Source: Deltaproteobacteria bacterium (GTDB taxonomy: Bacteria > Desulfobacterota > DSM-4660 > Desulfatiglandales > HGW-15). From it: 64,000 nt of DNA. Within the stretch, counting starts at the first letter, position 1; each line of letters begins with the position of its first letter. The stretch is from positions 1 to 64,000 of the forward strand of contig JAGVAP010000074.1 of the NCBI GenBank assembly GCA_020060215.1. Direction: 5' to 3'. The position numbers and the translations under genes were made by a program. Under the pieces are notes generated by a model. That model searched no databases, was not told where the DNA came from, and was given only the letters and a program-made list of their open reading frames with translations. This document shows positions 1 through 64,000 of the stretch, in pieces.

Positions 1-2
1 CC

Positions 3-389
3 GTGCCGGACAGGACCGCCCCTCCGGAGAGCGCTCCCTCGCCGAGGCCTGCACCCGCCCCCGCCCCTCAGGAACAGATCCCTGAACCGAGACCGGAGTC
101 CACCCCGCGGACAATCGCATCCCTGCGTCTCGCCGAGCAGGCGCGGGCTTATCTCGATGCGGGGAAGCCCGACCAGGCGATCAGGACCCTGGAGAAGGCC
201 ATCAACCTCAATCCGTCAAGTGGGGAGAGCTTCTACTATCTGGCCGAGGCCTGGCTCATGAAGGGCAATCTTCGTCAGGCGCAGGAGTTCAACCGCCTGG
301 CCGGACTCCACCTGAAGTACAGTGAAGGGTGGGCGGCAAAGGTCCAGGGGCAGGCCGAGAGGATAAAGAAGGTAAGGAGTAGGGAGTAA
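3..389 (+). CDS. TPR-repeat protein, C-terminal part (5' end outside window)
   Basis: The reading frame is open to the window edge. The GTG at 3 is only the first start visible, so the gene probably begins upstream. Residues 5-38 are a Pro/Ala/Glu-rich linker. Residues about 42-110 hold TPR-like helix pairs (GKPDQAIRTLEKAINLNP, then a second repeat with YYLAEAWLMKGNLRQAQ). Such proteins are usually scaffolds or envelope-associated adaptors; no enzyme motif is visible. The last codons (KKVRSRE, stop) run into an AGTAGG-type low-complexity repeat, so the natural C terminus may have been replaced by repeat sequence. It converges on ldcA. The fold is well supported; the function is unknown. Confidence 0.6.
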   Translation: MPDRTAPPESAPSPRPAPAPAPQEQIPEPRPESTPRTIASLRLAEQARAYLDAGKPDQAIRTLEKAINLNPSSGESFYYLAEAWLMKGNLRQAQEFNRLAGLHLKYSEGWAAKVQGQAERIKKVRSRE

Positions 390-411
390 GCAAGCAGTAG
401 GGAGTGAAGAG
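366..411. repeat. AGTAGGGAGTAAG-type low-complexity repeat
   Basis: This is a purine-rich run of imperfect GTAAGGAGTAGGGAGTAAGC-like units. It overlaps the stop codon of the first gene. The same family occurs at 11730-11761 and, inverted, at 11879-11908. No coding or RNA signal is seen in it. Confidence 0.55.
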
Positions 412-488
412 AAAGACCGAGGGACGACCCGCCGTCGCTAGAACTATGGCGAGGCCGCTTCGCTGGGACGAATGGACCAGGAATCTGT

Positions 489-508
489 AGGAGCAAGCTC
501 CTGCTTGC
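489..508. repeat. Short REP-like hairpin
   Basis: AGGAGC (489-494) pairs with GCTCCT (497-502), and GCAAGC (493-498) pairs with GCTTGC (503-508), giving two mutually exclusive small stems. It lies between the convergent first gene and ldcA. A second simple repeat of GACCAAT/GACCAAG units follows at 613-644. There is no T-tract, so it is not called a terminator. Confidence 0.4.
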
Positions 509-651
509 GATTCCGCTACAATCGACGAGCAACGAAGGACGAATGGCCAACGACCACAGCCACCCGCAGCCCTCAACCCGCCGCCTCCATCACCAAAACC
601 CAATATCCGGACGACCAATGACCAATCACCAAGGACCAAGGACAACCGACG

Positions 652-1551
652 TCAACTCACCGGGGCTTCGGTCAACCTCAACGTCCTGCTTGCGGTATCC
701 AGGACTGCGGGGAGGCCCACGGGGAGGGTCATGTTGCGGTCGCCGTGCCCGATGGGGAACCCGTTGACAACCGCGATCCCAAGCCCTGCCGCCGAGTCGA
801 GGAGCAGCTCTTCGATCCGGGCTTTCTCGCCGCAATCCTCGAACTGACCTGCAATGATCGCGGCAACGTTCTTGAAAAAACCGCAGAGCCTCAAATGGGT
901 AAGCATGCGATCGATCCTGTAAGGGGGTTCTCCCCTGTCCTCCAGGAACAGGATCGCACCCCTCAGGTCCGGCATGTGTCGGGTGCCCACCAGGTGGCAC
1001 ATGAGAGTGAGATTGCCTCCCACCAGTCTCCCCTCTGCCTTGCCCTCTCTCAGCACGGCGCTCTCTTCGAGACTGAAGCTGCAGGGCCGGTCCGTTGAAA
1101 GGAGATGGACAAGGGCTTCCAGGTTGCCCCCATGGTTCCTGGAAAATTCCCTGACCGTGGGCCCGTGGAAGGTGACCAGGCCGGTCTTCCTGTAAATGGA
1201 AAAAAGCAGCGAGGTGATGTCGCTGTACCCAACCAGGATCTTTGGGTTCGCGCGGATGGCTTGGAAGCGGATTTTCGGAAGGAGCCTCATGGCCCCGTAC
1301 CCCCCGCGCGCGCAGAAGATCGCCTTCACATCCCTGTTTCGGAACGCGGAATGGAGATCCTCCAACCTGGCCTTGTCATCGCCGGCGAGGTATTCCTTTC
1401 TTTCGTAAAGGTGCTTTGCAGTCAGGACCTTGAAGCCCAGGGACTGCAGGCGGTCGATGCCGGGCAGGACCTCCGCAGGATCGACCGGGCCGGCCGGTGC
1501 AATGACGGAGACCGTGTCCCCGGGTTCCAGGCGTGGGGGTTTGATCATCAC
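652..1551 (-). CDS. ldcA: LD-carboxypeptidase, peptidase family S66
   Basis: This is a predicted cytoplasmic murein LD-carboxypeptidase that removes the terminal D-Ala from recycled tetrapeptides. The 299-residue length is normal for S66. The catalytic triad is readable: Ser110 in GYSDIT, Glu204 in [14 protein letters not shown], and His269 in [16 protein letters not shown]. The N-terminal [16 protein letters not shown] and the ARGGYG turn are family hallmarks. Its start overlaps the coaX stop by 4 bases (ATGA), so it is translationally coupled as the last gene of the ftsH-folP-coaX-ldcA operon. Microcin-immunity MccF proteins share the fold, but the housekeeping context favours cell-wall recycling. 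Confidence 0.9.
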
Positions 1552-2315
1552 TGATTCCTCTTGAAGATGATGATCAGCCCCTCCAGGGTCAGGAACTCCT
1601 CCACATGGTCGATCGTCTCCGCCTCCCCGCAGATCAGGGGGGCAAGGCCCCCGGTTGCGATCACCGTCGGATCTTCCTCCATCTCCTTCTTGATCCTTTG
1701 GACGATCCCGTCGACCAGACCGGCGTACCCGTAAACGATTCCGACATTCATGCTGCTCATCGTATCTTTGGCGATCACCCTCTTGGGTTTGGCGAAGATC
1801 TCCACCCTCGGCAGTCTGGACGCCTTCTGGAACAGGGCCTCGCAGGAGATCAGCACCCCGGGGGAGATCGCCCCTCCCAGGTAGGCGCCGTCCCTTGAAA
1901 CGCAGTCGAACGTGGTCGCCGTACCGAAATCGATCACCACCAGACTGGTCCGATACTTCTCGTAGGCGGCCACGGAATTGACGATCCGATCGGCGCCGAC
2001 CTCCTTCGGATGGTCATAAAGGATCGGCATTCCGGTCCTTATGTCGGGACCGACGACAAGCGGTTTCACCTTGAAATAGCGACGGGAGAAATCCTCGAAG
2101 GTGTTCATGAGGGGCGGCACCACCGAGGAGATGATGATATGGCGCACGTCTTGGAGTCTTCGTCCGGAATGGGTGAACAGATTGTGCACCAGGATGCCCA
2201 GCTCGTCCGAGGTGATTTCCCTCTCTGTCCGCAGTCTCCAGTGGTTCAGGATCTTCTCCTCGTCACAAAGCCCCAGGACGATGTTCGTGTTGCCGATGTC
2301 TATGCAGAAAAGCAT
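1548..2315 (-). CDS. coaX: Type III pantothenate kinase
   Basis: It phosphorylates pantothenate in the first step of coenzyme A synthesis, in the cytosol. It has 255 residues, the usual CoaX size. The ASKHA-fold phosphate motif [11 protein letters not shown] is at residues 5-15, the [11 protein letters not shown] motif near 100, and [14 protein letters not shown] near 125. Type III enzymes characteristically use ammonium or potassium and are insensitive to CoA feedback. The start is ATG at 2315. No good ribosome-binding site precedes it, because an 18-bp tandem repeat lies directly upstream. It is fourth-base coupled to ldcA. Confidence 0.93.
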
Positions 2316-2320
2316 ATGCG

Positions 2321-2374
2321 GTTTCTCTGGTTTGTTTGGTTTCTCTGGTTTGTTTGGTTTCTCTGGTTTGTTTG
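2321..2374. repeat. 18-bp tandem repeat, three exact copies
   Basis: The unit GTTTCTCTGGTTTGTTTG occurs three times without mismatch at 2321, 2339 and 2357. A degenerate inverse-sense AAACCAGA/AAACCTGA stretch follows at 2394-2432 and reaches the folP stop. The block fills the folP-coaX gap and replaces the expected coaX ribosome-binding region. Confidence 0.85.
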
Positions 2375-2431
2375 GTTTTCCGTTTCTCGGTCGAACCAGA
2401 TAAACCCGAAAAACCTGAGAAACCAGAAAAA

Positions 2432-3301
2432 CTATTCCTCCGCCGTTCCCCTCCGGATCGCATCGGCCACCTTCACGGTTTCGACGGCCAGCTTCACGTT
2501 GTGGACCCTGACGATGTGCGCACCGTTCAGGGCCGCCGCCGCCACCGTGGCCATGGTCGCGTTGTCCCGATCCAGTTTCGGGTCTCCCAGGATGCGGCCG
2601 ATAAAGGCCTTTCTCGAGCTCCCCAGGAGGAGCGGCATGCCGAGAGCGTGAAACCGCCGGAGCTCCCTGATGATCATGAGGTTGTGGTCAAAGGTCTTTC
2701 CGAAGCCCACCCCGGGGTCCAGGACGATCAGCTCCCGCTGGACCCCCGCCAGGACGGCCCTCTCCGCCGCCTGTTTCAGGAACGCCATCACCTCGTGGAT
2801 GAGATCCACGTAGACCGGGTTGTCCTGCATGGTGCGGGGAGTCCCCTTCATGTGCATGAGGATCACGGGAACCTTCGCCGCCGCGGCAAGCGGCGCCATC
2901 CGGGGGTCGAACGCCATGGCGCTCACATCGTTGATGATGCAGGCCCCCGCGTTCAGGGCCTCGGCCGCGACCCGACCCTTGACCGTGTCGATGCTGATGG
3001 GAACCCTGACCTCCTTCGCCAGGGCCTGGATGACCGGGATCACCCGGTCCATTTCCTCCTGCTCGGCTACGTCCGCGGCATAGGGGCGCGTGGACTCCCC
3101 GCCGATATCCAGGATATCCGCACCCTCCTCCGCCATCCGGAGGCCGTGTTCGACCGCCGCTTCCCAGCGGAGGTAGCGCCCGGAGTCCGAAAAAGAATCG
3201 GGCGTCACATTGAGGACGCCCATGACGTGGGTTCTTTTCCCGAGGGCGAGCACACGGTTCCACCACTTCAGGACAAAGAGCTCGCTGGAAGGAGGGCTCA
3301 A
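2432..3301 (-). CDS. folP: Dihydropteroate synthase
   Basis: It condenses p-aminobenzoate with 6-hydroxymethyl-dihydropterin diphosphate to dihydropteroate in folate synthesis. It has 289 residues, a TIM-barrel enzyme of normal length. The first signature, [15 protein letters not shown], is at about residues 27-41; the [11 protein letters not shown] loop, the [13 protein letters not shown] motif and the C-terminal RVHNV segment are all present. The predicted start is a TTG that shares bases with the ftsH stop (TTGA overlap), so translation is probably coupled to ftsH. The C terminus runs into the AT-rich repeat before coaX. Confidence 0.95.
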
Positions 3302-5127
3302 ACGGGTACAGCCTCCGCAGCCGCGATCTTCCCCTCCTTTTCACCCCTGATCGCATCCATGATCTGGTCAATGGCCTTGCAGTCCAGGGTCTCCTTGTCG
3401 AGGAGGGCGGCGGCGATTCCATGAAGCGCCTCGATGTTGTCCTTGATCATGGTATAGGTCTTCTGGTAGGCGTTCGTGACGATCCCGCTCACCTCGTCAT
3501 CGATCCGCTGCGCCGTGAGCTCGCTGTAATCCCTGTGCCGCGAGATCTCCCTTCCCAGGAAGATCTGCTCCTCCTTTTTCCCGAAGGTCAGGGGACCCAG
3601 GGTATCGCTCATGCCGAATTCGCATACCATCTTCCGGGCCAGGGTGGAGGCCCTTTCAATGTCATTGCCCGCCCCGGTGGTCTTCACGTTGAGCACCAGT
3701 TCCTCGGCGGCCCTCCCGCCCATGAGGATGCTGATGCTGCTCATGAGATAGTCCTTGGGATAGGTATGCTTCTCGTCCAGAGGCAGCTGCTGGGTAAGGC
3801 CGAGGGCCCTTCCCCGGGGGATGATGGTCACCTTGTGGATGGGGTCGGTGTTGGGAAGAAGCTTGGCGACCAGGGCATGGCCCGCCTCGTGATAGGCCGT
3901 CGTCCTCTTCTCGTCGTCGCTGATGATCATGCTCTTGCGTTCGGCCCCCATCAGGACCTTGTCCTTGGCGTCCTCCAGGTCCGCCATCTCCACCCGTTCT
4001 TTTCCGCGCCTTGCGGCCATCAGGGCCGCCTCGTTGACCATATTCTCCAGGTCCGCACCGGTGAAACCGGGTGTTCCCCTGGCGAGCGTGGTGACGCTGA
4101 CATCATCAGCAAGCACCGTCTTCTTCGCATGCACCTTCAGGATCGCCTCCCGGCCCTTGATGTCGGGGACGGGGACGACCACCTGCCGGTCGAACCTCCC
4201 CGGCCTCAGCAAGGCCGGGTCGAGCACATCCGGTCTGTTGGTCGCCGAGATGAGGATCACCCCTTCGTTGGACTCGAACCCGTCCATCTCCACCAGCAGC
4301 TGGTTCAGGGTCTGCTCCCTCTCATCGTGGCCCCCGCCGAGACCCGCGCCCCTGTGGCGGCCCACCGCATCGATCTCGTCGATGAAGATGATGCAGGGGG
4401 CGTGCTTTTTCCCCTGCACGAAGAGGTCTCTCACCCTGGACGCACCGACGCCGACGAACATCTCCACGAAGTCCGAGCCGCTGATGCTGAAGAACGGGAC
4501 CCCGGCCTCGCCGGCAATGGCCCGGGCAAGAAGGGTCTTCCCCGTGCCGGGGGCGCCCACCAGAAGCACGCCCTTGGGGATCCTGCCCCCCAGGCGGGTG
4601 AATCTCTTCGGGTCGCGCAGGAACTCGATGATCTCATGGAGCTCCTCCTTGGCCTCTTCGATGCCGGCTACGTCATCGAAGGTCACCCGTTCCTGGGAAT
4701 CGCTCATCAGCCTTGCCCTGCTCTTCCCGAAGGAGAGGGCCTTTCCTCCCCCCACCTGCATCTGGCGCATGAAGAACACCCATACCCCGATCAGGAGGAG
4801 CATGGGGACCCAGGAGAGAAAGACCTGGAACCAGGAGGAGTCCTCCTGAGGCTTGGCCGCGATCTTGACCCCTTTGCTGCGCAGCAGGCTGATCATCTCG
4901 GGATCTTTTGGGGCATAGGTCTTGAAAGGTCCCTGTGAGGAGATGCCCGAGATGTTGTCGCCCTGAATCGTCACCTGGCTTACGCTGACGCTCTCCACCA
5001 TGCTGAGAAAATCGCTGTAGCCAAGAGCAGAGCTGCCTCTGTCCGGCTGCCTGAAGACCTGAAAGAGGAGAACCATGATCAGGCTGATCACGAGCCAGAG
5101 GGCAAGATTTTTATAGAATGGATTCAA
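3298..5127 (-). CDS. ftsH: ATP-dependent zinc metalloprotease FtsH
   Basis: This is a membrane-anchored AAA+ protease for quality control of membrane and regulatory proteins. It has two transmembrane helices (about residues 8-26 and 103-120), a Walker A motif GAPGTGKT near 193-200, a Walker B motif [12 protein letters not shown], an SRH region [17 protein letters not shown], and the zinc site HEAGH near 416. The length of about 610 residues is standard. TTG codons at 5133 and 5127 are both possible starts. AGGAGG at 5142-5137 sits only 3 bases from the first but 9 from the second, so 5127 (giving [11 protein letters not shown], the usual FtsH beginning) is preferred. It is first in the minus-strand operon. 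Confidence 0.95.
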
Positions 5128-5133
5128 CTTCAA

Positions 5134-5563
5134 AGACCTCCTGCGGTTCTATGCAAACCCCTGGCGACCTGCATACAGGGATTTATTAGGCACCCTGCTA
5201 GTATACCCGGATTTAGACAGAAGTTCTACAGGTCTTCTCAAGGGCCGGCGATGTGCTGATTTGCCGGACGATGGCGGATTAGTCCCCGTAAGATATGATA
5301 TTTCCGGCTCCGTGTCATCAACATTCCACATTCCGCAACTCCAACACCCTGAATCCCACCAATACTTAAGGACCACCGTCAACCCCCCGCTTGCAGTCGG
5401 AAAAACCTGCCACCTTTTTGACGATTTTGCCTATCCCGGAGCTTCACGCCCTACGCCTCTTCCGGTAAGTCATTAAAAATACATGTTCTTACTTCATGGC
5501 ATATAGATTGCTCTATTGTCCAGTCATTGAACGGACGATGTAGGCACAGGGGCGACGAAATTT
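5134..5563. other. Divergent intergenic region between ftsH and the glycan island
   Basis: This 430-bp stretch separates the minus-strand housekeeping operon from the plus-strand island. It is less GC-rich than its surroundings and carries no convincing ORF. It should contain the ftsH promoter and the promoter of the winged-helix gene. I see only isolated -10-like hexamers (TATACT on the minus strand at 5205-5200, TATAGA near 5499) without matching -35 boxes, so no promoter is called. Confidence 0.5.
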
Positions 5564-6187
5564 ATGATCCGACTTTCGGAATCCAGCTTTCACACACCGA
5601 CCACCAGGATGAGGCGGCTTTCGGTCCTGCTGGCGATCCACAATTCCCCGAGGCTCAGCCAGCACAAGATTGCACAGATGACCAACCTGAGCAGCTCCAT
5701 GGTGAACAACTACATGAAGCGGCTGCAGCAGGAGGGTTTGGTGAGGATGACCGGAAAGACCAACCGGACCCAGCGGTACCACCTGACCCCCCATGGGCAG
5801 AAGGAGCTCTTTGCGCTCATCCTCAAGTACTCGGCAGAGGTGATCCAGCTCTACAGCGCGGCAAAGAGGCAGGTGGCGGAGAGACTCGTGCGGTTCCATT
5901 CCGAAGGCATACGGTCCATCGCGCTCTTTGGGGCCGCCGAGACCGCCGAAGTCGTCCATGCCGCACTGAAGGATACACCCCTTACGGTGACCGGCATCGT
6001 GGACAGCAACCCGGGCAAGCAGGGCACGCGTTTCAACGGGTTCGTCGTCGGCCCCCCCGAATCGCTGAGAGAGATGAACGCCGATGCCATCCTGATCACC
6101 TCGTTCGCCCGCCAGGAAGAGATCCACGGCTGCATACAGCAGGTGCTCGGGGACGGGGTGCAGGTGAGGAAGCTTTCGGATCTTTAG
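5564..6187 (+). CDS. Winged-helix regulator with C-terminal Rossmann-like (PglD-N/CoA-binding-like) domain
   Basis: Residues 15-80 form a MarR-type winged helix: SQHKIAQMTNLSSSMVNNYM is the helix-turn-helix, and the wing ends in TQRYHLTPHGQKEL. Residues about 112-205 form a separate alpha/beta domain beginning SIALFGAAETAEVVHAAL and continuing GIVDSNPGKQG and ADAILITSF. This is the pattern of the nucleotide-binding N-terminal domain of PglD-type sugar acetyltransferases and CoA-binding proteins. The same domain, fused to a methyltransferase, recurs in this window at 42977. Placed first in the island, it is a plausible ligand-sensing regulator of the glycan genes; that role is inference. Confidence 0.75.
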   Translation: MIRLSESSFHTPTTRMRRLSVLLAIHNSPRLSQHKIAQMTNLSSSMVNNYMKRLQQEGLVRMTGKTNRTQRYHLTPHGQKELFALILKYSAEVIQLYSAAKRQVAERLVRFHSEGIRSIALFGAAETAEVVHAALKDTPLTVTGIVDSNPGKQGTRFNGFVVGPPESLREMNADAILITSFARQEEIHGCIQQVLGDGVQVRKLSDL

Positions 6188-6198
6188 GAGATGGATCT

Positions 6199-6265
6199 GC
6201 CACAAAGGCACTGAGGCACGAAGAAAACGACAATAGCTCTCTTGGTGTCTTTGTGTCTTAGTGGC
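6199..6265. repeat. Imperfect inverted repeat, CCACAAAGGCAC family
   Basis: A 25-base left arm starting GCCACAAAGGCACTGAGG (6199) pairs imperfectly (about 18 of 25) with a right arm ending GTGTCTTAGTGGC (6265), around an 18-base loop. A related half element lies at 10501-10540. It fills the gap before the Rmd-like gene and could form a long hairpin in the transcript. Confidence 0.6.
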
Positions 6266-6306
6266 GGGATTTGATTGCGGCCGTAAGGCTCGCGTTAGGG
6301 GATAGC

Positions 6307-7353
6307 ATGAGGGTACTGATCACAGGCATCACGGGCATGGCCGGGAGCCATCTGGCGGAATACCTGGCCGTTCGCGGGGACTGCGAGATCCATGGGACCC
6401 TCCGGTGGAGGAGCAACCGGGAAAACATCGCCTCCGTCGAGAAGGAGATCATCCTCCACGAGTGCGAATTGAGAGACCCCTATGCCGTGACCCGGCTGCT
6501 CAGGGACATCCGGCCCCATCGGATCTATCATCTGGCCTCCCAGAGCAACGTGGCGGCAAGCTGGATCGCACCGCGGGAGACCCTGGTCAACAACATCACG
6601 GCGCAGCTCAACATCCTCGAGTCCTTGAAGCTCCTCGACCAGGGGGAGACCCGGGTCCATGTCGCGGGCAGCTCCGAGGAATACGGCATGGTTCAACCGG
6701 GCGAGCTGCCGGTGAAGGAATCCAACCCCCTGAGGCCGACCAGTCCGTACGGGGTGAGCAAGGTGACCCAGGATACGATGGCCTACCAGTACTGCCAGAA
6801 TTTCGGGCTCCACATCGTCCGGACCCGGTGCTTCAACCACACGGGTCCGAGGCGGAGCGACTCGTTTGCCACATCCAGCTTCGCCAGACAGATCGTGGAG
6901 ATCGAATCGGGCATGAGAGAGCCGGTCATCCAGGTCGGCAATCTCCTGGCCGAGAGGGATTTCACGGACATCCGGGACGTGGTCCGGGCGTATCATCTCG
7001 CGCTGGAGCGCTGCGAGCCCGGGAGTGTCTACAACATCGGATCGGGCAGGGCGACCAGCCTGAAGCGCGTCCTGAACCTGCTCCTCACCATGAGCCGCAT
7101 GGCGATCCGGATCGAGAAGGACGAACGCCGCATGCGGCCCTCCGACGTCCCGGTCCTCGTGGCGGATACCGCCGCGTTCAGGGCCAGGACAGGATGGGTC
7201 CCTCAGATCCCCCTCGAGCAGAGCCTCTCCGACCTGCTGGAATACTGGCGGATGAGACTGCACCGAAGGGACAGGACGGAGACGGATGGTTTTCACCCGC
7301 TGGACGAGCGGCTCTGCGTGGGGCTGCAGCAGGAAGGATGGGGAGAGAGGTAG
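6307..7353 (+). CDS. NAD(P)-dependent sugar-nucleotide reductase/dehydratase (Rmd/GMD-like SDR)
   Basis: This is an extended short-chain dehydrogenase acting on a nucleotide sugar in the cytosol. The Rossmann motif GITGMAGSHLAEYL is at residues 6-19 and the catalytic Y-x3-K is in SPYGVSK. NHTGPRR, GNLLAERDFTDIRDVVRAYH and the C-terminal RPSDVPVLVADTAAFRARTG pattern match GDP-6-deoxy-4-keto-mannose reductase (Rmd) and GDP-mannose 4,6-dehydratase more than generic epimerases. The start is ATG 6307 with AGGGGAT upstream, rather than the TTG at 6271. It ends two bases before neuB. The exact substrate is not certain; in this neighbourhood it could act on a UDP-linked precursor of the nonulosonate. 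Confidence 0.82.
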   Translation: MRVLITGITGMAGSHLAEYLAVRGDCEIHGTLRWRSNRENIASVEKEIILHECELRDPYAVTRLLRDIRPHRIYHLASQSNVAASWIAPRETLVNNITAQLNILESLKLLDQGETRVHVAGSSEEYGMVQPGELPVKESNPLRPTSPYGVSKVTQDTMAYQYCQNFGLHIVRTRCFNHTGPRRSDSFATSSFARQIVEIESGMREPVIQVGNLLAERDFTDIRDVVRAYHLALERCEPGSVYNIGSGRATSLKRVLNLLLTMSRMAIRIEKDERRMRPSDVPVLVADTAAFRARTGWVPQIPLEQSLSDLLEYWRMRLHRRDRTETDGFHPLDERLCVGLQQEGWGER

Positions 7354-7354
7354 G

Positions 7355-9250
7355 ATGGCGCCCGCGGAAACCATGGGGAATGCAGTGACCATCCGGATCG
7401 GGAACCGGACCGTCGGCTCCGAGCACCCCACCTACATCATTGCGGAGATCGGGATCAACCACAACGGGGACCCCGGGGTTGCAGAGAGGCTCATCGACGC
7501 CGCCGCCGACGCAAAAGTGGATGCGGTCAAATTCCAGAAGAGGCACCTCCCCTCTCTTTACCGCGACGATGTGCTTACGGAAACGCTCAAGTACGAGCAG
7601 CACTTCCAGTACATGATCCCCATCCTGAAGCAGGTCGAGCTCCCTGAAGAGGCGTTTGTCCGGCTCAAGACGTACAGCCAGGAGCGCGGCCTGGAATTCC
7701 TCTGCACCCCCTTTGACCCGGCGAGCGCCGATTTCCTGGCCGGGCTCGGGGTGAACGGGTTCAAAATCGCGTCGGCAGACCTCAGCAACCTGCCGCTGCT
7801 CGACCACGTCGCCTCCTTCGGAAAACCCATGATCGTCTCCACGGGCATGTCCTACTGGCAGGAGATCGAGCGTGCGGTGGATCTCCTGAAGAGACGGGAC
7901 GTCCCCTTTGCCCTCCTCCACTGCAGGAGCGTCTACCCCGTGTGGCCGCGCGAGGTCAACCTCAGGATGATCAACCGGCTGAGCAGGTTCGGCTGCCCGG
8001 TGGGTTACTCTGGCCATGATATCGGGATCATCATCCCCCTGATCGCCGCGTCCATGGGCGCGAGCATCATCGAGAAGCACATCACCATGGACAAGAGGAT
8101 GACCGGGCCGGACCACAAGATCAGCCTCGAGCCGCACGAACTCAAGCGGCTCGTACGCGACATCCGGGTGGCGGACCAGGCCATGGGCAAGAGCAAGCGG
8201 TTCCTGATGCGGGGCGAGATCCTGAACCGGGAGCTGTTCGGCAAGAGCCTGACCGCGTCCGCGGATATCGCGAAGGGGACGAGGATCACCGAAGCCATGG
8301 TGCTCGCCCGGGGCCCGGGCAAGGGACTCTCCCCCAGCAGGATAGGCGATCTGGTCGGCCGTGAGATCAGCAGGGATCTGAAGAAGGGTGATTTCTTCCT
8401 GGACGAGGATGTGGAGGGGGAGTGCGTTCTGGATTTCCACAACTCCTTTCGCACCCGCTGGGGGCTGATCAGCCGGTTCGGCGACCTGGAGGAGATGCTC
8501 GGATACGGCCCCAGGGTGATCGAGTTTCACCTGGCGGAGAAGGATTTCCACCTCGGTTTCCGACCCGAGCGGACATATGGGCAGGAACTGGTCGTCCACG
8601 CGCCGGAATACATCGACGGGAGGCTCTTCGACCTGTGCAGCGGGAGCGAGGAGATCCGGGCCGCATCGGTCCGACTCCTGCAGAAGACCATCGACCTCTG
8701 CCAAGGACTGGCGCCCTTCTTCCAAGGCAGACCCAAGATCATTGTCCACCCGGGCGCCATGAGCCTGAACTCGAAGCTGAACGAGAGCGCTCTGAGGGCG
8801 GCCCTTTTGAACTCCCTCTCTCAGATCAGGAGCAACGGGGAGGAGATCCTGCTCGAGAACCTTCCCCCCTACCCCTGGTATTTCGGGGGGCAGTGGAAGG
8901 GAAATTACTTCATGGACAGCGACTCCATCCGTTCGCTGTGCGAGGACGCGGGGCTCTCCATCTGCTTTGATCTGTCCCACGCAGCCCTTTACTGCAATGC
9001 CAAGGGAAAGGACCTTTCCGCCTTTATCGAGAAGGTGCTGCCCCTGGTTCGCCACATCCACTTCGCCGATGCCTACGGCCTCGACGGCGAAGGGGTGGCG
9101 ATCGGGGAAGGCGACATCGACTTCGACCGGATCATGCCGCTCTTCGCCTCCTATGAAGGAACCTGGGTGCCCGAGATCTGGCGGGGCCATGTCCACAAGG
9201 GAAAAGGATTCATCCAGGCGTTGGTGAGACTGAGGCAGTACGACATCTAG
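7355..9250 (+). CDS. neuB: NeuB-type nonulosonate synthase fused to a sugar isomerase/epimerase-like TIM barrel
   Basis: Residues 10-265 are a NeuB barrel that condenses phosphoenolpyruvate with a six-carbon amino sugar to give a nine-carbon acid. Visible motifs are YIIAEIGINHNGD, DAVKFQ, STGMSYW, GYSGHDIG and EKHITMDKRMTGPDHKISL. Residues about 285-350 are the SAF (antifreeze-like) domain. Residues about 355-631 are a second barrel of the xylose-isomerase/AP-endonuclease-2 type, with VIEFHLAEKDFH, HPGAMSLNSKL, EEILLENLPP, CFDLSHAALYC and HIHFADAYG carrying the usual Glu, His and Asp metal ligands. Plain NeuB is about 350 residues, so this is a fusion. The start is ATG 7355 after GGGAGAGAGG. 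The product could be sialic, legionaminic or a related acid. Confidence 0.9.
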   Translation: MAPAETMGNAVTIRIGNRTVGSEHPTYIIAEIGINHNGDPGVAERLIDAAADAKVDAVKFQKRHLPSLYRDDVLTETLKYEQHFQYMIPILKQVELPEEAFVRLKTYSQERGLEFLCTPFDPASADFLAGLGVNGFKIASADLSNLPLLDHVASFGKPMIVSTGMSYWQEIERAVDLLKRRDVPFALLHCRSVYPVWPREVNLRMINRLSRFGCPVGYSGHDIGIIIPLIAASMGASIIEKHITMDKRMTGPDHKISLEPHELKRLVRDIRVADQAMGKSKRFLMRGEILNRELFGKSLTASADIAKGTRITEAMVLARGPGKGLSPSRIGDLVGREISRDLKKGDFFLDEDVEGECVLDFHNSFRTRWGLISRFGDLEEMLGYGPRVIEFHLAEKDFHLGFRPERTYGQELVVHAPEYIDGRLFDLCSGSEEIRAASVRLLQKTIDLCQGLAPFFQGRPKIIVHPGAMSLNSKLNESALRAALLNSLSQIRSNGEEILLENLPPYPWYFGGQWKGNYFMDSDSIRSLCEDAGLSICFDLSHAALYCNAKGKDLSAFIEKVLPLVRHIHFADAYGLDGEGVAIGEGDIDFDRIMPLFASYEGTWVPEIWRGHVHKGKGFIQALVRLRQYDI

Positions 9251-9352
9251 AAGCAGATCTGGCCGGAGCAGTTTTTAGACACATTCAAACGAGTAAACAA
9301 AGACTTACAACGATTCGGCCCCTGTAATCGAAGGGGCGGAGCCATGTGTGAA

Positions 9353-9488
9353 GAAAATGTCCAATGTCCAATGCAGAATGTCCAATGTCCAAGGGGAGAA
9401 TGTCGAAGGAAAGAACAACAGAAAATGTCCAATGTCCAGTGCAGAATGTCCAATGTCCAAGGGAAGAATGTCGAAGGAAAGAACAACA
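9353..9488. repeat. 68-bp tandem repeat, two copies
   Basis: Copies at 9353-9420 and 9421-9488 differ at two positions. Each is built from smaller AATGTCCAATGTCC units followed by GAATGTCGAAGGAAAGAAC. It occupies most of the 320-bp gap after neuB (9251-9570), where no gene is seen. Related TGTCCAA-type sequence is present at 35112-35160. Confidence 0.9.
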
Positions 9489-9570
9489 ATGACAAGGGAC
9501 AAGTGAAATAGGACAATTCGCCAATGACGGGTAGCGACTAACGACCAGCCGGCCTCGCTAGGAACCACTC

Positions 9571-10527
9571 ATGTTCAACGGATTCACCACGCCCGATTTT
9601 CCAAAGAGGCTCACCGTCGAGCTCAGCGCGGCATGCAACCTCTCCTGCGTCATGTGTCCCAGGCAGTATGTGCCGGGGGCCGACGGCTTCATGAGACGGG
9701 ACCTCTTCGAGAAGATCATCGAGGAGGTTGCGGGCCGGGAAGTGGAAGCGGTCGTCCCCTTCTTCCGCGGGGAAGCGCTGCTCCACCCTTCCTTTTTGGA
9801 GATGATGCGGTTGCTCCGGGAAAAGACCAGGGCCAGGATTCAGCTTGCAACCAACGCACTGCTTCTCTCCCGGGCCGTCTCCAAGGAACTGCTGGGGCTC
9901 CCCGTCGACTTCATCTCCTTCAGTCTGGATGCCTCGACGGAGGAGACCTACAAACAGGTCCGGCCCGGTGGAGACTTCCACCGAGTGATGGCGAACATCG
10001 AGGATTTCCTGAGGTTGAGGGGGGAAATGCCGGCCTCCTCGACCACGGTCCAGGTCTCCTTGACCGAAGGAGATCACAACCGACATGAGATCCCCTCCTT
10101 CATCGAGGGCTGGCAGCTGAAGGCGGACCGGGTCAGGATCTACCCCCGACACTCCGAGAAGGGGAGGTTCGGCAGACTCGGACCCTGCTCCTTTCTGCGG
10201 CCGGAGGCAACCAGAACGGCCTGTTTGAAACCTTTTGCGGACATGGTGATCTATGCGGACGGGCAGGTTGCGCTCTGCAACCACGACTGGAACCGCAAGG
10301 GCAAAGGAGCCATCGGTTCAGTCACCGAGCGCACCATCCGGGAGATCTGGGAAGGCCCCGCCTATGAAAGGATCCGCGGTCTACATTTGAGGCGCATGTG
10401 GAACGAGGTCGATCCATGCGGCCACTGCGATCACTGGCAGGGCAACGGGTCTGAAGCGCAGGTTGGAATCCTGATCGATGCAAGGGATGCTTTGGATTCC
10501 AAGACACAAGCGATCTTTGCGTCTTAG
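9571..10527 (+). CDS. Radical SAM/SPASM protein
   Basis: This is an iron-sulfur enzyme generating a 5'-deoxyadenosyl radical; the substrate is unknown. The radical SAM triad CNLSCVMC places Cys22, Cys26 and Cys29. Downstream cysteines 206, 218, 236 and the pair C283-x2-C286 (CGHC) form a SPASM-type auxiliary cluster region. EIWEGPAYERIRGLH is the usual SPASM tail motif. At 318 residues it is the short form, without the N-terminal domain carried by four larger paralogues in this window. The last ten codons (10501-10527) lie inside a palindromic repeat. It sits between neuB and a DegT aminotransferase. Confidence 0.88.
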   Translation: MFNGFTTPDFPKRLTVELSAACNLSCVMCPRQYVPGADGFMRRDLFEKIIEEVAGREVEAVVPFFRGEALLHPSFLEMMRLLREKTRARIQLATNALLLSRAVSKELLGLPVDFISFSLDASTEETYKQVRPGGDFHRVMANIEDFLRLRGEMPASSTTVQVSLTEGDHNRHEIPSFIEGWQLKADRVRIYPRHSEKGRFGRLGPCSFLRPEATRTACLKPFADMVIYADGQVALCNHDWNRKGKGAIGSVTERTIREIWEGPAYERIRGLHLRRMWNEVDPCGHCDHWQGNGSEAQVGILIDARDALDSKTQAIFAS

Positions 10528-10540
10528 GGTCTTTGTGGCG
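10501..10540. repeat. Palindromic CCACAAAGACAC-family repeat overlapping a coding end
   Basis: AAGACACAAG (10501-10510) pairs with CTTTGCGTCTT (10515-10525) around a short loop, and the following GGGTCTTTGTGGC matches the arm of the repeat at 6199-6265. It supplies the final codons and stop of the preceding radical SAM gene. Confidence 0.55.
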
Positions 10541-10551
10541 ATAAAACGAAC

Positions 10552-11724
10552 ATGATCCCCATCACCAAACCCGTCATGGACAGACACGACTACGAGGCGG
10601 TCCTGACGCCGCTCCGGTCCGGATGGCTTGTCCAGGGTCCCGAGGTGGCCCGTTTCGAGGAGACGGTGGCGCGCTTCTGCAATGTTCCCCACGCTGTGGC
10701 CACCACGTCGTGCACCACAGCCCTCCACCTGGCGCTCGTGGCAGCCGGAATCGGGAAAGGGGACGCGGTGCTGGTCCCCTCGTTCACCTATATTGCCACG
10801 GCCAATGCAGTGGAACATGCCGGCGCGCGCCCGGTGTTCGTGGATGTGGATCCCGATACCTTCAATATCGCCGTGGAATGCATCGAGGAGCGGATCGCCT
10901 CCTGCAAAAAGAGAACCGGCGCGACGGTCCGGGCGATCATCCCGGTCCACCTTTTCGGGCTATGCGCGGAGATGGGTCCCCTCATGGAGCTGGCCGAGAA
11001 ATATTCCCTCACCGTGATCGAGGACGCGGCCTGTGCACTGGGCTCCTCCATTCACGGCAGGCATGCGGGGAGCTTCGGACTGGCCGGGTGCTTCAGCTTC
11101 CACCCCCGGAAGCTCATCACCACCGGCGAAGGGGGGATGATCGTGACCGGTGACGAATCGATGGCCAGGAGCCTGAGAATCCTCCGTGATCACGGGGCGG
11201 AGATCACGGATCTCGACCGCCACCATGCCGGGCAGGGTGAGATGCCCTCCTTTGGCCGCCTGGGCTACAACTACCGCATGACCGACATCCAAGGGGCCCT
11301 CGGAAGCTCGCAGATGTCCAAGATCCAGCGGATCGTCGATTCCAGGAGGAGCCTGGCCCGCAACTACACCGGGTTGCTCCACGAGATTCCCTGGATCACG
11401 TTGCCGGTCTCCCCTCAGGGCTATCTTCATACCTATCAGTCCTACGTCTGCCGGTTGAACCTGGAAACCGCGAGACCGGGGAAGGTCGGCAAGGTGCGCG
11501 GCAGTCTCATGAAGCATCTCAAGGACGCAGGCATCTCTTCCCGCCCCGGCACCCACGCGGTTCACCTCCTCGGGTACTACCAGCGGAAATACGCCATCCG
11601 CCCCCAGGACTTCCCCAACTCGAGAATGGTCCACCACAGCGCCGTCACCCTCCCCCTCTATCCCGGCATGAACCACGGGGAGCAGATGCGGGTGGCGGAG
11701 GCGATCGCGTCGTTCAAACCCTAG
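10552..11724 (+). CDS. DegT/DnrJ/EryC1/StrS-family aminotransferase
   Basis: This is a PLP-dependent transaminase that aminates a keto group on a nucleotide sugar. It has 390 residues. The family opening is ITKPVMDRHDYEAVLTPLRSGW, in which the substrate loop is read through. The PLP-phosphate region has TSCTTALHLAL, the Asp pair is in VIEDAACALGS, and the Schiff-base lysine is Lys187 in FHPRKLITTGEGG. Its position after neuB and the radical SAM gene suggests it makes the amino group of the nonulosonate precursor (PseC/LegC-like role), which is inference. The start ATG 10552 has no strong ribosome-binding site; the repeat upstream may have disrupted it. Confidence 0.9.
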   Translation: MIPITKPVMDRHDYEAVLTPLRSGWLVQGPEVARFEETVARFCNVPHAVATTSCTTALHLALVAAGIGKGDAVLVPSFTYIATANAVEHAGARPVFVDVDPDTFNIAVECIEERIASCKKRTGATVRAIIPVHLFGLCAEMGPLMELAEKYSLTVIEDAACALGSSIHGRHAGSFGLAGCFSFHPRKLITTGEGGMIVTGDESMARSLRILRDHGAEITDLDRHHAGQGEMPSFGRLGYNYRMTDIQGALGSSQMSKIQRIVDSRRSLARNYTGLLHEIPWITLPVSPQGYLHTYQSYVCRLNLETARPGKVGKVRGSLMKHLKDAGISSRPGTHAVHLLGYYQRKYAIRPQDFPNSRMVHHSAVTLPLYPGMNHGEQMRVAEAIASFKP

Positions 11725-11729
11725 ATGAA

Positions 11730-11908
11730 GAAGTAGGCAGTAAGCAGTAAGGAGTAGGCAGAAAAATCGGAGTTCACCGACACTGTCTGAGACCATGAAA
11801 GTCCAATACCTCCTGATCACCCGCTTCGATCCTTACTGCTCCATGCCCGCGGCTTGCCCGGATTCCTCTTTTCCCTTGCTGCCTGCTTCTTACTGCTTAC
11901 TTCCTGCT
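11730..11908. repeat. Inverted pair of AGTAGGCAGTAAG repeats
   Basis: An AAGTAGGCAGTAAGCAGTAA-type run at 11730-11761 has an imperfect inverse at 11879-11908, just before the asnB start. The arms could pair over a loop of about 117 bases. No gene lies between them. Confidence 0.55.
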
Positions 11909-11915
11909 TGAAACT

Positions 11916-13838
11916 ATGTGCGCTTTCGTCGGCATACTGAACCATCACGAGAAAGCGGTGACCGGCAATGTCCTGAAGGCCATGACCCGCATGGTCGCGC
12001 ACCGCGGCCCGGACGGCGAAGGGTTCTTCACCGAAGGGCCGATCGGCCTCGGGCACAGAAGGCTGGCGATCATCGATCTCTCTCCGGCGGCATCTCAGCC
12101 CATGAAAAGCGAGTGCGGCCGTTTCGTCCTCGTCTACAACGGCGAGGTCTACAACTTCATGGAGATGCGGCAGGAGCTCTCAAGGCTCGGGCACCGCTTC
12201 TCTTCGAAGTCCGACACCGAAGTGGTGCTGAAGGCCCTCATCGAATGGGGGGAAAAAGCCGTCCCGCGCTTCAACGGCATGTTCTCCTTTCTCTTCCTGG
12301 ACAGGGCGGAGCGCCGGGTGTTGGCGGCGAGGGATCGTTACGGCATCAAGCCCCTCTACATCGCCTCGCTACCCGGGGGGTATCTCTTCGGATCAGAGAT
12401 CAAGTCCTTCCTGAAGCACCCCGGTTTCAGGGTCGACCTCAATCTCCGTGCGCTCGGCGAGTACTTCACCTTCCAGAACCTGCTCGATTCCGAGACCCTC
12501 TTTCAGGATGTGACGATCCTCGGCCCCGGTTCCTACCGGGTGTATACCTACGGCGGAGACGATCCAAAATGGAGGCCGTCCCCTCCGGTCCGCTACTGGG
12601 ATTTCCATTTCGGATCGGATGCGGGGATCACCGATCCTGAAGAGGCCTCTTCGGCTGTGCGCCGGTTGATCGAGCATGCCGTCGGGCGGCAGATGGTGAG
12701 CGACGTGCCCCTGGGCAGCTACCTCTCAGGGGGCATCGACTCCGGGCTGATCGTGGCCATGGCCAGCAGGCGGGTCCCGAGGCTCACCACCTTCACCGGT
12801 GGGTTTGACCTCTCCAGCGCCCAGGGTCTGGAGGCGGGCTATGATGAGAGGGCGGCTGCAGAAGTCCTCTCCAACCAGTTCCAGACCGAACATTATGAGA
12901 TGGTCCTCCACGCGGGCGACATGGCCCACGTCATGCCAAGACTCATCTGGCACATGGAGGAGCTCCGGCTGGGCCAGTGCTACCCGAACTACTATCTTGC
13001 CCGGCTGGCCAGCAAATTCGTCAAGGTCGTTCTATGCGGCACAGGGGGCGATGAGTTGTTCGCAGGATATCCGTGGAGATACTTCGGCTCGGCCAACTGC
13101 TCTCAGAACGGCACGTTCCTTCGGAACTACTACCACTTCTGGCAGCGGATCGTTCCCGACGAACAGAAGCCCAGCCTGTTCCGGCCGAACGTCTTGAGCC
13201 ATGTCGACCCGGAGGCGAGCTTCAGGGCCTTCAGCCGGATCCTCGCCGAGAACAACCTCCCGCGAAACGGCATCGAGTCCAACATCAACCGAAGCCTCTA
13301 TTTCGAGTGCAGGAGCTTTCTCCACGGCCTGCTGATGATCGAAGACAAGCTCTCCATGGCCCATGGTCTGGAGACGAGGGTCCCGTTCCTCGACAACGAC
13401 CTGGTGGACCTCGCCTGCAGGATTCCGGTGAGGATGAAACTCAGCAACCTCGACTCCATAGCCCGCATCGACGAGAACGAGCTGGGCAAGGGGTACCGGT
13501 ACCGGATGAAGACCAGCGAAGGAAAGCGCATCCTGCGAGACGCCATTGAGTCCCTGGTCCCCGCGCGCGTGGCGGAGCGGGCCAAACAGGGCTTCAGCTC
13601 CCCGGATGTATCCTGGTACAGGGGGGAGAGCCTCGACTATGTCCACTCCCTCCTCACCAGCGGCAGCCCCTGCATCTACGAATACCTGCAGCCGGCGTAT
13701 GTCCGCGCCGTCCTGGAACAGCACCTTGCAGGCCAGCGCAACTACCGGTTGCTGATCTGGAGTTTCCTCTGCCTCGAGTGGTGGCTGAGGACCTTCATGA
13801 ACGGGACGGACGTGAACCAGCCGGGGGTCCGATCATGA
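11916..13838 (+). CDS. asnB: Asparagine synthetase (glutamine-hydrolysing) family amidotransferase, copy 1
   Basis: An N-terminal class II glutamine amidotransferase domain (nucleophile Cys2 in MCAFVGIL, then HRGPDGEGFF and YNGEVYNF) releases ammonia. A C-terminal ATP-pyrophosphatase domain with SGGIDS at 271-276 activates a carboxylate through an acyl-adenylate. It has 640 residues, full length. In glycan loci such enzymes often amidate sugar carboxylates or an amino-acid substituent rather than making free asparagine. Its stop overlaps the next gene by ATGA, so it belongs to the 11.9-22.3 kb overlapping operon. A second paralogue lies at 35374. Confidence 0.92.
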   Translation: MCAFVGILNHHEKAVTGNVLKAMTRMVAHRGPDGEGFFTEGPIGLGHRRLAIIDLSPAASQPMKSECGRFVLVYNGEVYNFMEMRQELSRLGHRFSSKSDTEVVLKALIEWGEKAVPRFNGMFSFLFLDRAERRVLAARDRYGIKPLYIASLPGGYLFGSEIKSFLKHPGFRVDLNLRALGEYFTFQNLLDSETLFQDVTILGPGSYRVYTYGGDDPKWRPSPPVRYWDFHFGSDAGITDPEEASSAVRRLIEHAVGRQMVSDVPLGSYLSGGIDSGLIVAMASRRVPRLTTFTGGFDLSSAQGLEAGYDERAAAEVLSNQFQTEHYEMVLHAGDMAHVMPRLIWHMEELRLGQCYPNYYLARLASKFVKVVLCGTGGDELFAGYPWRYFGSANCSQNGTFLRNYYHFWQRIVPDEQKPSLFRPNVLSHVDPEASFRAFSRILAENNLPRNGIESNINRSLYFECRSFLHGLLMIEDKLSMAHGLETRVPFLDNDLVDLACRIPVRMKLSNLDSIARIDENELGKGYRYRMKTSEGKRILRDAIESLVPARVAERAKQGFSSPDVSWYRGESLDYVHSLLTSGSPCIYEYLQPAYVRAVLEQHLAGQRNYRLLIWSFLCLEWWLRTFMNGTDVNQPGVRS

Positions 13839-14791
13839 ATATCCTGATGCTCACCGCAAACGACCCGGCCGGCATGGGCATCTCCTTTTGCCGGGCCATC
13901 AACAGGCAAGGCAAACACCGTTGCCGGCTCATCACGACCGAGACAAGGTACAACTTCGAATTCGAAAAGGACATCCATGTGCCGGATTGCGGGGATCTGC
14001 AGTTCGATGAGATCGAGGCCCTGCTCAGGGATGCCGATATCTTTCACTTCCATATCCTGAGCGACGAGAACATGAAGCTGGGTCCTCTCCTGGTGAGGGA
14101 TTTTGCTCACGGGAAGAAGATTCTCCATCATCATCACGGGCATCCGTATTTCAAAGAGAATCCTCATCTGTTTCGGGAAAAATACAGGCGACTCCGGCGA
14201 AAGGCCGTTGTGAGCACCCCTGATCTCCTCAAGCTCCTTCCTGCGGCACAATGGGTCCCCAACTTGGTTCCCATCCAAGATCCTCTTTATCTGCCCTTGA
14301 CGAGAGCACGAACGGGAAACGGCGCGGTGAAGGTCGGCCATTCCCCCACCAGGAGGGATCTCAAGAAGACGGACGTCTTCGAGCGGGTCATGGACCGGGT
14401 CTCGGAAAGGAACGAGGGGGTGGAGAAGGTCATCATCTCCGACACCCTCCACAGGCGTTGCCTCGAGCTCAAGAAGGAATGCGACATCTTCTTCGACCAG
14501 CTCGGTCCCTCCTTCGGCGTCTCCTCCCTGGAGGCCCTGAGCCAGGGGCTCCCCACCATTGCGCGGCTGGACGAACAGAACCTGGAGGAGATCCGGAGAT
14601 TCACGGCCACACAGACCGTTCCCTGGGTCAACGCAGAAGATGAAGAGGAGCTGGAGAGCGGTGTCGAGGAGATGGTCCTGGACCGGGGACTCCGGGAGGA
14701 GAGAGGCGCTGCGTCCAGGCGGTTCATGGAAGAGCACTGGCGGGAAGAGCAGGTGCTCGAGCGGCTGTTCGAAATCTATGAATCCCTTTAG
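13835..14791 (+). CDS. Glycosyltransferase, GT-B fold (GT4-like)
   Basis: It has 318 residues from ATG 13835, which overlaps the asnB stop (ATGA). The N-terminal half starts MNILMLTANDPAGMG, a typical nucleotide-fold donor/acceptor opening, and includes ADIFHFHILSDEN and KKILHHHHGHP. The C-terminal half has VKVGHSPTRRDLKKTD and the donor-site region DIFFDQLGPSFGVSSLEALSQGLPTIA, equivalent to the E-x7-E segment of GT4 enzymes. It probably transfers a sugar from a nucleotide donor during assembly of the island's glycan. Donor and acceptor cannot be read from the sequence. Confidence 0.78.
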   Translation: MNILMLTANDPAGMGISFCRAINRQGKHRCRLITTETRYNFEFEKDIHVPDCGDLQFDEIEALLRDADIFHFHILSDENMKLGPLLVRDFAHGKKILHHHHGHPYFKENPHLFREKYRRLRRKAVVSTPDLLKLLPAAQWVPNLVPIQDPLYLPLTRARTGNGAVKVGHSPTRRDLKKTDVFERVMDRVSERNEGVEKVIISDTLHRRCLELKKECDIFFDQLGPSFGVSSLEALSQGLPTIARLDEQNLEEIRRFTATQTVPWVNAEDEEELESGVEEMVLDRGLREERGAASRRFMEEHWREEQVLERLFEIYESL

Positions 14792-14824
14792 AAGGATCTT
14801 TCTCTTGAGGTACGGAGGCAGACA

Positions 14825-15649
14825 TTGCGGGTTGTCCTGATGGGCGGCAAGGATCTCGCCATCCACTGTCTCTCGTTTCTCCTGGAGTCGGGAGAAGAGA
14901 TCTGCGGAGTGGTCGTGAACCCCACCGATCGCGAGGAGGAAGGGAACTGGTACCGGTCCCTTCGCCGTTTCGCCCGCGAGAGAGGATTGCCCGTGCATCA
15001 GCCCGGGAGCGCGAACAACGAGTCCTTTGTGGAGGCCATGCGGGCAATGCAGCCGGACCTCCTCTTCTCCATGTCCTACGAGAAGATCCTCAAGAAGGCT
15101 GTCTTGCAGATCCCGCGATTCGGGGCCATGAACATCCACTTCAGCAGGCTGCCCCGATATCGGGGGTGCCTTCCGATCGTTTACGCCCTGAGCGAAGAGG
15201 AACCCGTGATCGGAGTGTCCGTTCATTATATGGACGAAGGGATCGATACGGGCGATATCGTCGCCCAGGACGCGGTGCCCGTCGCAAGAGAGGACACCGC
15301 CTTCACCCTCTACTTCAAATGCGTGGAGCTGGGGACCCGGCTCTTCCGAGAGACCTACCCCAGGATCGCCAGGGGACGAAACGCGCGCATGGCGCAGGAC
15401 AACGGCGCGGCCTCTTACCATCCGCAGCAATATCCCCATGACCGGTGGATCGACTGGAGCTGGCCCGAGCCAAGGATCCATGCCTTCATCCGGGCCCACA
15501 CCTTTCCTCCTTACCCGGGGGCTCGCTTCATGAAGGACGGATCCGAAATGGAAGTGAGGATGATCGACGGGCGATGTCTTGTGAACGGCCGGCCCCTTTC
15601 TTTTGAGGAATTTCTCCGTGCTCATCGACAGCCACGTCCACGTGGGTGA
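14825..15649 (+). CDS. Formyltransferase-family protein, copy 1
   Basis: It has a 10-formyltetrahydrofolate-dependent formyltransferase fold, as in methionyl-tRNA formyltransferase and sugar N-formyltransferases. The catalytic triad is visible: Asn103 and His105 in MNIHFSRLPRYRG, and Asp141 in MDEGIDTGDI. The classic SLLP motif is SRLP here. The C-terminal part (DRWIDWSWPEPRIHAFIRAHTFPPYPGA) is the Fmt-like subdomain. It has 274 residues from a TTG start at 14825 with GGAGGCA upstream. Surrounded by glycosyltransferase and acyltransferase genes, it most likely N-formylates an amino sugar. A second copy lies at 17455. Confidence 0.85.
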   Translation: MRVVLMGGKDLAIHCLSFLLESGEEICGVVVNPTDREEEGNWYRSLRRFARERGLPVHQPGSANNESFVEAMRAMQPDLLFSMSYEKILKKAVLQIPRFGAMNIHFSRLPRYRGCLPIVYALSEEEPVIGVSVHYMDEGIDTGDIVAQDAVPVAREDTAFTLYFKCVELGTRLFRETYPRIARGRNARMAQDNGAASYHPQQYPHDRWIDWSWPEPRIHAFIRAHTFPPYPGARFMKDGSEMEVRMIDGRCLVNGRPLSFEEFLRAHRQPRPRG

Positions 15650-16370
15650 CTGGGGATATTTCGATTCCCACGGAAGGATCTTCACCGGTTTCGCGGAGAT
15701 CCTCCGCTCCCTCGTGTCCAAGGGGTTCACAGGCGCCGTGTTGATGCCCTCTGAACTGAAGAGCAACAGGGAGATCCTGGAGGAGATCAGGAGGCACCGG
15801 GAGACCGGGCACGCGTTCAAGTCCTGGTTCTTCCCCTGGCTCAACCCCTCCAGGGACGGGGATATGGAATTCGTAAGAGACCACCTCGGGGAGATTGACG
15901 GCTTCAAGTTCCACCCCTCCCTGGACAGGGTCAGGTTCTCGGAAGAGAGCCACCGTCCTTTCCTGGAGATGGCGGCCGCACATCGCCTTCCCGTCCTGGT
16001 CCACTGCGGGGCATGGATCGAGATGGCCCACTATCGATTCGTGCTCGACGTGGCGGAGGCGTATCCGGGAATCAGTTTCATCCTCGCCCACCAGGGGGGC
16101 ACCACCTACGAGCTCAAGACCGGCGCAGCGGCCGAGGTCAAAGAAAGGGCGCTCCGGAACGTGTACTTCGATATCGCAGGAACCCATGAGTACTGGGTCC
16201 TGGAGCACTGCGTCCAGCAGTTGGGCGCCGAAAGGTTCCTGTTGGGGAGCGACTTTCCCATCCGGGATGCCGCCATCTACCCGGTCGTGCTCGACGGCGC
16301 CAGGCTCGATGAAGAAGCAAAGGATCGCATCCGTTACAGGAACATCCTGGGGCTGGTGGGGGAAAAATGA
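15618..16370 (+). CDS. Amidohydrolase-family metal-dependent hydrolase
   Basis: This is a TIM-barrel hydrolase of the amidohydrolase-2 type with about 250 residues. The first metal motif IDSHVHVG (HxH) is at the extreme N terminus. LVHCGAW and ISFILAHQGG supply further histidines, and LLGSDFPIRD supplies the catalytic Asp. The GTG at 15618, preceded by GAGGAA, is preferred over the TTG at 15603; either start overlaps the formyltransferase end. It could remove an acyl or formyl group, or a C-N linked substituent, from a sugar intermediate. Its stop overlaps the next gene by ATGA. The substrate is unknown. Confidence 0.82.
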   Translation: MLIDSHVHVGDWGYFDSHGRIFTGFAEILRSLVSKGFTGAVLMPSELKSNREILEEIRRHRETGHAFKSWFFPWLNPSRDGDMEFVRDHLGEIDGFKFHPSLDRVRFSEESHRPFLEMAAAHRLPVLVHCGAWIEMAHYRFVLDVAEAYPGISFILAHQGGTTYELKTGAAAEVKERALRNVYFDIAGTHEYWVLEHCVQQLGAERFLLGSDFPIRDAAIYPVVLDGARLDEEAKDRIRYRNILGLVGEK

Positions 16371-17458
16371 TCCTGATCCGGGAGATCGATGGTCACGACC
16401 ATGAATACGCGGGACTTTTTCAGCGGGACAACGAATCCATGCTCTACCAGAGCCCCTTCTGGCTGGACCTGCTGCAGGAGATCCTCCAGAGACCCATCAG
16501 ACTACTCTCCACATGGGAGGATGACAGGTTGACGGCAGCCATGCCGTTCATGGTCTCTCCTGCAACCGCTTCCGGACCCGTGATCAACAGTCTTCCCTTC
16601 TTCGGCAGCATCGGGGGAATCGTCTCGGACAGGACAGGGGCCGAACGAGAGGTTCATCTGAACTTGCTCCTGCAGGGACTTGTCCGAATCGCGGAAAGCA
16701 TGGAAGCGGTATCGCTCAATATCATCAGCAGACCCGCCGATCCTGTCGAGGATGCATACCGGGATTTGCTCGCCCCGGACTGGGAAGACGTCCGCACGAC
16801 CTTTGTCCTCGATCTCCCCTCCCCAACCCTCGATTCAGAGGAAGCGCTGATGGCACGGCTTGCCGGAAGGACGCGAACGGCGCTCCGAAAAGCCGCCAAG
16901 CAGGGCTTCGAGGTGGCCAGGAGCATGGGTCGGAGGGACGCCGAAGCCCTCTACGGCCTCCATTGCGAGAACATGGCCTCGATCGGCGGCATCAGGAAAC
17001 CACGCTCCTTCATGCAAGCCGTGACGAGGAGACTCGACCGGGGCTGCCCGGAGATCTGGGTGGCCAGGAGCGGCACGGAGGTGATCGCCGGTGCACTGTT
17101 CTTTGTCATGCGGGAGAGCGCGGAGTACTACATGACCGGCCTCAGCCCTGCTTTCAGGCAGTCCCAGCCGCTGAGCCTGCTGGTCTTTGAGGCGATGAAG
17201 GACCTGGCGGCAAGGGGAATCCGGCACTTCAATTTCGGCGGCACCTGGCCATCCCAGGAAGGACTCCGCAGGTTCAAGTCCGGATGGGGAGCCACGCCCC
17301 TCCCCTACCGCTACTTTGTGAAGTGCGGAAGCCGCATCGGTTCCCTCCTCCAGATGAGCGGGCCGGAGATCTCCGCGAGATACCCCTTTTTCTATGTCAT
17401 TCCATTTTCATCCCTGCACCCCTCCACCGCGGAGAGGCAAGGAGCGGTCCTTCAGTGA
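16367..17458 (+). CDS. FemAB/GNAT-like (acetyltransferase_6) acyltransferase
   Basis: This 363-residue protein has two halves like FemAB and BioF2-type acetyltransferases. The N-terminal lobe has YQSPFWLDLLQEIL and INSLPFFGSIGGIV. The C-terminal GNAT lobe has ARTALRKAAKQGFEV, EVIAGALFFV and the diagnostic ending FNFGGTWPSQEGLRRFKSGW. Family members transfer acetyl, aminoacyl or other acyl groups to amines. In this setting it is likely to acylate an amino sugar. It overlaps both neighbours by 4 bases, so it is co-translated with the amidohydrolase and the second formyltransferase. Confidence 0.8.
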   Translation: MILIREIDGHDHEYAGLFQRDNESMLYQSPFWLDLLQEILQRPIRLLSTWEDDRLTAAMPFMVSPATASGPVINSLPFFGSIGGIVSDRTGAEREVHLNLLLQGLVRIAESMEAVSLNIISRPADPVEDAYRDLLAPDWEDVRTTFVLDLPSPTLDSEEALMARLAGRTRTALRKAAKQGFEVARSMGRRDAEALYGLHCENMASIGGIRKPRSFMQAVTRRLDRGCPEIWVARSGTEVIAGALFFVMRESAEYYMTGLSPAFRQSQPLSLLVFEAMKDLAARGIRHFNFGGTWPSQEGLRRFKSGWGATPLPYRYFVKCGSRIGSLLQMSGPEISARYPFFYVIPFSSLHPSTAERQGAVLQ

Positions 17459-18510
17459 AACCGAAGGTGGTCGTATTCGGCTACACCGAACTGGTCCCGC
17501 AGACCCTTGCTTTGTTGAACGGGATGGGTATCGAGGTGCCATTGATCGTTGTCCCGAGGAACAGGGAGGGGGAGGAGGTGGATCTGGTTCTGAAGGAGGC
17601 CTCCATACAGAAGATCCCCTGCATCCGTCACCATGAGCCGGACCCCGGGACTTTCATCGAAGCGCTGAGGGCACTCCAACCCGATCTCGGCATCTCCGCC
17701 TCCTATTCCCATATCATTTCCCGGAAGATATTCGAAATCCCTCGAAGGGGATTTGTGAATCTCCACGGGTCCCTTCTGCCCCGCTATCGCGGCCCTCACA
17801 CCCTGAACTGGCAGATCATCAAGGGAGAGACGGAAGGAGGGGTTACACTCCACTACATGGACGAGGGGCTCGATACCGGAGACGTTATCGACCAGGCCTC
17901 CTTCCCCATACGCGATTGGGACGTGGCGCAAGACGTGAAGCCCAGGATCGATCGGGCGAGCATCCAATTGCTCCGGCAAAACCTGGGCGCCATCCTGGAG
18001 GGGAGCGCCCCTCGTCACCCGCAGGATCCTGCGGAGGCCACTTGCTTTCAGGCGAGGAGGCCGGAGGACGGCCGGATCGACTTCTCCTGGTCCGTCTTGC
18101 AGATCTACAACTTCATCCGCGCACTGGCTGCACCCTATCCCGGCGCTTTTTACGACATCGAGGGGGCAAGGACCGTCCTCACCGCCTACCAAACCATCGG
18201 GTGGGTGGCCGCCCTGAAGAAGCGGCATGTCCCGTTGGATGGGCTTTGCGATGGGACCCTGAGCCTGTACCCGGTCAAGATCGAAACGACGGGGTCCCTG
18301 GCGCTTTCCCTTCAGCTCGAGGAGAGGAGAATCGGCGAGTTCATTTTCGAGCCGCTCGAGCTCGGAAGGCACCGAGGGAGGCTCGGATGGAAAGGGGATG
18401 AGGCCGGTGGGACGGTTCCCGAAAAGGCCACCACGATGGCCCTCGCCTTTGCCCGGCGGGAGCTCGAGCTCCAGGAAATCGAGACATCTGGATTGAGACT
18501 GCGGCCATGA
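17455..18510 (+). CDS. Formyltransferase-family protein, copy 2
   Basis: It has 351 residues from GTG 17455, which overlaps the preceding stop (GTGA); an in-frame ATG at 17284 lies within the upstream gene and is rejected. The formyl-transfer triad is Asn102 and His104 in FVNLHGSLLPRYRG and Asp140 in MDEGLDTGDV. The SLLP motif is intact, unlike in copy 1. The C-terminal region has RPEDGRIDFSWSVLQIYNFI and AAPYPGAF. It is longer than copy 1 by a tail of about 80 residues. It resembles the ArnA/VioF-type sugar N-formyltransferases. Two different formyltransferases in one operon suggest two formylated positions or two substrates. Confidence 0.85.
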   Translation: MKPKVVVFGYTELVPQTLALLNGMGIEVPLIVVPRNREGEEVDLVLKEASIQKIPCIRHHEPDPGTFIEALRALQPDLGISASYSHIISRKIFEIPRRGFVNLHGSLLPRYRGPHTLNWQIIKGETEGGVTLHYMDEGLDTGDVIDQASFPIRDWDVAQDVKPRIDRASIQLLRQNLGAILEGSAPRHPQDPAEATCFQARRPEDGRIDFSWSVLQIYNFIRALAAPYPGAFYDIEGARTVLTAYQTIGWVAALKKRHVPLDGLCDGTLSLYPVKIETTGSLALSLQLEERRIGEFIFEPLELGRHRGRLGWKGDEAGGTVPEKATTMALAFARRELELQEIETSGLRLRP

Positions 18511-19181
18511 AGGGTTGCGGCTTCCATCTCTCACACTACGAGGAGAGCCTGAAGAGGTGGATCCATGAAGGCTATGCCTGCGTTGGGTTCAGGGAGACCG
18601 GGGGGCATGGGGATCAGGGCAAACTCCTGGTCCTCAGGCACGATCTCGATTTCCGGAGATGCATCCCGAACGGTCTCCGAATGGCCGAGATCGAGCATGG
18701 GCTCGGTGCGCATGCCACCTATTTCGTGAGACTCCACTCGGAAGATTACAACCCCATGGAGTACACCGCCTACCTGACCCTGAAGAGCATCCTTGCCCTC
18801 GGGCATGAGATCGGGCTTCACTTCGAGTGCTACGAGCTCTCCGAGGTGAGCGGCGAAAGGGAGGAGGACCTCTTCAGGAAGGGGAAAAGGGTCCTGGAAG
18901 AGCTGCTCGACATCGAGGTCGTCAGCGCGTGTGAGCACGGGGACTATCACCGGTTCGAATCCGCCGGCTTCAAAAGGTTTTTCGAGCGGTACGACCGGGA
19001 AGCCTTCGGGATCTCCTTCGACCCTTACGACCCTCTTTACTTCAAGGGGATGAAGTACCTCTCCGACTCGAACCAGAACTGGCGTGAAGGGTGCTTCTGC
19101 GGCCACGTGGGACGCTACCCCAGGGTCCACGTCGCCACCCACCCGGGTCTCTGGTATGAGCGCCACTACGTCCTGGGATAA
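18507..19181 (+). CDS. Polysaccharide deacetylase-like protein
   Basis: This 224-residue protein starts in ATGA overlap with the formyltransferase. Carbohydrate-esterase-4-like signatures are visible: LRHDLDF (the metal-binding Asp pair region), ATYFVRLHSEDYN, and GHEIGLHFECYEL with the second His. It lacks a signal peptide, so if active it works in the cytosol on a sugar nucleotide or lipid-linked intermediate. Similar RHDxD proteins are frequent beside WbqC in surface-polysaccharide loci, and WbqC is the next gene here. Enzymatic activity is inferred only. Confidence 0.72.
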   Translation: MKGCGFHLSHYEESLKRWIHEGYACVGFRETGGHGDQGKLLVLRHDLDFRRCIPNGLRMAEIEHGLGAHATYFVRLHSEDYNPMEYTAYLTLKSILALGHEIGLHFECYELSEVSGEREEDLFRKGKRVLEELLDIEVVSACEHGDYHRFESAGFKRFFERYDREAFGISFDPYDPLYFKGMKYLSDSNQNWREGCFCGHVGRYPRVHVATHPGLWYERHYVLG

Positions 19182-19185
19182 AGGA

Positions 19186-19908
19186 ATGATTGCAGCCATC
19201 CACCAGCCCAACTACATCCCCTGGCCGGGATTCTTCCACAAGATGATGGCCGCCGACGTGTTCATCCTGCTCGACAAGGTCCAATACGTGAAAAACGCCC
19301 TGTTCAACCGGAACCGGATCAAGACACCCCACGGGGCTCTTTACCTGACCGTGCCTGTTCACGTCGAAAACCACGCCGATCCCTATGACTCGATTCTGAT
19401 CGATCGCACCTCGCGGGATCGTTGGGCCAGAAAACACCTGAAGAGCATCGAGTGGGCATACCGGGGGAGCGCGCACTTCGAATCCTTTTACCCGGCCCTC
19501 GAGGATATCTACCGGAGGGATTGGCACCGTCTCCTGGATCTCAATCTGGCGATGATCCGCTTCGTTCGCGAAGCGCTACGCCTGGAGGGGAAGCTCTTTG
19601 TGGAATCCGAGCTGAGACCCGAGGGGACGGGAAGCGCAAGGCTCGTCTCCCTTTGTGAGAAGGTCCATGCATCGACCTACCTGAGCGGGGACGGATCCCC
19701 ATACCTGGAGGAGCGACTCTTTGCGGAGAGGGGGATTGCGCTGAGATACCAGCGGTTCGTCTACCCGAAGTACCCCCAGATCCACGGCCCCTTCTTATCC
19801 CATCTCTCCATGCTGGACATGCTCTTCAACTGCGGGAGCGAGGCAAAGGAGATCGTGCTGCGACATCAGGTCGACAACGAACAGCCGATCAGGAGGGCGG
19901 CCCCATGA
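19186..19908 (+). CDS. WbqC-family protein
   Basis: It has 240 residues from ATG 19186. The opening MIAAIHQPNYIPWPGFFHKM, then FILLDKVQYVKNALFNRNRIK (less the last residue), is the hallmark of the WbqC family found in O-antigen clusters. TVPVH and the C-terminal YPQIHGPFLSHLSMLDMLFN are also typical. The biochemical role is not settled in the family; members are linked to addition or synthesis of amino-acid-like substituents on sugars. It overlaps the next radical SAM gene by ATGA. An earlier in-frame ATG at 19156 would add ten residues without family similarity. Confidence 0.88.
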   Translation: MIAAIHQPNYIPWPGFFHKMMAADVFILLDKVQYVKNALFNRNRIKTPHGALYLTVPVHVENHADPYDSILIDRTSRDRWARKHLKSIEWAYRGSAHFESFYPALEDIYRRDWHRLLDLNLAMIRFVREALRLEGKLFVESELRPEGTGSARLVSLCEKVHASTYLSGDGSPYLEERLFAERGIALRYQRFVYPKYPQIHGPFLSHLSMLDMLFNCGSEAKEIVLRHQVDNEQPIRRAAP

Positions 19909-20936
19909 GCCGGCTCCAATGCGATTCTGAGATCCTCTCCCGACACTACAGCTGCATCAAGGAGCCGGTGCTGTCACCCGAGCGGATGGAAAGATTCAGG
20001 AAACAGTTCCTCTGCGACGACTATCCCCTCAGCATTTCTCTGGAGCTCGGCGAGTACCCCTGCACGCACCGATGCCGCATGTGTCCCCAGAGCACTGTTC
20101 CTTTTCGGGGAAGCGGCCGGTTCATGGACAGGGCCACCCTGGAGACCATTCTGGACCGGATCGATCCTGAGAGGCCCATTTCCCTTGAGATCAGCGCTTA
20201 CGGGGAGACATTTCTTCACCCCCAGGCAACCGAGTTCATCCGGATTGCAAGGGCTCGCCTCCCCAAGGCGTCGATCACCGTGGCGACCAACGGATTGCTG
20301 CTGAACGGGGAAACCTCCGAAGCGCTGGTCCGGGCGGGCATCGACTGCATCCAGGTGTCTCTCAATACGGGGTCAGCCGCATCGTACGAGTGGTTCTGCG
20401 GCCGTACGGAATACGAGAAGGTGGTTTCGAACCTGGAGACCCTGATCGAAGAGAGAAACCGCTGGGGCTCCGCAAGCAAGATCATCACCCACATCATCGA
20501 AGTGGAAGAACTCAAGGACGAATTCCTCCCTTTCGTTCAAAGGTGGGCTGGGAACGCGGACCAGATCTACATCCGCGGTTTTGGAAACTGGGGAGGGATG
20601 GTGAACTCGAACGGCCTTCACGGGATGCATCCTGTACCCGAGCGCCGCTACCCTTGCGTGAGCCTCTTCTGCTCGCTGGAAGTCCTCTCCGACGGCGGCG
20701 CCTACAAGTGCTTTCTCCACGGGGTCCCGGGGGCGGAGGACTCGGGCTGCCTGGGCTCGCTCAGAGACCGGACGATCGAGGAGATCTGGAAAGGACCGGA
20801 ACTGCGCTCCTACCGCGAGATGCATCTCCAGGGCCGCTTCGACGAACCGCCTTTCTGCCGGCAGTGCCGGTGCTGGGCGCTGTTCCCGGACATATGGCAT
20901 GGCGAGCAGGACCGGGGGGGAGGGATCGACGCGTGA
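19905..20936 (+). CDS. Radical SAM/SPASM protein
   Basis: It has 343 residues. The radical SAM triad is Cys53, Cys57 and Cys60 in CTHRCRMCPQS, followed by SLEISAYGETFLHP (the GE-type SAM motif) and TVATNGLLLNGE. The SPASM region has PCVSLFCSLEVLSDGGAYKC and the closing CRQCRCW. The TIEEIWKGPELRSYREMHLQ element is the standard linker between SPASM clusters. It has about 50 residues before the first cysteine, so it lacks the large N-terminal domain of the paralogues at 22341-32501. Overlaps by ATGA upstream and GTGA downstream place it mid-operon. Confidence 0.88.
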   Translation: MSRLQCDSEILSRHYSCIKEPVLSPERMERFRKQFLCDDYPLSISLELGEYPCTHRCRMCPQSTVPFRGSGRFMDRATLETILDRIDPERPISLEISAYGETFLHPQATEFIRIARARLPKASITVATNGLLLNGETSEALVRAGIDCIQVSLNTGSAASYEWFCGRTEYEKVVSNLETLIEERNRWGSASKIITHIIEVEELKDEFLPFVQRWAGNADQIYIRGFGNWGGMVNSNGLHGMHPVPERRYPCVSLFCSLEVLSDGGAYKCFLHGVPGAEDSGCLGSLRDRTIEEIWKGPELRSYREMHLQGRFDEPPFCRQCRCWALFPDIWHGEQDRGGGIDA

Positions 20937-22327
20937 TCGCACACCCTACTTCATGCGGGAGCCCCCCGCTCTTTGTCCTCGGGAATCTTCAGCCCGAGGT
21001 GAAGGAGGCCCTCGCCCGGCGGACCGCGAACTTACTAGGCAGAAGGGCCACGTTCGTGGAAGGCGACTGGGGGACTGAGCGGTTCTCCCTGAGGCGGATC
21101 CTGGCCCTCGGCGCCGGGGAATATCTCTTCCCGGACTGCAACCAGTATCTCAACCCCAACTCCGCCCGAGACTCCAGCCTATGGTTTACAAAATTGCTCC
21201 TCCTCTCTGTCGGCAGGGCCTGCTTCAGGGCGACCCTCTGCAACTACAGGCAGGAAGAGACCGCCGGCATGGATGGGTATGAGATGCAAGCCGCCAACTG
21301 GAGCCTCTCCAGGAGGAGAAAGCACTGGCATATCCAACGGGAACGGGCCTGGGAGCTCGTCAGGAACACCTTCCGGGCCAAGGCACGGGGGCTCCTTAAG
21401 CTCGCTTACATGGCCGCATATCGGCTCCTCGCCGGGTCCTTCGCCCTCATCCTCTCCAGGCGGAAGCTGCAGTTCCTTTCGGACAAAGAGCAGGTTCGCC
21501 CCTTTCTCGACAGGTACCAGAACAGGGTTGGATTTGTCCTGAACGACTTTCTCGTTCACACCCTTCTGAACGAAAATGAGAGGTTCATCCAGAGGCCCTC
21601 CCTCGAGATCGGGGTCGCAAACGGCGAGGCCCCCAGGCTGATGCACGGGAATCGGGTCCTGGATGCCGGGATGGAGTTCCTCCCCTTCTGGCCGCTCTGG
21701 GGTAAGCCCCGCGGCAACTTCCGAAACTTCGAAGACAGGATCCTATCGGCGGATGCGGCGGCCATCCCGTTCAAGGATGGGGCTTTCAACACCGTGATCA
21801 TGGTCAATGTCCTTGCCCACTGCATGCGGCTCGATCAGACCCTGCAGGATCTCCGCCGGATTCTGAAGCCGGGCGGTCACCTGATCGCGAACATGATGAG
21901 CGACGATTCCTGGAAGTACACCTATTTCGTTCCGAGCCTCCTGAGGCGGATGGGGTCGAACCCCCTTCTGAGGTTCTGTGAAAGACTCTACCGGCCCCTC
22001 TGCCGCAAAGAGCTGATCGACTCCAAGGTCAACCTGAAGTACCACCTGAAAACCGAGGAGCGATGGGGTGAGCTTTTTTCGACCCGCGGTTTCTCCACGA
22101 TCCGGACGATCCGCTATGACGCGGACACCTTCTGGGTGACGAGGCTCTTCTTCTATGGGTTCCTCGAGCCCATGATCAACCTCGGGTTCAAGTTCGACCT
22201 GAATCTCCCCATCCGGCGTGCAGCCGACATCTATGCGGCACTTGCAGACCGGGAGCTCGGCAACATCCACTCACGGAAGGGGGAGGGGAATTCCGTTCTT
22301 TTCATCCTCAAGAGAAATGGATCCTGA
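20933..22327 (+). CDS. Class I SAM-dependent methyltransferase with N-terminal extension
   Basis: It has 464 residues from a GTG that overlaps the previous stop. The C-terminal half (about 205-400) is a methyltransferase-11-like domain: NRVLDAGMEFLPFW is a degenerate motif I, ADAAAIPFKDGAFNTVIMVN is motif II/III, and LQDLRRILKPGGHLIANM is motif IV. The N-terminal 200 residues resemble nothing I recognise and include a hydrophobic segment (LAYMAAYRLLAGSFALIL), possibly a membrane contact. The weak SAM-binding glycine loop makes activity uncertain. It is presumably an O- or N-methylation step on the glycan. Confidence 0.72.
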   Translation: MIAHPTSCGSPPLFVLGNLQPEVKEALARRTANLLGRRATFVEGDWGTERFSLRRILALGAGEYLFPDCNQYLNPNSARDSSLWFTKLLLLSVGRACFRATLCNYRQEETAGMDGYEMQAANWSLSRRRKHWHIQRERAWELVRNTFRAKARGLLKLAYMAAYRLLAGSFALILSRRKLQFLSDKEQVRPFLDRYQNRVGFVLNDFLVHTLLNENERFIQRPSLEIGVANGEAPRLMHGNRVLDAGMEFLPFWPLWGKPRGNFRNFEDRILSADAAAIPFKDGAFNTVIMVNVLAHCMRLDQTLQDLRRILKPGGHLIANMMSDDSWKYTYFVPSLLRRMGSNPLLRFCERLYRPLCRKELIDSKVNLKYHLKTEERWGELFSTRGFSTIRTIRYDADTFWVTRLFFYGFLEPMINLGFKFDLNLPIRRAADIYAALADRELGNIHSRKGEGNSVLFILKRNGS

Positions 22328-22340
22328 AGAAAGGCTGACC

Positions 22341-23804
22341 ATGAAGCTCCACATCCTCATCGACTCCGGGAAGATCCTTGGAAGGGTCGAACTGAAACAG
22401 ATCCTGAGCCCCCTCGAGCGCCTTCCCGGCGAAAAGGAGATCGCCCTCCTTGAGCCCCGGTTCACGCCACCCGGGACAGGCGAGGGCAAGCTCTTGCGCT
22501 TTTACTCCACAAAAGACTTCCTGCGCCATCTGAAGGGACGAATCGCGGCGAACGGCACCGCGGAACAGCTCCTGCGGATCAGGACCATGGGGCACCCCAT
22601 TCCCGAGGATCTCCCTCGGAAGTTTTTGGAGGAACACCTTTCCCGTAAGGATCCCTACACTCTCGCAGACGGGGGAAGGGTCATGCTCTACGAGCTCTCC
22701 CTGGAGGCGCTCGATCTGAAGGGGCTGCCCCTTCGCGAGTTCAGGCTCTTTCCCGACGGGACCCTCGACGTCCCCCCGGAGCTGAGCCACAACTACTTCC
22801 TGGATCGTGAGGACGTGGCCTTCTACCTGCGCGACCACTTCGGGGAGTTCTACGGCGGACCGAGAAACATCATGGTCGAGGTGAGCACCCAGTGCAATCT
22901 CCTCTGCGGCATGTGCTTCTACTTCGCCCCCCGGAAGGGGAGCGGCCTCTTCGACTCCCCTTCAAGTCAGCTGGGGTTCTCGGTCTTCAAAGAGACCCTC
23001 GACCGCGTGTACGGGCGCTTCGGCAATTACCCGAACATCGACTTCAACGGCCGGGGGGAGCCTCTCCTGAACCCTGAACTCCCGGAGATGATCTCCTATG
23101 CCAAGGCAAGAGGCTTCTACTGCTCCATGAGTACCAACGCGACGCTCCTCAGCCACGAGACCTCCCGCAGGCTGATCGACGCCGGGCTGGATACCCTGGC
23201 CGTCAGTCTCGACGCATCGGACGGCGAGACCTACCAGGCCATCCGCAGGGGCGGCGATTACGACGGAGTGGTCAAAAACATACAGGGATTCCTCGACTGC
23301 AGGGCCGCCCAAAAGGAGCAGGGGCCGGAACTCGTGGTGAAGATGATCCTCCAGCCGGCGAATGGCTACGACTACCGGCGGTTCGTGGAAACGTGGAGAC
23401 CCCTGGCGGACCGCATGGTGATCTGGGGGGACTGTCTCCCCTCCGAGGCGGGAAACGGGGCCGGCTTCAAGACTTCCCCCTTCGAAGGCTACGACGCCTG
23501 CACCAGCCTGTGGGGGAACCTCGCCGTGACCCTGGAAGGGAGGATCTATCCCTGTTGTCTGATCTGCACCCGTCGAGCGTTCGATTCCCCGATGGGCGAC
23601 GCCCGGGAGATCGGATCCTGCTGGACGGGGGAGGAGATGCGGAAGGGGAGAGAGCTCACCCTGGAGGAGCGGTCAGACGAGCTCCCCTTCTGCAAGGGGT
23701 GTCAGTGGAAGAGCATCTCGGCCTCCCTCACGAGATCCCGCGTGGACGGACTTTTCGTAAAGACCTTCTACAACATGATCCATTTCCAGCGGAACGGAAG
23801 ATGA
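22341..23804 (+). CDS. Radical SAM/SPASM protein with N-terminal nucleotidyltransferase-like domain, paralogue A
   Basis: It has 487 residues. ATG 22341, after AAAGG, is preferred to ATG 22317. Residues 1-180 form a domain with LLRIRTMGHPIPEDLP and YTLADGGRVMLYELSLEAL, which resembles the middle of SpsF/NeuA-type nucleotidyltransferases but lacks their catalytic Asp. The radical SAM triad is Cys185, Cys189 and Cys192 (CNLLCGMC). INGRGEPLLNP-like text is present as FNGRGEPLLNPELPEM. The SPASM part carries YPCCLICTRR and CKGCQW. It overlaps the next paralogue by ATGA. The substrate is unknown; a sugar or sugar nucleotide is the contextual guess. Confidence 0.85.
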   Translation: MKLHILIDSGKILGRVELKQILSPLERLPGEKEIALLEPRFTPPGTGEGKLLRFYSTKDFLRHLKGRIAANGTAEQLLRIRTMGHPIPEDLPRKFLEEHLSRKDPYTLADGGRVMLYELSLEALDLKGLPLREFRLFPDGTLDVPPELSHNYFLDREDVAFYLRDHFGEFYGGPRNIMVEVSTQCNLLCGMCFYFAPRKGSGLFDSPSSQLGFSVFKETLDRVYGRFGNYPNIDFNGRGEPLLNPELPEMISYAKARGFYCSMSTNATLLSHETSRRLIDAGLDTLAVSLDASDGETYQAIRRGGDYDGVVKNIQGFLDCRAAQKEQGPELVVKMILQPANGYDYRRFVETWRPLADRMVIWGDCLPSEAGNGAGFKTSPFEGYDACTSLWGNLAVTLEGRIYPCCLICTRRAFDSPMGDAREIGSCWTGEEMRKGRELTLEERSDELPFCKGCQWKSISASLTRSRVDGLFVKTFYNMIHFQRNGR

Positions 23805-25267
23805 ACCGCAGCCATAATCTCGAATGGATACCCGACGTCGTCATCTTCCTCGATGGCGACCCTGCGAACAGCCCGGCCGACCTGGAACAGACCAACCTCG
23901 AGCTCGCGAAGGCGCTCCCAAAGGCCAGGACGTTTCCGGCCCCCCGAGAGCCCGATGAGATCTTCGGGAGCCTGATGAAGATCGGCCTCTCCCACCCGGA
24001 CTCGCTGATCCTCCGGGTGAAACCCCATGGGAGACCGCTTCACGCATCTCTCTTCACGACGTTTCTCCGGTCCCACCTGGAGGGGCGGAGGACCTACTCG
24101 TACATGGATCTCGAGGAGCTCGGCTTCTACCACACCTTGCTGGAGGTCTTCCCGGCCGGAGTCCTCCGCGAGATCGACCGGAGTGCGCGAAAGACCATCC
24201 CGCCGGACCACATCCTGAACGCATTCGACCTCCCCGGGGCCGGGAGCTTCGGGCTCCCTGCGGAAGAAGCCAGGCGCTTCATGGAGCGCTTCGAGACCTT
24301 CTTCCCCCTGCCGATTGGGCTGAACCTGGAAATCTCCTCCCGGTGCAACTCCCGCTGCGTGATGTGCCACTTCGACCCGGAGCACGGGATCGGGCTGGTG
24401 GACGACCCGCCGCCGTTCATGCCTTTCCCCCTTTTTCAGAAGATCGCCGACGAGGTCTCGGCCTGGCCCCGGAAGCCGTGCCTGGACTTCTGCTGGCGCG
24501 GGGAGCCGCTGATGAACCCCGATTTCGGCCGATACCTCCGCTATGCCGCTGAAAAGGGACTCCAGACGCTCATGACCACTAACGGGAGCCTCCTCTCTGC
24601 CGCTGCATCCGAAGAGCTTCTGGATGTCGGGCTTGGGCAGCTCGTGGTCAGCATCGACGGCGCGGACGCCGTCACCTACGAGAATATTCGGCGGGGGCTC
24701 CGGTACCGGGAAATGAAGGAGAATCTCATCCGCTTCCTCGAGCTTCGTGCTGAGAGGAACGGGGGAAGCCGTACGGCGACCATGGTGAAAACCTGTCTTC
24801 AGGAGGAAAACGAGGGGCAGGAAGAGGAGATCGTCGGCCAATGGCTCCCCCTCGTCGATCACGTGGTGGTTCAAAACAAGGGCATTTACGACCGTGGGAG
24901 TCGCCGTGCCTACTCCTATAAAGTCTTCGCCCCCAAAGAGAAAAAGGGGGTGCCATGCCCTCAGCCGTTTTTGATCCAGAGCATCACCGCCGGAGGGAAC
25001 GTCTACGATTGCCTGCTGGTCTATTCCAGAAAGGACCCCTTCATGGGGAACTGCACGGCCCGGTCGCTTGAAGAATTATGGAAGGGGGAGACGATTGCAG
25101 CCAAACGAAAGTCGCTCCTCGAAGGCCGGATCGACGAGCTCCCCTCCTGCGGCGGCTGCGAGATCCCCTCCACATCCGCTACCCTGAGGCACGAGATCCG
25201 GGGAAACACCCTGATCCGCCACAAGCATTTCTATCGCATCTACTCGAAAATCCAGGAGCACCCATGA
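23801..25267 (+). CDS. Radical SAM/SPASM protein with N-terminal nucleotidyltransferase-like domain, paralogue B
   Basis: It has 488 residues. The N-terminal domain (1-178) shows LILRVKPHGRPLHASLF and YSYMDLEELGFYHTLLEVF, aligned in position with paralogues A, C and D. The radical SAM triad is Cys182, Cys186 and Cys189 (CNSRCVMC), followed by FCWRGEPLMNPDF and LMTTNGSLLS. SPASM elements are GVPCPQPF, NVYDCLLVY, ARSLEELWKGE and the closing CGGCEIP. It overlaps the neighbours on both sides by ATGA, so A, B and C are translated in series. The sequences are clearly related but far from identical, so the duplication is old. Confidence 0.85.
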   Translation: MNRSHNLEWIPDVVIFLDGDPANSPADLEQTNLELAKALPKARTFPAPREPDEIFGSLMKIGLSHPDSLILRVKPHGRPLHASLFTTFLRSHLEGRRTYSYMDLEELGFYHTLLEVFPAGVLREIDRSARKTIPPDHILNAFDLPGAGSFGLPAEEARRFMERFETFFPLPIGLNLEISSRCNSRCVMCHFDPEHGIGLVDDPPPFMPFPLFQKIADEVSAWPRKPCLDFCWRGEPLMNPDFGRYLRYAAEKGLQTLMTTNGSLLSAAASEELLDVGLGQLVVSIDGADAVTYENIRRGLRYREMKENLIRFLELRAERNGGSRTATMVKTCLQEENEGQEEEIVGQWLPLVDHVVVQNKGIYDRGSRRAYSYKVFAPKEKKGVPCPQPFLIQSITAGGNVYDCLLVYSRKDPFMGNCTARSLEELWKGETIAAKRKSLLEGRIDELPSCGGCEIPSTSATLRHEIRGNTLIRHKHFYRIYSKIQEHP

Positions 25268-26724
25268 AAACCCTTCTTCTGATCGACCAGTCCGACATCC
25301 CCGAGTCCATCATCCGCAACGACCTCCCGCAGGGGTATCTCCTCGAGAGGAGCTACCGCCTCACGCGGCAGAACGGCGATTTCCAGCTCCGCACCGCAGT
25401 GGGCGAGGTGGTCAAGTCGCTGCCGAACCCCCTCGCACTCACCGACTTCATCTGCAGGCAGGAGTCGGCCGATTATCTGCTTCGGGTAAAAGGGGCCGGG
25501 CACTACGCGCCGGCGCCCGGGCTGTTGCAGAGATTGCTCGATGAGACCACGGGGGGGGGCCTGCCCTATGCGGCAGTGAACAACAGTGCGTTCTTCCTAT
25601 ACGACTTCATCATGGAGTTGGTCCGGGCAGCCGAGCTCCCGCGGCTCCTCCCCCTCCGGAACGCCTACCTGCCCAACGGCCGGACGAACTACCTCCAGGC
25701 GGGCATCCCCGCACGCGTCCTGGAGCCCAACCAGGGAGACCTCCAGCATTACCTGGTCGACAACTTCCAGCGCTACTACCCCAAGCCCCGGGCATCCTCC
25801 CTGGACATCGTGATGATCTGCAACCTCCGGTGCACGAAGTGCTGCTTCCACGGGGAGCAAGGGCCCAGGTGGCACAGGCGTCAGAAGGAGGACGAGCAAG
25901 ACATCATGACCCCCGAGCGGTTCTACGCGATCGTGGACCGGGTGCTGGACTACCAGAAAGGCATGTACTTCGTCTTCTCCAACGCCGGCGAGCCGACCCT
26001 CCACAGTCGGCTGGTCCCGTTCGTAGGGCACGTCAAGAAGAGAGGGGGACGGGTGCAGATCACAACGAACGGGAAGAGGCTCACCCCCGATCTCGGGAAG
26101 GCACTGGTGGACCTGGGGGTCGATCAGTTCATGATCAGCTTCGGGGCGGCCACGGAGAAGACCTACCGGGCCAACCATCCCGGCGGCGATTTCCGGAAGA
26201 CACGGGAGAACGTGGAGGGGCTCATCGAGGAGGTCGACCGCAAAGGGATGCAGAAGCAGGTAAGGGTCAACATGCACTTCGTCCGGGAGCCCCAGAACCG
26301 CCACGAGGAGGACGAGTACCGGGAATACTGGCTCCCCAGATCGGGGATCGTGAGCATCCACCAGCTCAACTCACTCTCCTCGGAGTACGCCCATTTCGAG
26401 GAGAAGTTCTATATGCCGGAGAACCGCTTCCCATGCCAGGTCCTCTGGACGAGCCTGAACATCCACAACAACGGCGACTTCGTCTACTGCTGCTGCTGGG
26501 ACCGGAGCCGGGACGAGGGCAACATCTTCGAGGAGAGCATCGACCGGTTCTGGACCGGGGAAAAGATCCAGGAGATCCGCCAGGCCCACGTGAGGGGTCA
26601 GTACGACATCGTCGACCAGTGCGGCCGGTGCGACGCCTGGATGGCCCTCCCCCACGAGCTGGAGATGAGCGACCGGTACTACGCGGAGATCGACCCGCTT
26701 CAAAAGGTCTATTACAAGGTCTAG
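25264..26724 (+). CDS. Radical SAM/SPASM protein with N-terminal nucleotidyltransferase-like domain, paralogue C
   Basis: It has 486 residues. The N-terminal 180 residues include YLLRVKGAGHYAPAPGL and YAAVNNSAFFLYDFIMELV in register with the other paralogues. The radical SAM triad is Cys186, Cys190 and Cys193 (CNLRCTKC), with SNAGEPTLHSR and QITTNGKRLT. The SPASM part has FPCQVLW, the unusual run YCCCWDRSR and the closing CGRCDAW. The extra cysteines may support an additional cluster or only a shift in ligands. It precedes neuA by 14 bases. Confidence 0.85.
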   Translation: MKTLLLIDQSDIPESIIRNDLPQGYLLERSYRLTRQNGDFQLRTAVGEVVKSLPNPLALTDFICRQESADYLLRVKGAGHYAPAPGLLQRLLDETTGGGLPYAAVNNSAFFLYDFIMELVRAAELPRLLPLRNAYLPNGRTNYLQAGIPARVLEPNQGDLQHYLVDNFQRYYPKPRASSLDIVMICNLRCTKCCFHGEQGPRWHRRQKEDEQDIMTPERFYAIVDRVLDYQKGMYFVFSNAGEPTLHSRLVPFVGHVKKRGGRVQITTNGKRLTPDLGKALVDLGVDQFMISFGAATEKTYRANHPGGDFRKTRENVEGLIEEVDRKGMQKQVRVNMHFVREPQNRHEEDEYREYWLPRSGIVSIHQLNSLSSEYAHFEEKFYMPENRFPCQVLWTSLNIHNNGDFVYCCCWDRSRDEGNIFEESIDRFWTGEKIQEIRQAHVRGQYDIVDQCGRCDAWMALPHELEMSDRYYAEIDPLQKVYYKV

Positions 26725-26738
26725 TTCCGGAGCCATTG

Positions 26739-27533
26739 ATGAAAGACGGAAGAAGAATCCTGGCACTGATCGCTGCCCGAGGCGGTTCCAGAGGGCTTCC
26801 CGGCAAGAACCTCAGGCCCCTGGGCGGACGCCCGCTCATCCACTACTCCATCCGCCCCGCCGTCGAATCCCGGCACGTGGACCGGGTGGTCGTCACGACC
26901 GACAGCCCGGAAATCGCGGAGATCGCCAGGGCGTGCGGCGCCGAGGTCCCTTTCCTCCGTTCCCCGGAGCTCTCCGGCGACAAGGCTGACCTGATGAGCG
27001 TCAACTACGACTGTCTGGACCGGCTTTACACCAGCGAGGGGTACGAGGCGGAGATCCTCATCCGCATGATGCCGACCTACCCATTCAAGACGACTCGGGA
27101 CCTCGACCGCCTGCTGGAGGACATCCTCGTGCACCGCGCGGAGTGCACCACCTTCGCACACTGCATGGATTCGAGCGATCTCCAGGACTACTGCGTCGTG
27201 GACCGGTTCGGCCGGGTCAACCCGATCGAGATCTCCCCCGCCGACCGGGCGCACTCGTGGTTCTTTTCCAACAACAGCATCCTCATCCGGACGATGCCCC
27301 CCTGGGGGCTGCTGCACCCCTACCAGGACCCGGACGAACGCGACAGGGCCATGGGGGGATACTTCCTCCGGCAGAGGCTGGAGGGGGTCACCAGCGGCCG
27401 CTCTATCGTTCACCACGTCGACCCCATCCGGGGGATCGACATCAACGTTGCCCGGGACCTCTCGATCGCCGAGACGGTCCTCTCCGAGGGGCTCTTCGAT
27501 TTTGACGGGGTATTCGATGAAACCTGCCACTGA
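26739..27533 (+). CDS. neuA: CMP-nonulosonate (acylneuraminate) cytidylyltransferase
   Basis: It activates the nonulosonic acid with CTP to the CMP-sugar used by transferases. It has 264 residues. The nucleotide-binding loop IAARGGSRGLPGKNLRPLGG is at 11-30, with VVVTTDSPEIAEIARACGAE next, MMPTYPFKTTRDLDRLLED in the middle and the acidic GIDINVARDLSIAE near the end. All expected catalytic segments are present. The start is ATG 26739. It pairs functionally with neuB at 7355. KdsB is less likely because the loop is RGGSxGxPxKN. The downstream gene is a decayed paralogue. Confidence 0.9.
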   Translation: MKDGRRILALIAARGGSRGLPGKNLRPLGGRPLIHYSIRPAVESRHVDRVVVTTDSPEIAEIARACGAEVPFLRSPELSGDKADLMSVNYDCLDRLYTSEGYEAEILIRMMPTYPFKTTRDLDRLLEDILVHRAECTTFAHCMDSSDLQDYCVVDRFGRVNPIEISPADRAHSWFFSNNSILIRTMPPWGLLHPYQDPDERDRAMGGYFLRQRLEGVTSGRSIVHHVDPIRGIDINVARDLSIAETVLSEGLFDFDGVFDETCH

Positions 27534-28341
27534 TCTCTTTTTCCTGCCGCCCCCTCCCTCCTTCTCAGAGGAGGGTCTTCCGCGTGCGGGGATCACGAGC
27601 CTGCTCTCGTGGAACAGGAGGAAAATCGAGGAGGCGCTGGCCCCAAGCCGCTCCTTCTTGTTCCAGGGCGAACGGCCGGACCGGCTTTCCAGGCCTGCGG
27701 AGTGCGCGTACGAGATCCTGCCGCGCCCGCGGCCGTGCGAGCCCGGCTCCGCACGGCAGACCCTTTTCCGATGCATGGAGTTCGTAGCCGCGACCCTGAA
27801 AGACCATGGGCAGCTGTGCCTCTTCGCATCGCCCATGCTCGCCGTATCTGCTCCACGATTCCTGCAGATCCTGCTCCGCAAGGCGGTCGGCGAAGGGCTC
27901 CCCGTCACCACCGTCGAGGCTGCGGAGAAACACCCCTGCCTCATGCTCCGGATCGAGGAGAACCCGAAGGACTTCCCCTACAATCCCAACTATCGCTACC
28001 ACAAGCTCGAGATCCCGGGGCTACTCAGAATGGACGAGCGGGGCGAGCACATCGTCTGCACGAAAGAGAACAAACCGCTTTACCGGCGGCAGGACTACCC
28101 CCCGGTTTTCGTCACGAACCACGCACTCACGGCCCTCTCCTTCTCCAGCCTGGTGGATTATCCCAGGCTCTTCTTCGGCGGAGAGGTCCGTGCGTTCGCC
28201 ATGGATCCTTCGGATGCGATCCTCTGCCGCGACGAATTGACCCTTTTTCTCGCGTTGCGCGATCAGCGTCTGGCCGAAGCGCGGGAGTTGCTCCCGACCG
28301 GGTCGGAAGGAAGGACGGGGGCGGCATGGGCAGCCGTCTGA
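27517..28341 (+). CDS. Degenerate NeuA-like protein (probable pseudoenzyme)
   Basis: It has 274 residues, starting inside the end of neuA (17-base overlap). The C-terminal third aligns by eye with cytidylyltransferases: YRRQDYPPVFVTNHALTAL matches their RRQDLPPVYRLNGA segment, and FFGGEVRAFAMDPSDAI matches the terminal motif. The first segment carries only EEGLPRAG where RGGSxGLPGKN should be, with the Arg, Lys and Gly-Gly-Ser of the CTP loop missing. The acidic DID near the end is also replaced. It is therefore unlikely to bind CTP normally. It may be a regulatory or partner subunit. The reading frame is intact over its length, so it is not called a pseudogene. Confidence 0.6.
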   Translation: MKPATDLFFLPPPPSFSEEGLPRAGITSLLSWNRRKIEEALAPSRSFLFQGERPDRLSRPAECAYEILPRPRPCEPGSARQTLFRCMEFVAATLKDHGQLCLFASPMLAVSAPRFLQILLRKAVGEGLPVTTVEAAEKHPCLMLRIEENPKDFPYNPNYRYHKLEIPGLLRMDERGEHIVCTKENKPLYRRQDYPPVFVTNHALTALSFSSLVDYPRLFFGGEVRAFAMDPSDAILCRDELTLFLALRDQRLAEARELLPTGSEGRTGAAWAAV

Positions 28342-29525
28342 AGGCTGTGCGGCACGGTGAACCGCTCCGCATCCTCCACCTCCCGGTGCTGGTACTCAAC
28401 CAGGGGACGCTCCTCTGCAGGTCTCTCCGGAGGCGGGGGCACACCTGCGACTACCTGGTTTTCGACATCCCGGACGAGGATGCCAACCTCCACCACGAGT
28501 GCGACATCAACCTCCGGCTGACGAGGAAGGGATACCTGGAAAGGGTCAGGACCGTCGCCGGCTTCCTGAGGGAGAACTTGGATCGCTACGACATCTTCCA
28601 CTTCCACTCGGGGAGGACCCTTGTGCCCCTGATGGCCTTCTCCCGCTGGAGCTTTCTACCCAACCGGCTGGGACGGTATCTCACCTTCCTGGATTTCCTG
28701 GATCTCCCCTATCTCAAGAGCAAAGGGAAAAAGCTGGTCTTCCAGTTCTGGGGCTGCGACATCAGGGACCCGGGCTTCGACCTCCGGTACCCCGACTCCA
28801 CCTGCCTCGTCTGCCCGGACTCCATCCGAAAGACCCATTGCAACCCCTCGCTCAAGGAGAAGATGAACCGGGTCACGCTGAAGTACGGGGATGCGCGGTT
28901 GAGCTCCGGGGACCTCAACGTCTGTTACCGGGATTTCCTCTGGGTGGAAAACGCCATCGACACCGACGAGTGGAGGCCCGTGGAGGAGCGCGAGATCCCG
29001 GAAAGGCTTCGCTGGAAGGGGAGCGCCGAGATCAAGGTCTACCACTCCTTCTCCAAATCGGACATCCGCAACGACGTGAAGGGGACCACCGCGATCACCC
29101 GGGCCGTCGAGGAACTGCGGCAGGAAGGACATAGCGTGGAGCTCATGTTCTTCAACTACCTCCCCCACGAGGAGATCCGCTATTACCAGGCCCAGGCTGA
29201 CATCGTCGTGGATCAGCTGAAATGCGGGCACTACGGGAACACGGCGGTCGAGTGCCTCTCCATGGGCAAGCCGGTGATCTGCCACCTTCGGGATGATGTG
29301 GAGGAGAGGATGCCCAAGGGCCACCCGATCCTGAAGGCGGACACCAGGACCGTCAAGGATGTGTTGCGGATGCTGATCGTCGACAAGGAGAAGCGGAGGA
29401 TCCTGGGGGAGCAGAGCCGAGCGTATGCGCTCCGGCATCACGGCCTCGACGCGGTCGGCAGGAGGATGGAGGAGATCTATCTCGGCCTTTACGAGGGGAG
29501 CTCCCCCTCCATCATCATGAATTGA
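28326..29525 (+). CDS. Glycosyltransferase, GT-B fold (GT4-like)
   Basis: It has 399 residues from ATG 28326, overlapping the previous stop. The N-terminal half reads RILHLPVLVLNQGTLLCRSL and YDIFHFHSGRTLVPL, then FQFWGCDIRDPGF, which is frequent in surface-glycan glycosyltransferases. A Cys-rich CLVCPDSIRKTHC insert may bind metal. The donor-site half has KVYHSFSKSDIRNDVKGTT, ADIVVDQLKCGHYGNTAVE and MGKPVICHLRDD. Given the adjacent neuA, a CMP-nonulosonate donor is possible but not demonstrated by any motif I can read. Confidence 0.8.
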   Translation: MGSRLKAVRHGEPLRILHLPVLVLNQGTLLCRSLRRRGHTCDYLVFDIPDEDANLHHECDINLRLTRKGYLERVRTVAGFLRENLDRYDIFHFHSGRTLVPLMAFSRWSFLPNRLGRYLTFLDFLDLPYLKSKGKKLVFQFWGCDIRDPGFDLRYPDSTCLVCPDSIRKTHCNPSLKEKMNRVTLKYGDARLSSGDLNVCYRDFLWVENAIDTDEWRPVEEREIPERLRWKGSAEIKVYHSFSKSDIRNDVKGTTAITRAVEELRQEGHSVELMFFNYLPHEEIRYYQAQADIVVDQLKCGHYGNTAVECLSMGKPVICHLRDDVEERMPKGHPILKADTRTVKDVLRMLIVDKEKRRILGEQSRAYALRHHGLDAVGRRMEEIYLGLYEGSSPSIIMN

Positions 29526-29534
29526 GGAGATGAT

Positions 29535-30998
29535 ATGTCCGGAAGAATTCTTCTGTTTTTCAGTGGGAAGGAGACGGTGCAGAAGAACGTCCCACCGCCC
29601 CTGTCGATCCTCGCCATTGCCGCGCCGCTCCTGGAGGCGGGTTTCGAGGTGGATCTCCTGGACTCCCGGGTCACCCCTTTCGAAGAGAAGGATCTCTCTC
29701 CCTATGGGGTCGCCGGGATCAGCTCGGTCAGCGGTCGCAACATGGCTCCCGCGATCCGCTTCGCCCGGAAGGTGAGGCGCGAGCGCCCGGAGGTGCCGAT
29801 CGTCTGGGGGGGGATCCATGTCTCCGCGCTCCCGGAAGAGAGCCTCCGGAGCGACCTGGTGGACGTGGTCGTCATGCGGGAGGGAGAGAACTCGTTCCTG
29901 GAACTCGTGCGGCGGGTTGCCCGAGGTTCAAGGGACTTTTCCTCCATCCCGGGGGTCGCCTTCCGCAGCGGCAAAGGAATCGTCTTGAACGGCGCCGGGG
30001 AACTCCTCGATGTCACCCGGCTTCAGCCGACACCTTATCACATGCTGAATGCCGGCCGGTACGGGCTAGGCGAACACGTCAGCCTGATCACCAGCAGAGG
30101 CTGCCCGCACACCTGCGCCTTCTGCTACAACAAGAGGCACAACCTCTCAAGGTGGCGCGCCCTCCCGGCGGACCGCGTTCTGGAGGACCTCGCACGGGTC
30201 GTGCGGGAGTACAGCCCCAAGGGGATCTCTTTTTCCGACGACAACTTCTTCGTCTCCCGCGACCGGGTGGCGCAGATTTCCGAGGGAATCCTCCGGAAGG
30301 GCTACAGCATCCACTGGGGCGCCTCCTGCCGGAGCGACTACCTAGCCGGGTACGACGACTCCTTCCTGGACCTTCTCGTCCGGTCGGGACTCAGGACGAT
30401 AAACCTCGGGATAGAGTCGGGCTCCCAACGCATGCTCGAGGAGTGGTGCGGGAACAAGTCCGTCCGGGACCACTACCTCGCCATGGAAAAGATGCGCCGG
30501 TTCCCGGTGACCTGCAGCGCGAGCTTCATCATGGGGTACCCGGGCGAGACGGACATGGACCTCCAGGAGACCTTCCGCATGGTCCGGGATCTGAAGCGGA
30601 TCAACCCCAGGTTCCAGGTCGCCTGGATGAACATCATCTTCCCCTTCCCCGACACGGATCTATATTTCCGGTTTCAGGAGTACGGGTTCGTTCCCCCGAG
30701 TTCGCTGGAGGCCTGGAGCAAGGTCTCCCTTCACGACAAGCAGTTTGTGCCGTGGTGCAACGGGAGGGGGGAGAGACTGGACAACATCCACAAACTCTCG
30801 GTTTGGTGCTATCTGGGTGAGGGGCTGGGGATCCGCAAGGCGCTGAAGCGAAGGGGGTGGAAGGCCAAAGCCGCTCATCTCACCGCCAACCTGAGCTCGG
30901 TCGTCCGCTTCAGGACAGGGTACTTCGGCTCGCCACTGGATATCCGGTTGCTCCACTCCTCATTCAAGTCCTTCTCCGATTTCGAACTGCCCGATTAG
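29535..30998 (+). CDS. B12-binding-domain radical SAM protein (class B-like)
   Basis: It has 487 residues with GAGGAG before ATG 29535. The N-terminal 150 residues form a cobalamin-binding-type fold: PPPLSILAIAAPLLEAGFEV, VAGISSVSGRN, VPIVWGGIHVSALPEE and MREGENSFLELV. The B12-ligand DxHxxG motif is not obvious, as in many members. The radical SAM triad is Cys190, Cys194 and Cys197 (CPHTCAFC), followed by FSDDNFFV, LGIESGSQRML and FIMGYPGETDMDLQ. Relatives perform radical methylations or rearrangements at unactivated carbons. Two further members lie at 33771 and 41285. Confidence 0.87.
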   Translation: MSGRILLFFSGKETVQKNVPPPLSILAIAAPLLEAGFEVDLLDSRVTPFEEKDLSPYGVAGISSVSGRNMAPAIRFARKVRRERPEVPIVWGGIHVSALPEESLRSDLVDVVVMREGENSFLELVRRVARGSRDFSSIPGVAFRSGKGIVLNGAGELLDVTRLQPTPYHMLNAGRYGLGEHVSLITSRGCPHTCAFCYNKRHNLSRWRALPADRVLEDLARVVREYSPKGISFSDDNFFVSRDRVAQISEGILRKGYSIHWGASCRSDYLAGYDDSFLDLLVRSGLRTINLGIESGSQRMLEEWCGNKSVRDHYLAMEKMRRFPVTCSASFIMGYPGETDMDLQETFRMVRDLKRINPRFQVAWMNIIFPFPDTDLYFRFQEYGFVPPSSLEAWSKVSLHDKQFVPWCNGRGERLDNIHKLSVWCYLGEGLGIRKALKRRGWKAKAAHLTANLSSVVRFRTGYFGSPLDIRLLHSSFKSFSDFELPD

Positions 30999-31007
30999 AG
31001 GTACCAG

Positions 31008-32501
31008 ATGCCTGTGGATAAAGTCATCCTTGTCGAGAAAGTGGGGAACGATCGTTGCCTCCGGGAAAACCTGCACACGATCCATGAGGCTTTTCCCGGT
31101 ACCCCCGTGTGGCTTTCCGCAAATCCCGAAGAGCCCGCGCCCGATCCCCTCCCTTCGGATGTCCGGATTGCCATCAGGGACGACAGCGGCCGCTACCTCC
31201 GGGAAATAGTGCAGCAGGGCGGGGCGGACGGGCTGCTCCGCATCCGGGCGGCGGACCTTCCCCTTCCGGCGGCGCTGCTCCGCAAGTTTTCTTCGTTTGC
31301 GGCGGAGCGCCCCCGGGAGATCGCCTATGCGGACTTTGACGACCTCGGTTTTTTCGGCAGTTTCATGGAATCGATCCCATCAGGGTTGAATGCCGGTCTC
31401 GGAAACGGCTTCAGCCTGAGAAAGCACAAGCAGCGGCTTTACTACCAGGATTCAGGGGAGCCCAAGCGATCCTACTGGTTCGATGCCGAGGACCGGGCAG
31501 GCTATTTCGAGAAGGTGCTCCCGGAGCGGTACAGGATCCCTGGAGGGATCAACATCGAGACATCGAGCCGATGTATTCTCCGGTGCAGGATGTGCTGGAG
31601 CAACGGGGAGAAGTATCGGGCCACGAACTGCAAGCGGCCCAAGGCCGTCATGGACATGGATCTCTATGAAATCATCCTCCGGCAGATCCAGGATGTGTAC
31701 CAGGGCAAACCCGGGATCATCTCACCCATCTACAGGGGAGAGCCCCTGGTGAACAGGCAACTTCCTGCCATGATCGAGAAGGCGAGCCGGATGAACCTGA
31801 AGGTGCTGCTGGTCACCAATGCCATGCTCCTCACCCGCGAGTTGTCCAGGAAGCTCCTGGATGCAGGTCTTTGGGAGATCGCATTCAGCGTGAACAGCCA
31901 CAGGGAAGATGTCTACCGGAAGATCCATGTGGGGGGGGACTATCACCGGGTCATGAAGAACATCTCGGACTTTCTCTCCATACGTGATGAGATGGGAAGA
32001 AGGGACGTTCGCGTCTGCTACAGGGTCGTACACCAGGAAGCGAACGAGGCAGAGACCGAGGAGATTACGAGGGTTCTTTTCACACCGGAGATCTTCAACA
32101 TCTCTTTCCAGTCCGAGATCCTCCGCCCCAATGCCCCTGCGGGCGGGGGCATTGCGTGGAAGAGATTCCGCACCATCCCTGCGAGGGTGGCCTGCTGGAA
32201 CCTCTGGTGGAACTGCACCATCACCACGGAGGGGAACGTTCTCCCGTGCGTCACCTGCACCAACGAGCTCGAGGGCGAGGTGATGGGGAATGTACGGCAA
32301 GATCACCTCATGGATATCTGGCAGAATAGCCTTTACAGCAAGTACCGGGAGCTCCACCTCGCCGGCCGCATCGACGAGGTCCCCTTCTGCCGCGGCTGCG
32401 ACCAGTACGAGGTGAGCAACTGGTCGAATGATCCCAAGGTCAGGGAGGGCGTGGAGCACATTACCTATCCGGCGGTTCGCGTGCTGAGGCGGGCGCAATG
32501 A
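31008..32501 (+). CDS. Radical SAM/SPASM protein with N-terminal nucleotidyltransferase-like domain, paralogue D
   Basis: It has 497 residues with AGAGG before the ATG. The N-terminal 185 residues include LLRIRAADLPLPAALLRKF and IAYADFDDLGFFGSFMESI, corresponding to the same blocks in paralogues A-C. The radical SAM triad is Cys189, Cys193 and Cys196 (CILRCRMC), with PIYRGEPLVNRQL and LVTNAMLLTRE. The SPASM part has ARVACWNLWWNC, NVLPCVTCTNE and the closing CRGCDQYE. It overlaps the VpsJ-like gene by ATGA. Of the four, this copy best retains the LxDLP-like segment where nucleotidyltransferases have GDCPL. Confidence 0.85.
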   Translation: MPVDKVILVEKVGNDRCLRENLHTIHEAFPGTPVWLSANPEEPAPDPLPSDVRIAIRDDSGRYLREIVQQGGADGLLRIRAADLPLPAALLRKFSSFAAERPREIAYADFDDLGFFGSFMESIPSGLNAGLGNGFSLRKHKQRLYYQDSGEPKRSYWFDAEDRAGYFEKVLPERYRIPGGINIETSSRCILRCRMCWSNGEKYRATNCKRPKAVMDMDLYEIILRQIQDVYQGKPGIISPIYRGEPLVNRQLPAMIEKASRMNLKVLLVTNAMLLTRELSRKLLDAGLWEIAFSVNSHREDVYRKIHVGGDYHRVMKNISDFLSIRDEMGRRDVRVCYRVVHQEANEAETEEITRVLFTPEIFNISFQSEILRPNAPAGGGIAWKRFRTIPARVACWNLWWNCTITTEGNVLPCVTCTNELEGEVMGNVRQDHLMDIWQNSLYSKYRELHLAGRIDEVPFCRGCDQYEVSNWSNDPKVREGVEHITYPAVRVLRRAQ

Positions 32502-33664
32502 AGGCGGTGGAGCTGGAACGGGCGATCCGAAGACTGGACTCCTGGAGGGTGAGCAACGGCTGGAGGGGTTTTGACCCCTTCGGCATCCGGGAGAAGCTCT
32601 ATGAAAAGTTCGGCATGGGAGAAAAGGCGATCGGGCTCCAGACCCTGATCGCGGATCTCGAGAAGCACTCCCATTTCGAAAGGCCGGATCTCTTCCACGA
32701 GCTCCTGGGCGATCGGGGATACCTCGACCCCAAGACCTTCGCCAACTTCGGTACCGGTTATCTGAACCTGTTCCAGGCCACCGGGGAGAAGGGCCATCTC
32801 GAAACGGCGAAGGAGTGCGGCCGGTGGCTGATCGAGGACTCCAACGAAAGGGAGATCCCGGCATGGGGCCATCCCTTCGTGTGGTACACGGAGGCCAACC
32901 ACTACTTCCACAAGAAGAACAACCCGAACATCTACATCACCAGCCTGGTCGCCCACTTCCTCCTGGACCTCTTCGAGGCGACCGGCGAAGAGGAGTACGG
33001 GGCAAAGGCCGGGGAGGCCGTCCACTACCTGGCCTCCCTACCGCGGCTGACGGCCGACAGCGGAGGAATCTGCTTCTGGTACATCATCGATCGCCGGGAG
33101 CTCCCGATCCACAACGGGAACCTCTTTGTGGCCTCGGTGCTCATCCGCTCCGGCAGCCGGGAACACACGTCCCTGGCGGAGAAGGCCGTCGAGTACACCC
33201 TGTCCGACCAGAACGGGGACGGAAGCTGGTACTACTACGGTCCTCCGAGGTCGCCGAAGATGATGTGGATCGACAGCTACCACAGCGGCTTCATCCTGGA
33301 GGCCCTTCACCGATGCAACCAGGTGCTGCATTCGAGTGAGGTCGAGACCGCCGTCCGGAAGGGGCTCGATTTCTATTCCCGGCTCTTCGGCCCTGGAGGT
33401 GAGCCGCAGCGGCCCGGGAATCCATTTCCCCAGGACATCCACGACGCCTCCCAGGGGATCATCACCTTCTGCCTGCAGGGGGAAAGGGAAGCGGCGGAGA
33501 GGATCGCCGGATGGGCGATCCGGGAGATGCAGGACCCGGAGGGGTTCTTCTACTACCGGAAGCTCGGCCCGGGAAAGATCATCCGTTTCCCCTACATGCG
33601 CTGGTCCCAGGCGCCCATGTTCAAGGCGCTCTCCGCGCTTCTTGCAGCCTTTTCCGGAAAATGA
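32498..33664 (+). CDS. VpsJ-like alpha/alpha-toroid polysaccharide biosynthesis protein
   Basis: It has 388 residues and is rich in repeating helical hairpins: FGTGYLNLFQATGEKGHLETA, less its last residue, then LVAHFLLDLFEATGEEEY and HNGNLFVASVLIRSGSRE. Aromatic motifs DGSWYYYGPP and MMWIDSYHSGFILEAL recur as in VpsJ-type proteins, which have an (alpha/alpha)6-barrel fold. Such proteins occur in exopolysaccharide loci; their reaction is not well defined. There is no signal peptide. It is co-translated with the preceding radical SAM gene. A terpene-cyclase-type assignment is less likely because the DxDD acid motif is absent. Confidence 0.68.
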   Translation: MKAVELERAIRRLDSWRVSNGWRGFDPFGIREKLYEKFGMGEKAIGLQTLIADLEKHSHFERPDLFHELLGDRGYLDPKTFANFGTGYLNLFQATGEKGHLETAKECGRWLIEDSNEREIPAWGHPFVWYTEANHYFHKKNNPNIYITSLVAHFLLDLFEATGEEEYGAKAGEAVHYLASLPRLTADSGGICFWYIIDRRELPIHNGNLFVASVLIRSGSREHTSLAEKAVEYTLSDQNGDGSWYYYGPPRSPKMMWIDSYHSGFILEALHRCNQVLHSSEVETAVRKGLDFYSRLFGPGGEPQRPGNPFPQDIHDASQGIITFCLQGEREAAERIAGWAIREMQDPEGFFYYRKLGPGKIIRFPYMRWSQAPMFKALSALLAAFSGK

Positions 33665-33770
33665 GAAACCTTTTTCCCACCCCCCGCCCCCTCCCGACCG
33701 ATCGGACCGATCGAAGGAAAGGCCAGGTGGGGGGGTCGGGAACCACCGTCCGGCTCACGGGAACAGTGCA

Positions 33771-35078
33771 ATGCTCGATCTGCTGTTAATACACCCTGAC
33801 TACCCATGGCCCAACAAGTACCCCCCCATGGGCATCCTTTCCCTCGCCGGATTCCTGGAGAGGGAGGGGTACCGCGTGAAGGTGGTCGATCTCGCGGTGA
33901 CCGATGGGGACCCCCTTGAGATCGTCCGGCAGGAGATCCCGAAGGTGGTCGGCATCAGCTTCATGACCCCGCAGACCACGGCTGCCTATAGGCTTGCCGA
34001 TGCGATCCGGAGGAGCTTCCCGGAACCCCTCCTCGTTGCCGGTGGGGTGCACGCCTCGGCCCTGCCCGCAGAAACGCTCAGCCACTTTGATTTCGCGGTC
34101 GTCGGAGAGGGCGAGATCACGACCTCCGAGCTCCTGGGCCATGTTCTGAAAGGCCGGGGGAGGATCGAGGAGATCCGAGGGGTCGCTCTTCGCACGGCCG
34201 GCGATGCGGTCGTCAACCGGCCCAGGCCCGTCATCCGGGACATGGACGACCTCCCGTTCCCCGCCTGGCGACACCTGCCTGTGGAGAGATACAGAGGGCT
34301 CGGCATGGGGCTGGACCCGGAGAAGCCCTTCATGGTCGTGCTCTCATCCAGGGGCTGCCCCGGCAGGTGCATCTTCTGCGCCTCCCACATCGTCCACGGC
34401 AGGGGGTTTCGCATGCGAAGCGCCGAGGCCATGGCCGCGGAGGTCCGATTCCTGAAGGAGCGTTTCGGGATCGAGCAGTTCGATTTTGCGGACGACACCA
34501 TGACCGTATCGAAAAAGAGGATGGTGCACTTCTGTGAGATCCTGATCCGGGAGCGGCTCTCGGTGTCCTGGGACTGCAACGCCCGCGTCAACACCGTGGA
34601 TGAGCGGATGCTCGCGCTGATGAAAGCGGCGGGCTGCGTTCGAATCAACTTCGGCGTCGAGTCCGGCTCGCAGGAGATCCTGGACAGGATCGGGAAGGGG
34701 ATCACGCTGGAGCAGATCCGGAAGGCCCACCGGATGGCCAGGGAAGCGGGCCTGCTCACCATGAGCTTCTTCATGCTGGGCCACCCCGGCGAAGATCGGA
34801 ACCATGTGGACTGCACCCTTCGCCTTGCAAGGGAGATCGCCCCGGACTGCCCCGGCCTCACCTTTGCGACCCCTTTTCCGGGGACCGAGCTCTTCGAGAT
34901 CGCAGGCAGGGCCGGCTGGCTGGACAACAGGCCCTGGGACCGATACACGACCACCATCACCGGCAAGGACTTCCTGCCGGTCATGAGGAACGGCGCCATG
35001 AGCCGTGAGGAGCTCCTGGCCGCATACCGGTCCACCCTCGATTCCATGAAGATGCATCGTGCACGGCAGAGCGGTTGA
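33771..35078 (+). CDS. B12-binding-domain radical SAM protein
   Basis: It has 435 residues from ATG 33771; the longer in-frame ORF upstream lacks similarity. The N-terminal cobalamin-type domain reads MLDLLLIHPDYPWPNKYPPM, GILSLAGFLEREGYRVKVVD, VVGISFMTPQT and LVAGGVHASALPAE. The radical SAM triad is Cys196, Cys200 and Cys203 (CPGRCIFC), with FDFADDTMTVSKKRM, NFGVESGSQEILDRIGKG and FFMLGHPGEDRNHV. The HPxxPxxxxYPPxG opening is standard for this class. It closes the radical SAM run. The 106-bp gap before it has a GATCGGACCGATC inverted segment but no clear terminator. Confidence 0.87.
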   Translation: MLDLLLIHPDYPWPNKYPPMGILSLAGFLEREGYRVKVVDLAVTDGDPLEIVRQEIPKVVGISFMTPQTTAAYRLADAIRRSFPEPLLVAGGVHASALPAETLSHFDFAVVGEGEITTSELLGHVLKGRGRIEEIRGVALRTAGDAVVNRPRPVIRDMDDLPFPAWRHLPVERYRGLGMGLDPEKPFMVVLSSRGCPGRCIFCASHIVHGRGFRMRSAEAMAAEVRFLKERFGIEQFDFADDTMTVSKKRMVHFCEILIRERLSVSWDCNARVNTVDERMLALMKAAGCVRINFGVESGSQEILDRIGKGITLEQIRKAHRMAREAGLLTMSFFMLGHPGEDRNHVDCTLRLAREIAPDCPGLTFATPFPGTELFEIAGRAGWLDNRPWDRYTTTITGKDFLPVMRNGAMSREELLAAYRSTLDSMKMHRARQSG

Positions 35079-35232
35079 GCTCAGGCGACCCTCCGGGAAG
35101 GGGCGAAATCGAATGTCAAAGGTAAAATCCCAAATGTCCAACAATCCCAGAGGACCAAAACCAAAAACAAGGCCGAACGACAGAACAGGCTCTGCGGTGG
35201 ATGCAAATGTTTGTTAACCATCTTTGGGATTA

Positions 35233-35361
35233 TGGAGGAATCTTGCCGGTAATGAATACCGAACCATTGCCCCTCTCGATCTCACCGCCGGCTCGAATCG
35301 ATTTGGTTTCGCTGCGCTCCACCCATCCTACGAAGCTACCCGAATTTGTGCAACGCCAGGG
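35233..35361 (+). repeat. Dispersed repeat, copy 1 (with nested insertion)
   Basis: TGGAGGAAT at 35233 through ATTTGTGCAACGCCAGGG at 35361 matches the reverse complement of 63781-63879 over both flanks. Shared blocks include TGAATACCGA, ATTGCCC, TCGATCTCAC and TACCCGAATTTGTGCAACGC. This copy carries about 30 extra bases (35301-35333) that belong to another repeat, also found at 40015-40048. It ends 12 bases before the second asnB and probably replaced that gene's native leader. The rest of the gap (35079-35232) holds TGTCCAA/GACCAAAA simple repeats and no gene. Confidence 0.8.
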
Positions 35362-35373
35362 AAGACTGAGCCC

Positions 35374-37233
35374 ATGTGCGGCATAGGCGGCATCTTTCGC
35401 GCAAACGGCGGCCCCGTAGACCCTTCTTCGGTCAAGAGGATGTGCGACGTCATTGCCCACCGGGGGCCGGACGACGAAGGGTACTACTTTTCCCCTGCCG
35501 AGCCGGGGATCGGGCTGGGACACCGCAGGCTCGCCATCCTGGACCTCTCGGAGACCGGCCGACAGCCCATGCCGGACGAGAGCGGCAGGCTTTGGCTCAG
35601 CTTTAACGGCGAGATCTACAACCACCCGGAGATCAGAGAGACGCTCGCCGCCAGGGGCCACCGGTTCCGCTCCAGGACGGACACGGAAGTGATCCTCCAC
35701 GCCTATGAGGAGTGGGGCATAGAATGCGCCGCGCGGTTCAACGGCATGTGGGCCTTTGCGCTCTGGGACGGGGTCAGGGACCGGCTCTTTCTCTCCCGGG
35801 ACCGCTTCGGGGTGAAGCCCCTCTACTACCTGGCCCGCGAGGACGGCTTCGTCTTCGGCTCCGAGATCAAGGCCATCCTGGCGATCCGGCCGGAGGAACG
35901 GGTCCCCAATCTACCCTACCTTGCCGCCTTCCTGGCCTACGGCATGATGGACCATGGAGAGGAGACCTGCTTCCGCAACATCCGTTCCCTGCCGCCGGGG
36001 CACTCCATGGTGGTGACGGCGGACGGGCTCAAGACCGTACGATACTGGGATCTCGGTCAGGAGGCGGCAGCGGGGGTTGACGGCACGGCGGGCCCTGGCC
36101 GCCGGGGCCTGGAAGAGCGTTTTCTGCACCTCCTGAAAGATGCGGTCCGGCTCCGCCTCGCCAGCGATGTGGCCGTGGGCGCCTGCCTGAGCGGCGGGCT
36201 GGACTCCAGCGCGATCGTCTCCCTGGCCTCGTCCTGTGTCCAGGGTCTCCCTACCTTTACCTCCGTGTTCGAGGATCCGTGCTGCGACGAGTCCCGCTTT
36301 GCGGCGCAGGTGGAAGAGCGATACCGCACCCGGCCTCATCATGTGCGGCCGGATGCACAGGGATTCATCGAAGCCCTGTCGCGCATGATCTGGTTCCAGG
36401 ACGAACCCGGCGCCGCCTATGGCATATTCCCGCAGTGGAAGGTCATGGAAGAGGCATCCCATCACGTCCGGGTCATCCTGGACGGACAGGGAGGAGACGA
36501 ACTCCTGGCCGGGTACCATCATTTCCTCCCCCACTACCTCCTGACCCTTCGAGACGACCCCTCTGTGGAGAGAGGGGATTTCGTGAAGACCCGTGACCTC
36601 CTGAAGAGGCTCTACGGCCCTCAGTTGGCCTCCCCCTTTCTCCGTGGAAGCGACGATCCGGAGTACCGGAAGGCCGCGATCGCTCCGGATCTGCGAACGC
36701 AGGTGCCGGCCGGGAGCCGAGACTTCGCAGGTCCCTTCGCCCATCACCTGGACAATGTCCTGTACAAGGCCCTCACCAGGGACATCCTCCCCGGGCTACT
36801 CCACTACCAGGATCGCATGAGCATGGCCTTTTCGCTTGAATCCAGGGTCCCCTTCCTGGATTACAGGCTGGTGCGTTTCTGCTTCACCCTCCCCTACGGC
36901 TCAAAAATACGGCAGGGCATGACCAAGGCCATCCTCCGGGACGCCGTCGCCGGGATCGTGCCCGAAACCATCCGGTCGCGAAAGGACAAGATGGGCTTTC
37001 CGGCGCCCCTTTCCGGGTGGATTCGCGGGGAGCTTCGGCCCCTCGTCCACGACCTCCTCCTCTCGGACCGTCCCGCGGGCCGCGGCGTCCTGGATCCGGT
37101 CACCGTCAAGAAACGGTTAGAGGACCACATGAATGCGTCCTGCGACCATACCTGGGAGATCTGGAGGTGGCTGTCCCTGGAGGTCTGGTTCAGGGAGTTC
37201 ATAGACGGCCCGGCAGGGGGAACGCGCCGCTGA
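35374..37233 (+). CDS. asnB: Asparagine synthetase (glutamine-hydrolysing) family amidotransferase, copy 2
   Basis: It has 619 residues starting at ATG 35374 so that the nucleophile is Cys2 (MCGIGGIF); a longer in-frame extension to 35224 is repeat sequence. The glutaminase domain has HRGPDDEGYY, FNGEIYNH and RFNGMWAFALWD. The synthetase domain has SGGLDSS at 273-279, LDGQGGDELLAGYHHF and QDRMSMAFSLESRVPFLD. It is complete and closer to canonical AsnB than copy 1. It overlaps the downstream glycosyltransferase (TGATG), so it acts with glycan genes. An amide on a uronic acid made by the nearby Wbp/Wlb-like enzymes is a reasonable hypothesis. Confidence 0.93.
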   Translation: MCGIGGIFRANGGPVDPSSVKRMCDVIAHRGPDDEGYYFSPAEPGIGLGHRRLAILDLSETGRQPMPDESGRLWLSFNGEIYNHPEIRETLAARGHRFRSRTDTEVILHAYEEWGIECAARFNGMWAFALWDGVRDRLFLSRDRFGVKPLYYLAREDGFVFGSEIKAILAIRPEERVPNLPYLAAFLAYGMMDHGEETCFRNIRSLPPGHSMVVTADGLKTVRYWDLGQEAAAGVDGTAGPGRRGLEERFLHLLKDAVRLRLASDVAVGACLSGGLDSSAIVSLASSCVQGLPTFTSVFEDPCCDESRFAAQVEERYRTRPHHVRPDAQGFIEALSRMIWFQDEPGAAYGIFPQWKVMEEASHHVRVILDGQGGDELLAGYHHFLPHYLLTLRDDPSVERGDFVKTRDLLKRLYGPQLASPFLRGSDDPEYRKAAIAPDLRTQVPAGSRDFAGPFAHHLDNVLYKALTRDILPGLLHYQDRMSMAFSLESRVPFLDYRLVRFCFTLPYGSKIRQGMTKAILRDAVAGIVPETIRSRKDKMGFPAPLSGWIRGELRPLVHDLLLSDRPAGRGVLDPVTVKKRLEDHMNASCDHTWEIWRWLSLEVWFREFIDGPAGGTRR

Positions 37234-38429
37234 TGAAGATCGGCATGATCCTCGAGCGGGACTTCCCCACCACACCGCCGGACATCCGTGTGGAGAAGGA
37301 GATGCGCTGCCTCCTGCAGGGGGGCCACGAGGTGGAGCTTCTTTCCCTCCGGATCACGTCGATCCTGGAGGAGGACCGGTTCCTGGCGCGGATCCCCGTC
37401 TTCAGAATCCCCATCCCGATGCTGCGCATCCGGGAGTGGGACCCTGCGTCCGTGGAACGCCACTTTCATTCGGACCTTTCCCCCTGGGTCCAGGCCGTCG
37501 AAGCGTTCATCTCCAACCGGCGCGTGGATGCGCTCCACGTCCATGATCTTCCCCTGGGATGGGTCTCCGCCTGTGCGGCCTCGAGGAGGGGAATCCCCGT
37601 GGTACTGGATTTGCATGAGGTATATCCGGACCTGGTCCGCTTCATGAGACCGGACGGCGCCGGCGCGTGGAGTCCCGGGGAGTGGGTCTCGGAACTTGAG
37701 AAGGAGTGTCTGGGATTGGCGGATCGGATCATCGTGACCGTGGAGGAGTCCAGGCAGCGGCTGGTCCGGATGGGTGTGCCCGAAGGGAAGATCACCGTGG
37801 TCATGAACACCGAAGCGATAGAGAGCATGAGACCAAGCACCCCTGTTCGCCCGCCCCTCCCCCGGCTCGAGGGGAAATGCGTGGTGACCTATGTGGGCGC
37901 ATTCGGAGAGGTCCGGGGGCTCGACCGGCTCATCCGGGCAATCCGTTCGATCTCCGCCGAAAACCCCGAGGTCCATCTCCTCCTCGTGGGCGGCGGATAC
38001 AACGAGTCCGACCTGGCGGCCCTTGTACGGGATCTCCGGATGGAGGAGAGGGTGACGATCACGGGGTGGGTCCCATTCGCGGAAGTTCCCCACCTGATCG
38101 GCATGTCCCACATCTGTGTCGTGCCCCACGTGAAGAGTCCCTTTACGGACACGACGGTGCCTCACAAGCTCTTCCAGTACATGCTCATGGCCAAACCGGT
38201 GGTCGTCTCCGATGCGGCCCCCCTGGTGAGGATCACCCGGGAGTGCGAGTGCGGCATGGACTACCCTTCCGAAGATGTGCAATCCCTGGCCCGATGCCTG
38301 GAACTGCTGGTGAAGGACGCGGACAGGCGCCGAAGGCTGGGAGAGAACGGGCGCAGGGCGGCCGTCGGCCGATACCACTGGGGAAAGGACGGGGAGAATC
38401 TCCTGAGTGTCTATGCCCATCTCCGATGA
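37233..38429 (+). CDS. Glycosyltransferase family 4 protein
   Basis: It has 398 residues with a GT-B fold. The N-terminal domain starts MKIGMILERDFPTTPPDIRV, with VDALHVHDLPLGW and VVLDLHEVYPD. The C-terminal domain has VVTYVGAFGEVRGLDRLIRA, VHLLLVGGG, RVTITGWVPFAEVPHLIGMS and PHKLFQYMLMAKPVVVSDA. The glutamate-rich E-x7-E site is replaced by a His/Lys-Leu-Phe-Gln-Tyr version common in this branch. It starts within the asnB stop and overlaps the acetyltransferase. It is likely to transfer a sugar to a lipid-linked or protein-linked acceptor; the donor is unknown. Confidence 0.88.
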   Translation: MKIGMILERDFPTTPPDIRVEKEMRCLLQGGHEVELLSLRITSILEEDRFLARIPVFRIPIPMLRIREWDPASVERHFHSDLSPWVQAVEAFISNRRVDALHVHDLPLGWVSACAASRRGIPVVLDLHEVYPDLVRFMRPDGAGAWSPGEWVSELEKECLGLADRIIVTVEESRQRLVRMGVPEGKITVVMNTEAIESMRPSTPVRPPLPRLEGKCVVTYVGAFGEVRGLDRLIRAIRSISAENPEVHLLLVGGGYNESDLAALVRDLRMEERVTITGWVPFAEVPHLIGMSHICVVPHVKSPFTDTTVPHKLFQYMLMAKPVVVSDAAPLVRITRECECGMDYPSEDVQSLARCLELLVKDADRRRRLGENGRRAAVGRYHWGKDGENLLSVYAHLR

Positions 38430-38898
38430 CGTGACCCTGGGAAAAGACGTGATCATCCCCCACCCGGAGCTGGTCAACCTCTACGGTTGCAGGATCGGGG
38501 ATGGGACCAAGATCGGCACCTTTGTGGAGGTCCAGAAAAACGTTCTCATCGGAAGTCTCTGCAAGATCTCGTCCCACACCTTCATCTGCGAGGGAGTCGC
38601 CGTCGAGGACCGGGTGTTCATCGGACACGGCGTGATGTTCATCAACGACCCCTACCCGCGCGCCACATCCGGGGGCAGGCTCCAGACCGAGGCCGACTGG
38701 GCCCCGGTCCCCACACGGGTCCGGGAAGGGGCATCGATCGGGAGCGGCTCCACCATCCTCTGCGGCGTGACCATCGGCAGGAACGCCATGGTGGGCGCCG
38801 GGGCCGTGGTCACCGGGGATGTGCCGGATCATGCGATCGCGGCCGGGGTCCCCGCCAGGGTGGTCGGGGATGTCAGAGAGGAGGGAAAGAGGCGATGA
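38413..38898 (+). CDS. Hexapeptide-repeat sugar N-acetyltransferase (WbpD/WlbB-like)
   Basis: It has 161 residues (GTG 38407 is an alternative start) and overlaps the glycosyltransferase end. Left-handed beta-helix repeats run throughout: IGDGTKIGTFVEVQKNVLIG, VFIGHGVMFINDPYPRA, then VREGASIGSGSTILCGVTIG and NAMVGAGAVVTGDV. The insert with FINDPYPRATS and the tail AAGVPARVVGDV match the acetyltransferase of the UDP-2,3-diacetamido-2,3-dideoxyglucuronate pathway. Together with the next two genes (dehydrogenase and aminotransferase) it completes the oxidise-aminate-acetylate series at carbon 3. It transfers acetyl from acetyl-CoA. Confidence 0.87.
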   Translation: MPISDDVTLGKDVIIPHPELVNLYGCRIGDGTKIGTFVEVQKNVLIGSLCKISSHTFICEGVAVEDRVFIGHGVMFINDPYPRATSGGRLQTEADWAPVPTRVREGASIGSGSTILCGVTIGRNAMVGAGAVVTGDVPDHAIAAGVPARVVGDVREEGKRR

Positions 38899-39986
38899 TC
38901 GGCGTCGGCGTGATCGGATACGGATACTGGGGGCCGAACCTGGTCCGCAATTTCTACGAGTCGGCCGGATCGAGGGTGGTCTCGGTCTGCGACCTGAACC
39001 CCGACAGGCTCACCAGAGTGGGGACCCGCTACCCGAACATCGGGACCACCCGCGATGCCATGGACCTGATCCGCGACAGCAAGGTGGACGCGGTCGTGAT
39101 CTCCACGCCCGTTTCGAGCCACTTCGACCTCGCCCTGAAGGCGCTCCGCTGCGGCAAGCACGTGCTGGTGGAAAAGCCCCTGACCTCCACCAGCGACCAG
39201 GCCATGAGGCTCATCGACGAGGCGGCCCGCCGCAGACTGGTGCTCATGGTGGACCACACCTTCGTCTACACCGGCCCGGTCCGGAAGATCAGGGAGCTGG
39301 TCCACAGCCACAGCCTCGGGGAGATCTACTACTTCGACTCGGTCCGCATCAATCTCGGCCTGTTCCAGCACGATGTGAACGTCGTCTGGGACCTGGCGGT
39401 CCACGACCTCTCCATCATGGACTACGTCCTTCCCACAAGGCCCTGCGCCGTGTCCGCCACGGGGATCAGCAACATCCCGGGGGAGCCGGAGAACGTCGCC
39501 TTTCTCACGAGCTTTTTTGAGGGGAACCTGATCGCCCACGTCCACGTGAACTGGCTGGCGCCGGTGAAGGTCCGGCGCACCATCATCGGCGGGAGCAGGA
39601 AGATGGTCCTCTATGACGACCTGGAGCCGAGCGAAAAGATCAAGGTCTATGACAAGGGGATCCAGGTGAACAACGAGGCGGAGAGTGTCTATCGGATGCT
39701 GATCAGCTACCGCACGGGCGAGATGCACGCCCCAACCTTCGACACCACCGAGGCCCTTCAGCGGGAGGTCTCCCACTTCATCGAATGCGTCGAGGGGAAC
39801 GGGGTTCCGCTGACGCCGGGGGAGGCGGGACTGAGGATCGTTCGCATGCTGGAGGCGGCCGTCCGCTCCATGAGGGCGAGCGGTCGACCCGTGGAGCTGG
39901 ACCTGGAGAGCCGATCAGGACGGCTCCCCCCCATGCGCTTTCGCGGCTCAGGCATGCAGGAGCACCCGTTACCGGGCCTGTCCTGA
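38895..39986 (+). CDS. Gfo/Idh/MocA-family sugar-nucleotide 3-dehydrogenase (WbpB/WlbA-like)
   Basis: It has 363 residues, coupled by ATGA to the acetyltransferase. The NAD-binding start is IGVGVIGYGYWGPNLVRNFY, the EKP motif is LVEKPLTSTSDQAM, and the catalytic-face motif is WDLAVHDLSIMDYVLP. The GYGYWGPNLVRNF variant is typical of enzymes that oxidise the 3-hydroxyl of UDP-GlcNAc or UDP-GlcNAc uronic acid. It would give the 3-keto sugar for the DegT aminotransferase encoded convergently at 40083-41189. A WbpA-type UDP-GlcNAc 6-dehydrogenase is not in the window, so the uronic-acid step is either elsewhere or absent. Confidence 0.87.
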   Translation: MIGVGVIGYGYWGPNLVRNFYESAGSRVVSVCDLNPDRLTRVGTRYPNIGTTRDAMDLIRDSKVDAVVISTPVSSHFDLALKALRCGKHVLVEKPLTSTSDQAMRLIDEAARRRLVLMVDHTFVYTGPVRKIRELVHSHSLGEIYYFDSVRINLGLFQHDVNVVWDLAVHDLSIMDYVLPTRPCAVSATGISNIPGEPENVAFLTSFFEGNLIAHVHVNWLAPVKVRRTIIGGSRKMVLYDDLEPSEKIKVYDKGIQVNNEAESVYRMLISYRTGEMHAPTFDTTEALQREVSHFIECVEGNGVPLTPGEAGLRIVRMLEAAVRSMRASGRPVELDLESRSGRLPPMRFRGSGMQEHPLPGLS

Positions 39987-40014
39987 TGCACCGGCTCCAG
40001 AGATTCGGACGGCC

Positions 40015-40048
40015 TCGTAGGATGGGTGGAGCGAAGAGAAACCCATCA
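40015..40048 (+). repeat. TCGTAGGATGGGTGGAGCG repeat
   Basis: It is nearly identical, on the opposite strand, to the insertion at 35301-35333 (TCGTAGGATGGGTGGAGCG, then A/C-AG-A/C-GAAACC). It lies between two convergent genes. No terminator hairpin is obvious in this 96-bp gap. Confidence 0.7.
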
Positions 40049-40082
40049 ATTCGGCTCTCGATCATCCATGCATCCTCCGCAC

Positions 40083-41189
40083 TTACGAGGAGCGTGCGGC
40101 TCTCAGGACGTCCGATACATAGGTGATCTGCTCCATGGTCAACTCCGGAAACATGGGCAGGCTCAGGATCTCCTGGGAGCACCTGACGGCCGCCGGGAAG
40201 TCGGCGGTTGTGTGTCCCAGGTGCCGGTAGGCCTGCAGCATCGGAAGGGGCGTCGGGTAGTGGATCCCGGCTGCGATCCCCTTCTCGGCGAGGGCTTTCA
40301 TGACCCGGTCGCGGTCCGGCACCCTCACGACATAGAGGTGGTAGACATGTTTGAATCCGTCCATTTCTGCGGGGAGAACGATCCCGCTTCCGTCCAGGAG
40401 CCTCGTGTAGGCGCGGGCCGCCGCCCTTCTCGCCGCCACCCACTGGTCGAGAAACCTCAGCTTCACCCGCAGGATCGCCGCCTGCAGGCCGTCGAGCCTG
40501 CTGTTCGTCCCCTCGATCTCGTGGTCGTACTTGCCCATGCGGCCGTGGTTCGAGAGGAGCCTGATCTTGTCGGCCAGAGACGAATCATCGGTCACGACCG
40601 CACCCCCGTCCCCATAGGCCCCGAGATTCTTTCCCGGATAGAAGCTGAAGCAGGCCGCATGGCCCCATGTCCCCACCCGCTTCCCATGGACTTCGGCGCC
40701 GTGGGCCTGGGCCGCATCCTCGATGAGGTAGAGGCCTCTCTCCCTTGCGACGGCCGTGAGCTCCGGCATGTCCGCGGGCAGACCATAGAGATGGACAGGG
40801 ATGATGGCCCTGGTCCTGGAGGTGATCACCCGCCTCACGCGCTCGCAGTCGATGTTTCGGGTGGAGAGGTCGCAGTCGGCGAACACGACCCTTGCACCGG
40901 ACAGGGTGACGGCCTCGGAAGTGGCGATGAAGGAATTGGCCGCCGTGATCACCTCGTCCCCGGGGCCGATCCCCAGACCCCTCAAGGTGAGGCAGAGGGC
41001 ATCGGTGCCGTTGCCGACCCCGACACAGTGGGTTGCGCCGCAGTACCGGGCGAAATCCTTCTCGAAGGCGTCCACGTATTTTCCTCCGACGAATGCGGCA
41101 TCCTCGATCACGTCCGAGATCGCGCGGTCGATCTCGGTCTTGATGGTCCGATACTGGGCCTTGAGGTCCACAAAGGGCACGTTCATCAT
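40083..41189 (-). CDS. DegT/DnrJ/EryC1/StrS-family aminotransferase (WbpE/WlbC-like)
   Basis: It has 368 residues and is the only minus-strand gene inside the island. It opens with NVPFVDLKAQYRTIKTEID, the signature of the WbpE/WlbC subgroup, followed by FVGGKYVDAFEKDFARYCGA and VGNGTDALCLTLRGLGIGPG. The PLP lysine is Lys187 in FYPGKNLGAYGDGG, and EDAAQAHGAE provides the Asp. It would transfer an amino group to the 3-keto sugar produced by the neighbouring dehydrogenase. AAAGGATGACAGG precedes ATGATG, so the start is 41189 or 41186. It shares a 95-bp divergent region with the B12 radical SAM gene. Confidence 0.92.
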   Translation of the reverse strand: MMNVPFVDLKAQYRTIKTEIDRAISDVIEDAAFVGGKYVDAFEKDFARYCGATHCVGVGNGTDALCLTLRGLGIGPGDEVITAANSFIATSEAVTLSGARVVFADCDLSTRNIDCERVRRVITSRTRAIIPVHLYGLPADMPELTAVARERGLYLIEDAAQAHGAEVHGKRVGTWGHAACFSFYPGKNLGAYGDGGAVVTDDSSLADKIRLLSNHGRMGKYDHEIEGTNSRLDGLQAAILRVKLRFLDQWVAARRAAARAYTRLLDGSGIVLPAEMDGFKHVYHLYVVRVPDRDRVMKALAEKGIAAGIHYPTPLPMLQAYRHLGHTTADFPAAVRCSQEILSLPMFPELTMEQITYVSDVLRAARSS

Positions 41190-41284
41190 CCTGTCATCCT
41201 TTCGCCATCGTTAGCGGCACCGGACTCCCGCAGAAGAGCCTCCGAGTTTGAGGCAAAACCCTCGACCTGTCAAGGGATAGGCTT

Positions 41285-42640
41285 ATGAAGATCCTCCTCG
41301 TCAATACGCCCATCCGGCTCGACGCAAGGCCCAACTGCATCCCCTGTGGCCTGGCCACCATGGCAAACGTCCTGCGAGACGCCGGCTACGAAGTGGAGAT
41401 CCTGGACCTCAACGCTCTCCGGCCCTCCCGGGAAGAGACCCTGGAGACCCTCCGCTCCAGGTCGTGGCACCTGGTCGGCGTCTCGGGGCTGATCACCACC
41501 TATCCGTTCCAGAGATGGCTGATCTCCGAGCTCAAGAGACTCAACCCGGATGCGCCCGTAGTCAGCGGCGGCGGTCTTGCCACCACGAGCAGCGATCTGC
41601 TGTTCGAGCGGACCCCCCTCGATATCGCGGTGCTCGGCGAAGGGGAAGAGACCATGCCGGAGCTCTGCCGCGCAGTGGAGGAAGAAGACGACCTCAGGCG
41701 GATCTCCGGCATCCGGTTCCGGCAAGGGGAATGGATCGTCACCAACCCCCGGAGAAAGAACATCCCGGACCTGGACCGCATCCCCTTCCCTGCCTGGGAC
41801 CTCCTGCCCATGGACATCTATCTCCGAAACCCCATCTGGGGGGATGTGGCCGGGAATTCCTCGGGCTTCAGAAAAGGGGTCAGGGTGACCAGGAGCATGA
41901 ATATCATCTCCAGCAGGGGATGCCCCTTCTCCTGCAACTACTGCTATCACCTCTTCGGGCGATCGAGTTACCGATTCCGCTCGGCCCAGAATGTCGTCGA
42001 TGAGATCGAAACCCTGGTGGACCGCTACGGAACGGACTTCATCGGGTTCGTGGACGACAACATGATGGCCTCTGAAAAGAGGCTCCTTGCATTCTGCGAT
42101 CTGATGGAGAAGAGGAAGTTCCCTCTGACATGGGGGTGCCATGGGAGGGTGACGAGCGCCAAAGCCGACATCCTCCAGCGGATGGCCGAAACCGGTTGTG
42201 TCTGGATCGGATACGGGATCGAGTCCGGCAGCCAGGAGATCCTGAACGCCATGAACAAGAAGTCCACCGTTGCCCAGGCAAAGGAAGCCATACGAAATAC
42301 GAGACAAGCCGGTATTTATCCCAACACCACCTTCATCTTCGGATACCCCGGGGAATCCCGGCGCTCCATCCAGGAGACGATCGATTTCAAGAAGGCGATG
42401 GGGATCGAGTGCGGCTCCTTCTTCGCCACACCCTACCCCGGGACACCGCTCTACGAGAAGGTGAAGGGGCGAATCAGGGATCAGGAAGAGTTTGTCAGAC
42501 GTCTTGGGAACGCTACGGAGTTCACGATCAATCTCACCGGGTTCCCGGATCAGGAGTTCCTTGAGTTGAAAAAGGCCATGGATGGAAACCGTGATGTGAT
42601 GGAAGCGGCGGATTGCGGGTTGCGGGTGGCGGCCTGCTGA
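41285..42640 (+). CDS. B12-binding-domain radical SAM protein
   Basis: It has 451 residues. The N-terminal cobalamin-type domain has KILLVNTPIRLDARPNCIPC, less the last two residues, GLATMANVLRDAGYEVEILD, VSGLITTYPFQRW and VSGGGLATTSSDLLFE. The radical SAM triad is Cys213, Cys217 and Cys220 (CPFSCNYC), then FIGFVDDNMMASEKRLL, GYGIESGSQEILNAMNKK and FIFGYPGESRRSIQE. The sequence around the barrel is close to the other two B12 members. Its last codons are Ala/Gly/Arg-rich, next to decayed sequence. It is the first plus-strand gene after the divergent aminotransferase. Confidence 0.87.
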   Translation: MKILLVNTPIRLDARPNCIPCGLATMANVLRDAGYEVEILDLNALRPSREETLETLRSRSWHLVGVSGLITTYPFQRWLISELKRLNPDAPVVSGGGLATTSSDLLFERTPLDIAVLGEGEETMPELCRAVEEEDDLRRISGIRFRQGEWIVTNPRRKNIPDLDRIPFPAWDLLPMDIYLRNPIWGDVAGNSSGFRKGVRVTRSMNIISSRGCPFSCNYCYHLFGRSSYRFRSAQNVVDEIETLVDRYGTDFIGFVDDNMMASEKRLLAFCDLMEKRKFPLTWGCHGRVTSAKADILQRMAETGCVWIGYGIESGSQEILNAMNKKSTVAQAKEAIRNTRQAGIYPNTTFIFGYPGESRRSIQETIDFKKAMGIECGSFFATPYPGTPLYEKVKGRIRDQEEFVRRLGNATEFTINLTGFPDQEFLELKKAMDGNRDVMEAADCGLRVAAC

Positions 42641-42664
42641 CGAATTCGTATCATATAGCCCTTG

Positions 42665-42851
42665 TCAAAGCGAGCCAAGATCGCGGATCTGCGAGATGTC
42701 TCTTTCGATCCTCTCGAACGGCGCGTCCATCCCCTCGAAGCGCTTGTCCATCTGCGCGAATCGGGCATTGGTGTCCTGGAAGCGCCCTGATCTCGTCCCG
42801 GATGCTGATCAGGACTTCCGGCGTGACGTCCCTGACCTTGGAATTTCCCAT
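42665..42851 (-). pseudogene. Frameshifted small coiled-coil protein
   Basis: The minus strand reads MGNSKVRDVTPEVLISIRDE, then after one extra base near 42786 continues in another frame as RFQDTNARFAQMDKRFEGMD and ERIERDISQIRDLGSL, followed by a stop. Joined, this is a small heptad-rich protein of a type (TPEVLxxIRDEI plus N-ARF-QMDKRFE repeats) common as short orphan genes. One frameshift makes it a probable pseudogene. The rest of the 336-bp gap (42641-42976) contains nothing recognisable. Confidence 0.6.
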
Positions 42852-42976
42852 ATCGCCCCTCCACGGACCGCCCTTGGATCGAAGAACAGTCTCTTTTCCG
42901 GTGGTCCGTCAACAGGTCTCTTCCCCCACGGTTTTTCCGATGAACGGGCCATGACCCCGCCGGATCGGCGAAGAAG

Positions 42977-44107
42977 ATGAACTACCGATGGATCGACCCG
43001 GATCTCGTGGAAGGAGTGGGAGAGGAAAGCCTTCTCCTTTTCGGGGCCGGTAAGGGAAGCGAGGAACTGCTGCAATGGCTTGGGACCTACCGCCCGAACG
43101 CGCGCGTCCTTGCGATCGCCGACAATGACGCCTCCCTTTGGGGCAGGACTCTTCAGGGGCACAACATCATACCGCCGGGGAGGTTGGGGGAGTTCCATTT
43201 CGACAGGATCATCGTGACCTCGGTCTCAGGTAGCCAGACGATCTCCCATCAACTCATGGAATTGGGTTACGAGCAATCGGATGTTCTTCGGGTCGGGCGG
43301 TACCCTTCCGGATACCTCGAAAACTTCCGCATCCTGAAATCGGAGTTGACCTCCCTCTCCAGATGGAACGAGACCGGCCGCTGCCTTCACGTTGGCCCGG
43401 GGGGTTTCCTGGGAATGGAATCCCTGCTTTCCGCGCTCCTGGTAGATCATGTCTCTTCCATCGACAAGTTCGCCTTTGCCATCGACTACCCCGACATCAC
43501 CCCCCGCCTGGCGGAATACCGGCGAATCAGGGACCTTATCCCGGAAGAGGCCGCCCCCGGTCAGGATATCGATTGTTCCCTCTCCCGGTTCGATGCGCTC
43601 TTTCAGAGCCGGGGGGATCGCTTCTACCTCGACACGGAAAAAATCGACTTCCGCCACCCCGTGGACGTCTGTTCCATGCCCTTCCCTGCGGAAAGCTTCG
43701 ATCTCGTGATCTCCTTCGCGATCCTCGAACACGTGGAGGACCCGGGTCAGGCTGTATCCGAGATCGCTCGCGTCCTCAAGAAAGGAGGAACGGCGTACCA
43801 CACGATCATCACTATAGACCACCGTTCCTTCTCGAGCGTAGACGGGTTCACGCCCTTTTCCTTCCGCGTCTACAGCGCATCGGAGTGGGAGGCCATCGCC
43901 GGGAGAAAGTTTTACCAGAACAGGCTCCTGCCGGTTCAGTGGAAATCCCTTTTCGAGGAAAAAGGCCTTCGGGTCGAGAGGTATGCGGTGGGTGAACGGG
44001 TCAAGCTGTCCGACGCGGCCCTCCTGGATTTTCATCCCGACTTCACGTCATTCAGCAGGGAAGAACTGTGTGAAGTCAATTGTCGGATTTCAGCGGTAAA
44101 GGTGTGA
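42977..44107 (+). CDS. SAM-dependent methyltransferase with N-terminal PglD-N-like domain
   Basis: It has 376 residues. Residues 15-110 repeat the alpha/beta domain seen in the winged-helix regulator: SLLLFGAGKGSEELLQWL, VLAIADNDASLWGRTLQGHN and FDRIIVTSVSGSQT. Residues about 135-330 are a class I methyltransferase: CLHVGPGGFLGMES is motif I, VDVCSMPFPAESFDLVISFA is motif II/III, and EIARVLKKGGTAYHTI is motif IV. An unusual insert of about 70 residues separates motif I from motif II. GAAGAAG lies before the ATG. The N-terminal domain may bind a nucleotide sugar that is then methylated. Confidence 0.78.
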   Translation: MNYRWIDPDLVEGVGEESLLLFGAGKGSEELLQWLGTYRPNARVLAIADNDASLWGRTLQGHNIIPPGRLGEFHFDRIIVTSVSGSQTISHQLMELGYEQSDVLRVGRYPSGYLENFRILKSELTSLSRWNETGRCLHVGPGGFLGMESLLSALLVDHVSSIDKFAFAIDYPDITPRLAEYRRIRDLIPEEAAPGQDIDCSLSRFDALFQSRGDRFYLDTEKIDFRHPVDVCSMPFPAESFDLVISFAILEHVEDPGQAVSEIARVLKKGGTAYHTIITIDHRSFSSVDGFTPFSFRVYSASEWEAIAGRKFYQNRLLPVQWKSLFEEKGLRVERYAVGERVKLSDAALLDFHPDFTSFSREELCEVNCRISAVKV

Positions 44108-44148
44108 GTACCGATCGCTCTGGTCCAACCCCCAAGGAGGCAAACCCC

Positions 44149-45024
44149 ATGATGGTTCCTGGGACCGGTGAGGCTTCCCTATCCGAGCCTGATCCCATGC
44201 AGGATGTCGCCCGCTTACGGGACATGTACCTGGACCTTCTCAAGAAGGCGCTCATAAATCTCCTCTACCCTGAGATGGAGCTGTCCTGCCTGTTTGCAGT
44301 CCACTGTGCAGGACAGAACCAGCCGATCAGTCCGGAGGTACTTATGAATCCGGGCGGTCATCTCAGTGACCAACTCCGGGAACTCGTTAGATGCCGCAGA
44401 GAGGGGCGCAGAACCGAGCCGCACTTTTCCCATTCCATGATCGGTTTAGAACGACTCAACAACATCCAATCCTGTGCTGAGAGGATCTTCGAGGAAGGCA
44501 TCCCCGGCGATTTCGTGGAAACAGGAGTCTGGAGGGGCGGGGCGGTCATCTTCATGCGTGCGGTTCTGAAGGCCTTCAACGAAGAACAACGGCTGGTCTG
44601 GGCGGCGGACTCTTTTAGAGGTCTGCCTGCACCGAAGATGGCTGAGGATGCGGGATATGACTTTCACACCATAAGAACACTCTCGATCAGCCGTGAAACA
44701 GTGATGAATAATTTTCGTACTTACGACCTGCTTGACGATGGAGTGAAGTTCATAGAAGGATGGTTTGACGAAACCCTCCCTCATGCTCCCATTGAAAAGA
44801 TCGCTCTCCTCCGCCTGGACGGGGATTTGTACAAATCCACAATGGACGCGATCGAATCGCTTTATGACAGGGTATCCATCGGAGGATACATCATTGTCGA
44901 CGATTTCGGCGACCTGGAGCCCTGCAGGCGAGCCATCAACGACTTCCGAGAGAGGAGAGGCATCTCCGAACCCATCGTCCCCATCGATTGGACGGGGGTC
45001 TATTGGAGAAAGGGTGGCTTATGA
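44149..45024 (+). CDS. TylF-family O-methyltransferase
   Basis: It is a macrocin-O-methyltransferase-type enzyme that methylates sugar hydroxyls. ATGATG at 44149 follows AAGGAGG by 10 bases, which decides the start against the longer ORF from 44080; it has about 291 residues. Family signatures are ARLRDMYLDLLKKALINLLY, ERIFEEGIPGDFVETGVWRG (SAM motif I), WAADSFRGLPAPKM, and ALLRLDGDLYKSTMDAIESL with the metal-binding Asp pair in IIVDDFGDL. TylF acts after the sugar is attached. Here it would place a methyl ether on the glycan. Confidence 0.92.
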   Translation: MMVPGTGEASLSEPDPMQDVARLRDMYLDLLKKALINLLYPEMELSCLFAVHCAGQNQPISPEVLMNPGGHLSDQLRELVRCRREGRRTEPHFSHSMIGLERLNNIQSCAERIFEEGIPGDFVETGVWRGGAVIFMRAVLKAFNEEQRLVWAADSFRGLPAPKMAEDAGYDFHTIRTLSISRETVMNNFRTYDLLDDGVKFIEGWFDETLPHAPIEKIALLRLDGDLYKSTMDAIESLYDRVSIGGYIIVDDFGDLEPCRRAINDFRERRGISEPIVPIDWTGVYWRKGGL

Positions 45025-45052
45025 ACCAATGTCGCGAACGGGAAGAACCGCG

Positions 45053-45994
45053 ATGGACAGCCTGACTTACGTGACCGGTGCAAACAGTCCCTACTTTCTT
45101 ATCTTATGCGCCTTTCTCGAATCCTTCTCCCAGTTCTGCGAGGGGGAGCGAATCCATGTCTGCGATTTCGGGCTGACCGCCGGGCAGTGTGCCTTCCTTG
45201 AAGAGTTGGGGATGCTTCGGCAACGCCCCTCCGCGATCCCCGGGGGGCTCGAACCGTTCTACTACAAGTCGTCCATCGGAAGGTACTTAGAGAGCGAGGC
45301 AGTCGAAAGAGTGGTCTGGATCGACTGCGATTGTCTGATCCTTGCTCCCCTGAGCCGACGTCTCCACGCCCTTTCCGAAGAGCTCGAGCCCTTTGGCGAC
45401 TACGTGGCCGTTTCCTCGGATCAATCCGGGAGCATCGAAGAGTTCATCCTGAGGCACAAAGAGGATGGGGAGGGGACCGCTCCCTTCGGGAAACTGATGG
45501 GGGAGCTGGGCCTTTCCACAAGTCCTGATTACCTCAACAGCGCGGTCTTTCTGGTCGGGAGCAAGAGATTCCTTCATGACTGGCACCGCCTTTCTTTTGG
45601 AACACCGCGCCACCTTCTCTTTGAACAGAACATCTTCAACTGCCTCGCATACGAGGGGTTCGCACACCTCCATATCCTTGACGCGGACATCTGGAATGCA
45701 CATGACTTGAGCCTCGACAGGATGGAGATCGTTCCCGGAGACCCGTCCGCTCCCTTCCAGGTCCTCCTCGACAAGGAGCGGGTCTTTGTGGCCCATGCCA
45801 CATCGTACATGCAGCGTGCAGTCTCCTTCAAGAACATGACCCTGGATGTGGAGGGGATGAAGTTGCACGGGTGCTTCAAGTTCATACGCAATCCGCCCAT
45901 CCGGAAGCTTCAATTGGATTACCTGTTCAGATTCATCCAGAGGAATCAAGATCTCCTGCGCGAGTGCGGAGTGCTGCAACTTGCGGGTGTTTGA
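45053..45994 (+). CDS. GT-A-fold glycosyltransferase-like protein
   Basis: It has 313 residues (ATG 45029 is an alternative start). It begins SLTYVTGANSPYFLILCAFL, and VERVVWIDCDCLILAPLSRR contains a DxD metal site in the position seen in GT8-type enzymes. SPDYLNSAVFLVGSKRF and LLFEQNIFNCLAYEGF follow the same family plan of acceptor-site motifs, and FVAHATSYMQRA replaces the usual terminal HY/FxG motif. It probably uses a nucleotide-sugar donor with retention. Its 3' end overlaps the flavoprotein start by 14 bases. Confidence 0.72.
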   Translation: MDSLTYVTGANSPYFLILCAFLESFSQFCEGERIHVCDFGLTAGQCAFLEELGMLRQRPSAIPGGLEPFYYKSSIGRYLESEAVERVVWIDCDCLILAPLSRRLHALSEELEPFGDYVAVSSDQSGSIEEFILRHKEDGEGTAPFGKLMGELGLSTSPDYLNSAVFLVGSKRFLHDWHRLSFGTPRHLLFEQNIFNCLAYEGFAHLHILDADIWNAHDLSLDRMEIVPGDPSAPFQVLLDKERVFVAHATSYMQRAVSFKNMTLDVEGMKLHGCFKFIRNPPIRKLQLDYLFRFIQRNQDLLRECGVLQLAGV

Positions 45995-47531
45995 GACCGC
46001 AAGAACAGACGTGCTCGTCATCGGCGCAGGGGCGGCGGGGATCCGGGCCGCCCTGGCCGCTTCGGAGGCGGGCGCGAGGGTGACGCTGCTCGGCAGGGGA
46101 CCGGTCACCACATCAGGCTCCACCTTTTCTTCCCTTTCAGGCGGATGGGGAATCCAGGCATTATCGGGTCCAGAGCGGACCCGGAAGAGCCTGGAGGAGT
46201 TCTACGATGAGGTCATCGAAGCAGGCCTCGGTCTGTGCGACCCTAAACTGGTCCGCATACTGGTGGAGGAATCCGGGCCCAGGCTGGAAGACCTTCGTTC
46301 ATACGGGCTGCTCCTGAGAAAGGATCATGAGGGAAAGGCACTGAGAGCGAAGGGATGTTTCAGCGGTTATGAGCGGGCTTACCTGACCCGGGACATGGGC
46401 AACATCCGAAGGACCTTTCAAGCCATGGTCCGCGCCTCCCGATCGAAGATCCTGATCGGCCGGGCCTCCGAACTGATCGTCCATGAAGGCCGCTGCAGCG
46501 GCGCGTGGATTCTGACTCCGGACCGGCGAATCATCCGTGTCACGGCCGCGGCTGTTGTCCTGGCGACCGGCGGAGGCGCCGGGCTCTTTGCGGACCACCT
46601 CGTGACCGACTCGGAGGCCGGGGAGGGCTACGTCCTAGCCCATGGGGCCGGCGCTGTACTGAAGAACCTCGAGTTCATCCAGTTCATGCTGGGGACGAAA
46701 GAGAACGGCGTCCGCAGATTCCTCCCCTTGTCCGACCTGGCAGAGCCGGGAAGACTCCTGGACGACGGGGATCGGGACGTCCTGGTCGAGTACATCCCGG
46801 ATGAGGAGGATCGAAGACGGGCAGCCCAAGAGCGCACCAGCCACCACCCATTCAGCTCCCGCGACCGCTCCCGCCTCATTGACGTCGCAGTGGCCACAGC
46901 CCGACGGGCCGGGAGGCGGGTATTCTGGCGGGGCGCAGATACGCCGTGCAGCCGGTTGGAGGTCGTTCACCTGGCCCACGCATTCAACGGCGGAGCAGCG
47001 ATCGATGAGCGGGCGGAAACCACGATGGACGGTCTCTTTGCCGCCGGAGAGGTTGCGGCAGGTCCTCATGGGGCAGATCGCATCGGCGGGTGCATGATGA
47101 CGGCCACACAGGTCTTCGGCGAAAGGGCGGGCCGGTTTGCGGCGATCCGCGCACGACAGACCGCTTCAGCCCTCCCCGCCACGCCCCCCCCCGAGGAGCT
47201 CGAGAGGACAGGCGAATGGGGATCGGGGAGATCGGCAAGAGAGCTGTCTCGTGAACTTTTCCCCCTGAGACAGGAGGCGGCCGATCGATTGTCCATCCTC
47301 AGGGACGAGAAGGGGCTTCTCTCCTTTCTCGCGCGGATCGAGGAAACGAAGAGCTTCCTCGACGAGGAGAAGGACCGCTCTCCCCTTTCAGCTTGGAGTG
47401 AGCGACGAGCCCTCACGGCCCTCCGGCTGATCGCCTCCCACGCCCGCGAGAGGAGGGAGACCCGGGGGGCACATTTCCGCTCCGACTTCCCTCCGGACGG
47501 AAATGTTCTTCCCCACGAATCCTTCCCATGA
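45981..47531 (+). CDS. FAD-dependent oxidoreductase (fumarate reductase/L-aspartate oxidase-like flavoprotein)
   Basis: It has 516 residues from TTG 45981 (GGAG nine bases upstream; GTG 45987 is possible). The FAD-binding motif DVLVIGAGAAGIRAALAASE is at 9-28. The capping domain includes GGWGIQAL and RDMGNIRRTF. VVLATGGGAGLFAD is the second FAD contact. HAFNGGAAIDERAETTMDGL and GLFAAGEVAAGPHGADRIGG match the succinate-dehydrogenase/fumarate-reductase flavoprotein group. A short helical C-terminal domain follows. No iron-sulfur or membrane subunit is nearby, so it is probably a soluble oxidase or dehydrogenase. Its role in a glycan island is unclear. Confidence 0.82.
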   Translation: MRVFETARTDVLVIGAGAAGIRAALAASEAGARVTLLGRGPVTTSGSTFSSLSGGWGIQALSGPERTRKSLEEFYDEVIEAGLGLCDPKLVRILVEESGPRLEDLRSYGLLLRKDHEGKALRAKGCFSGYERAYLTRDMGNIRRTFQAMVRASRSKILIGRASELIVHEGRCSGAWILTPDRRIIRVTAAAVVLATGGGAGLFADHLVTDSEAGEGYVLAHGAGAVLKNLEFIQFMLGTKENGVRRFLPLSDLAEPGRLLDDGDRDVLVEYIPDEEDRRRAAQERTSHHPFSSRDRSRLIDVAVATARRAGRRVFWRGADTPCSRLEVVHLAHAFNGGAAIDERAETTMDGLFAAGEVAAGPHGADRIGGCMMTATQVFGERAGRFAAIRARQTASALPATPPPEELERTGEWGSGRSARELSRELFPLRQEAADRLSILRDEKGLLSFLARIEETKSFLDEEKDRSPLSAWSERRALTALRLIASHARERRETRGAHFRSDFPPDGNVLPHESFP

Positions 47532-47570
47532 GTTATTTACAGGAAAAGCTGATGTTGCTCGAAAGGACAA

Positions 47571-48794
47571 ATGGAGCAGGATGCCATGAACCTGTATAAG
47601 GAAAAGATTGTTCAGGGAGAAGCCTTGTTTGCCGGCGGGAAGCTGCACGAGGCACTGCAGGTATTCGAATCTGTCCTGAAGCGGGATCCGTCCAATCTCC
47701 CCGCGCTCAATGACAAAGGGGTGGTCCTGAACAGGATGGGCAGGTTCGAAGATGCGATCGCCGCGTTTACCGAGATCGTCGAAAGGGATCCTCTCCAGCC
47801 GAATGCGGTCTTCAATCTCGTCTCGAACTGCCTCTCCCTTTCCCGGTGGGAGGAGGCCGAGGGGTTCTGGACCTTTTTCATGGACGGCCTCCCCCCGGAA
47901 GACGTCGACCTGCTCGCCGCCGAGATACTGGAGACCAAACTCAGGGCCTCAGCGGACGACCCCCGCCTGGTCCATGCACCCCTTACCCTGAATATCCGTT
48001 CCCGGAAACACGATCTCCGGCTCTTCCTGGACACCCGTCAATACACCCAGAAGATCCAGTGGGAACATCTGTCTCACCATCGGGTTTACGAGGGAGAAAC
48101 GCTCCAGTTCCTGGCCCAGGTACTGAACCCGGGAGACGGCTTCATGGATGTGGGCGGTCACATCGGTTACTTCTCCCTGATCGCCTCCAGGATGGTCGGC
48201 GAAGGGGGTCGGGTCATTGCGGTTGAACCGCACCCGGGCAATTGCGTCCACTTCTCAAAGCACCTGGCGGTCAACGGGATTCGCAACACCAGGCTGATCA
48301 GGGCGGTCGCAGGGTCACGGAGGGGGGAGGCGGAATTCTTCCTCAACGCCGACAACGACGGGGGCCATGCCCTCTGGAGTCCGGGCCTGCACCCCTTCAA
48401 TCGGAAATCCCGGGAAAAACCCCTTGCGGTCAAGGTCTCGATGGTCACCCTGGATGACCTGATAGCCGACGCAGCCGGAGCGGTCAAGGCCCTGAAGATC
48501 GACACGGAAGGGGCTGAGATGGAGGTCCTCCGCGGAGGTGCAGGCTCTCTTCAGGATTTGCGGATACCCTACGTCATCTGTGAAATCAACCGATTTGGAT
48601 TGGATCAGATGGGAAGCAGTGAGAAGGAGGTAAGAGGGTTCATGGAGGGGCTTGGTTACGAGACCTACTTCATGCAGGAGCAGCATCCCAGGCTGATCAA
48701 ACTGGAAGGGGAGCAAGTGATCGACGCTCCCTATGTCTTTAATCTGCTTTTTGCCGCAGAGAAGCCGTTCTCAGGGGAACTTTCAACTGCATAG
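47571..48794 (+). CDS. TPR-FkbM methyltransferase fusion
   Basis: It has 407 residues. Residues 12-115 carry tandem TPRs: GKLHEALQVFESVLKRDPSN, less the last residue, ALNDKGVVLNRMGRFEDAIA and NAVFNLVSNCLSLSRWEEAE. Residues about 185-395 are an FkbM methyltransferase: GFMDVGGHIGYFSLIASRMV is the SAM loop, VIAVEPHPGNCVHF the acidic second strand, and ALKIDTEGAEMEVLRGG the diagnostic FkbM motif. FkbM enzymes make O-methyl groups. The TPR block resembles those in three other transferases downstream, suggesting a shared docking partner. GAAAGGAC precedes ATG 47571. Confidence 0.88.
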   Translation: MEQDAMNLYKEKIVQGEALFAGGKLHEALQVFESVLKRDPSNLPALNDKGVVLNRMGRFEDAIAAFTEIVERDPLQPNAVFNLVSNCLSLSRWEEAEGFWTFFMDGLPPEDVDLLAAEILETKLRASADDPRLVHAPLTLNIRSRKHDLRLFLDTRQYTQKIQWEHLSHHRVYEGETLQFLAQVLNPGDGFMDVGGHIGYFSLIASRMVGEGGRVIAVEPHPGNCVHFSKHLAVNGIRNTRLIRAVAGSRRGEAEFFLNADNDGGHALWSPGLHPFNRKSREKPLAVKVSMVTLDDLIADAAGAVKALKIDTEGAEMEVLRGGAGSLQDLRIPYVICEINRFGLDQMGSSEKEVRGFMEGLGYETYFMQEQHPRLIKLEGEQVIDAPYVFNLLFAAEKPFSGELSTA

Positions 48795-49155
48795 CCCCCT
48801 GCCCCTCTACCCACCACCCCCCTTCCCTTCTGCGTCATAATAATGACTCGCCCACCTGCCTTTCCCGCCCCGGATCGTCCAAGCCTCTGAAATAACGAAT
48901 AGTCCTGAACTGCAGAAGGTGGCACCTTTCTTGCTTTGTCTTCACCCAAAGAAAGGTAATCAAACGTTTTCCTCACTGATGCAGCTCTCTTTCCGGCGAC
49001 CCCGTCTCTATCCGATCAGGGGAGCGGTCGGTCTTCGATGACGGGGCATGAGGATCCAAGACCTCGAAAGCACATGTAACCCAAGGGGGCGGAGCCTGTC
49101 CGGGGTCCAGTCGCATTCGATCCACCCACCTAACGACCGATAGGAAGCCGAAGCC
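48795..49155. other. Non-coding gap with a 9-bp hairpin
   Basis: No gene is supported in these 361 bases. ACCTTTCTT (48924-48932) pairs perfectly with AAGAAAGGT (48949-48957), with a 16-base loop and no T-tract, so it looks like a dispersed palindromic element rather than a strong terminator. The upstream part is C-rich (CCCCTGCCCC, CACCCCCC). The gap probably contains the promoter of the following TPR/glycosyltransferase run, but no clear -35/-10 pair was found. Confidence 0.5.
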
Positions 49156-50748
49156 ATGAACCAGAGCGAAACCAACTTCCCCTTTGTGCTCTGCCAGATC
49201 GAACCGCCACAGGCCATGAATGGAGGCGACTACTACTACCGAACCCACTCGCCCGGGCTCTGCATGGCCAGAGAAAAGGGGGTCTTCGTCATCAATCTTA
49301 CCAGCGAGCACAGAAAGAAATGGAAGATCGCGGCCGAGGCGAACGTCCTTGTGCTCAAGAACATCTGCGATCCCGACTTCCTCCCCCTCATCAAGAAGAG
49401 AAAAGAGCAGGGAAAGGTGACCGTCTTCGAGATCGCCGACGACCTCAGCGCGATTGAGCCGTGGAACCCAGTTCATTTTTTCTACAAGGACAGGGAGAAT
49501 CAGTCCCTGATCTGGCGGCTTGCCGGCTATTGCGACGCCCTTCAGGTCACCTGTCCCACCCTCCGCGATCTCTATGGCCACCTCAATCCCGTATGCCGGG
49601 TCTTTCCGAACCAGATCTCCCACGTTCCCCAGGAGAGGCTCCACCGAAGGCGAAGCGGGAGCGGTCTGATCGTCGGCTGGGGAGGATCCCACGGCCACCT
49701 TCAGGATCTGGCCGAGATCGCCGGACCCCTGTCGGAGTGGATCATGACCGTTCCCGAGGCTTCGCTGTACCTGATGGGTTCCGATCCCATCTGGCGGTTG
49801 TTCGAGGGATTGCCGGGAGAGAAGAAGCGCCGGTTCCAGCCCGGGACCATCTTGGCCTACTATGACTTCTTGAAGCAGATCGACATCGGCATAGGGCCGC
49901 TGAAAGATACGGCCTTCAACCGGTCCCGCTCCGATGTGAAATTCCTGGAGTATGCGGCATCCGGCGCTGTTCCGGTCATGAAGAAACTCGCTCCTTACAC
50001 GGATACCGTCAGGCACGGCGAGACAGGGTTCCTCTATGACACGGTCCGGGATCTGATCCAAACCCTGACCCTCCTCGCCGGGGACCCGATTTTCATGGAA
50101 GGCGTGGCTGCGAGCGGCCGTGAGTATGTCCTCCACCAGCGCCTCGAACAGGACCACGCCCGGGACCGGGTCGCGTTCTACCGGGAGCTCCTGCTGAAAA
50201 CCAACGGGGCGGACGACTGTCATCACCTCAGCGAACAGGTCAACGGCTGGGCCGCCATGGACGGCGCGGTAGTGACCGGGAGGCACATCAGGCTGGAGCC
50301 CACGAAGTTCGAGATGCTGCTCCAGGACGGCCTTGTCACCATGCAGGTGACGAAGGACAGGGAGGCGGCCTATCGCCTCCTGCGACGGGCATCCGCCCTG
50401 GAGCCCGGCAACTATCTGCCCTACCTGTACTCGGCGCCCATATCCCTCAGCCCCTCCGACACCCTCGCCAAGGCGATCGAACTGAACCCCACTTCCCTGA
50501 AGGCGCGGATCATGCTCGGGGACATCAAGGCCCGGCATGGGTATACGTTGGAGGCCCTCCGGTGCTTCAGCGAGGCGGCCGATATCTTCCCGGACTACGA
50601 GATCCCTTTTTCTAGGGCCGCATCGGTTCTGAGACAGATCGGCCAGGGCGCCCAGGCAGAGCAGCTCTCGGAAAAGGCCGCCTCCCTCTACCTGCATGGG
50701 CCGTGCCCACCGGCATCTCCTCCCGAAGCGGCGGCCCCGCCGTTCTGA
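49156..50748 (+). CDS. GT4-like glycosyltransferase with C-terminal TPR region
   Basis: It has 530 residues. The GT-B part (1-340) has ANVLVLKNICDPDFLPLIKK, KVTVFEIADDLSAIEPWNP, LQVTCPTLRDLYGHL, then GLIVGWGGSHGHLQDLAEIA and DIGIGPLKDTAFNRSRSDVK with LEYAASGAVPVM as donor-site motifs. Residues about 400-515 are helical TPR-like repeats (DTLAKAIELNPTSLKARIML, then GYTLEALRCFSEAADIFPDY). The TPR is C-terminal here but N-terminal in the methyltransferase upstream. It probably acts on a protein-linked glycan. The start is ATG 49156; AGGAAGCCGAAGCC lies upstream. Confidence 0.83.
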   Translation: MNQSETNFPFVLCQIEPPQAMNGGDYYYRTHSPGLCMAREKGVFVINLTSEHRKKWKIAAEANVLVLKNICDPDFLPLIKKRKEQGKVTVFEIADDLSAIEPWNPVHFFYKDRENQSLIWRLAGYCDALQVTCPTLRDLYGHLNPVCRVFPNQISHVPQERLHRRRSGSGLIVGWGGSHGHLQDLAEIAGPLSEWIMTVPEASLYLMGSDPIWRLFEGLPGEKKRRFQPGTILAYYDFLKQIDIGIGPLKDTAFNRSRSDVKFLEYAASGAVPVMKKLAPYTDTVRHGETGFLYDTVRDLIQTLTLLAGDPIFMEGVAASGREYVLHQRLEQDHARDRVAFYRELLLKTNGADDCHHLSEQVNGWAAMDGAVVTGRHIRLEPTKFEMLLQDGLVTMQVTKDREAAYRLLRRASALEPGNYLPYLYSAPISLSPSDTLAKAIELNPTSLKARIMLGDIKARHGYTLEALRCFSEAADIFPDYEIPFSRAASVLRQIGQGAQAEQLSEKAASLYLHGPCPPASPPEAAAPPF

Positions 50749-50750
50749 AA

Positions 50751-51190
50751 CATCTGCACCCGGTCATGAACACCCTACGGGAAAGTGCCGATCGGCCATG
50801 TCGAGGCGGGCCTTCGCACCCATCACTAAGGTGAGCCCTTTCCCGAGGAACTCCACCGTCGCCTCACCCATCACATGAGCGATCTCCTATCTGCACCCAC
50901 CCAGGGGAATCGATTCAACCTTCTGCGTGAAGGTCTGCCTGACCATCGGATCCACGTCACCGGCAACACGGTAGTGGATGGGCTCCTGCAGCTTCTCGAA
51001 GAAGAGGATCGGCTGCCGGAGGTGGGGCATCTTCCTCTGGATGGTCCGATGGTTCTTCTCACCGCCCACCGGAGGGAGAGATTACCAGAAGATGGCGAGT
51101 GTACCCAATCCCTTCGGCGACGGAGCCGCATCGGAACGTATCGCCTCCATCGTCTCGGATTTCCTCCGAGGAGAAAACACCGCCGTACTT
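50751..51190 (+). pseudogene. wecB: UDP-N-acetylglucosamine 2-epimerase (wecB-like) pseudogene
   Basis: Three non-collinear pieces of a WecB-type epimerase remain. HLHPVMNTLRES (50751-50786) corresponds to the N-terminal HxPVxxALR helix. KVPIGHVEAGLRTHH, an in-frame TAA at 50827, then EPFPEELHRRLTHHMSDLL and HVTGNTVVDGLLQLLEE to VLLTAHRRE follow in one frame. MASVPNPFGDGAASERIASI (from 51095) is the C-terminal signature in a third frame. About 60 residues are missing after the first piece and about 110 before the last. An active enzyme is about 370 residues. The stop, frameshifts and deletions make it non-functional. The remaining bases to 51312 show nothing. Confidence 0.85.
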
Positions 51191-51312
51191 TGTCTGGAAA
51201 CGATCCCATCGGGGCGGGAGAGACCATCCGAAGCAGGTGCATTGACCCGGTGATTCCGTTCAGGGTCAGGGCCCTCCCGAATGGGTGAAGATCAACCCGG
51301 GGGCGAACAGGA

Positions 51313-52368
51313 ATGTCCAATCCGATCACCACTAGGAGCACCGTACGAGTAGGCTGGGTGCCGGCCGGATCCAACAACACGGCCTCATCCAGGTTGAGAG
51401 CCTACAAGGTGCATGAACACCTCTCGACCTCTTCGACGCGGTACCGCAGCCGGGTCCTGCGGCGGCTCACCCCCTCTCCGGAAGTGGACGTCCTGGTGCT
51501 CCAGCGAGTGTACGGAGGCGAGGAGCTGAACGACCTGATCCGGCATTACCGCTCAAAAGGGGTTAGGGTGGTCCTGGACCTTTGCGACGTCTATCCGGAT
51601 GCCAGGGCCACCGCCTCTGCTGTGGACCTGGTCACCACCAACAGTGTGACGAGGGTGAAGCAATTCGTCCAGGCGGGTTTTGCATGCCCCTTCAGGGTGG
51701 TGGAGGAGCCGATCGATTACGACCTGGACGGCAGACCCCTTGCACATCCGGATCTCCAGCCGTTGCGGCCGGTCTGGTTCGGCACCTACACGAATGTGGG
51801 TCTCGTCAGAACGCTCTCCTCCTTCCTTCGTGCGACGGCCGTGACAAGCCAGGCCGTCCGAACGGAAATCCCTGCCGACTGGGAATTTGTGGAATGGGAA
51901 TACCGCGGCTTTGTGGACCTGATCCGACGGTTCAACCTCTGCCTTTTGCCCCAGAATGATCCGGGGAAATCGGCGAACAAAATGGTCACCGCACTCATGT
52001 GCGGACTGCCGGTCGTGGCCTCCGATATCCCCAGCTACCGCGATATTGCGGATGCCGCCGGGACGTCCGGTTTCCTGTGCAGGAGTCCGGAGGACTGGGT
52101 TCGCTCCGTAGAGAAGCTGAAAGACAGGGGGGAGAGGATCCGCTATCTCGAAAAGACGCAGCCCCTGGTTCAGGAGAAATACGGCATCCAAAAGATCGCG
52201 GGCGAGTGGACCGATCTCTTCGAGGAGATGGTGTCCCGGCCGGCGCGGGAAAGGAACGGTTATGAGTCCAATCATTGTCATCGGGATGCATCGTTCGGGA
52301 ACGAGCCTCCTGGCACGCATACTGAGGAGACTCGGCGTCTTCATGGGGGCCGAGCTCAACAACCATGA
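51313..52368 (+). CDS. Glycosyltransferase, GT4-like
   Basis: It has 351 residues. The start region has VRVGWVPAGSNNTASSRLRA, then VDVLVLQRVYGGEELNDLIR and VRVVLDLCDVYPDA. The donor-site half has RPVWFGTYTNVGLVRTLSSF, LCLLPQNDPGKSANKMVTAL and MCGLPVVASDIPSYRDI. The domain appears to end near residue 312 (FEEMVSRPARERN). The last 35 residues are read through the start of the next gene in a different frame and look non-native; a stop in the -1 frame at 52263 would give the ATGA junction usual in this operon. A recent indel is suspected. Confidence 0.83.
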   Translation: MSNPITTRSTVRVGWVPAGSNNTASSRLRAYKVHEHLSTSSTRYRSRVLRRLTPSPEVDVLVLQRVYGGEELNDLIRHYRSKGVRVVLDLCDVYPDARATASAVDLVTTNSVTRVKQFVQAGFACPFRVVEEPIDYDLDGRPLAHPDLQPLRPVWFGTYTNVGLVRTLSSFLRATAVTSQAVRTEIPADWEFVEWEYRGFVDLIRRFNLCLLPQNDPGKSANKMVTALMCGLPVVASDIPSYRDIADAAGTSGFLCRSPEDWVRSVEKLKDRGERIRYLEKTQPLVQEKYGIQKIAGEWTDLFEEMVSRPARERNGYESNHCHRDASFGNEPPGTHTEETRRLHGGRAQQP

Positions 52369-53164
52369 CGAGTCTCTGTTCTTTCTTTCCCTGAACGAGC
52401 ATCTCTTCCATCTCGCCCACGCAAGCTGGGATTACCCGTACCCCATGCGGTTCCTGGTGCGCGCCCTCAACCGCAGGGACTCGTTCAAGTCGGAGTTGCT
52501 CGGGTTTCTTACGAGGGAGCTCTGCTCCGACTCCTCTACCCGGCATTGGGGAAGAAAACCCGAGGCAGGGGAAGGACCGTGGAAGATGGAAAGGATCTGC
52601 GAGGGGTTGGGACCCTGGGGATGGAAAGATCCTCGAAACAGCCTCACCCTGCCGATCTGGGCCGAGATCTTCCCCTCCGCCAGGGTCGTTCACATCTATC
52701 GGAACGGTGTGGATGTCTCGGCCAGTCTCTTTCGCCGGGAGGCGAACCGGGGGGATAAACTGAGGAATCCTCTGTTTTCCTGCAGATGCCTCGACATGGA
52801 AGAGGCGTTTGCACTCTGGGCAGAGTATGTCCGGATGTGCCTGACCTTCACCGACGCCCTTGGAGACCGTGCGCACACGATCCGCTATGAGTCCCTCCTG
52901 ACGGACCCTGCCCGGTGCATCGGCGACCTCTGCCGATTTCTCTCCATCCCCGTAACCCGGGAGAGTCTCTCCACCCTGGTTCACGAAATACGAGGCGACC
53001 GGGCATTCGCCTTTCTGAGAGATCCTGAGTTGAGATCCATCTATGAGGCCTGCAGGAACGATCCCCTGATGAAGAGGTTGGGGTACTCCCATCGGCCGGT
53101 TCAAGGACCGCAGGAAAGGATGCGGGAAGGGTCTTTCCCTCAGGAATCATCGCTGGCGCTTTGA
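52262..53164 (+). CDS. Sulfotransferase-family protein
   Basis: It has 300 residues. The 5'-phosphosulfate-binding loop IVIGMHRSGTSLLARIL is at 5-21, and the 3'-phosphate motif ARVVHIYRNGVDVSASLF is near 143-160. GPWGWKDPRNSLTLPIWAEI carries the conserved KDPR seen in prokaryotic PAPS sulfotransferases. It is expected to transfer sulfate from PAPS to a sugar hydroxyl or a tyrosine-like acceptor. AAAGGA precedes the ATG. It overlaps the previous gene by 107 bases, which is abnormal for this operon, and abuts the next TPR gene. Confidence 0.88.
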   Translation: MSPIIVIGMHRSGTSLLARILRRLGVFMGAELNNHDESLFFLSLNEHLFHLAHASWDYPYPMRFLVRALNRRDSFKSELLGFLTRELCSDSSTRHWGRKPEAGEGPWKMERICEGLGPWGWKDPRNSLTLPIWAEIFPSARVVHIYRNGVDVSASLFRREANRGDKLRNPLFSCRCLDMEEAFALWAEYVRMCLTFTDALGDRAHTIRYESLLTDPARCIGDLCRFLSIPVTRESLSTLVHEIRGDRAFAFLRDPELRSIYEACRNDPLMKRLGYSHRPVQGPQERMREGSFPQESSLAL

Positions 53165-53181
53165 ACAGGAGTCGGATCCCG

Positions 53182-54432
53182 ATGAGCGACGGAGCGGAAA
53201 CCACAAGCGGCGAGGCCCTCGTCGCATCCGGCAGGTTCGAGGAGGCGGAAAGGCTTTTTCTGCAGGCCCTTCGCGCATCTCCGGAGAATGCAGAGGTCCT
53301 CAACAACCTTGGCGTGCTTGCGCACCGGAAAGGGGCCACGACAGAGGCCATCGACTATCTTACAAGGGCCGTGTCCGTCGATCCCCGTCACCGGGACGCG
53401 ATCTTCAATCTTGCGCAGATACTCAGGAAGCTGAACCTGCTCCACGAAATGACACCCCTCCTGGAGGCCGTGGGCAAGGAGCTCCCCGAAGACTTGGATC
53501 TGAACGGCCTGCTGGCCGAAGCCCGGACCTTCCGCCCTCCCCTGCCGGACCGCAGACCGCGGGGGCGGCTCCTCCCCTGGAAGCTGTGCTACTCCCCGGG
53601 GGTCGCGCGGCACGGGGAATCCCTGAGGAAAATGCTTGACCTCAGCCACTACATCCCCTCCCTTCATCACGCCGATCCTGTCTGGTTCTTCGGTCTCTAC
53701 TTCGACGGCGACTACCATCAACTGCTCGCCCACGGCGGGAAAAAGATCATCAACTGGCGTGGAAGCGACTCCCTGCGCCTCAGGGAGAGCCAGGAGAGGA
53801 TCCGCATCATCCAACATACCAGGGCGCTCCACGTCTGCCAGTCCTCAAGACAGGAGGACGTGCTGCGGGAGATCGGGATCCCCTCCCTGGTCAGGCCCAT
53901 GTTCAACTCGCCCGTCGATGGGGTGTCCGTGTCCGAGTTCCCCTCAGGGCCAACCGCAATCCTGGTCTTGTGGCGCCGCGGGATCGACGGCTTCATTCAG
54001 GCGGACATGTTCTTCGAGATCGCGGCCCGATGCAGGGATGTGACGTTTCACATCGTCGGTGACGAAGACTCCTCCCGCTTCTCCCGCCGCGGCATGGAGA
54101 ACCTGGTCTTTCACGGTTTTGTTTCCGAACAGGAGCTCGACGCCATCATGGATGCGTGCAAGGGGACGATTCGTCCATGGATCTCGGACGGGACCCCCAA
54201 TGTCCAGACCAGAATGCTTCTGAAGGGAAGGTACGCGGCCCACAGCTGCAGATTTGAAAAGGTCGCACAATGCATCACGGCGGACGATTATGTGGGATGG
54301 ATCGAGGCCCTGAAGGAGATCAGAGAGCCGAATCTGGAGGCGAGAGATTGGTGGATAGAAAACCTCAACCGTTTCGACTTCCTCGAAGCGGACTTCGAAC
54401 CCGCTCCCTGGATGGGGTTGGGATCGCGTTAG
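53182..54432 (+). CDS. TPR protein fused to a GT-B-like glycosyltransferase domain
   Basis: It has 416 residues from ATG 53182 (AGGAG 10 bases upstream; TTG 53161 is possible). Residues 8-110 are TPRs: SGRFEEAERLFLQALRASPE, then VLNNLGVLAHRKGATTEAID and DAIFNLAQILRKLN. Residues about 135-400 resemble a GT-B enzyme: KIINWRGSDSLRLRESQ, RALHVCQSSRQEDVLREIGI and the donor-side text VTFHIVGDEDSS and NLVFHGFVSEQELDAIMDAC. KGTIRPWISDGTPNVQTRML takes the place of the usual E-x7-E motif. The catalytic assignment is moderate; the TPR assignment is strong. Confidence 0.75.
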   Translation: MSDGAETTSGEALVASGRFEEAERLFLQALRASPENAEVLNNLGVLAHRKGATTEAIDYLTRAVSVDPRHRDAIFNLAQILRKLNLLHEMTPLLEAVGKELPEDLDLNGLLAEARTFRPPLPDRRPRGRLLPWKLCYSPGVARHGESLRKMLDLSHYIPSLHHADPVWFFGLYFDGDYHQLLAHGGKKIINWRGSDSLRLRESQERIRIIQHTRALHVCQSSRQEDVLREIGIPSLVRPMFNSPVDGVSVSEFPSGPTAILVLWRRGIDGFIQADMFFEIAARCRDVTFHIVGDEDSSRFSRRGMENLVFHGFVSEQELDAIMDACKGTIRPWISDGTPNVQTRMLLKGRYAAHSCRFEKVAQCITADDYVGWIEALKEIREPNLEARDWWIENLNRFDFLEADFEPAPWMGLGSR

Positions 54433-54479
54433 ACGTTCGATGCCGTGCCTATGCCGGTCTATGAAAGGAACTCGGTGAA

Positions 54480-57400
54480 ATGACCTCCCGGGAAATTGAA
54501 AAAATCATTCAGGAGGGAGAGGAGTATGCCCTGCAAGGCGATCTCGTCAGGGCACGCGAACGGTTCCAGGAGATACTTGATCATGACGGCGCTCACATCG
54601 AGGCCCTGAACAACATGGGTGTCCTCTGCCATCGCCAGGGTCTACATGAACAGGCGATCTCGTATCTTGAACGGGCTCTAGCCGTGGACGAGGCTCACGC
54701 CCTTACCGTAGAGAATCTCGCCAACTGCTATGTATCCGGCAAAGAATACCGGAAAGCCGCGGATTTGCTGCAGCGCCCATGGAAACGTGGGATCATGACC
54801 CCGCGTTTGCTCTCCATTGCGGCCAAGGCTTTTCTGGAACTGGGCGATAGGGCGGCCGCGGTAGAGCTGCTCAGGCAGTCGTGGCGTCTCGACCCGAGCC
54901 AGTCCGATGTGGGAGATCTTCTGACTGATCTCGATAGCCACCTTCCCAACCCCCCTGAATCGCACCGGGACCCAGGGGAGAAGGTTGCCCGCGTGGGATT
55001 CGTCACCCTCTGGTACGAGAGAGGCCATGCCTATGTCACCAAGATGATGCGCGATGCCCTCTCCCCCGCCTTCGAGACGTTTGTGTTCGCAAGGAACGGA
55101 GGCTCTCCGGACTTGCGACTCCTCTCCACCGAGGGCGAATGGGCGGTACCCCGTCTGACCACTTGCAGGGACTACATGATCCCACAAAAAGATTTCGTCC
55201 GATGGGTGATCCAAAACCGCTTGGACGTGGTTGTTTTCAACGAGGAATACCATCTCAGACTTGTCCGGGCGGCGCGTGAAGCCGGGGCGAGGACCATCGG
55301 CTATTATGTATGGGAACTCTTCCCGACCCAGTTCGCGGCAAAATGTAACGAACTCTACGACCAAATCCTCTGCCAGACGGACGTGTGCTACCGGCACTTC
55401 TCGCAGCTGGGGCTAAAGAACCTCCTTCGCATTCCATGGGGGATTGACCGGAATCTCTTCTTCGCCGGGTCCCTGGAATCCCACGGACCCGTCTGCTTCT
55501 TTCATCCGGCAGGCTGGGGTGGAATGCATGAACGCCGATCCAGCCGGGAAGTCATCGAGGCCTTTAAGGCCGCGAACATCACGGGGGCGCGATTGATCAT
55601 CCACACCCAGGAAGGAAGCGGTAAAGAGGAAAACGGCCCGATCACCATCCTCCACGGGACGGTCCCGCGGGAGAAGCTTGCATCCCTCTATCGCAATGCG
55701 GATGTTGCCGTGCTTCCTTCAAAATGGGAGGGACTGGGTCTGACCTTTCTGGAATCCGTCGGATGCGGGCTGCCCATCATCACCGTTGACGCCCCGCCTA
55801 TGAGCGAATTCGTGAAAAACGGCGAAACCGGATTCTTGTGCCGCGTGAAAAGTTGGGAAGTGTATCCTGATATCTTCATCAAAGCGGCCTGCGTGGATGT
55901 GGACGATATGGCCTCCAAGATGAAGCGGATCATGGATCCAGAGGTGCGTGGCCGCATGAAAAAGGCTAGCCGGGACCTGGCCGCACACTACCGCTATGAG
56001 ACATTTCAAATGGCCCTCACGGATGCCGTCCTGGGGGTGGTCTCCGGGAAAACGGTCCGCCTGAATTTAGGCTGCGGCGATGATCATCGTGAAGGGTACA
56101 TCAACGTGGACCTTCGGCCAAGGAAAGGCGTCGGGCTTGTAGCCGATGCGGCCTCTTGCCCCTTTCGGGACAGGATCGCAACAGAAATCCTTGCCAACGA
56201 CATCCTGGAGCATTTTCCACGGGATAGGATAAACCAGGTGCTTTCCGAGTGGAGACGGCTCCTGATGAAGGGAGGGACCTTGAAGGTCCAGTGCCCCGAT
56301 CTGAGAGAACTCGCCCGTGGTCTCGTCCTGAACCGCTTGCCCGTCCAGGAGTTCTCGAGAAGGGTCTATGGAGGTCAGGATTATGAGGGAAATTATCACT
56401 TCGCGGGTTTTGACCTTCCTGATCTGAAGCGGAGGTTACGGAGTCTCGGGTTCGAGATCCGGGAGATCGGATCCTCCAATGCGAATCAGGCGATCACGGC
56501 ACGGGTCCCTGGACAGATCAAGAAGGGACCCCTCCGGATCCTCTTGATCAGCGCCCGTTTCACCAACCACCCCTGGGGAACCGGAAACTTCATTCATAGG
56601 GCGCTCACGGGTCTTGGCCACCAGGTTCTAGACATCGATTTCAGGCGAGATCACGACCGAATGGAAACGCTTTTCCAGGAGCCGGTCGACCTCGTCCTCG
56701 CCTACAAGGGCTCCGGAATTCCGCCCAGGCTGCTGGAAAAGAAATCCTGCCCCTCCGTGCTGTGGTACCCCGATGACGTTCTCACCCAGGACCATGCCCT
56801 GCAGGATTTGAGGCAAACCGGCTACGCCTACGACCACATCTACTATTTCGATCAGGCCGGTGTCCCTTTCCTGCACCGGATGGGCCTGACGCACAGCACT
56901 TTCCTGCCCCTCGCCACAGATCCGCTCACATACCGCTACATCCCCGATACTCCCAAGCGCTATGATATCTCCTTCATCGGCACGGTCTATCCCAACCGCA
57001 GGGCCCTCCTGGACCGGTTGAAATCCCGGTTCAACGTATTTGAGACCACGGCCTATATGGACGACATGGCCCGCGTCATGAACCAGTCCAGGATTGTCTT
57101 GAACCTCGGAGTGGGTCGGAGCGGGTATCAACTGCGCGTCTTTGAAGCGCTCGGGTGTCGCGCGTTTCTCCTTACCAACGAGATCGAGGAAAGCGAGAGG
57201 ATCTTCAAGGATCGGGAGCACCTGGTCTATTTCAATGATGAGAACATCGAAGAGCGGATCGCATACTACCTCGGCCATGCCGAGGAACGGGAAGCCATCG
57301 CGGAGGCTGGATATCGCGAAGTCCTTGCGAAGCATACCTTCGAGGCCCGGGGAAGAGAGATCCTGTCGAATCTGCAGCCGCCTGCTACGCACGCCATGGA

Positions 57401-60164
57401 CATGGAGATCGCGGCCAGCGCTCCGACCGGCACTGCGGCACGACCGCGGCGGTCTTCGGGCTTCACCGCGTCCACGTCCAAGACCCTCTCCAGGGAGGTC
57501 TACCCTTGTACCAGGCGGTTGGCTCGCCCTCTCAGAATCGTGGCGGCTTTTACGCATTTCAACTGGGAGGACCACAACCTGCAGCCTGCACTGCAGGAAT
57601 TCGGCGATGTGGTTCGGTTGAGATGGCCCCCGTACAACCAGTACGCCGATGACTGGCATTCTTCCGGGAAGCAGGAATTCAACCATCGTCTGCTTCAGGA
57701 GGTGAAAAGGGCCCGTGATGAGGCCCCTGTCGATCTCTTCTTCTCCTATCTGTCCGGTCGGCTGGTGTTCCCCTCGACGATAAGGGCCATCGGCGTCATG
57801 GGCATCCCCACGGTCAACATCTTTCTCGATGACCGGCACAAGTTCTACGGAAAACTGGAGCCGACCGGTTTTGCCGGCATGGTGGACATTGCAGGGAGTT
57901 TCAGGCTCTGCTGCACCTCCTCCGAGCAAGCCCTCCGCCACTATCATTCGGTCGGAGCCAGGGCCCTGCACCTCCCCGAAGGCGCGAACCCGGACGTATA
58001 TCGTCCCCTCGACGTGCCGAAAGATATCGACGTCTCGTTTGTAGGCCAGCGCTATGGCCGGCGGGGCGATACCGTGGACTACCTGAAAAGCAAGGGCATC
58101 CGGGTGGAGACGTACGGCCGGGGCTGGCCGTCCGGCGAAATCGCCCAGGACGAGATGGTGAAGATCTTCTCACGCAGTCGCATCAATCTGGGTTTTGCCC
58201 AGGCGGGGGAAGGCAGGGATGTGTTTTGCCTCAAGGGCCGCGACTTTGAGATTCCCATGAGCGGCGGACTGTACCTGACACAGCATCACGGGGAATTGGA
58301 GAAGGTCTACGACATAGGCCGGGAGATCGTATGTTATCGGGACCGAGAGGACCTTGCAGAGAAGATCCAGTACTATCTCCGCCACCCGGAGGAAGCAGAG
58401 TTGATCCGCATCTCCGGTCGCCGACGGGCATTGAGAGATCACACGTGGGCGGGCCGATTGAGAAAAGCCTTCCAGGCCGTCGGGTTGGATGCGTTCCCTT
58501 CCAACCTCCCCGATTCCGGCAACGCAGGAGAGGGAAAGCGACGTTCCCCTTATGATCCACTGGTCCGGGAGTCCTTTGCCCGGGCCGTATCGCTCGAAGG
58601 CGCTGGCTCCCGACCCAGGACCCCCTGCAGCACCGCGGACGACGAGACCTACTATGCACGCGTCGGGCAGGAGAGCGCAAAATCCAAGCAGGGCGCAATC
58701 AGGGATTTCATCCTCTCAAGGAAAGACATCCGGTATCTCCTGGATGTCGGCTGCAATACGGGGGAGATGTCCGCCCAGTTCATCCCTCACGGAATACAGG
58801 TCCTCGGTCTGGACGTCTCGGACAGGCTGAGGTCAAGAAGCGGTTATTCCTTCCTCCGAAGGGACGTGACCGATACCACTGAAGTCCTGCTGAGCGACTG
58901 CACATTGTTCCTCAGTCTCTACCACCACGTCCTCTGGAGCAAGGGCATCCAATCCGCCGACACACTTTTTTACCAGCTTCTCATGAGGAGCAAATACCTC
59001 CTTTTTGATTGCGGCAACGTTCTGGAGACAAGCCCTTATCGCCAGCGGTGGGTAAGATCCCTCCTCCGCCACTTCTCATCCGAAAGGGACCTTCTAGATC
59101 ATTTCGGGATACCGTACCGAGTGCTCGGGTCCTGGGAAACCGGTGGGGCAACCCGGTCCATTGTCGTCTTCGAGAGGGAATCCTTCGATCGTCAAGTTCA
59201 GGTCGTCGACGAGTTCCGCCGAAAGTGCGGTTCTCCTGCTCAAAAAGAAGGTCTCTTCCCCCTGAATCAGGTCGACGACACCGAATCCTTCTTCGACAAG
59301 ACCGTTTTCTACAGGTTGCGCCTGGCCGGACGCGACTTCTACGCGAAGAAGCACATCCCCCAGGAGTGGGAGACTTCCGAGATCCGGAATCTGATGGAGG
59401 TTTACGACCGTTTTCCGCCGGAAGAGCTCCTGACCTTTTATGGTCTGAGCGAGAGATTCGGACTGATCTACGAGTGGGTGAATGACCTCAGGTATGTCGG
59501 AAAGGTGCGTGATGAATGGGTCCACGGCCTTCTCCTGCAGGATGCCGATCGCATCGAGGTGAACGGGAAGATCAAGTACATCGACTTCTGGTCGGATCCC
59601 GCCAAGAGATCCGCAGCCGTTTCCCCGCCTCCCGGAAACGGGTCTGTCGAAGACCTGATCCGTGAGGGGGAGGCCGCTTATGCGGCGGGTGACCCGAAGA
59701 AGGCGGTCGAACTTTTTCAGAAGGTCCTGGCCAGACAGCCGGACCACTTCGAAGCGATGAACGACCTGGGGGTGATCGCGTGTGAAAAAGGCGATCTCGA
59801 CCCGGCGATATCCCTGTTCCTGCAGGCCCATCGCATCCGTCCCTCCCATGCGGATGCCGTGGAGAACATCGGCCGTTGTCACGAGCTGAAAGGGGACTAT
59901 CATGAGGCCCTGAAATGGTACCGTAAGATCCTCGACTCGGGCACGGCCTCGGTGGAGACTTTGAACAGGACGGGGAACTGCTTCATGCAGACCGAGGACC
60001 TCGATGGAGCGCGGGAGATCTACAAGGAATCCCTGAGACGGGACGGCAGCCAGGAAGGGATCCGAACACTCCTGAGGGGGATCGAGACATTGAAATCGCT
60101 GCAACCGCCGCCGCGGGGGGATTCGCGAGAGGTCACCCCCGCCGGCTCGGGGGCAAAGCCATGA
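54480..60164 (+). CDS. 1894-residue multidomain protein: TPR, three GT-B modules, two methyltransferases, kinase-like segment, TPR
   Basis: Domains in order. TPR at 1-155 (EALNNMGVLCHRQGLHEQAI). GT4-like module at about 168-515 (RNADVAVLPSKWEGLGLTFL, ESVGCGLPIITVDAPPMSEF). Methyltransferase at 520-675 (VRLNLGCGDDHREGYINVDL). CgeB/DUF3880-like glycosyltransferase at 682-963 (YDISFIGTVYPNRRALLDRL, LRVFEALGCRAFLLTNEIEE). A low-complexity linker at 965-1012. A second CgeB-like module at 1014-1335 (IDVSFVGQRYGRRGDTVDYL). A second methyltransferase at 1385-1575 (YLLDVGCNTGEMSAQFIPHG) joined to a degenerate kinase-like segment at 1600-1705. TPR at 1720-1880. One uninterrupted frame follows ATG 54480. 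It probably builds and methylates a short glycan on a bound protein. Confidence 0.85.
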   Translation: MTSREIEKIIQEGEEYALQGDLVRARERFQEILDHDGAHIEALNNMGVLCHRQGLHEQAISYLERALAVDEAHALTVENLANCYVSGKEYRKAADLLQRPWKRGIMTPRLLSIAAKAFLELGDRAAAVELLRQSWRLDPSQSDVGDLLTDLDSHLPNPPESHRDPGEKVARVGFVTLWYERGHAYVTKMMRDALSPAFETFVFARNGGSPDLRLLSTEGEWAVPRLTTCRDYMIPQKDFVRWVIQNRLDVVVFNEEYHLRLVRAAREAGARTIGYYVWELFPTQFAAKCNELYDQILCQTDVCYRHFSQLGLKNLLRIPWGIDRNLFFAGSLESHGPVCFFHPAGWGGMHERRSSREVIEAFKAANITGARLIIHTQEGSGKEENGPITILHGTVPREKLASLYRNADVAVLPSKWEGLGLTFLESVGCGLPIITVDAPPMSEFVKNGETGFLCRVKSWEVYPDIFIKAACVDVDDMASKMKRIMDPEVRGRMKKASRDLAAHYRYETFQMALTDAVLGVVSGKTVRLNLGCGDDHREGYINVDLRPRKGVGLVADAASCPFRDRIATEILANDILEHFPRDRINQVLSEWRRLLMKGGTLKVQCPDLRELARGLVLNRLPVQEFSRRVYGGQDYEGNYHFAGFDLPDLKRRLRSLGFEIREIGSSNANQAITARVPGQIKKGPLRILLISARFTNHPWGTGNFIHRALTGLGHQVLDIDFRRDHDRMETLFQEPVDLVLAYKGSGIPPRLLEKKSCPSVLWYPDDVLTQDHALQDLRQTGYAYDHIYYFDQAGVPFLHRMGLTHSTFLPLATDPLTYRYIPDTPKRYDISFIGTVYPNRRALLDRLKSRFNVFETTAYMDDMARVMNQSRIVLNLGVGRSGYQLRVFEALGCRAFLLTNEIEESERIFKDREHLVYFNDENIEERIAYYLGHAEEREAIAEAGYREVLAKHTFEARGREILSNLQPPATHAMDMEIAASAPTGTAARPRRSSGFTASTSKTLSREVYPCTRRLARPLRIVAAFTHFNWEDHNLQPALQEFGDVVRLRWPPYNQYADDWHSSGKQEFNHRLLQEVKRARDEAPVDLFFSYLSGRLVFPSTIRAIGVMGIPTVNIFLDDRHKFYGKLEPTGFAGMVDIAGSFRLCCTSSEQALRHYHSVGARALHLPEGANPDVYRPLDVPKDIDVSFVGQRYGRRGDTVDYLKSKGIRVETYGRGWPSGEIAQDEMVKIFSRSRINLGFAQAGEGRDVFCLKGRDFEIPMSGGLYLTQHHGELEKVYDIGREIVCYRDREDLAEKIQYYLRHPEEAELIRISGRRRALRDHTWAGRLRKAFQAVGLDAFPSNLPDSGNAGEGKRRSPYDPLVRESFARAVSLEGAGSRPRTPCSTADDETYYARVGQESAKSKQGAIRDFILSRKDIRYLLDVGCNTGEMSAQFIPHGIQVLGLDVSDRLRSRSGYSFLRRDVTDTTEVLLSDCTLFLSLYHHVLWSKGIQSADTLFYQLLMRSKYLLFDCGNVLETSPYRQRWVRSLLRHFSSERDLLDHFGIPYRVLGSWETGGATRSIVVFERESFDRQVQVVDEFRRKCGSPAQKEGLFPLNQVDDTESFFDKTVFYRLRLAGRDFYAKKHIPQEWETSEIRNLMEVYDRFPPEELLTFYGLSERFGLIYEWVNDLRYVGKVRDEWVHGLLLQDADRIEVNGKIKYIDFWSDPAKRSAAVSPPPGNGSVEDLIREGEAAYAAGDPKKAVELFQKVLARQPDHFEAMNDLGVIACEKGDLDPAISLFLQAHRIRPSHADAVENIGRCHELKGDYHEALKWYRKILDSGTASVETLNRTGNCFMQTEDLDGAREIYKESLRRDGSQEGIRTLLRGIETLKSLQPPPRGDSREVTPAGSGAKP

Positions 60165-61876
60165 ATCCGGTCTCGACCGGGCTGCCGGAAGTCTTTTCCA
60201 CGGCCTGTCTCGAAAAGAACCTCGCAGCCCTTGCGCGGCGAGAGCCCGGGATGGTTCAGAGGATTTCATGGCCCGCGGACGGCTCCCATGTCCTCTTTCA
60301 TGAAAACGGACGCGCCCTCTACAAGGTCAACGGATCCACCTTTCCCCTGGAGGTGGACGGGGAACAGACCGGTTTCGCCTGCGCCCCCGTGGAGGACGGG
60401 CGAGATATCCTGGTCTTCGGCATCGGCCTGGGGGAGCAGATCGATTACCTGCTTCACCGATTTCCCGGGAAGATCGTCACCGCATGGGAAAAGGATCCCT
60501 GGCTCCTTCGCCTCTTCCTCATGCGAAAGGATTACAGCCGACCGCTGGCCACGGGGGCGCTCAAACTTTCCCTTGGGACCGATCTCATCCGCCATGCTCC
60601 CCTGCCCGACACCTCCACGCCGGTCTACCACCCGCTCCTGAAGACGATCTATCACAACGAGGCCCGCCTCCTGGTTACGGGGATCGGAGAGAGTAGGGTG
60701 ATTGTGAACACGGGCGGTCTCTTCGTAGACGATGCGGCGGCCGCCTTCAGGACCCTCGGGTACACACCGTTCTACCTGAATCTGGGAGCCATATCCCTGG
60801 AGGAGATCGAGCACTCCTTGGCCCGGTTCATGCCTCAGATCCTCTTCAGCATCAACTACCCGAACGGGCTCGCGGAGTTCGCGGCGAAATGGAACCTGAC
60901 CCTGCTCTGCTGGGAGATCGACCATGTGGTGGACGCGATACCTCCCCTTCGGGAATCCTATGACAAGGCCTTCATCTTCACCTATCGAAGGAAGAACATG
61001 GAGGAGTTCCTAAAGGCCGGTTTTACCCGCGTCGAGTTCCTTCCCATGGCCGCGGATACGGACGCCCGCAAGCCGGTCGCCCTTTCTGAAGAGGATCTCG
61101 AGACCTACTCCACGCCGGTCTCCTTCGTGGGGAACCTCCTCTCCGCCCAGGCGGGAAAATACAGGAAGCTCCTGTTCGACCTCTACCGCGAGTACTGCAG
61201 GGACCACTCCCTTGCGGTGGCGCAGGAAGAGGACCCGTTCGAGAAGATCCTCCGGTTGCAGGGTCTGGATTACACGCGATACCGGATGCCGCAGTACTTC
61301 CATGAGCTCCTGCCGGGATTCGAAGCCTATTTCAGGCGGAAGACCGCTACGACCATAGACCCTGTAAAGCTCCTCGCGGAGACCGCTGCGGCCGAGAAGC
61401 GTCTCCGGTACATGGAAAGACTTGCAGGATTCGGGGTCAAGGTCTGGGGGGACGAGGGGTGGAAAGCCATCCACGGAAGGTCCATCCAATACATGGGACC
61501 CGCAGGACACAAGGCGGAACTGAACAAGATCTATACCGCATCCGCCATCAACGTGGACGTGAACCGGATCTACCAGCCGGACATGGCGAACATGAGGATC
61601 TTCGACATCATGGCCTGCGGCGGATTTGTCCTGGCCGAATTCTCCGACGACCTGGCCGATCTGTTCGAACTCGGGAGCGAGATCATCACCTATCGAACCC
61701 TGGATGAACTGGAGGAAGAGGTCCGCCGTTACCTGGCCCATCCGCAGGAGGCGAGAAGGATTGCAGAAAAGGGGATGACGGCGGTGAGGGAGCGGCATAC
61801 GGTGAGGCAGAGGGTGGAAACCATGCTCTCCATGGCCGGGAGGAACCGGGCCGTTCGGAGAAGCCGCCGGAGGTGA
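60161..61876 (+). CDS. CgeB-like glycosyltransferase with Maf-type N-terminal domain
   Basis: It has 571 residues, overlapping the giant gene by ATGA. Residues 12-150 (LEKNLAALARREPGMVQRIS, ILVFGIGLGEQIDYLLHRF, VTAWEKDPWLLRLFLMRKDY) correspond block by block to the N-terminal domain of the Maf protein encoded next. Residues about 185-560 are a CgeB/DUF3880-type GT-B enzyme: LLCWEIDHVVDAIPPLRESY, YSTPVSFVGNLLSAQAGKYR, NVDVNRIYQPDMANMRIFDI and MACGGFVLAEFSDDLADLFE. The fusion suggests it uses the same acceptor protein as Maf. The tail is Arg-rich. Confidence 0.82.
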   Translation: MNPVSTGLPEVFSTACLEKNLAALARREPGMVQRISWPADGSHVLFHENGRALYKVNGSTFPLEVDGEQTGFACAPVEDGRDILVFGIGLGEQIDYLLHRFPGKIVTAWEKDPWLLRLFLMRKDYSRPLATGALKLSLGTDLIRHAPLPDTSTPVYHPLLKTIYHNEARLLVTGIGESRVIVNTGGLFVDDAAAAFRTLGYTPFYLNLGAISLEEIEHSLARFMPQILFSINYPNGLAEFAAKWNLTLLCWEIDHVVDAIPPLRESYDKAFIFTYRRKNMEEFLKAGFTRVEFLPMAADTDARKPVALSEEDLETYSTPVSFVGNLLSAQAGKYRKLLFDLYREYCRDHSLAVAQEEDPFEKILRLQGLDYTRYRMPQYFHELLPGFEAYFRRKTATTIDPVKLLAETAAAEKRLRYMERLAGFGVKVWGDEGWKAIHGRSIQYMGPAGHKAELNKIYTASAINVDVNRIYQPDMANMRIFDIMACGGFVLAEFSDDLADLFELGSEIITYRTLDELEEEVRRYLAHPQEARRIAEKGMTAVRERHTVRQRVETMLSMAGRNRAVRRSRRR

Positions 61877-61888
61877 TCACGAACTTCG

Positions 61889-63721
61889 ATGTCCTTCTAT
61901 CGGAAAAACATGGAGATCCTGGCCCGGCGGCACCCGGGGCTTGCAGCGGCGATGAAACACGCCACGATCCCGGAGCCGATCGGGGTCTTTAAGAGCTCAA
62001 GCGGCAGGCCTACCCTCCTCTGGGCAGGACCGGGCTCCAGGCCCGGATTCCTCCACTCCCCAGGGGATCCGGTGCTGGAGGCTGAAAGGCTCGTCGAAAA
62101 CCGCACCTTCAGGAATCAGGACGGCACCCTCCTGCTCGGTCTCGGACTCGGATATCTCGCCAAGGCCGTGTTGCGGAAAAAAGAGCCCCACCATCTCCTC
62201 TGTGTGGCCGAGGCGATACCCGGCATATTCAGACTGGCCCTGGAGCATAGCGATCTTTCCGATCTCCTTGCGGACGAGGAGACCCACTTCTTCATAGGGG
62301 ACGGGATTCGATCCATACTCAACGGATTCAGGCCCCTGCATCTCAAGGCCATCTCCGGGGACTTCAACAAGCTCGCGCTCCCGCCTTTTCTGGAGATCTA
62401 CAACGGCTTCTATGACGAAATGGAGATCCGAATCCATGAGCACCTGACCAGCCTGAGACAGGGGTTCATTACATTCCGCGCAACCATGGACGCGTCCGTT
62501 TCCAACCTCTTCGAAAACATCCCCGCTTTCATGCGCTCCCAGGCCGTGGACAGCCTCAAGGGACTCCTGAGAGGCAAACCCGCGATCGTCGTTGCAGCGG
62601 GACCGTCCCTGTCCACGGAGATGGCCAAGCTGAAGAAGGTCAGGTCCAGGTGCTTTCTCATCGGTGTCGACACCGCCTTGAAGCCTTTGCTGGAGAACGG
62701 CTTTGTGCCGGATCTTGCGGTCACCTGCGACCCGCAGCCGCTCGCGTACCGGAAGATCGCCGCCGTGCCCCGGGAGTATCTCCCGCAAGTGCCGTTGATC
62801 TTCTGCCCGGATGCATGTTCGAAGGTCGTGGGGTCTTTCGGTGCGACCCGGTTCGTGACGAACTCCGACACTTCCCTGAGCCGGTGGCTGCTCAAGGGCA
62901 GGAGCGTCTCTCAATTGCCTTTTTCCGGTACGGTGGCGCATTTCGGATTTGCGGTGGCCTCCTACATGGCCGCGGACCCGATCATTCTGGTGGGGCTGGA
63001 TCTCTCTTTTCCTGGCGAGAGCTCCCATGCGGACGGCTGCACCGCCACCTGGGAGATCGACATGAAGGCGTGGACCAACCTGATTGCGGTCCCCTCCAAC
63101 GGCGGAGGCCAGGCAAGGACGACCCTCCCGTTCATCACCATGATCCGGCAGTTCGAGACCGATATCGAAAAGACCGGGGCACGGTGCATCAACGTCTCCA
63201 GGGACGGGGCGCGGATCAGGGGGGCCGAGTGGATGGACCTTGAAGAGGCCGCAGGTCCGGGCGGCGGGACTTCGATTGACTTCATGCCCCTTCTGGCCGA
63301 AGCTTACGGGCAGGGCCTGAGGATCCCGAAAGAGGAGTTCCTCTCCCGCTTGAAATGGCTCCTCCGCGAGTTGGAAGAGATGGCGGAGCGGGTGGCGGTC
63401 TCGAATCCTGTCTCAGGGTCATGCTGCACCGGGAAAATGGCGGATGCCTTTACCGCCTGCATGGGACAGGAGGCCCTTCTGAACATCCTCTTCGATTACT
63501 TCCCCAGGTACCTGCTCTCCTTCCACACCCTGCCGGAGGAGGGTTTTCCAAAGCCCGAACGGATGCGGGGTTCCGGATACGAGGAGCGGGTAACCCTGTT
63601 CCTGGAGGAAGCCCGGGAGATCATTCCCCTCCTGAAGGAGGGCTGCCTGGAGACGATCCGCAAACTGGACAATCCCCTTTGCCCTTACGGAGGGTGTGGC
63701 TCTCCGCCCGGCCGGGCCTAG
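61889..63721 (+). CDS. Motility accessory factor (Maf/DUF115) family protein
   Basis: It has 610 residues. The central DUF115/MptE-like domain has KPAIVVAAGPSLSTEMAKLK, FLIGVDTALKPLLENGFVPD, LAVTCDPQPLAYRKI, and ADPIILVGLDLSFPGESSHA with the later NGGGQARTTL. Known Maf proteins are required for nonulosonic-acid glycosylation of flagellin and are candidate CMP-nonulosonate transferases. This fits neuB and neuA in the same island. The N-terminal 150 residues are shared with the upstream CgeB hybrid. The start is ATG 61889. A stem-loop follows the stop. Confidence 0.9.
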   Translation: MSFYRKNMEILARRHPGLAAAMKHATIPEPIGVFKSSSGRPTLLWAGPGSRPGFLHSPGDPVLEAERLVENRTFRNQDGTLLLGLGLGYLAKAVLRKKEPHHLLCVAEAIPGIFRLALEHSDLSDLLADEETHFFIGDGIRSILNGFRPLHLKAISGDFNKLALPPFLEIYNGFYDEMEIRIHEHLTSLRQGFITFRATMDASVSNLFENIPAFMRSQAVDSLKGLLRGKPAIVVAAGPSLSTEMAKLKKVRSRCFLIGVDTALKPLLENGFVPDLAVTCDPQPLAYRKIAAVPREYLPQVPLIFCPDACSKVVGSFGATRFVTNSDTSLSRWLLKGRSVSQLPFSGTVAHFGFAVASYMAADPIILVGLDLSFPGESSHADGCTATWEIDMKAWTNLIAVPSNGGGQARTTLPFITMIRQFETDIEKTGARCINVSRDGARIRGAEWMDLEEAAGPGGGTSIDFMPLLAEAYGQGLRIPKEEFLSRLKWLLRELEEMAERVAVSNPVSGSCCTGKMADAFTACMGQEALLNILFDYFPRYLLSFHTLPEEGFPKPERMRGSGYEERVTLFLEEAREIIPLLKEGCLETIRKLDNPLCPYGGCGSPPGRA

Positions 63722-63733
63722 TACTTTCGCCGA

Positions 63734-63768
63734 GCGCAGGGCAGCACGGCCAGGCCCTGCGCCATTTT
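63734..63768 (+). terminator. Possible transcription terminator after the Maf gene
   Basis: GCGCAGGGC (63734-63742) pairs perfectly with GCCCTGCGC (63754-63762) around an 11-base loop, 12 bases after the Maf stop. A short CATTTTC follows. The stem is strong but the T-run is only four bases, so termination may be weak. Confidence 0.5.
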
Positions 63769-63780
63769 CAAGGAGCTGAA

Positions 63781-63879
63781 CCCTAGCGTTGCACAAATTC
63801 GGGTACCTTCGTAGGAATTCACTGGCAGTGAGATCGAAAAGGGCAATGCTCGGTATTCACGACTGACAATATTCCTCCA
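63781..63879 (-). repeat. Dispersed repeat, copy 2
   Basis: The reverse complement of this stretch matches 35233-35361 at both ends (TGGAGGAAT and TACCCGAATTTGTGCAACGC), without the roughly 30-base nested insertion. The remaining bases to 64000 contain no recognisable gene. Confidence 0.8.
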
Positions 63880-64000
63880 CAATTCATGTAGCCTCCCCAT
63901 TTGCGAAGACGACATTGCCCTTGTTTTATGCAACTAGTGAGGTAAAGTCTACCACGGATTCCATGAGACCCCCAGTGATCGAAAGAATTGTCCCACCCGA

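Follow-up and report, generated by a model that had tools for sequence, protein, structure and literature searches.

Why should nine radical SAM (rSAM) genes lie within 33 kb of one bacterial glycan region, and on what would their products act? The initial annotation of the window (the whole 64-kb stretch of DNA analysed) drew attention to these genes, and the sequence confirms all nine: six encode Radical_SAM and SPASM domains (rS1–rS6) and three encode Radical_SAM and B12-binding domains (rB1–rB3), in each case above the Pfam curated cut-offs (Table 1). The CX3CX2C motif is kept in 6/6 SPASM and 3/3 B12 proteins, and all nine reading frames are intact. Same-type pairs are only 24–33% identical, and thus the nine are not recent copies. 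With background rates borrowed from the genomes of five relatives rather than from the window's own (PF04055 genes: 70 per 7.0 Mb, 60 per 4.2, 112 per 7.6, 38 per 3.8 and 43 per 3.0), 0.33–0.49 rSAM genes would be expected per 33 kb compared to the nine observed (Poisson 1e-10 to 3e-9, on the assumption of independent loci, which related genomes are not). The density that the initial annotation remarked on is high relative to chance, but a claim that it is unique was rejected, since locus L118 (eight rSAM genes in 20 kb) and locus L115 (six in ~14 kb, with NeuB and NeuA) are comparably dense by our own profiles. Dense rSAM glycan clusters recur elsewhere. Among the best 25 NCBIfam models per protein, none reaches its cut-off for any of the nine, maturase models included.

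Table 1. Features of the island and its right-hand continuation, by position in the window.
Position	Strand	Feature	Basis or remark
5564..6187	+	Winged-helix (MarR-like), C-terminal part Methyltransf_14-like	Pfam; marks island start
6307..7353	+	NAD-dependent 4,6-dehydratase-like SDR (gmd/LegB-like)	Pfam; NCBIfam gmd 161.7, LegB 140.3 bits, both under cut-offs
7355..9250	+	NeuB + SAF + xylose-isomerase-like TIM barrel fusion	Pfam; PF03102 264 bits
9571..10527	+	rS1, SPASM-type rSAM, BtrN-like, DegT partner	Pfam; profile A6 vs PDB
10552..11724	+	DegT/DnrJ/EryC1 aminotransferase (PseC/LegC-like)	Pfam; NCBIfam PseC 326.4 vs cut-off 423.5
11916..13838	+	AsnB-type glutamine-dependent amidotransferase	Pfam; TIGR01536 433 bits, cut-off 267
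13835..14791	+	GT-B-like glycosyltransferase candidate, no Pfam match	Most relatives have homologs downstream of NeuB
14840..15649	+	Formyltransferase	Pfam
16367..17458	+	FemAB/GNAT-type acyltransferase	Pfam
17455..18510	+	Formyltransferase, copy two	Pfam
19186..19908	+	WbqC-like protein	Pfam
19905..20936	+	rS2, SPASM-type rSAM	Pfam; top PDB match BtrN 3e-7
22341..23804	+	rS3, SPASM-type rSAM with predicted nucleotidyltransferase-fold N-terminal domain (~residues 1-172)	Pfam; AF2 and fold searches
23801..25267	+	rS4, SPASM-type rSAM with rS3-type N-terminal domain	Pfam; top PDB matches BlsE, DesII
25264..26724	+	rS5, SPASM-type rSAM with N-terminal extension weakly matching rS3-type domain	Pfam; BtrN 2.5e-4
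26739..27533	+	NeuA/PseF-like cytidylyltransferase	Pfam PF02348; NCBIfam
28326..29525	+	GT4-like glycosyltransferase candidate	Pfam, under cut-offs
29535..30998	+	rB1, B12-binding rSAM	Pfam
31008..32501	+	rS6, SPASM-type rSAM with rS3-type N-terminal domain	Pfam; top PDB match BtrN 4e-12
32498..33664	+	Protein without Pfam match above cut-off; 61% identical homolog in Anammoxibacter island	
33771..35078	+	rB2, B12-binding rSAM, closest solved protein AprD4	Pfam; AprD4 5.6e-29
35224..37233	+	AsnB-type amidotransferase no. 2	Pfam
37233..38429	+	GT4 glycosyltransferase	Pfam
38413..38898	+	Hexapeptide acyltransferase (WlbB-like by context)	Pfam
38895..39986	+	Gfo/Idh/MocA oxidoreductase (WlbA-like by context)	Pfam, NCBIfam
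40083..41189	-	DegT aminotransferase	Pfam; sole sizeable minus-strand gene called inside island
41285..42640	+	rB3, B12-binding rSAM	Pfam; kept in right part of relatives' islands
45987..47531	+	FAD-dependent oxidoreductase, also after rB3 in G001 and G008	Pfam
54480..60164	+	TPR / glycosyltransferase / methyltransferase multidomain protein	Pfam
61889..63721	+	Maf-type flagellin glycosyltransferase candidate (MptE-like domain)	Pfam PF01973

The locus is, by a slight balance of probability, a hypervariable flagellin-glycosylation island of a sulfate-reducer-like member of the Desulfobacterota that combines a nonulosonic-acid pathway, a Maf-type transferase and sugar-tailoring rSAM enzymes. The pathway would consist of the dehydratase, the NeuB fusion and the cytidylyltransferase. 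The neuB gene had been placed among the rSAM genes and lies just to the left of them, while the neuA-like gene is indeed inside, as a candidate CMP-NulO synthetase that matches PF02348 and, weakly, the PseF model (102.6 bits against a cut-off of 205.7). Among the matches listed for the NeuB fusion, the window's own included, 118/120 cover at least 99% of the query. Homologs of the winged-helix gene occur upstream of NeuB in 20/23 NeuB-fusion loci (the other three stretches begin too near NeuB), and the GT-B-like candidate has a homolog in the stretch of 18/23. Within this setting, rS1, with one auxiliary iron-sulfur cluster, would abstract a hydrogen and so oxidise a C-OH of a free or nucleotide-linked sugar to a ketone. 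DegT would transaminate that ketone, and AsnB would add nitrogen from glutamine, possibly forming an amide. The five remaining SPASM enzymes may act on further sugars, by oxidising or epimerising them or by removing groups, and the three B12 enzymes may add methyl groups or remove hydroxyls. Gene content, synteny, the flagellin linkage of relatives, the conserved cassette, the sequence affinity to BtrN and the predicted N-terminal fold of rS3 come directly from the computations; we infer every one of these reactions and substrates.

The most constant element is the rS1–DegT–AsnB cassette. A DegT aminotransferase lies alongside rS1 in all 14 loci examined with a close rS1 homolog, and an AsnB-type amidotransferase lies within the stretch in 12 of them; a Smac51 plasmid is among the named records with the cassette. 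The closest solved protein to rS1, as to rS2, rS5 and rS6, is BtrN, the butirosin 2-DOIA dehydrogenase (4m7t), which is the best PDB match of the rS1 profile (2e-17). In addition to CX3CX2C, rS1 has a single four-Cys auxiliary-cluster pattern with the C-X17-C and C-X2-C spacing of BtrN, a spacing that rS2, rS5 and rS6 share. In butirosin biosynthesis BtrN likewise works together with a DegT-type aminotransferase; that pathway, however, makes an antibiotic aminocyclitol and no surface glycan, and rS3–rS6 have an extra N-terminal part. As the nearest solved relative of rS1 is a sugar-alcohol-type dehydrogenase, oxidation followed by amination is suggested, and the cassette probably converts an alcohol group of a sugar to an amine. 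It should be noted that the four-Cys pattern was rejected as proof of sugar chemistry, as it occurs without extra cysteines in 12 of 19 other SPASM proteins (six have an extended form and one has neither), and that one of these 12 also matches BtrN first, so that affinity to BtrN is a feature of a broad clade. These intended controls were drawn from 20/59 SPASM matches outside NeuB-fusion stretches, with L138 yielding no scorable protein. Of the high-scoring L131, L132 and L136, two adjoin NeuB or NeuA-like genes, while the surroundings of the other look like glycan genes (BLAST and by eye), which leaves the PDB ranking without a clean negative control.

It is possible, at well below even probability, that rS1 is an epimerase or decarboxylase similar to NeoN, HygY or BlsE, and that the ketone for DegT is made by a Gfo/Idh enzyme or the 4,6-dehydratase. 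A Gfo/Idh-hexapeptide fusion adjoins the cassette in L110 and L113, and L013 has a Gfo/Idh-like protein equal to it in length; these could be the ketone source in place of rS1; the window itself encodes a Gfo/Idh enzyme and a dehydratase, and BlsE is among the PDB matches of rS1. Conversely, six rS1 orthologs have only seven invariant cysteines, with no spare conserved cysteine as a hydrogen donor, and the fetched stretches of L109, L111 and L112 hold no Gfo/Idh or dehydratase match above 90 bits.

Radical SAM chemistry on nonulosonic sugars, as the initial annotation worded it, is not upheld. The NeuB gene is absent from the fetched 12–20 kb in 5/12 chromosomal cassette loci, and the comparison of rS1 neighbourhoods that had been suggested as a check finds a NeuB gene no more than 20 kb away in 6/55 members of the wider family, compared to 0.76 expected (leaving out G001, found through NeuB, and with at most five candidates scored per genome). 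The association is real but concerns a minority of members, and the nonulosonic sugar itself is a possible rather than an established substrate. Nor is the cassette the rule in the wider family: among 14 loci whose centre gene was called, only L117 has a DegT-like gene at a distance of three genes or less, and L121 has a DegT-like fragment within that distance. This neighbour tally scanned 106/108 proteins from 18/20 loci, leaving out one very long protein and one very short (the L121 fragment), as well as L109 and L119, where the gene finder missed the central gene.

The assignment to a surface-glycan island is supported, and the case for flagellin as the target is strengthened by relatives, whose genes and rSAM counts come from a simple gene caller of our own and from two profiles (Pfam only where cited). 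The left flank (S66/CoaX/FolP/FtsH) and the island start (HTH, dehydratase, NeuB fusion) are common to the window and two relatives, G001 and G008, whose islands extend to Maf-type genes and flagellin at their right ends. The window's Maf-type candidate has a 39% homolog in G008 that matches Maf_flag10_N as well. Because relatives' islands reach Maf and flagellin and the window ends with a Maf-type gene, the locus is best read as a flagellin-glycosylation island, and we likewise infer the placement of the glycan on flagellin in this organism. It is conceivable, but rather unlikely, that the same sugar-tailoring enzymes serve not flagellin but an O-antigen, capsule or exopolysaccharide. The 64-kb window contains no flagellin gene (the sequence stops at 64000, with the Maf-type gene near its right end), and the wider rS1 family is often found among glycosyltransferases with no flagellar genes in view, in L112 near a MurJ-type flippase. 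Against this stand the synteny with G001 and G008, both of which have flagellin at the end of their islands, the Maf-type gene itself and L111, where flagellin is one gene away from the cassette.

SPASM enzymes are often peptide maturases, and modification of proteins or peptides, either flagellin side chains or a RiPP, is therefore an alternative, albeit an improbable one. The first PDB match of the rS3 profile is CteB, a sactipeptide enzyme, and the rS3 structural ranking ties sugar and peptide enzymes (BlsE 20.4, BtrN 20.1, SuiB 19.9, ChlB 19.8). A scan of nine gaps for ATG-started ORFs of at least 20 aa found no recognisable RiPP precursor among the small ORFs there, in agreement with the first reading of the sequence; a 55-aa Cys-containing ORF directly upstream of rS1 (gap 9251-9570) was rejected, as it lies in a DNA tandem repeat with similar ORFs in all three forward frames. 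Six of the nine rSAM genes (rS2–rS6 and rB1) overlap or sit ~60 bases or less from both neighbours, which also argues against peptide substrates. The preference for sugars over peptides expressed at the outset gains from the DegT and AsnB partners of the cassette and from the N-terminal domain of rS3, predicted to be a degenerate nucleotidyltransferase.

This domain is common to rS3, rS4 and rS6 (177.7 bits for rS4 and 179.8 for rS6, both in the profile) and weakly to rS5 (E 3e-6, outside the profile). The AF2 model of the rS3 domain has a GT-A-like fold and matches nucleotidyltransferases in fold search. The signature loop that follows the first strand, which reads AARGGSRGLPGKN in the NeuA-like protein of the window, is missing from rS3 and its four close homologs, Pfam gives no match to the four N-terminal domains alone, and hhalign is not significant for NeuA-like proteins and weak for SpsF-like proteins (P 0.0015 at best). 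No rS3 relative was found in viral contigs or in the genome contigs searched. The degenerate domain may bind the substrate by its nucleotide moiety. A tentative and unlikely extension is a general radical-based diversification of flagellar and other surface sugars, in which a transferred BtrN-like cassette and a new rSAM family with a dead cytidylyltransferase domain gripping CMP- or UDP-sugars would oxidise, epimerise or methylate C-H positions of activated nonulosonic or related sugars before transfer to flagellin.

That the cluster is an accident, in which transfer brought together unrelated rSAM genes, several of them idle, is very improbable: island interiors differ greatly among relatives and cross-phylum transfer is likely, but the nine frames are intact with their motif, the cassette is conserved, and each of nine longer relative stretches, found via NeuB and not via rSAM, contains one rSAM gene or more (the excess being small in G010 and G002, Poisson 0.04 and 0.06).

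To our knowledge, carbohydrate-acting rSAM enzymes are known mainly from antibiotic pathways. A conserved cassette of this kind in islands linked to flagellin would carry such chemistry over to the surface glycans of bacteria, and could account for sugars out of reach of ordinary NDP-sugar enzymes. The cassette is short and found in named records such as the Smac51 plasmid, and the hypothesis is thus directly testable. The flagellar glycosylation islands of Geobacillus (PMC5109656) and Clostridium (PMC13317340), as far as their available text describes them, likewise have variable genes beside flagellin, NulO genes, Maf, methyltransferases and formyltransferases; the word 'radical' is absent from the available main text of both, whereas the window has nine rSAM genes and the cassette. 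An rSAM gene within a capsule-biosynthesis cluster is already in print: the available text on Campylobacter jejuni lists one 'radical SAM metalloprotein' gene among glycosyltransferases and methyltransferases, with no flagellin island or cassette described (PMC8743553). The titles and abstract openings found describe no rSAM-rich glycosylation island, with subscription literature largely outside the search. The spiro-SPASM family TIGR04321, in whose long SPASM proteins the rSAM part lies around residue 225, is the best NCBIfam match of rS2 and rS5 and the second of rS1, all far under the cut-off of 250 bits and with the N-terminal part unmatched. For the B12 enzymes, rB2 is closest to AprD4 of apramycin biosynthesis (6fd2) and lies far under the cut-off of the AprD4 model NF033070 (123.2 bits against 500), and the rB3 homologs stand at 80% in G001 and 67% in G008 and L015.

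The nine radical SAM (rSAM) genes are genuine, densely packed, and coherent in function. Translation and Pfam matches bear out the initial annotation in assigning six genes a SPASM domain (rS1–rS6) and three a B12-binding domain (rB1–rB3), and the CX3CX2C motif that it described occurs in all nine proteins, with 24–33% identity among those of the same type. Surrounding these genes are a dehydratase, the NeuB-isomerase fusion, a NeuA-like cytidylyltransferase, two DegT aminotransferases, two AsnB-type amidotransferases, a hexapeptide acyltransferase paired with a Gfo/Idh oxidoreductase, WbqC, several glycosyltransferases and methyltransferases, a sulfotransferase, TPR-glycosyltransferases, and a Maf-type protein (Pfam/NCBIfam), as well as two formyltransferases and a FemAB-type acyltransferase (Pfam). 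Housekeeping genes lie outside the island, on its left (S66 peptidase and CoaX by Pfam; FolP and FtsH by eye). The stretch 5564–63721 is read on the plus strand, except for one DegT gene and one doubtful 60-codon call.

Features of the window, ordered by position
Start	End	Strand	Feature	Remarks
5564	6187	+	Winged-helix protein, Methyltransf_14-like C-terminal part	Of 23 fusion loci, 20 have a homolog upstream of NeuB; likely island regulator
7355	9250	+	NeuB fused to xylose-isomerase-like TIM barrel	Widespread family
9352	9488		Two 68-bp copies, 97% alike, of AATGTCC-type repeats	Directly upstream of rS1; 13-base motif AATGTCCARTGYC also in three G001 stretches
9571	10527	+	rS1, SPASM-type rSAM	Cassette
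10552	11724	+	DegT aminotransferase	Cassette
11916	13838	+	AsnB-type amidotransferase	Cassette
19905		+	rS2, SPASM-type rSAM	
22341		+	rS3, SPASM-type rSAM	
23801		+	rS4, SPASM-type rSAM	
25264		+	rS5, SPASM-type rSAM	
29535		+	rB1, B12-binding rSAM	
31008		+	rS6, SPASM-type rSAM	
33771		+	rB2, B12-binding rSAM	
40083	41189	-	DegT aminotransferase	Lone minus-strand gene; adjoins Gfo/Idh and hexapeptide genes
41285		+	rB3, B12-binding rSAM	
50875	51288	+	UDP-GlcNAc 2-epimerase piece, 137 aa	Profile positions 122–198 of 347; probably a remnant

The NeuB fusion represents a protein family of its own, with members in the Desulfobacterota and others and end-to-end coverage of the window protein in 118 of 120 listed proteins (its own entry counted). 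A genome scan with the fusion alignment returned 58 loci, 23 of which (L001–L021, L024, and L025; 57–84% identity) were taken as one and the same fusion. The closest relative, HGW-Deltaproteobacteria-15 (G001), matches the window in its left flank (66, 86, 79, and 92% identity) and at the start of its island (HTH 86%, dehydratase 79%, NeuB 84%). Next come rS1 (64%) and DegT (74%), after which most of the interior differs and includes two other SPASM genes. Its right part returns to rB3 (80%), the FAD enzyme (60%), the gene at 49156 (75%), and a Maf-type gene, with flagellin and FliD about 8 kb beyond. In a second relative (G008) the flank and start are likewise conserved, four rSAM genes include rB3 (67%), and flagellin lies one gene past a Maf-type gene. 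The island thus keeps its ends while exchanging its interior, and its product is most likely a decoration of flagellin, which is seen in the relatives and not within the window. The window, with its Maf-type gene at 61889, is part of a 151-kb contig. The original description of a surface-glycan island is right in outline, and action on nonulosonic sugars themselves is a possibility.

In a 33-kb part of the window, nine rSAM genes were observed against 0.33–0.49 expected, at a rate taken from the genomes of five relatives (38 to 112 Radical_SAM matches per genome of 3.0–7.6 Mb) and not from the host's own. The relatives' own stretches, located via NeuB, show a clear excess in G001 (4 vs 0.54 expected), G008 (4 vs 0.52), and G020 (4 vs 0.19), and a small one in Candidatus Anammoxibacter (G010; 3 vs 0.74, P 0.04) and G002 (2 vs 0.38, P 0.06). 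These five belong to nine longer stretches, several of them cut by contig ends, in which counts by motif or by our own profiles were otherwise at least 2 (G005), 1 (G006), 2 (G021), and at least 1 (G003). At least one match lies within 10 kb in 13 of the 23 fusion loci (weak in L016). The window has the highest number among the loci considered, and the dense pattern is not private to it: L118 (G181) packs eight rSAM genes into 20 kb, surrounded by glycosyltransferase-like genes, and L115 (G408) has six over about 14 kb, along with NeuB and NeuA. A Campylobacter jejuni capsule cluster with a single radical SAM gene, compared to nine here, is already in print (PMC8743553, in excerpt).

Of the new results, the rS1-DegT-AsnB cassette in flagellin-linked islands is the strongest. 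The window and all 11 fetched chromosomal loci carry both rS1 and DegT, as neighbours in each except L006 (about 3 kb between), and in L111 a flagellin gene lies one gene from DegT, with rS1 next. AsnB falls within the fetched stretch in nine of the 11, directly after DegT in the window and about 10 kb further on in L001; the L025 contig stops soon after rS1-DegT. NeuB accompanies the pair in L001, L004, L006, L012, L013, and L025, and is absent from the fetched 12–20 kb of L109–L113, though it occurs elsewhere in three of those five genomes (G193, G376, and G221); G092 and G273 have none at the threshold used. Four plasmid records also match (about 42% identity), three of them Lawsonia. As annotated by others, the Deltaproteobacteria bacterium Smac51 plasmid has the same order, and so does that of Lawsonia intracellularis (one of the three records), where two genes separate DegT from AsnB. 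No rS1 hit came from the analysed stretches of the two named strains in culture that have the NeuB fusion, Desulfobacter vibrioformis (L014) and Desulfofustis glycolicus (L017). The cassette is a trait of close rS1 homologs: among 14 wider-family loci, L117 alone has a DegT-like gene no more than three genes from the centre, and L121 has a DegT-like fragment.

In that wider family, association with NeuB genes is an enrichment and not the rule: 6 of 55 hits (from 47 genomes, with G001 excluded) lie no more than 20 kb from such a gene, against 0.76 expected. The 106 neighbours of 18 such genes include Radical_SAM (15), Asn_synthase (8), Glycos_transf_2 (6), DegT (5), and Glycos_transf_1 (5). Together these place wider-family enzymes often in glycan clusters, with nonulosonic acid clusters an enriched minority.

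We infer the mechanism, in which rS1 would form a ketone on a sugar and DegT would then convert it to an amine, from homology and linkage. The N-terminal domain of rS3 and rS6 may serve for docking of nucleotide-linked substrates. For rS1, the profile built from six orthologs ranks BtrN, a 2-DOIA dehydrogenase according to an excerpt of PMC10991966, first among solved proteins (2e-17; next 1.6e-9), with auxiliary-cluster cysteines aligned. The BtrN pattern, C-X17-C-X44-C-X2-C, recurs in all six window SPASM proteins with a middle spacing of X43 to 48. As a diagnostic sign this pattern was rejected, because the 19 further SPASM proteins taken from relatives include 12 with the four-cysteine form without extra cysteines (and 6 with the extended form), and one likewise finds BtrN first. 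Three high-scoring control proteins turned out to belong to other clusters: NeuB or NeuA-like genes accompany two of them, and genes resembling glycan genes surround the third. Known epimerases of this type use an extra cysteine, while the rS1 alignment holds only seven invariant cysteines, all accounted for as cluster ligands; a dehydrogenase is therefore favoured over an epimerase as the probable role of rS1. The title of a HygY paper in the PMC10991966 reference list fits the extra cysteine in epimerases.

Among 294 genomes of its phylum, only Anammoxibacter has a close rS1 (at E 1e-70), and its planctomycete island (L068–L070) shares the window genes w13835, w28326, w32498, w35440, w37233, w38413, and w38895 (52–69% identity), for which horizontal transfer between phyla would be the simplest reading. 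Also in this genome, contig G010:C108 has 14 Radical_SAM matches within 175 kb (about 22–198 kb) among the matches listed, a further region dense in rSAM genes that is possibly ladderane-related. Two Brachyspira hyodysenteriae plasmids (NZ_CP046929.1 and NZ_CP046933.1) carry annotated SPASM proteins distantly like rS3 (26%).
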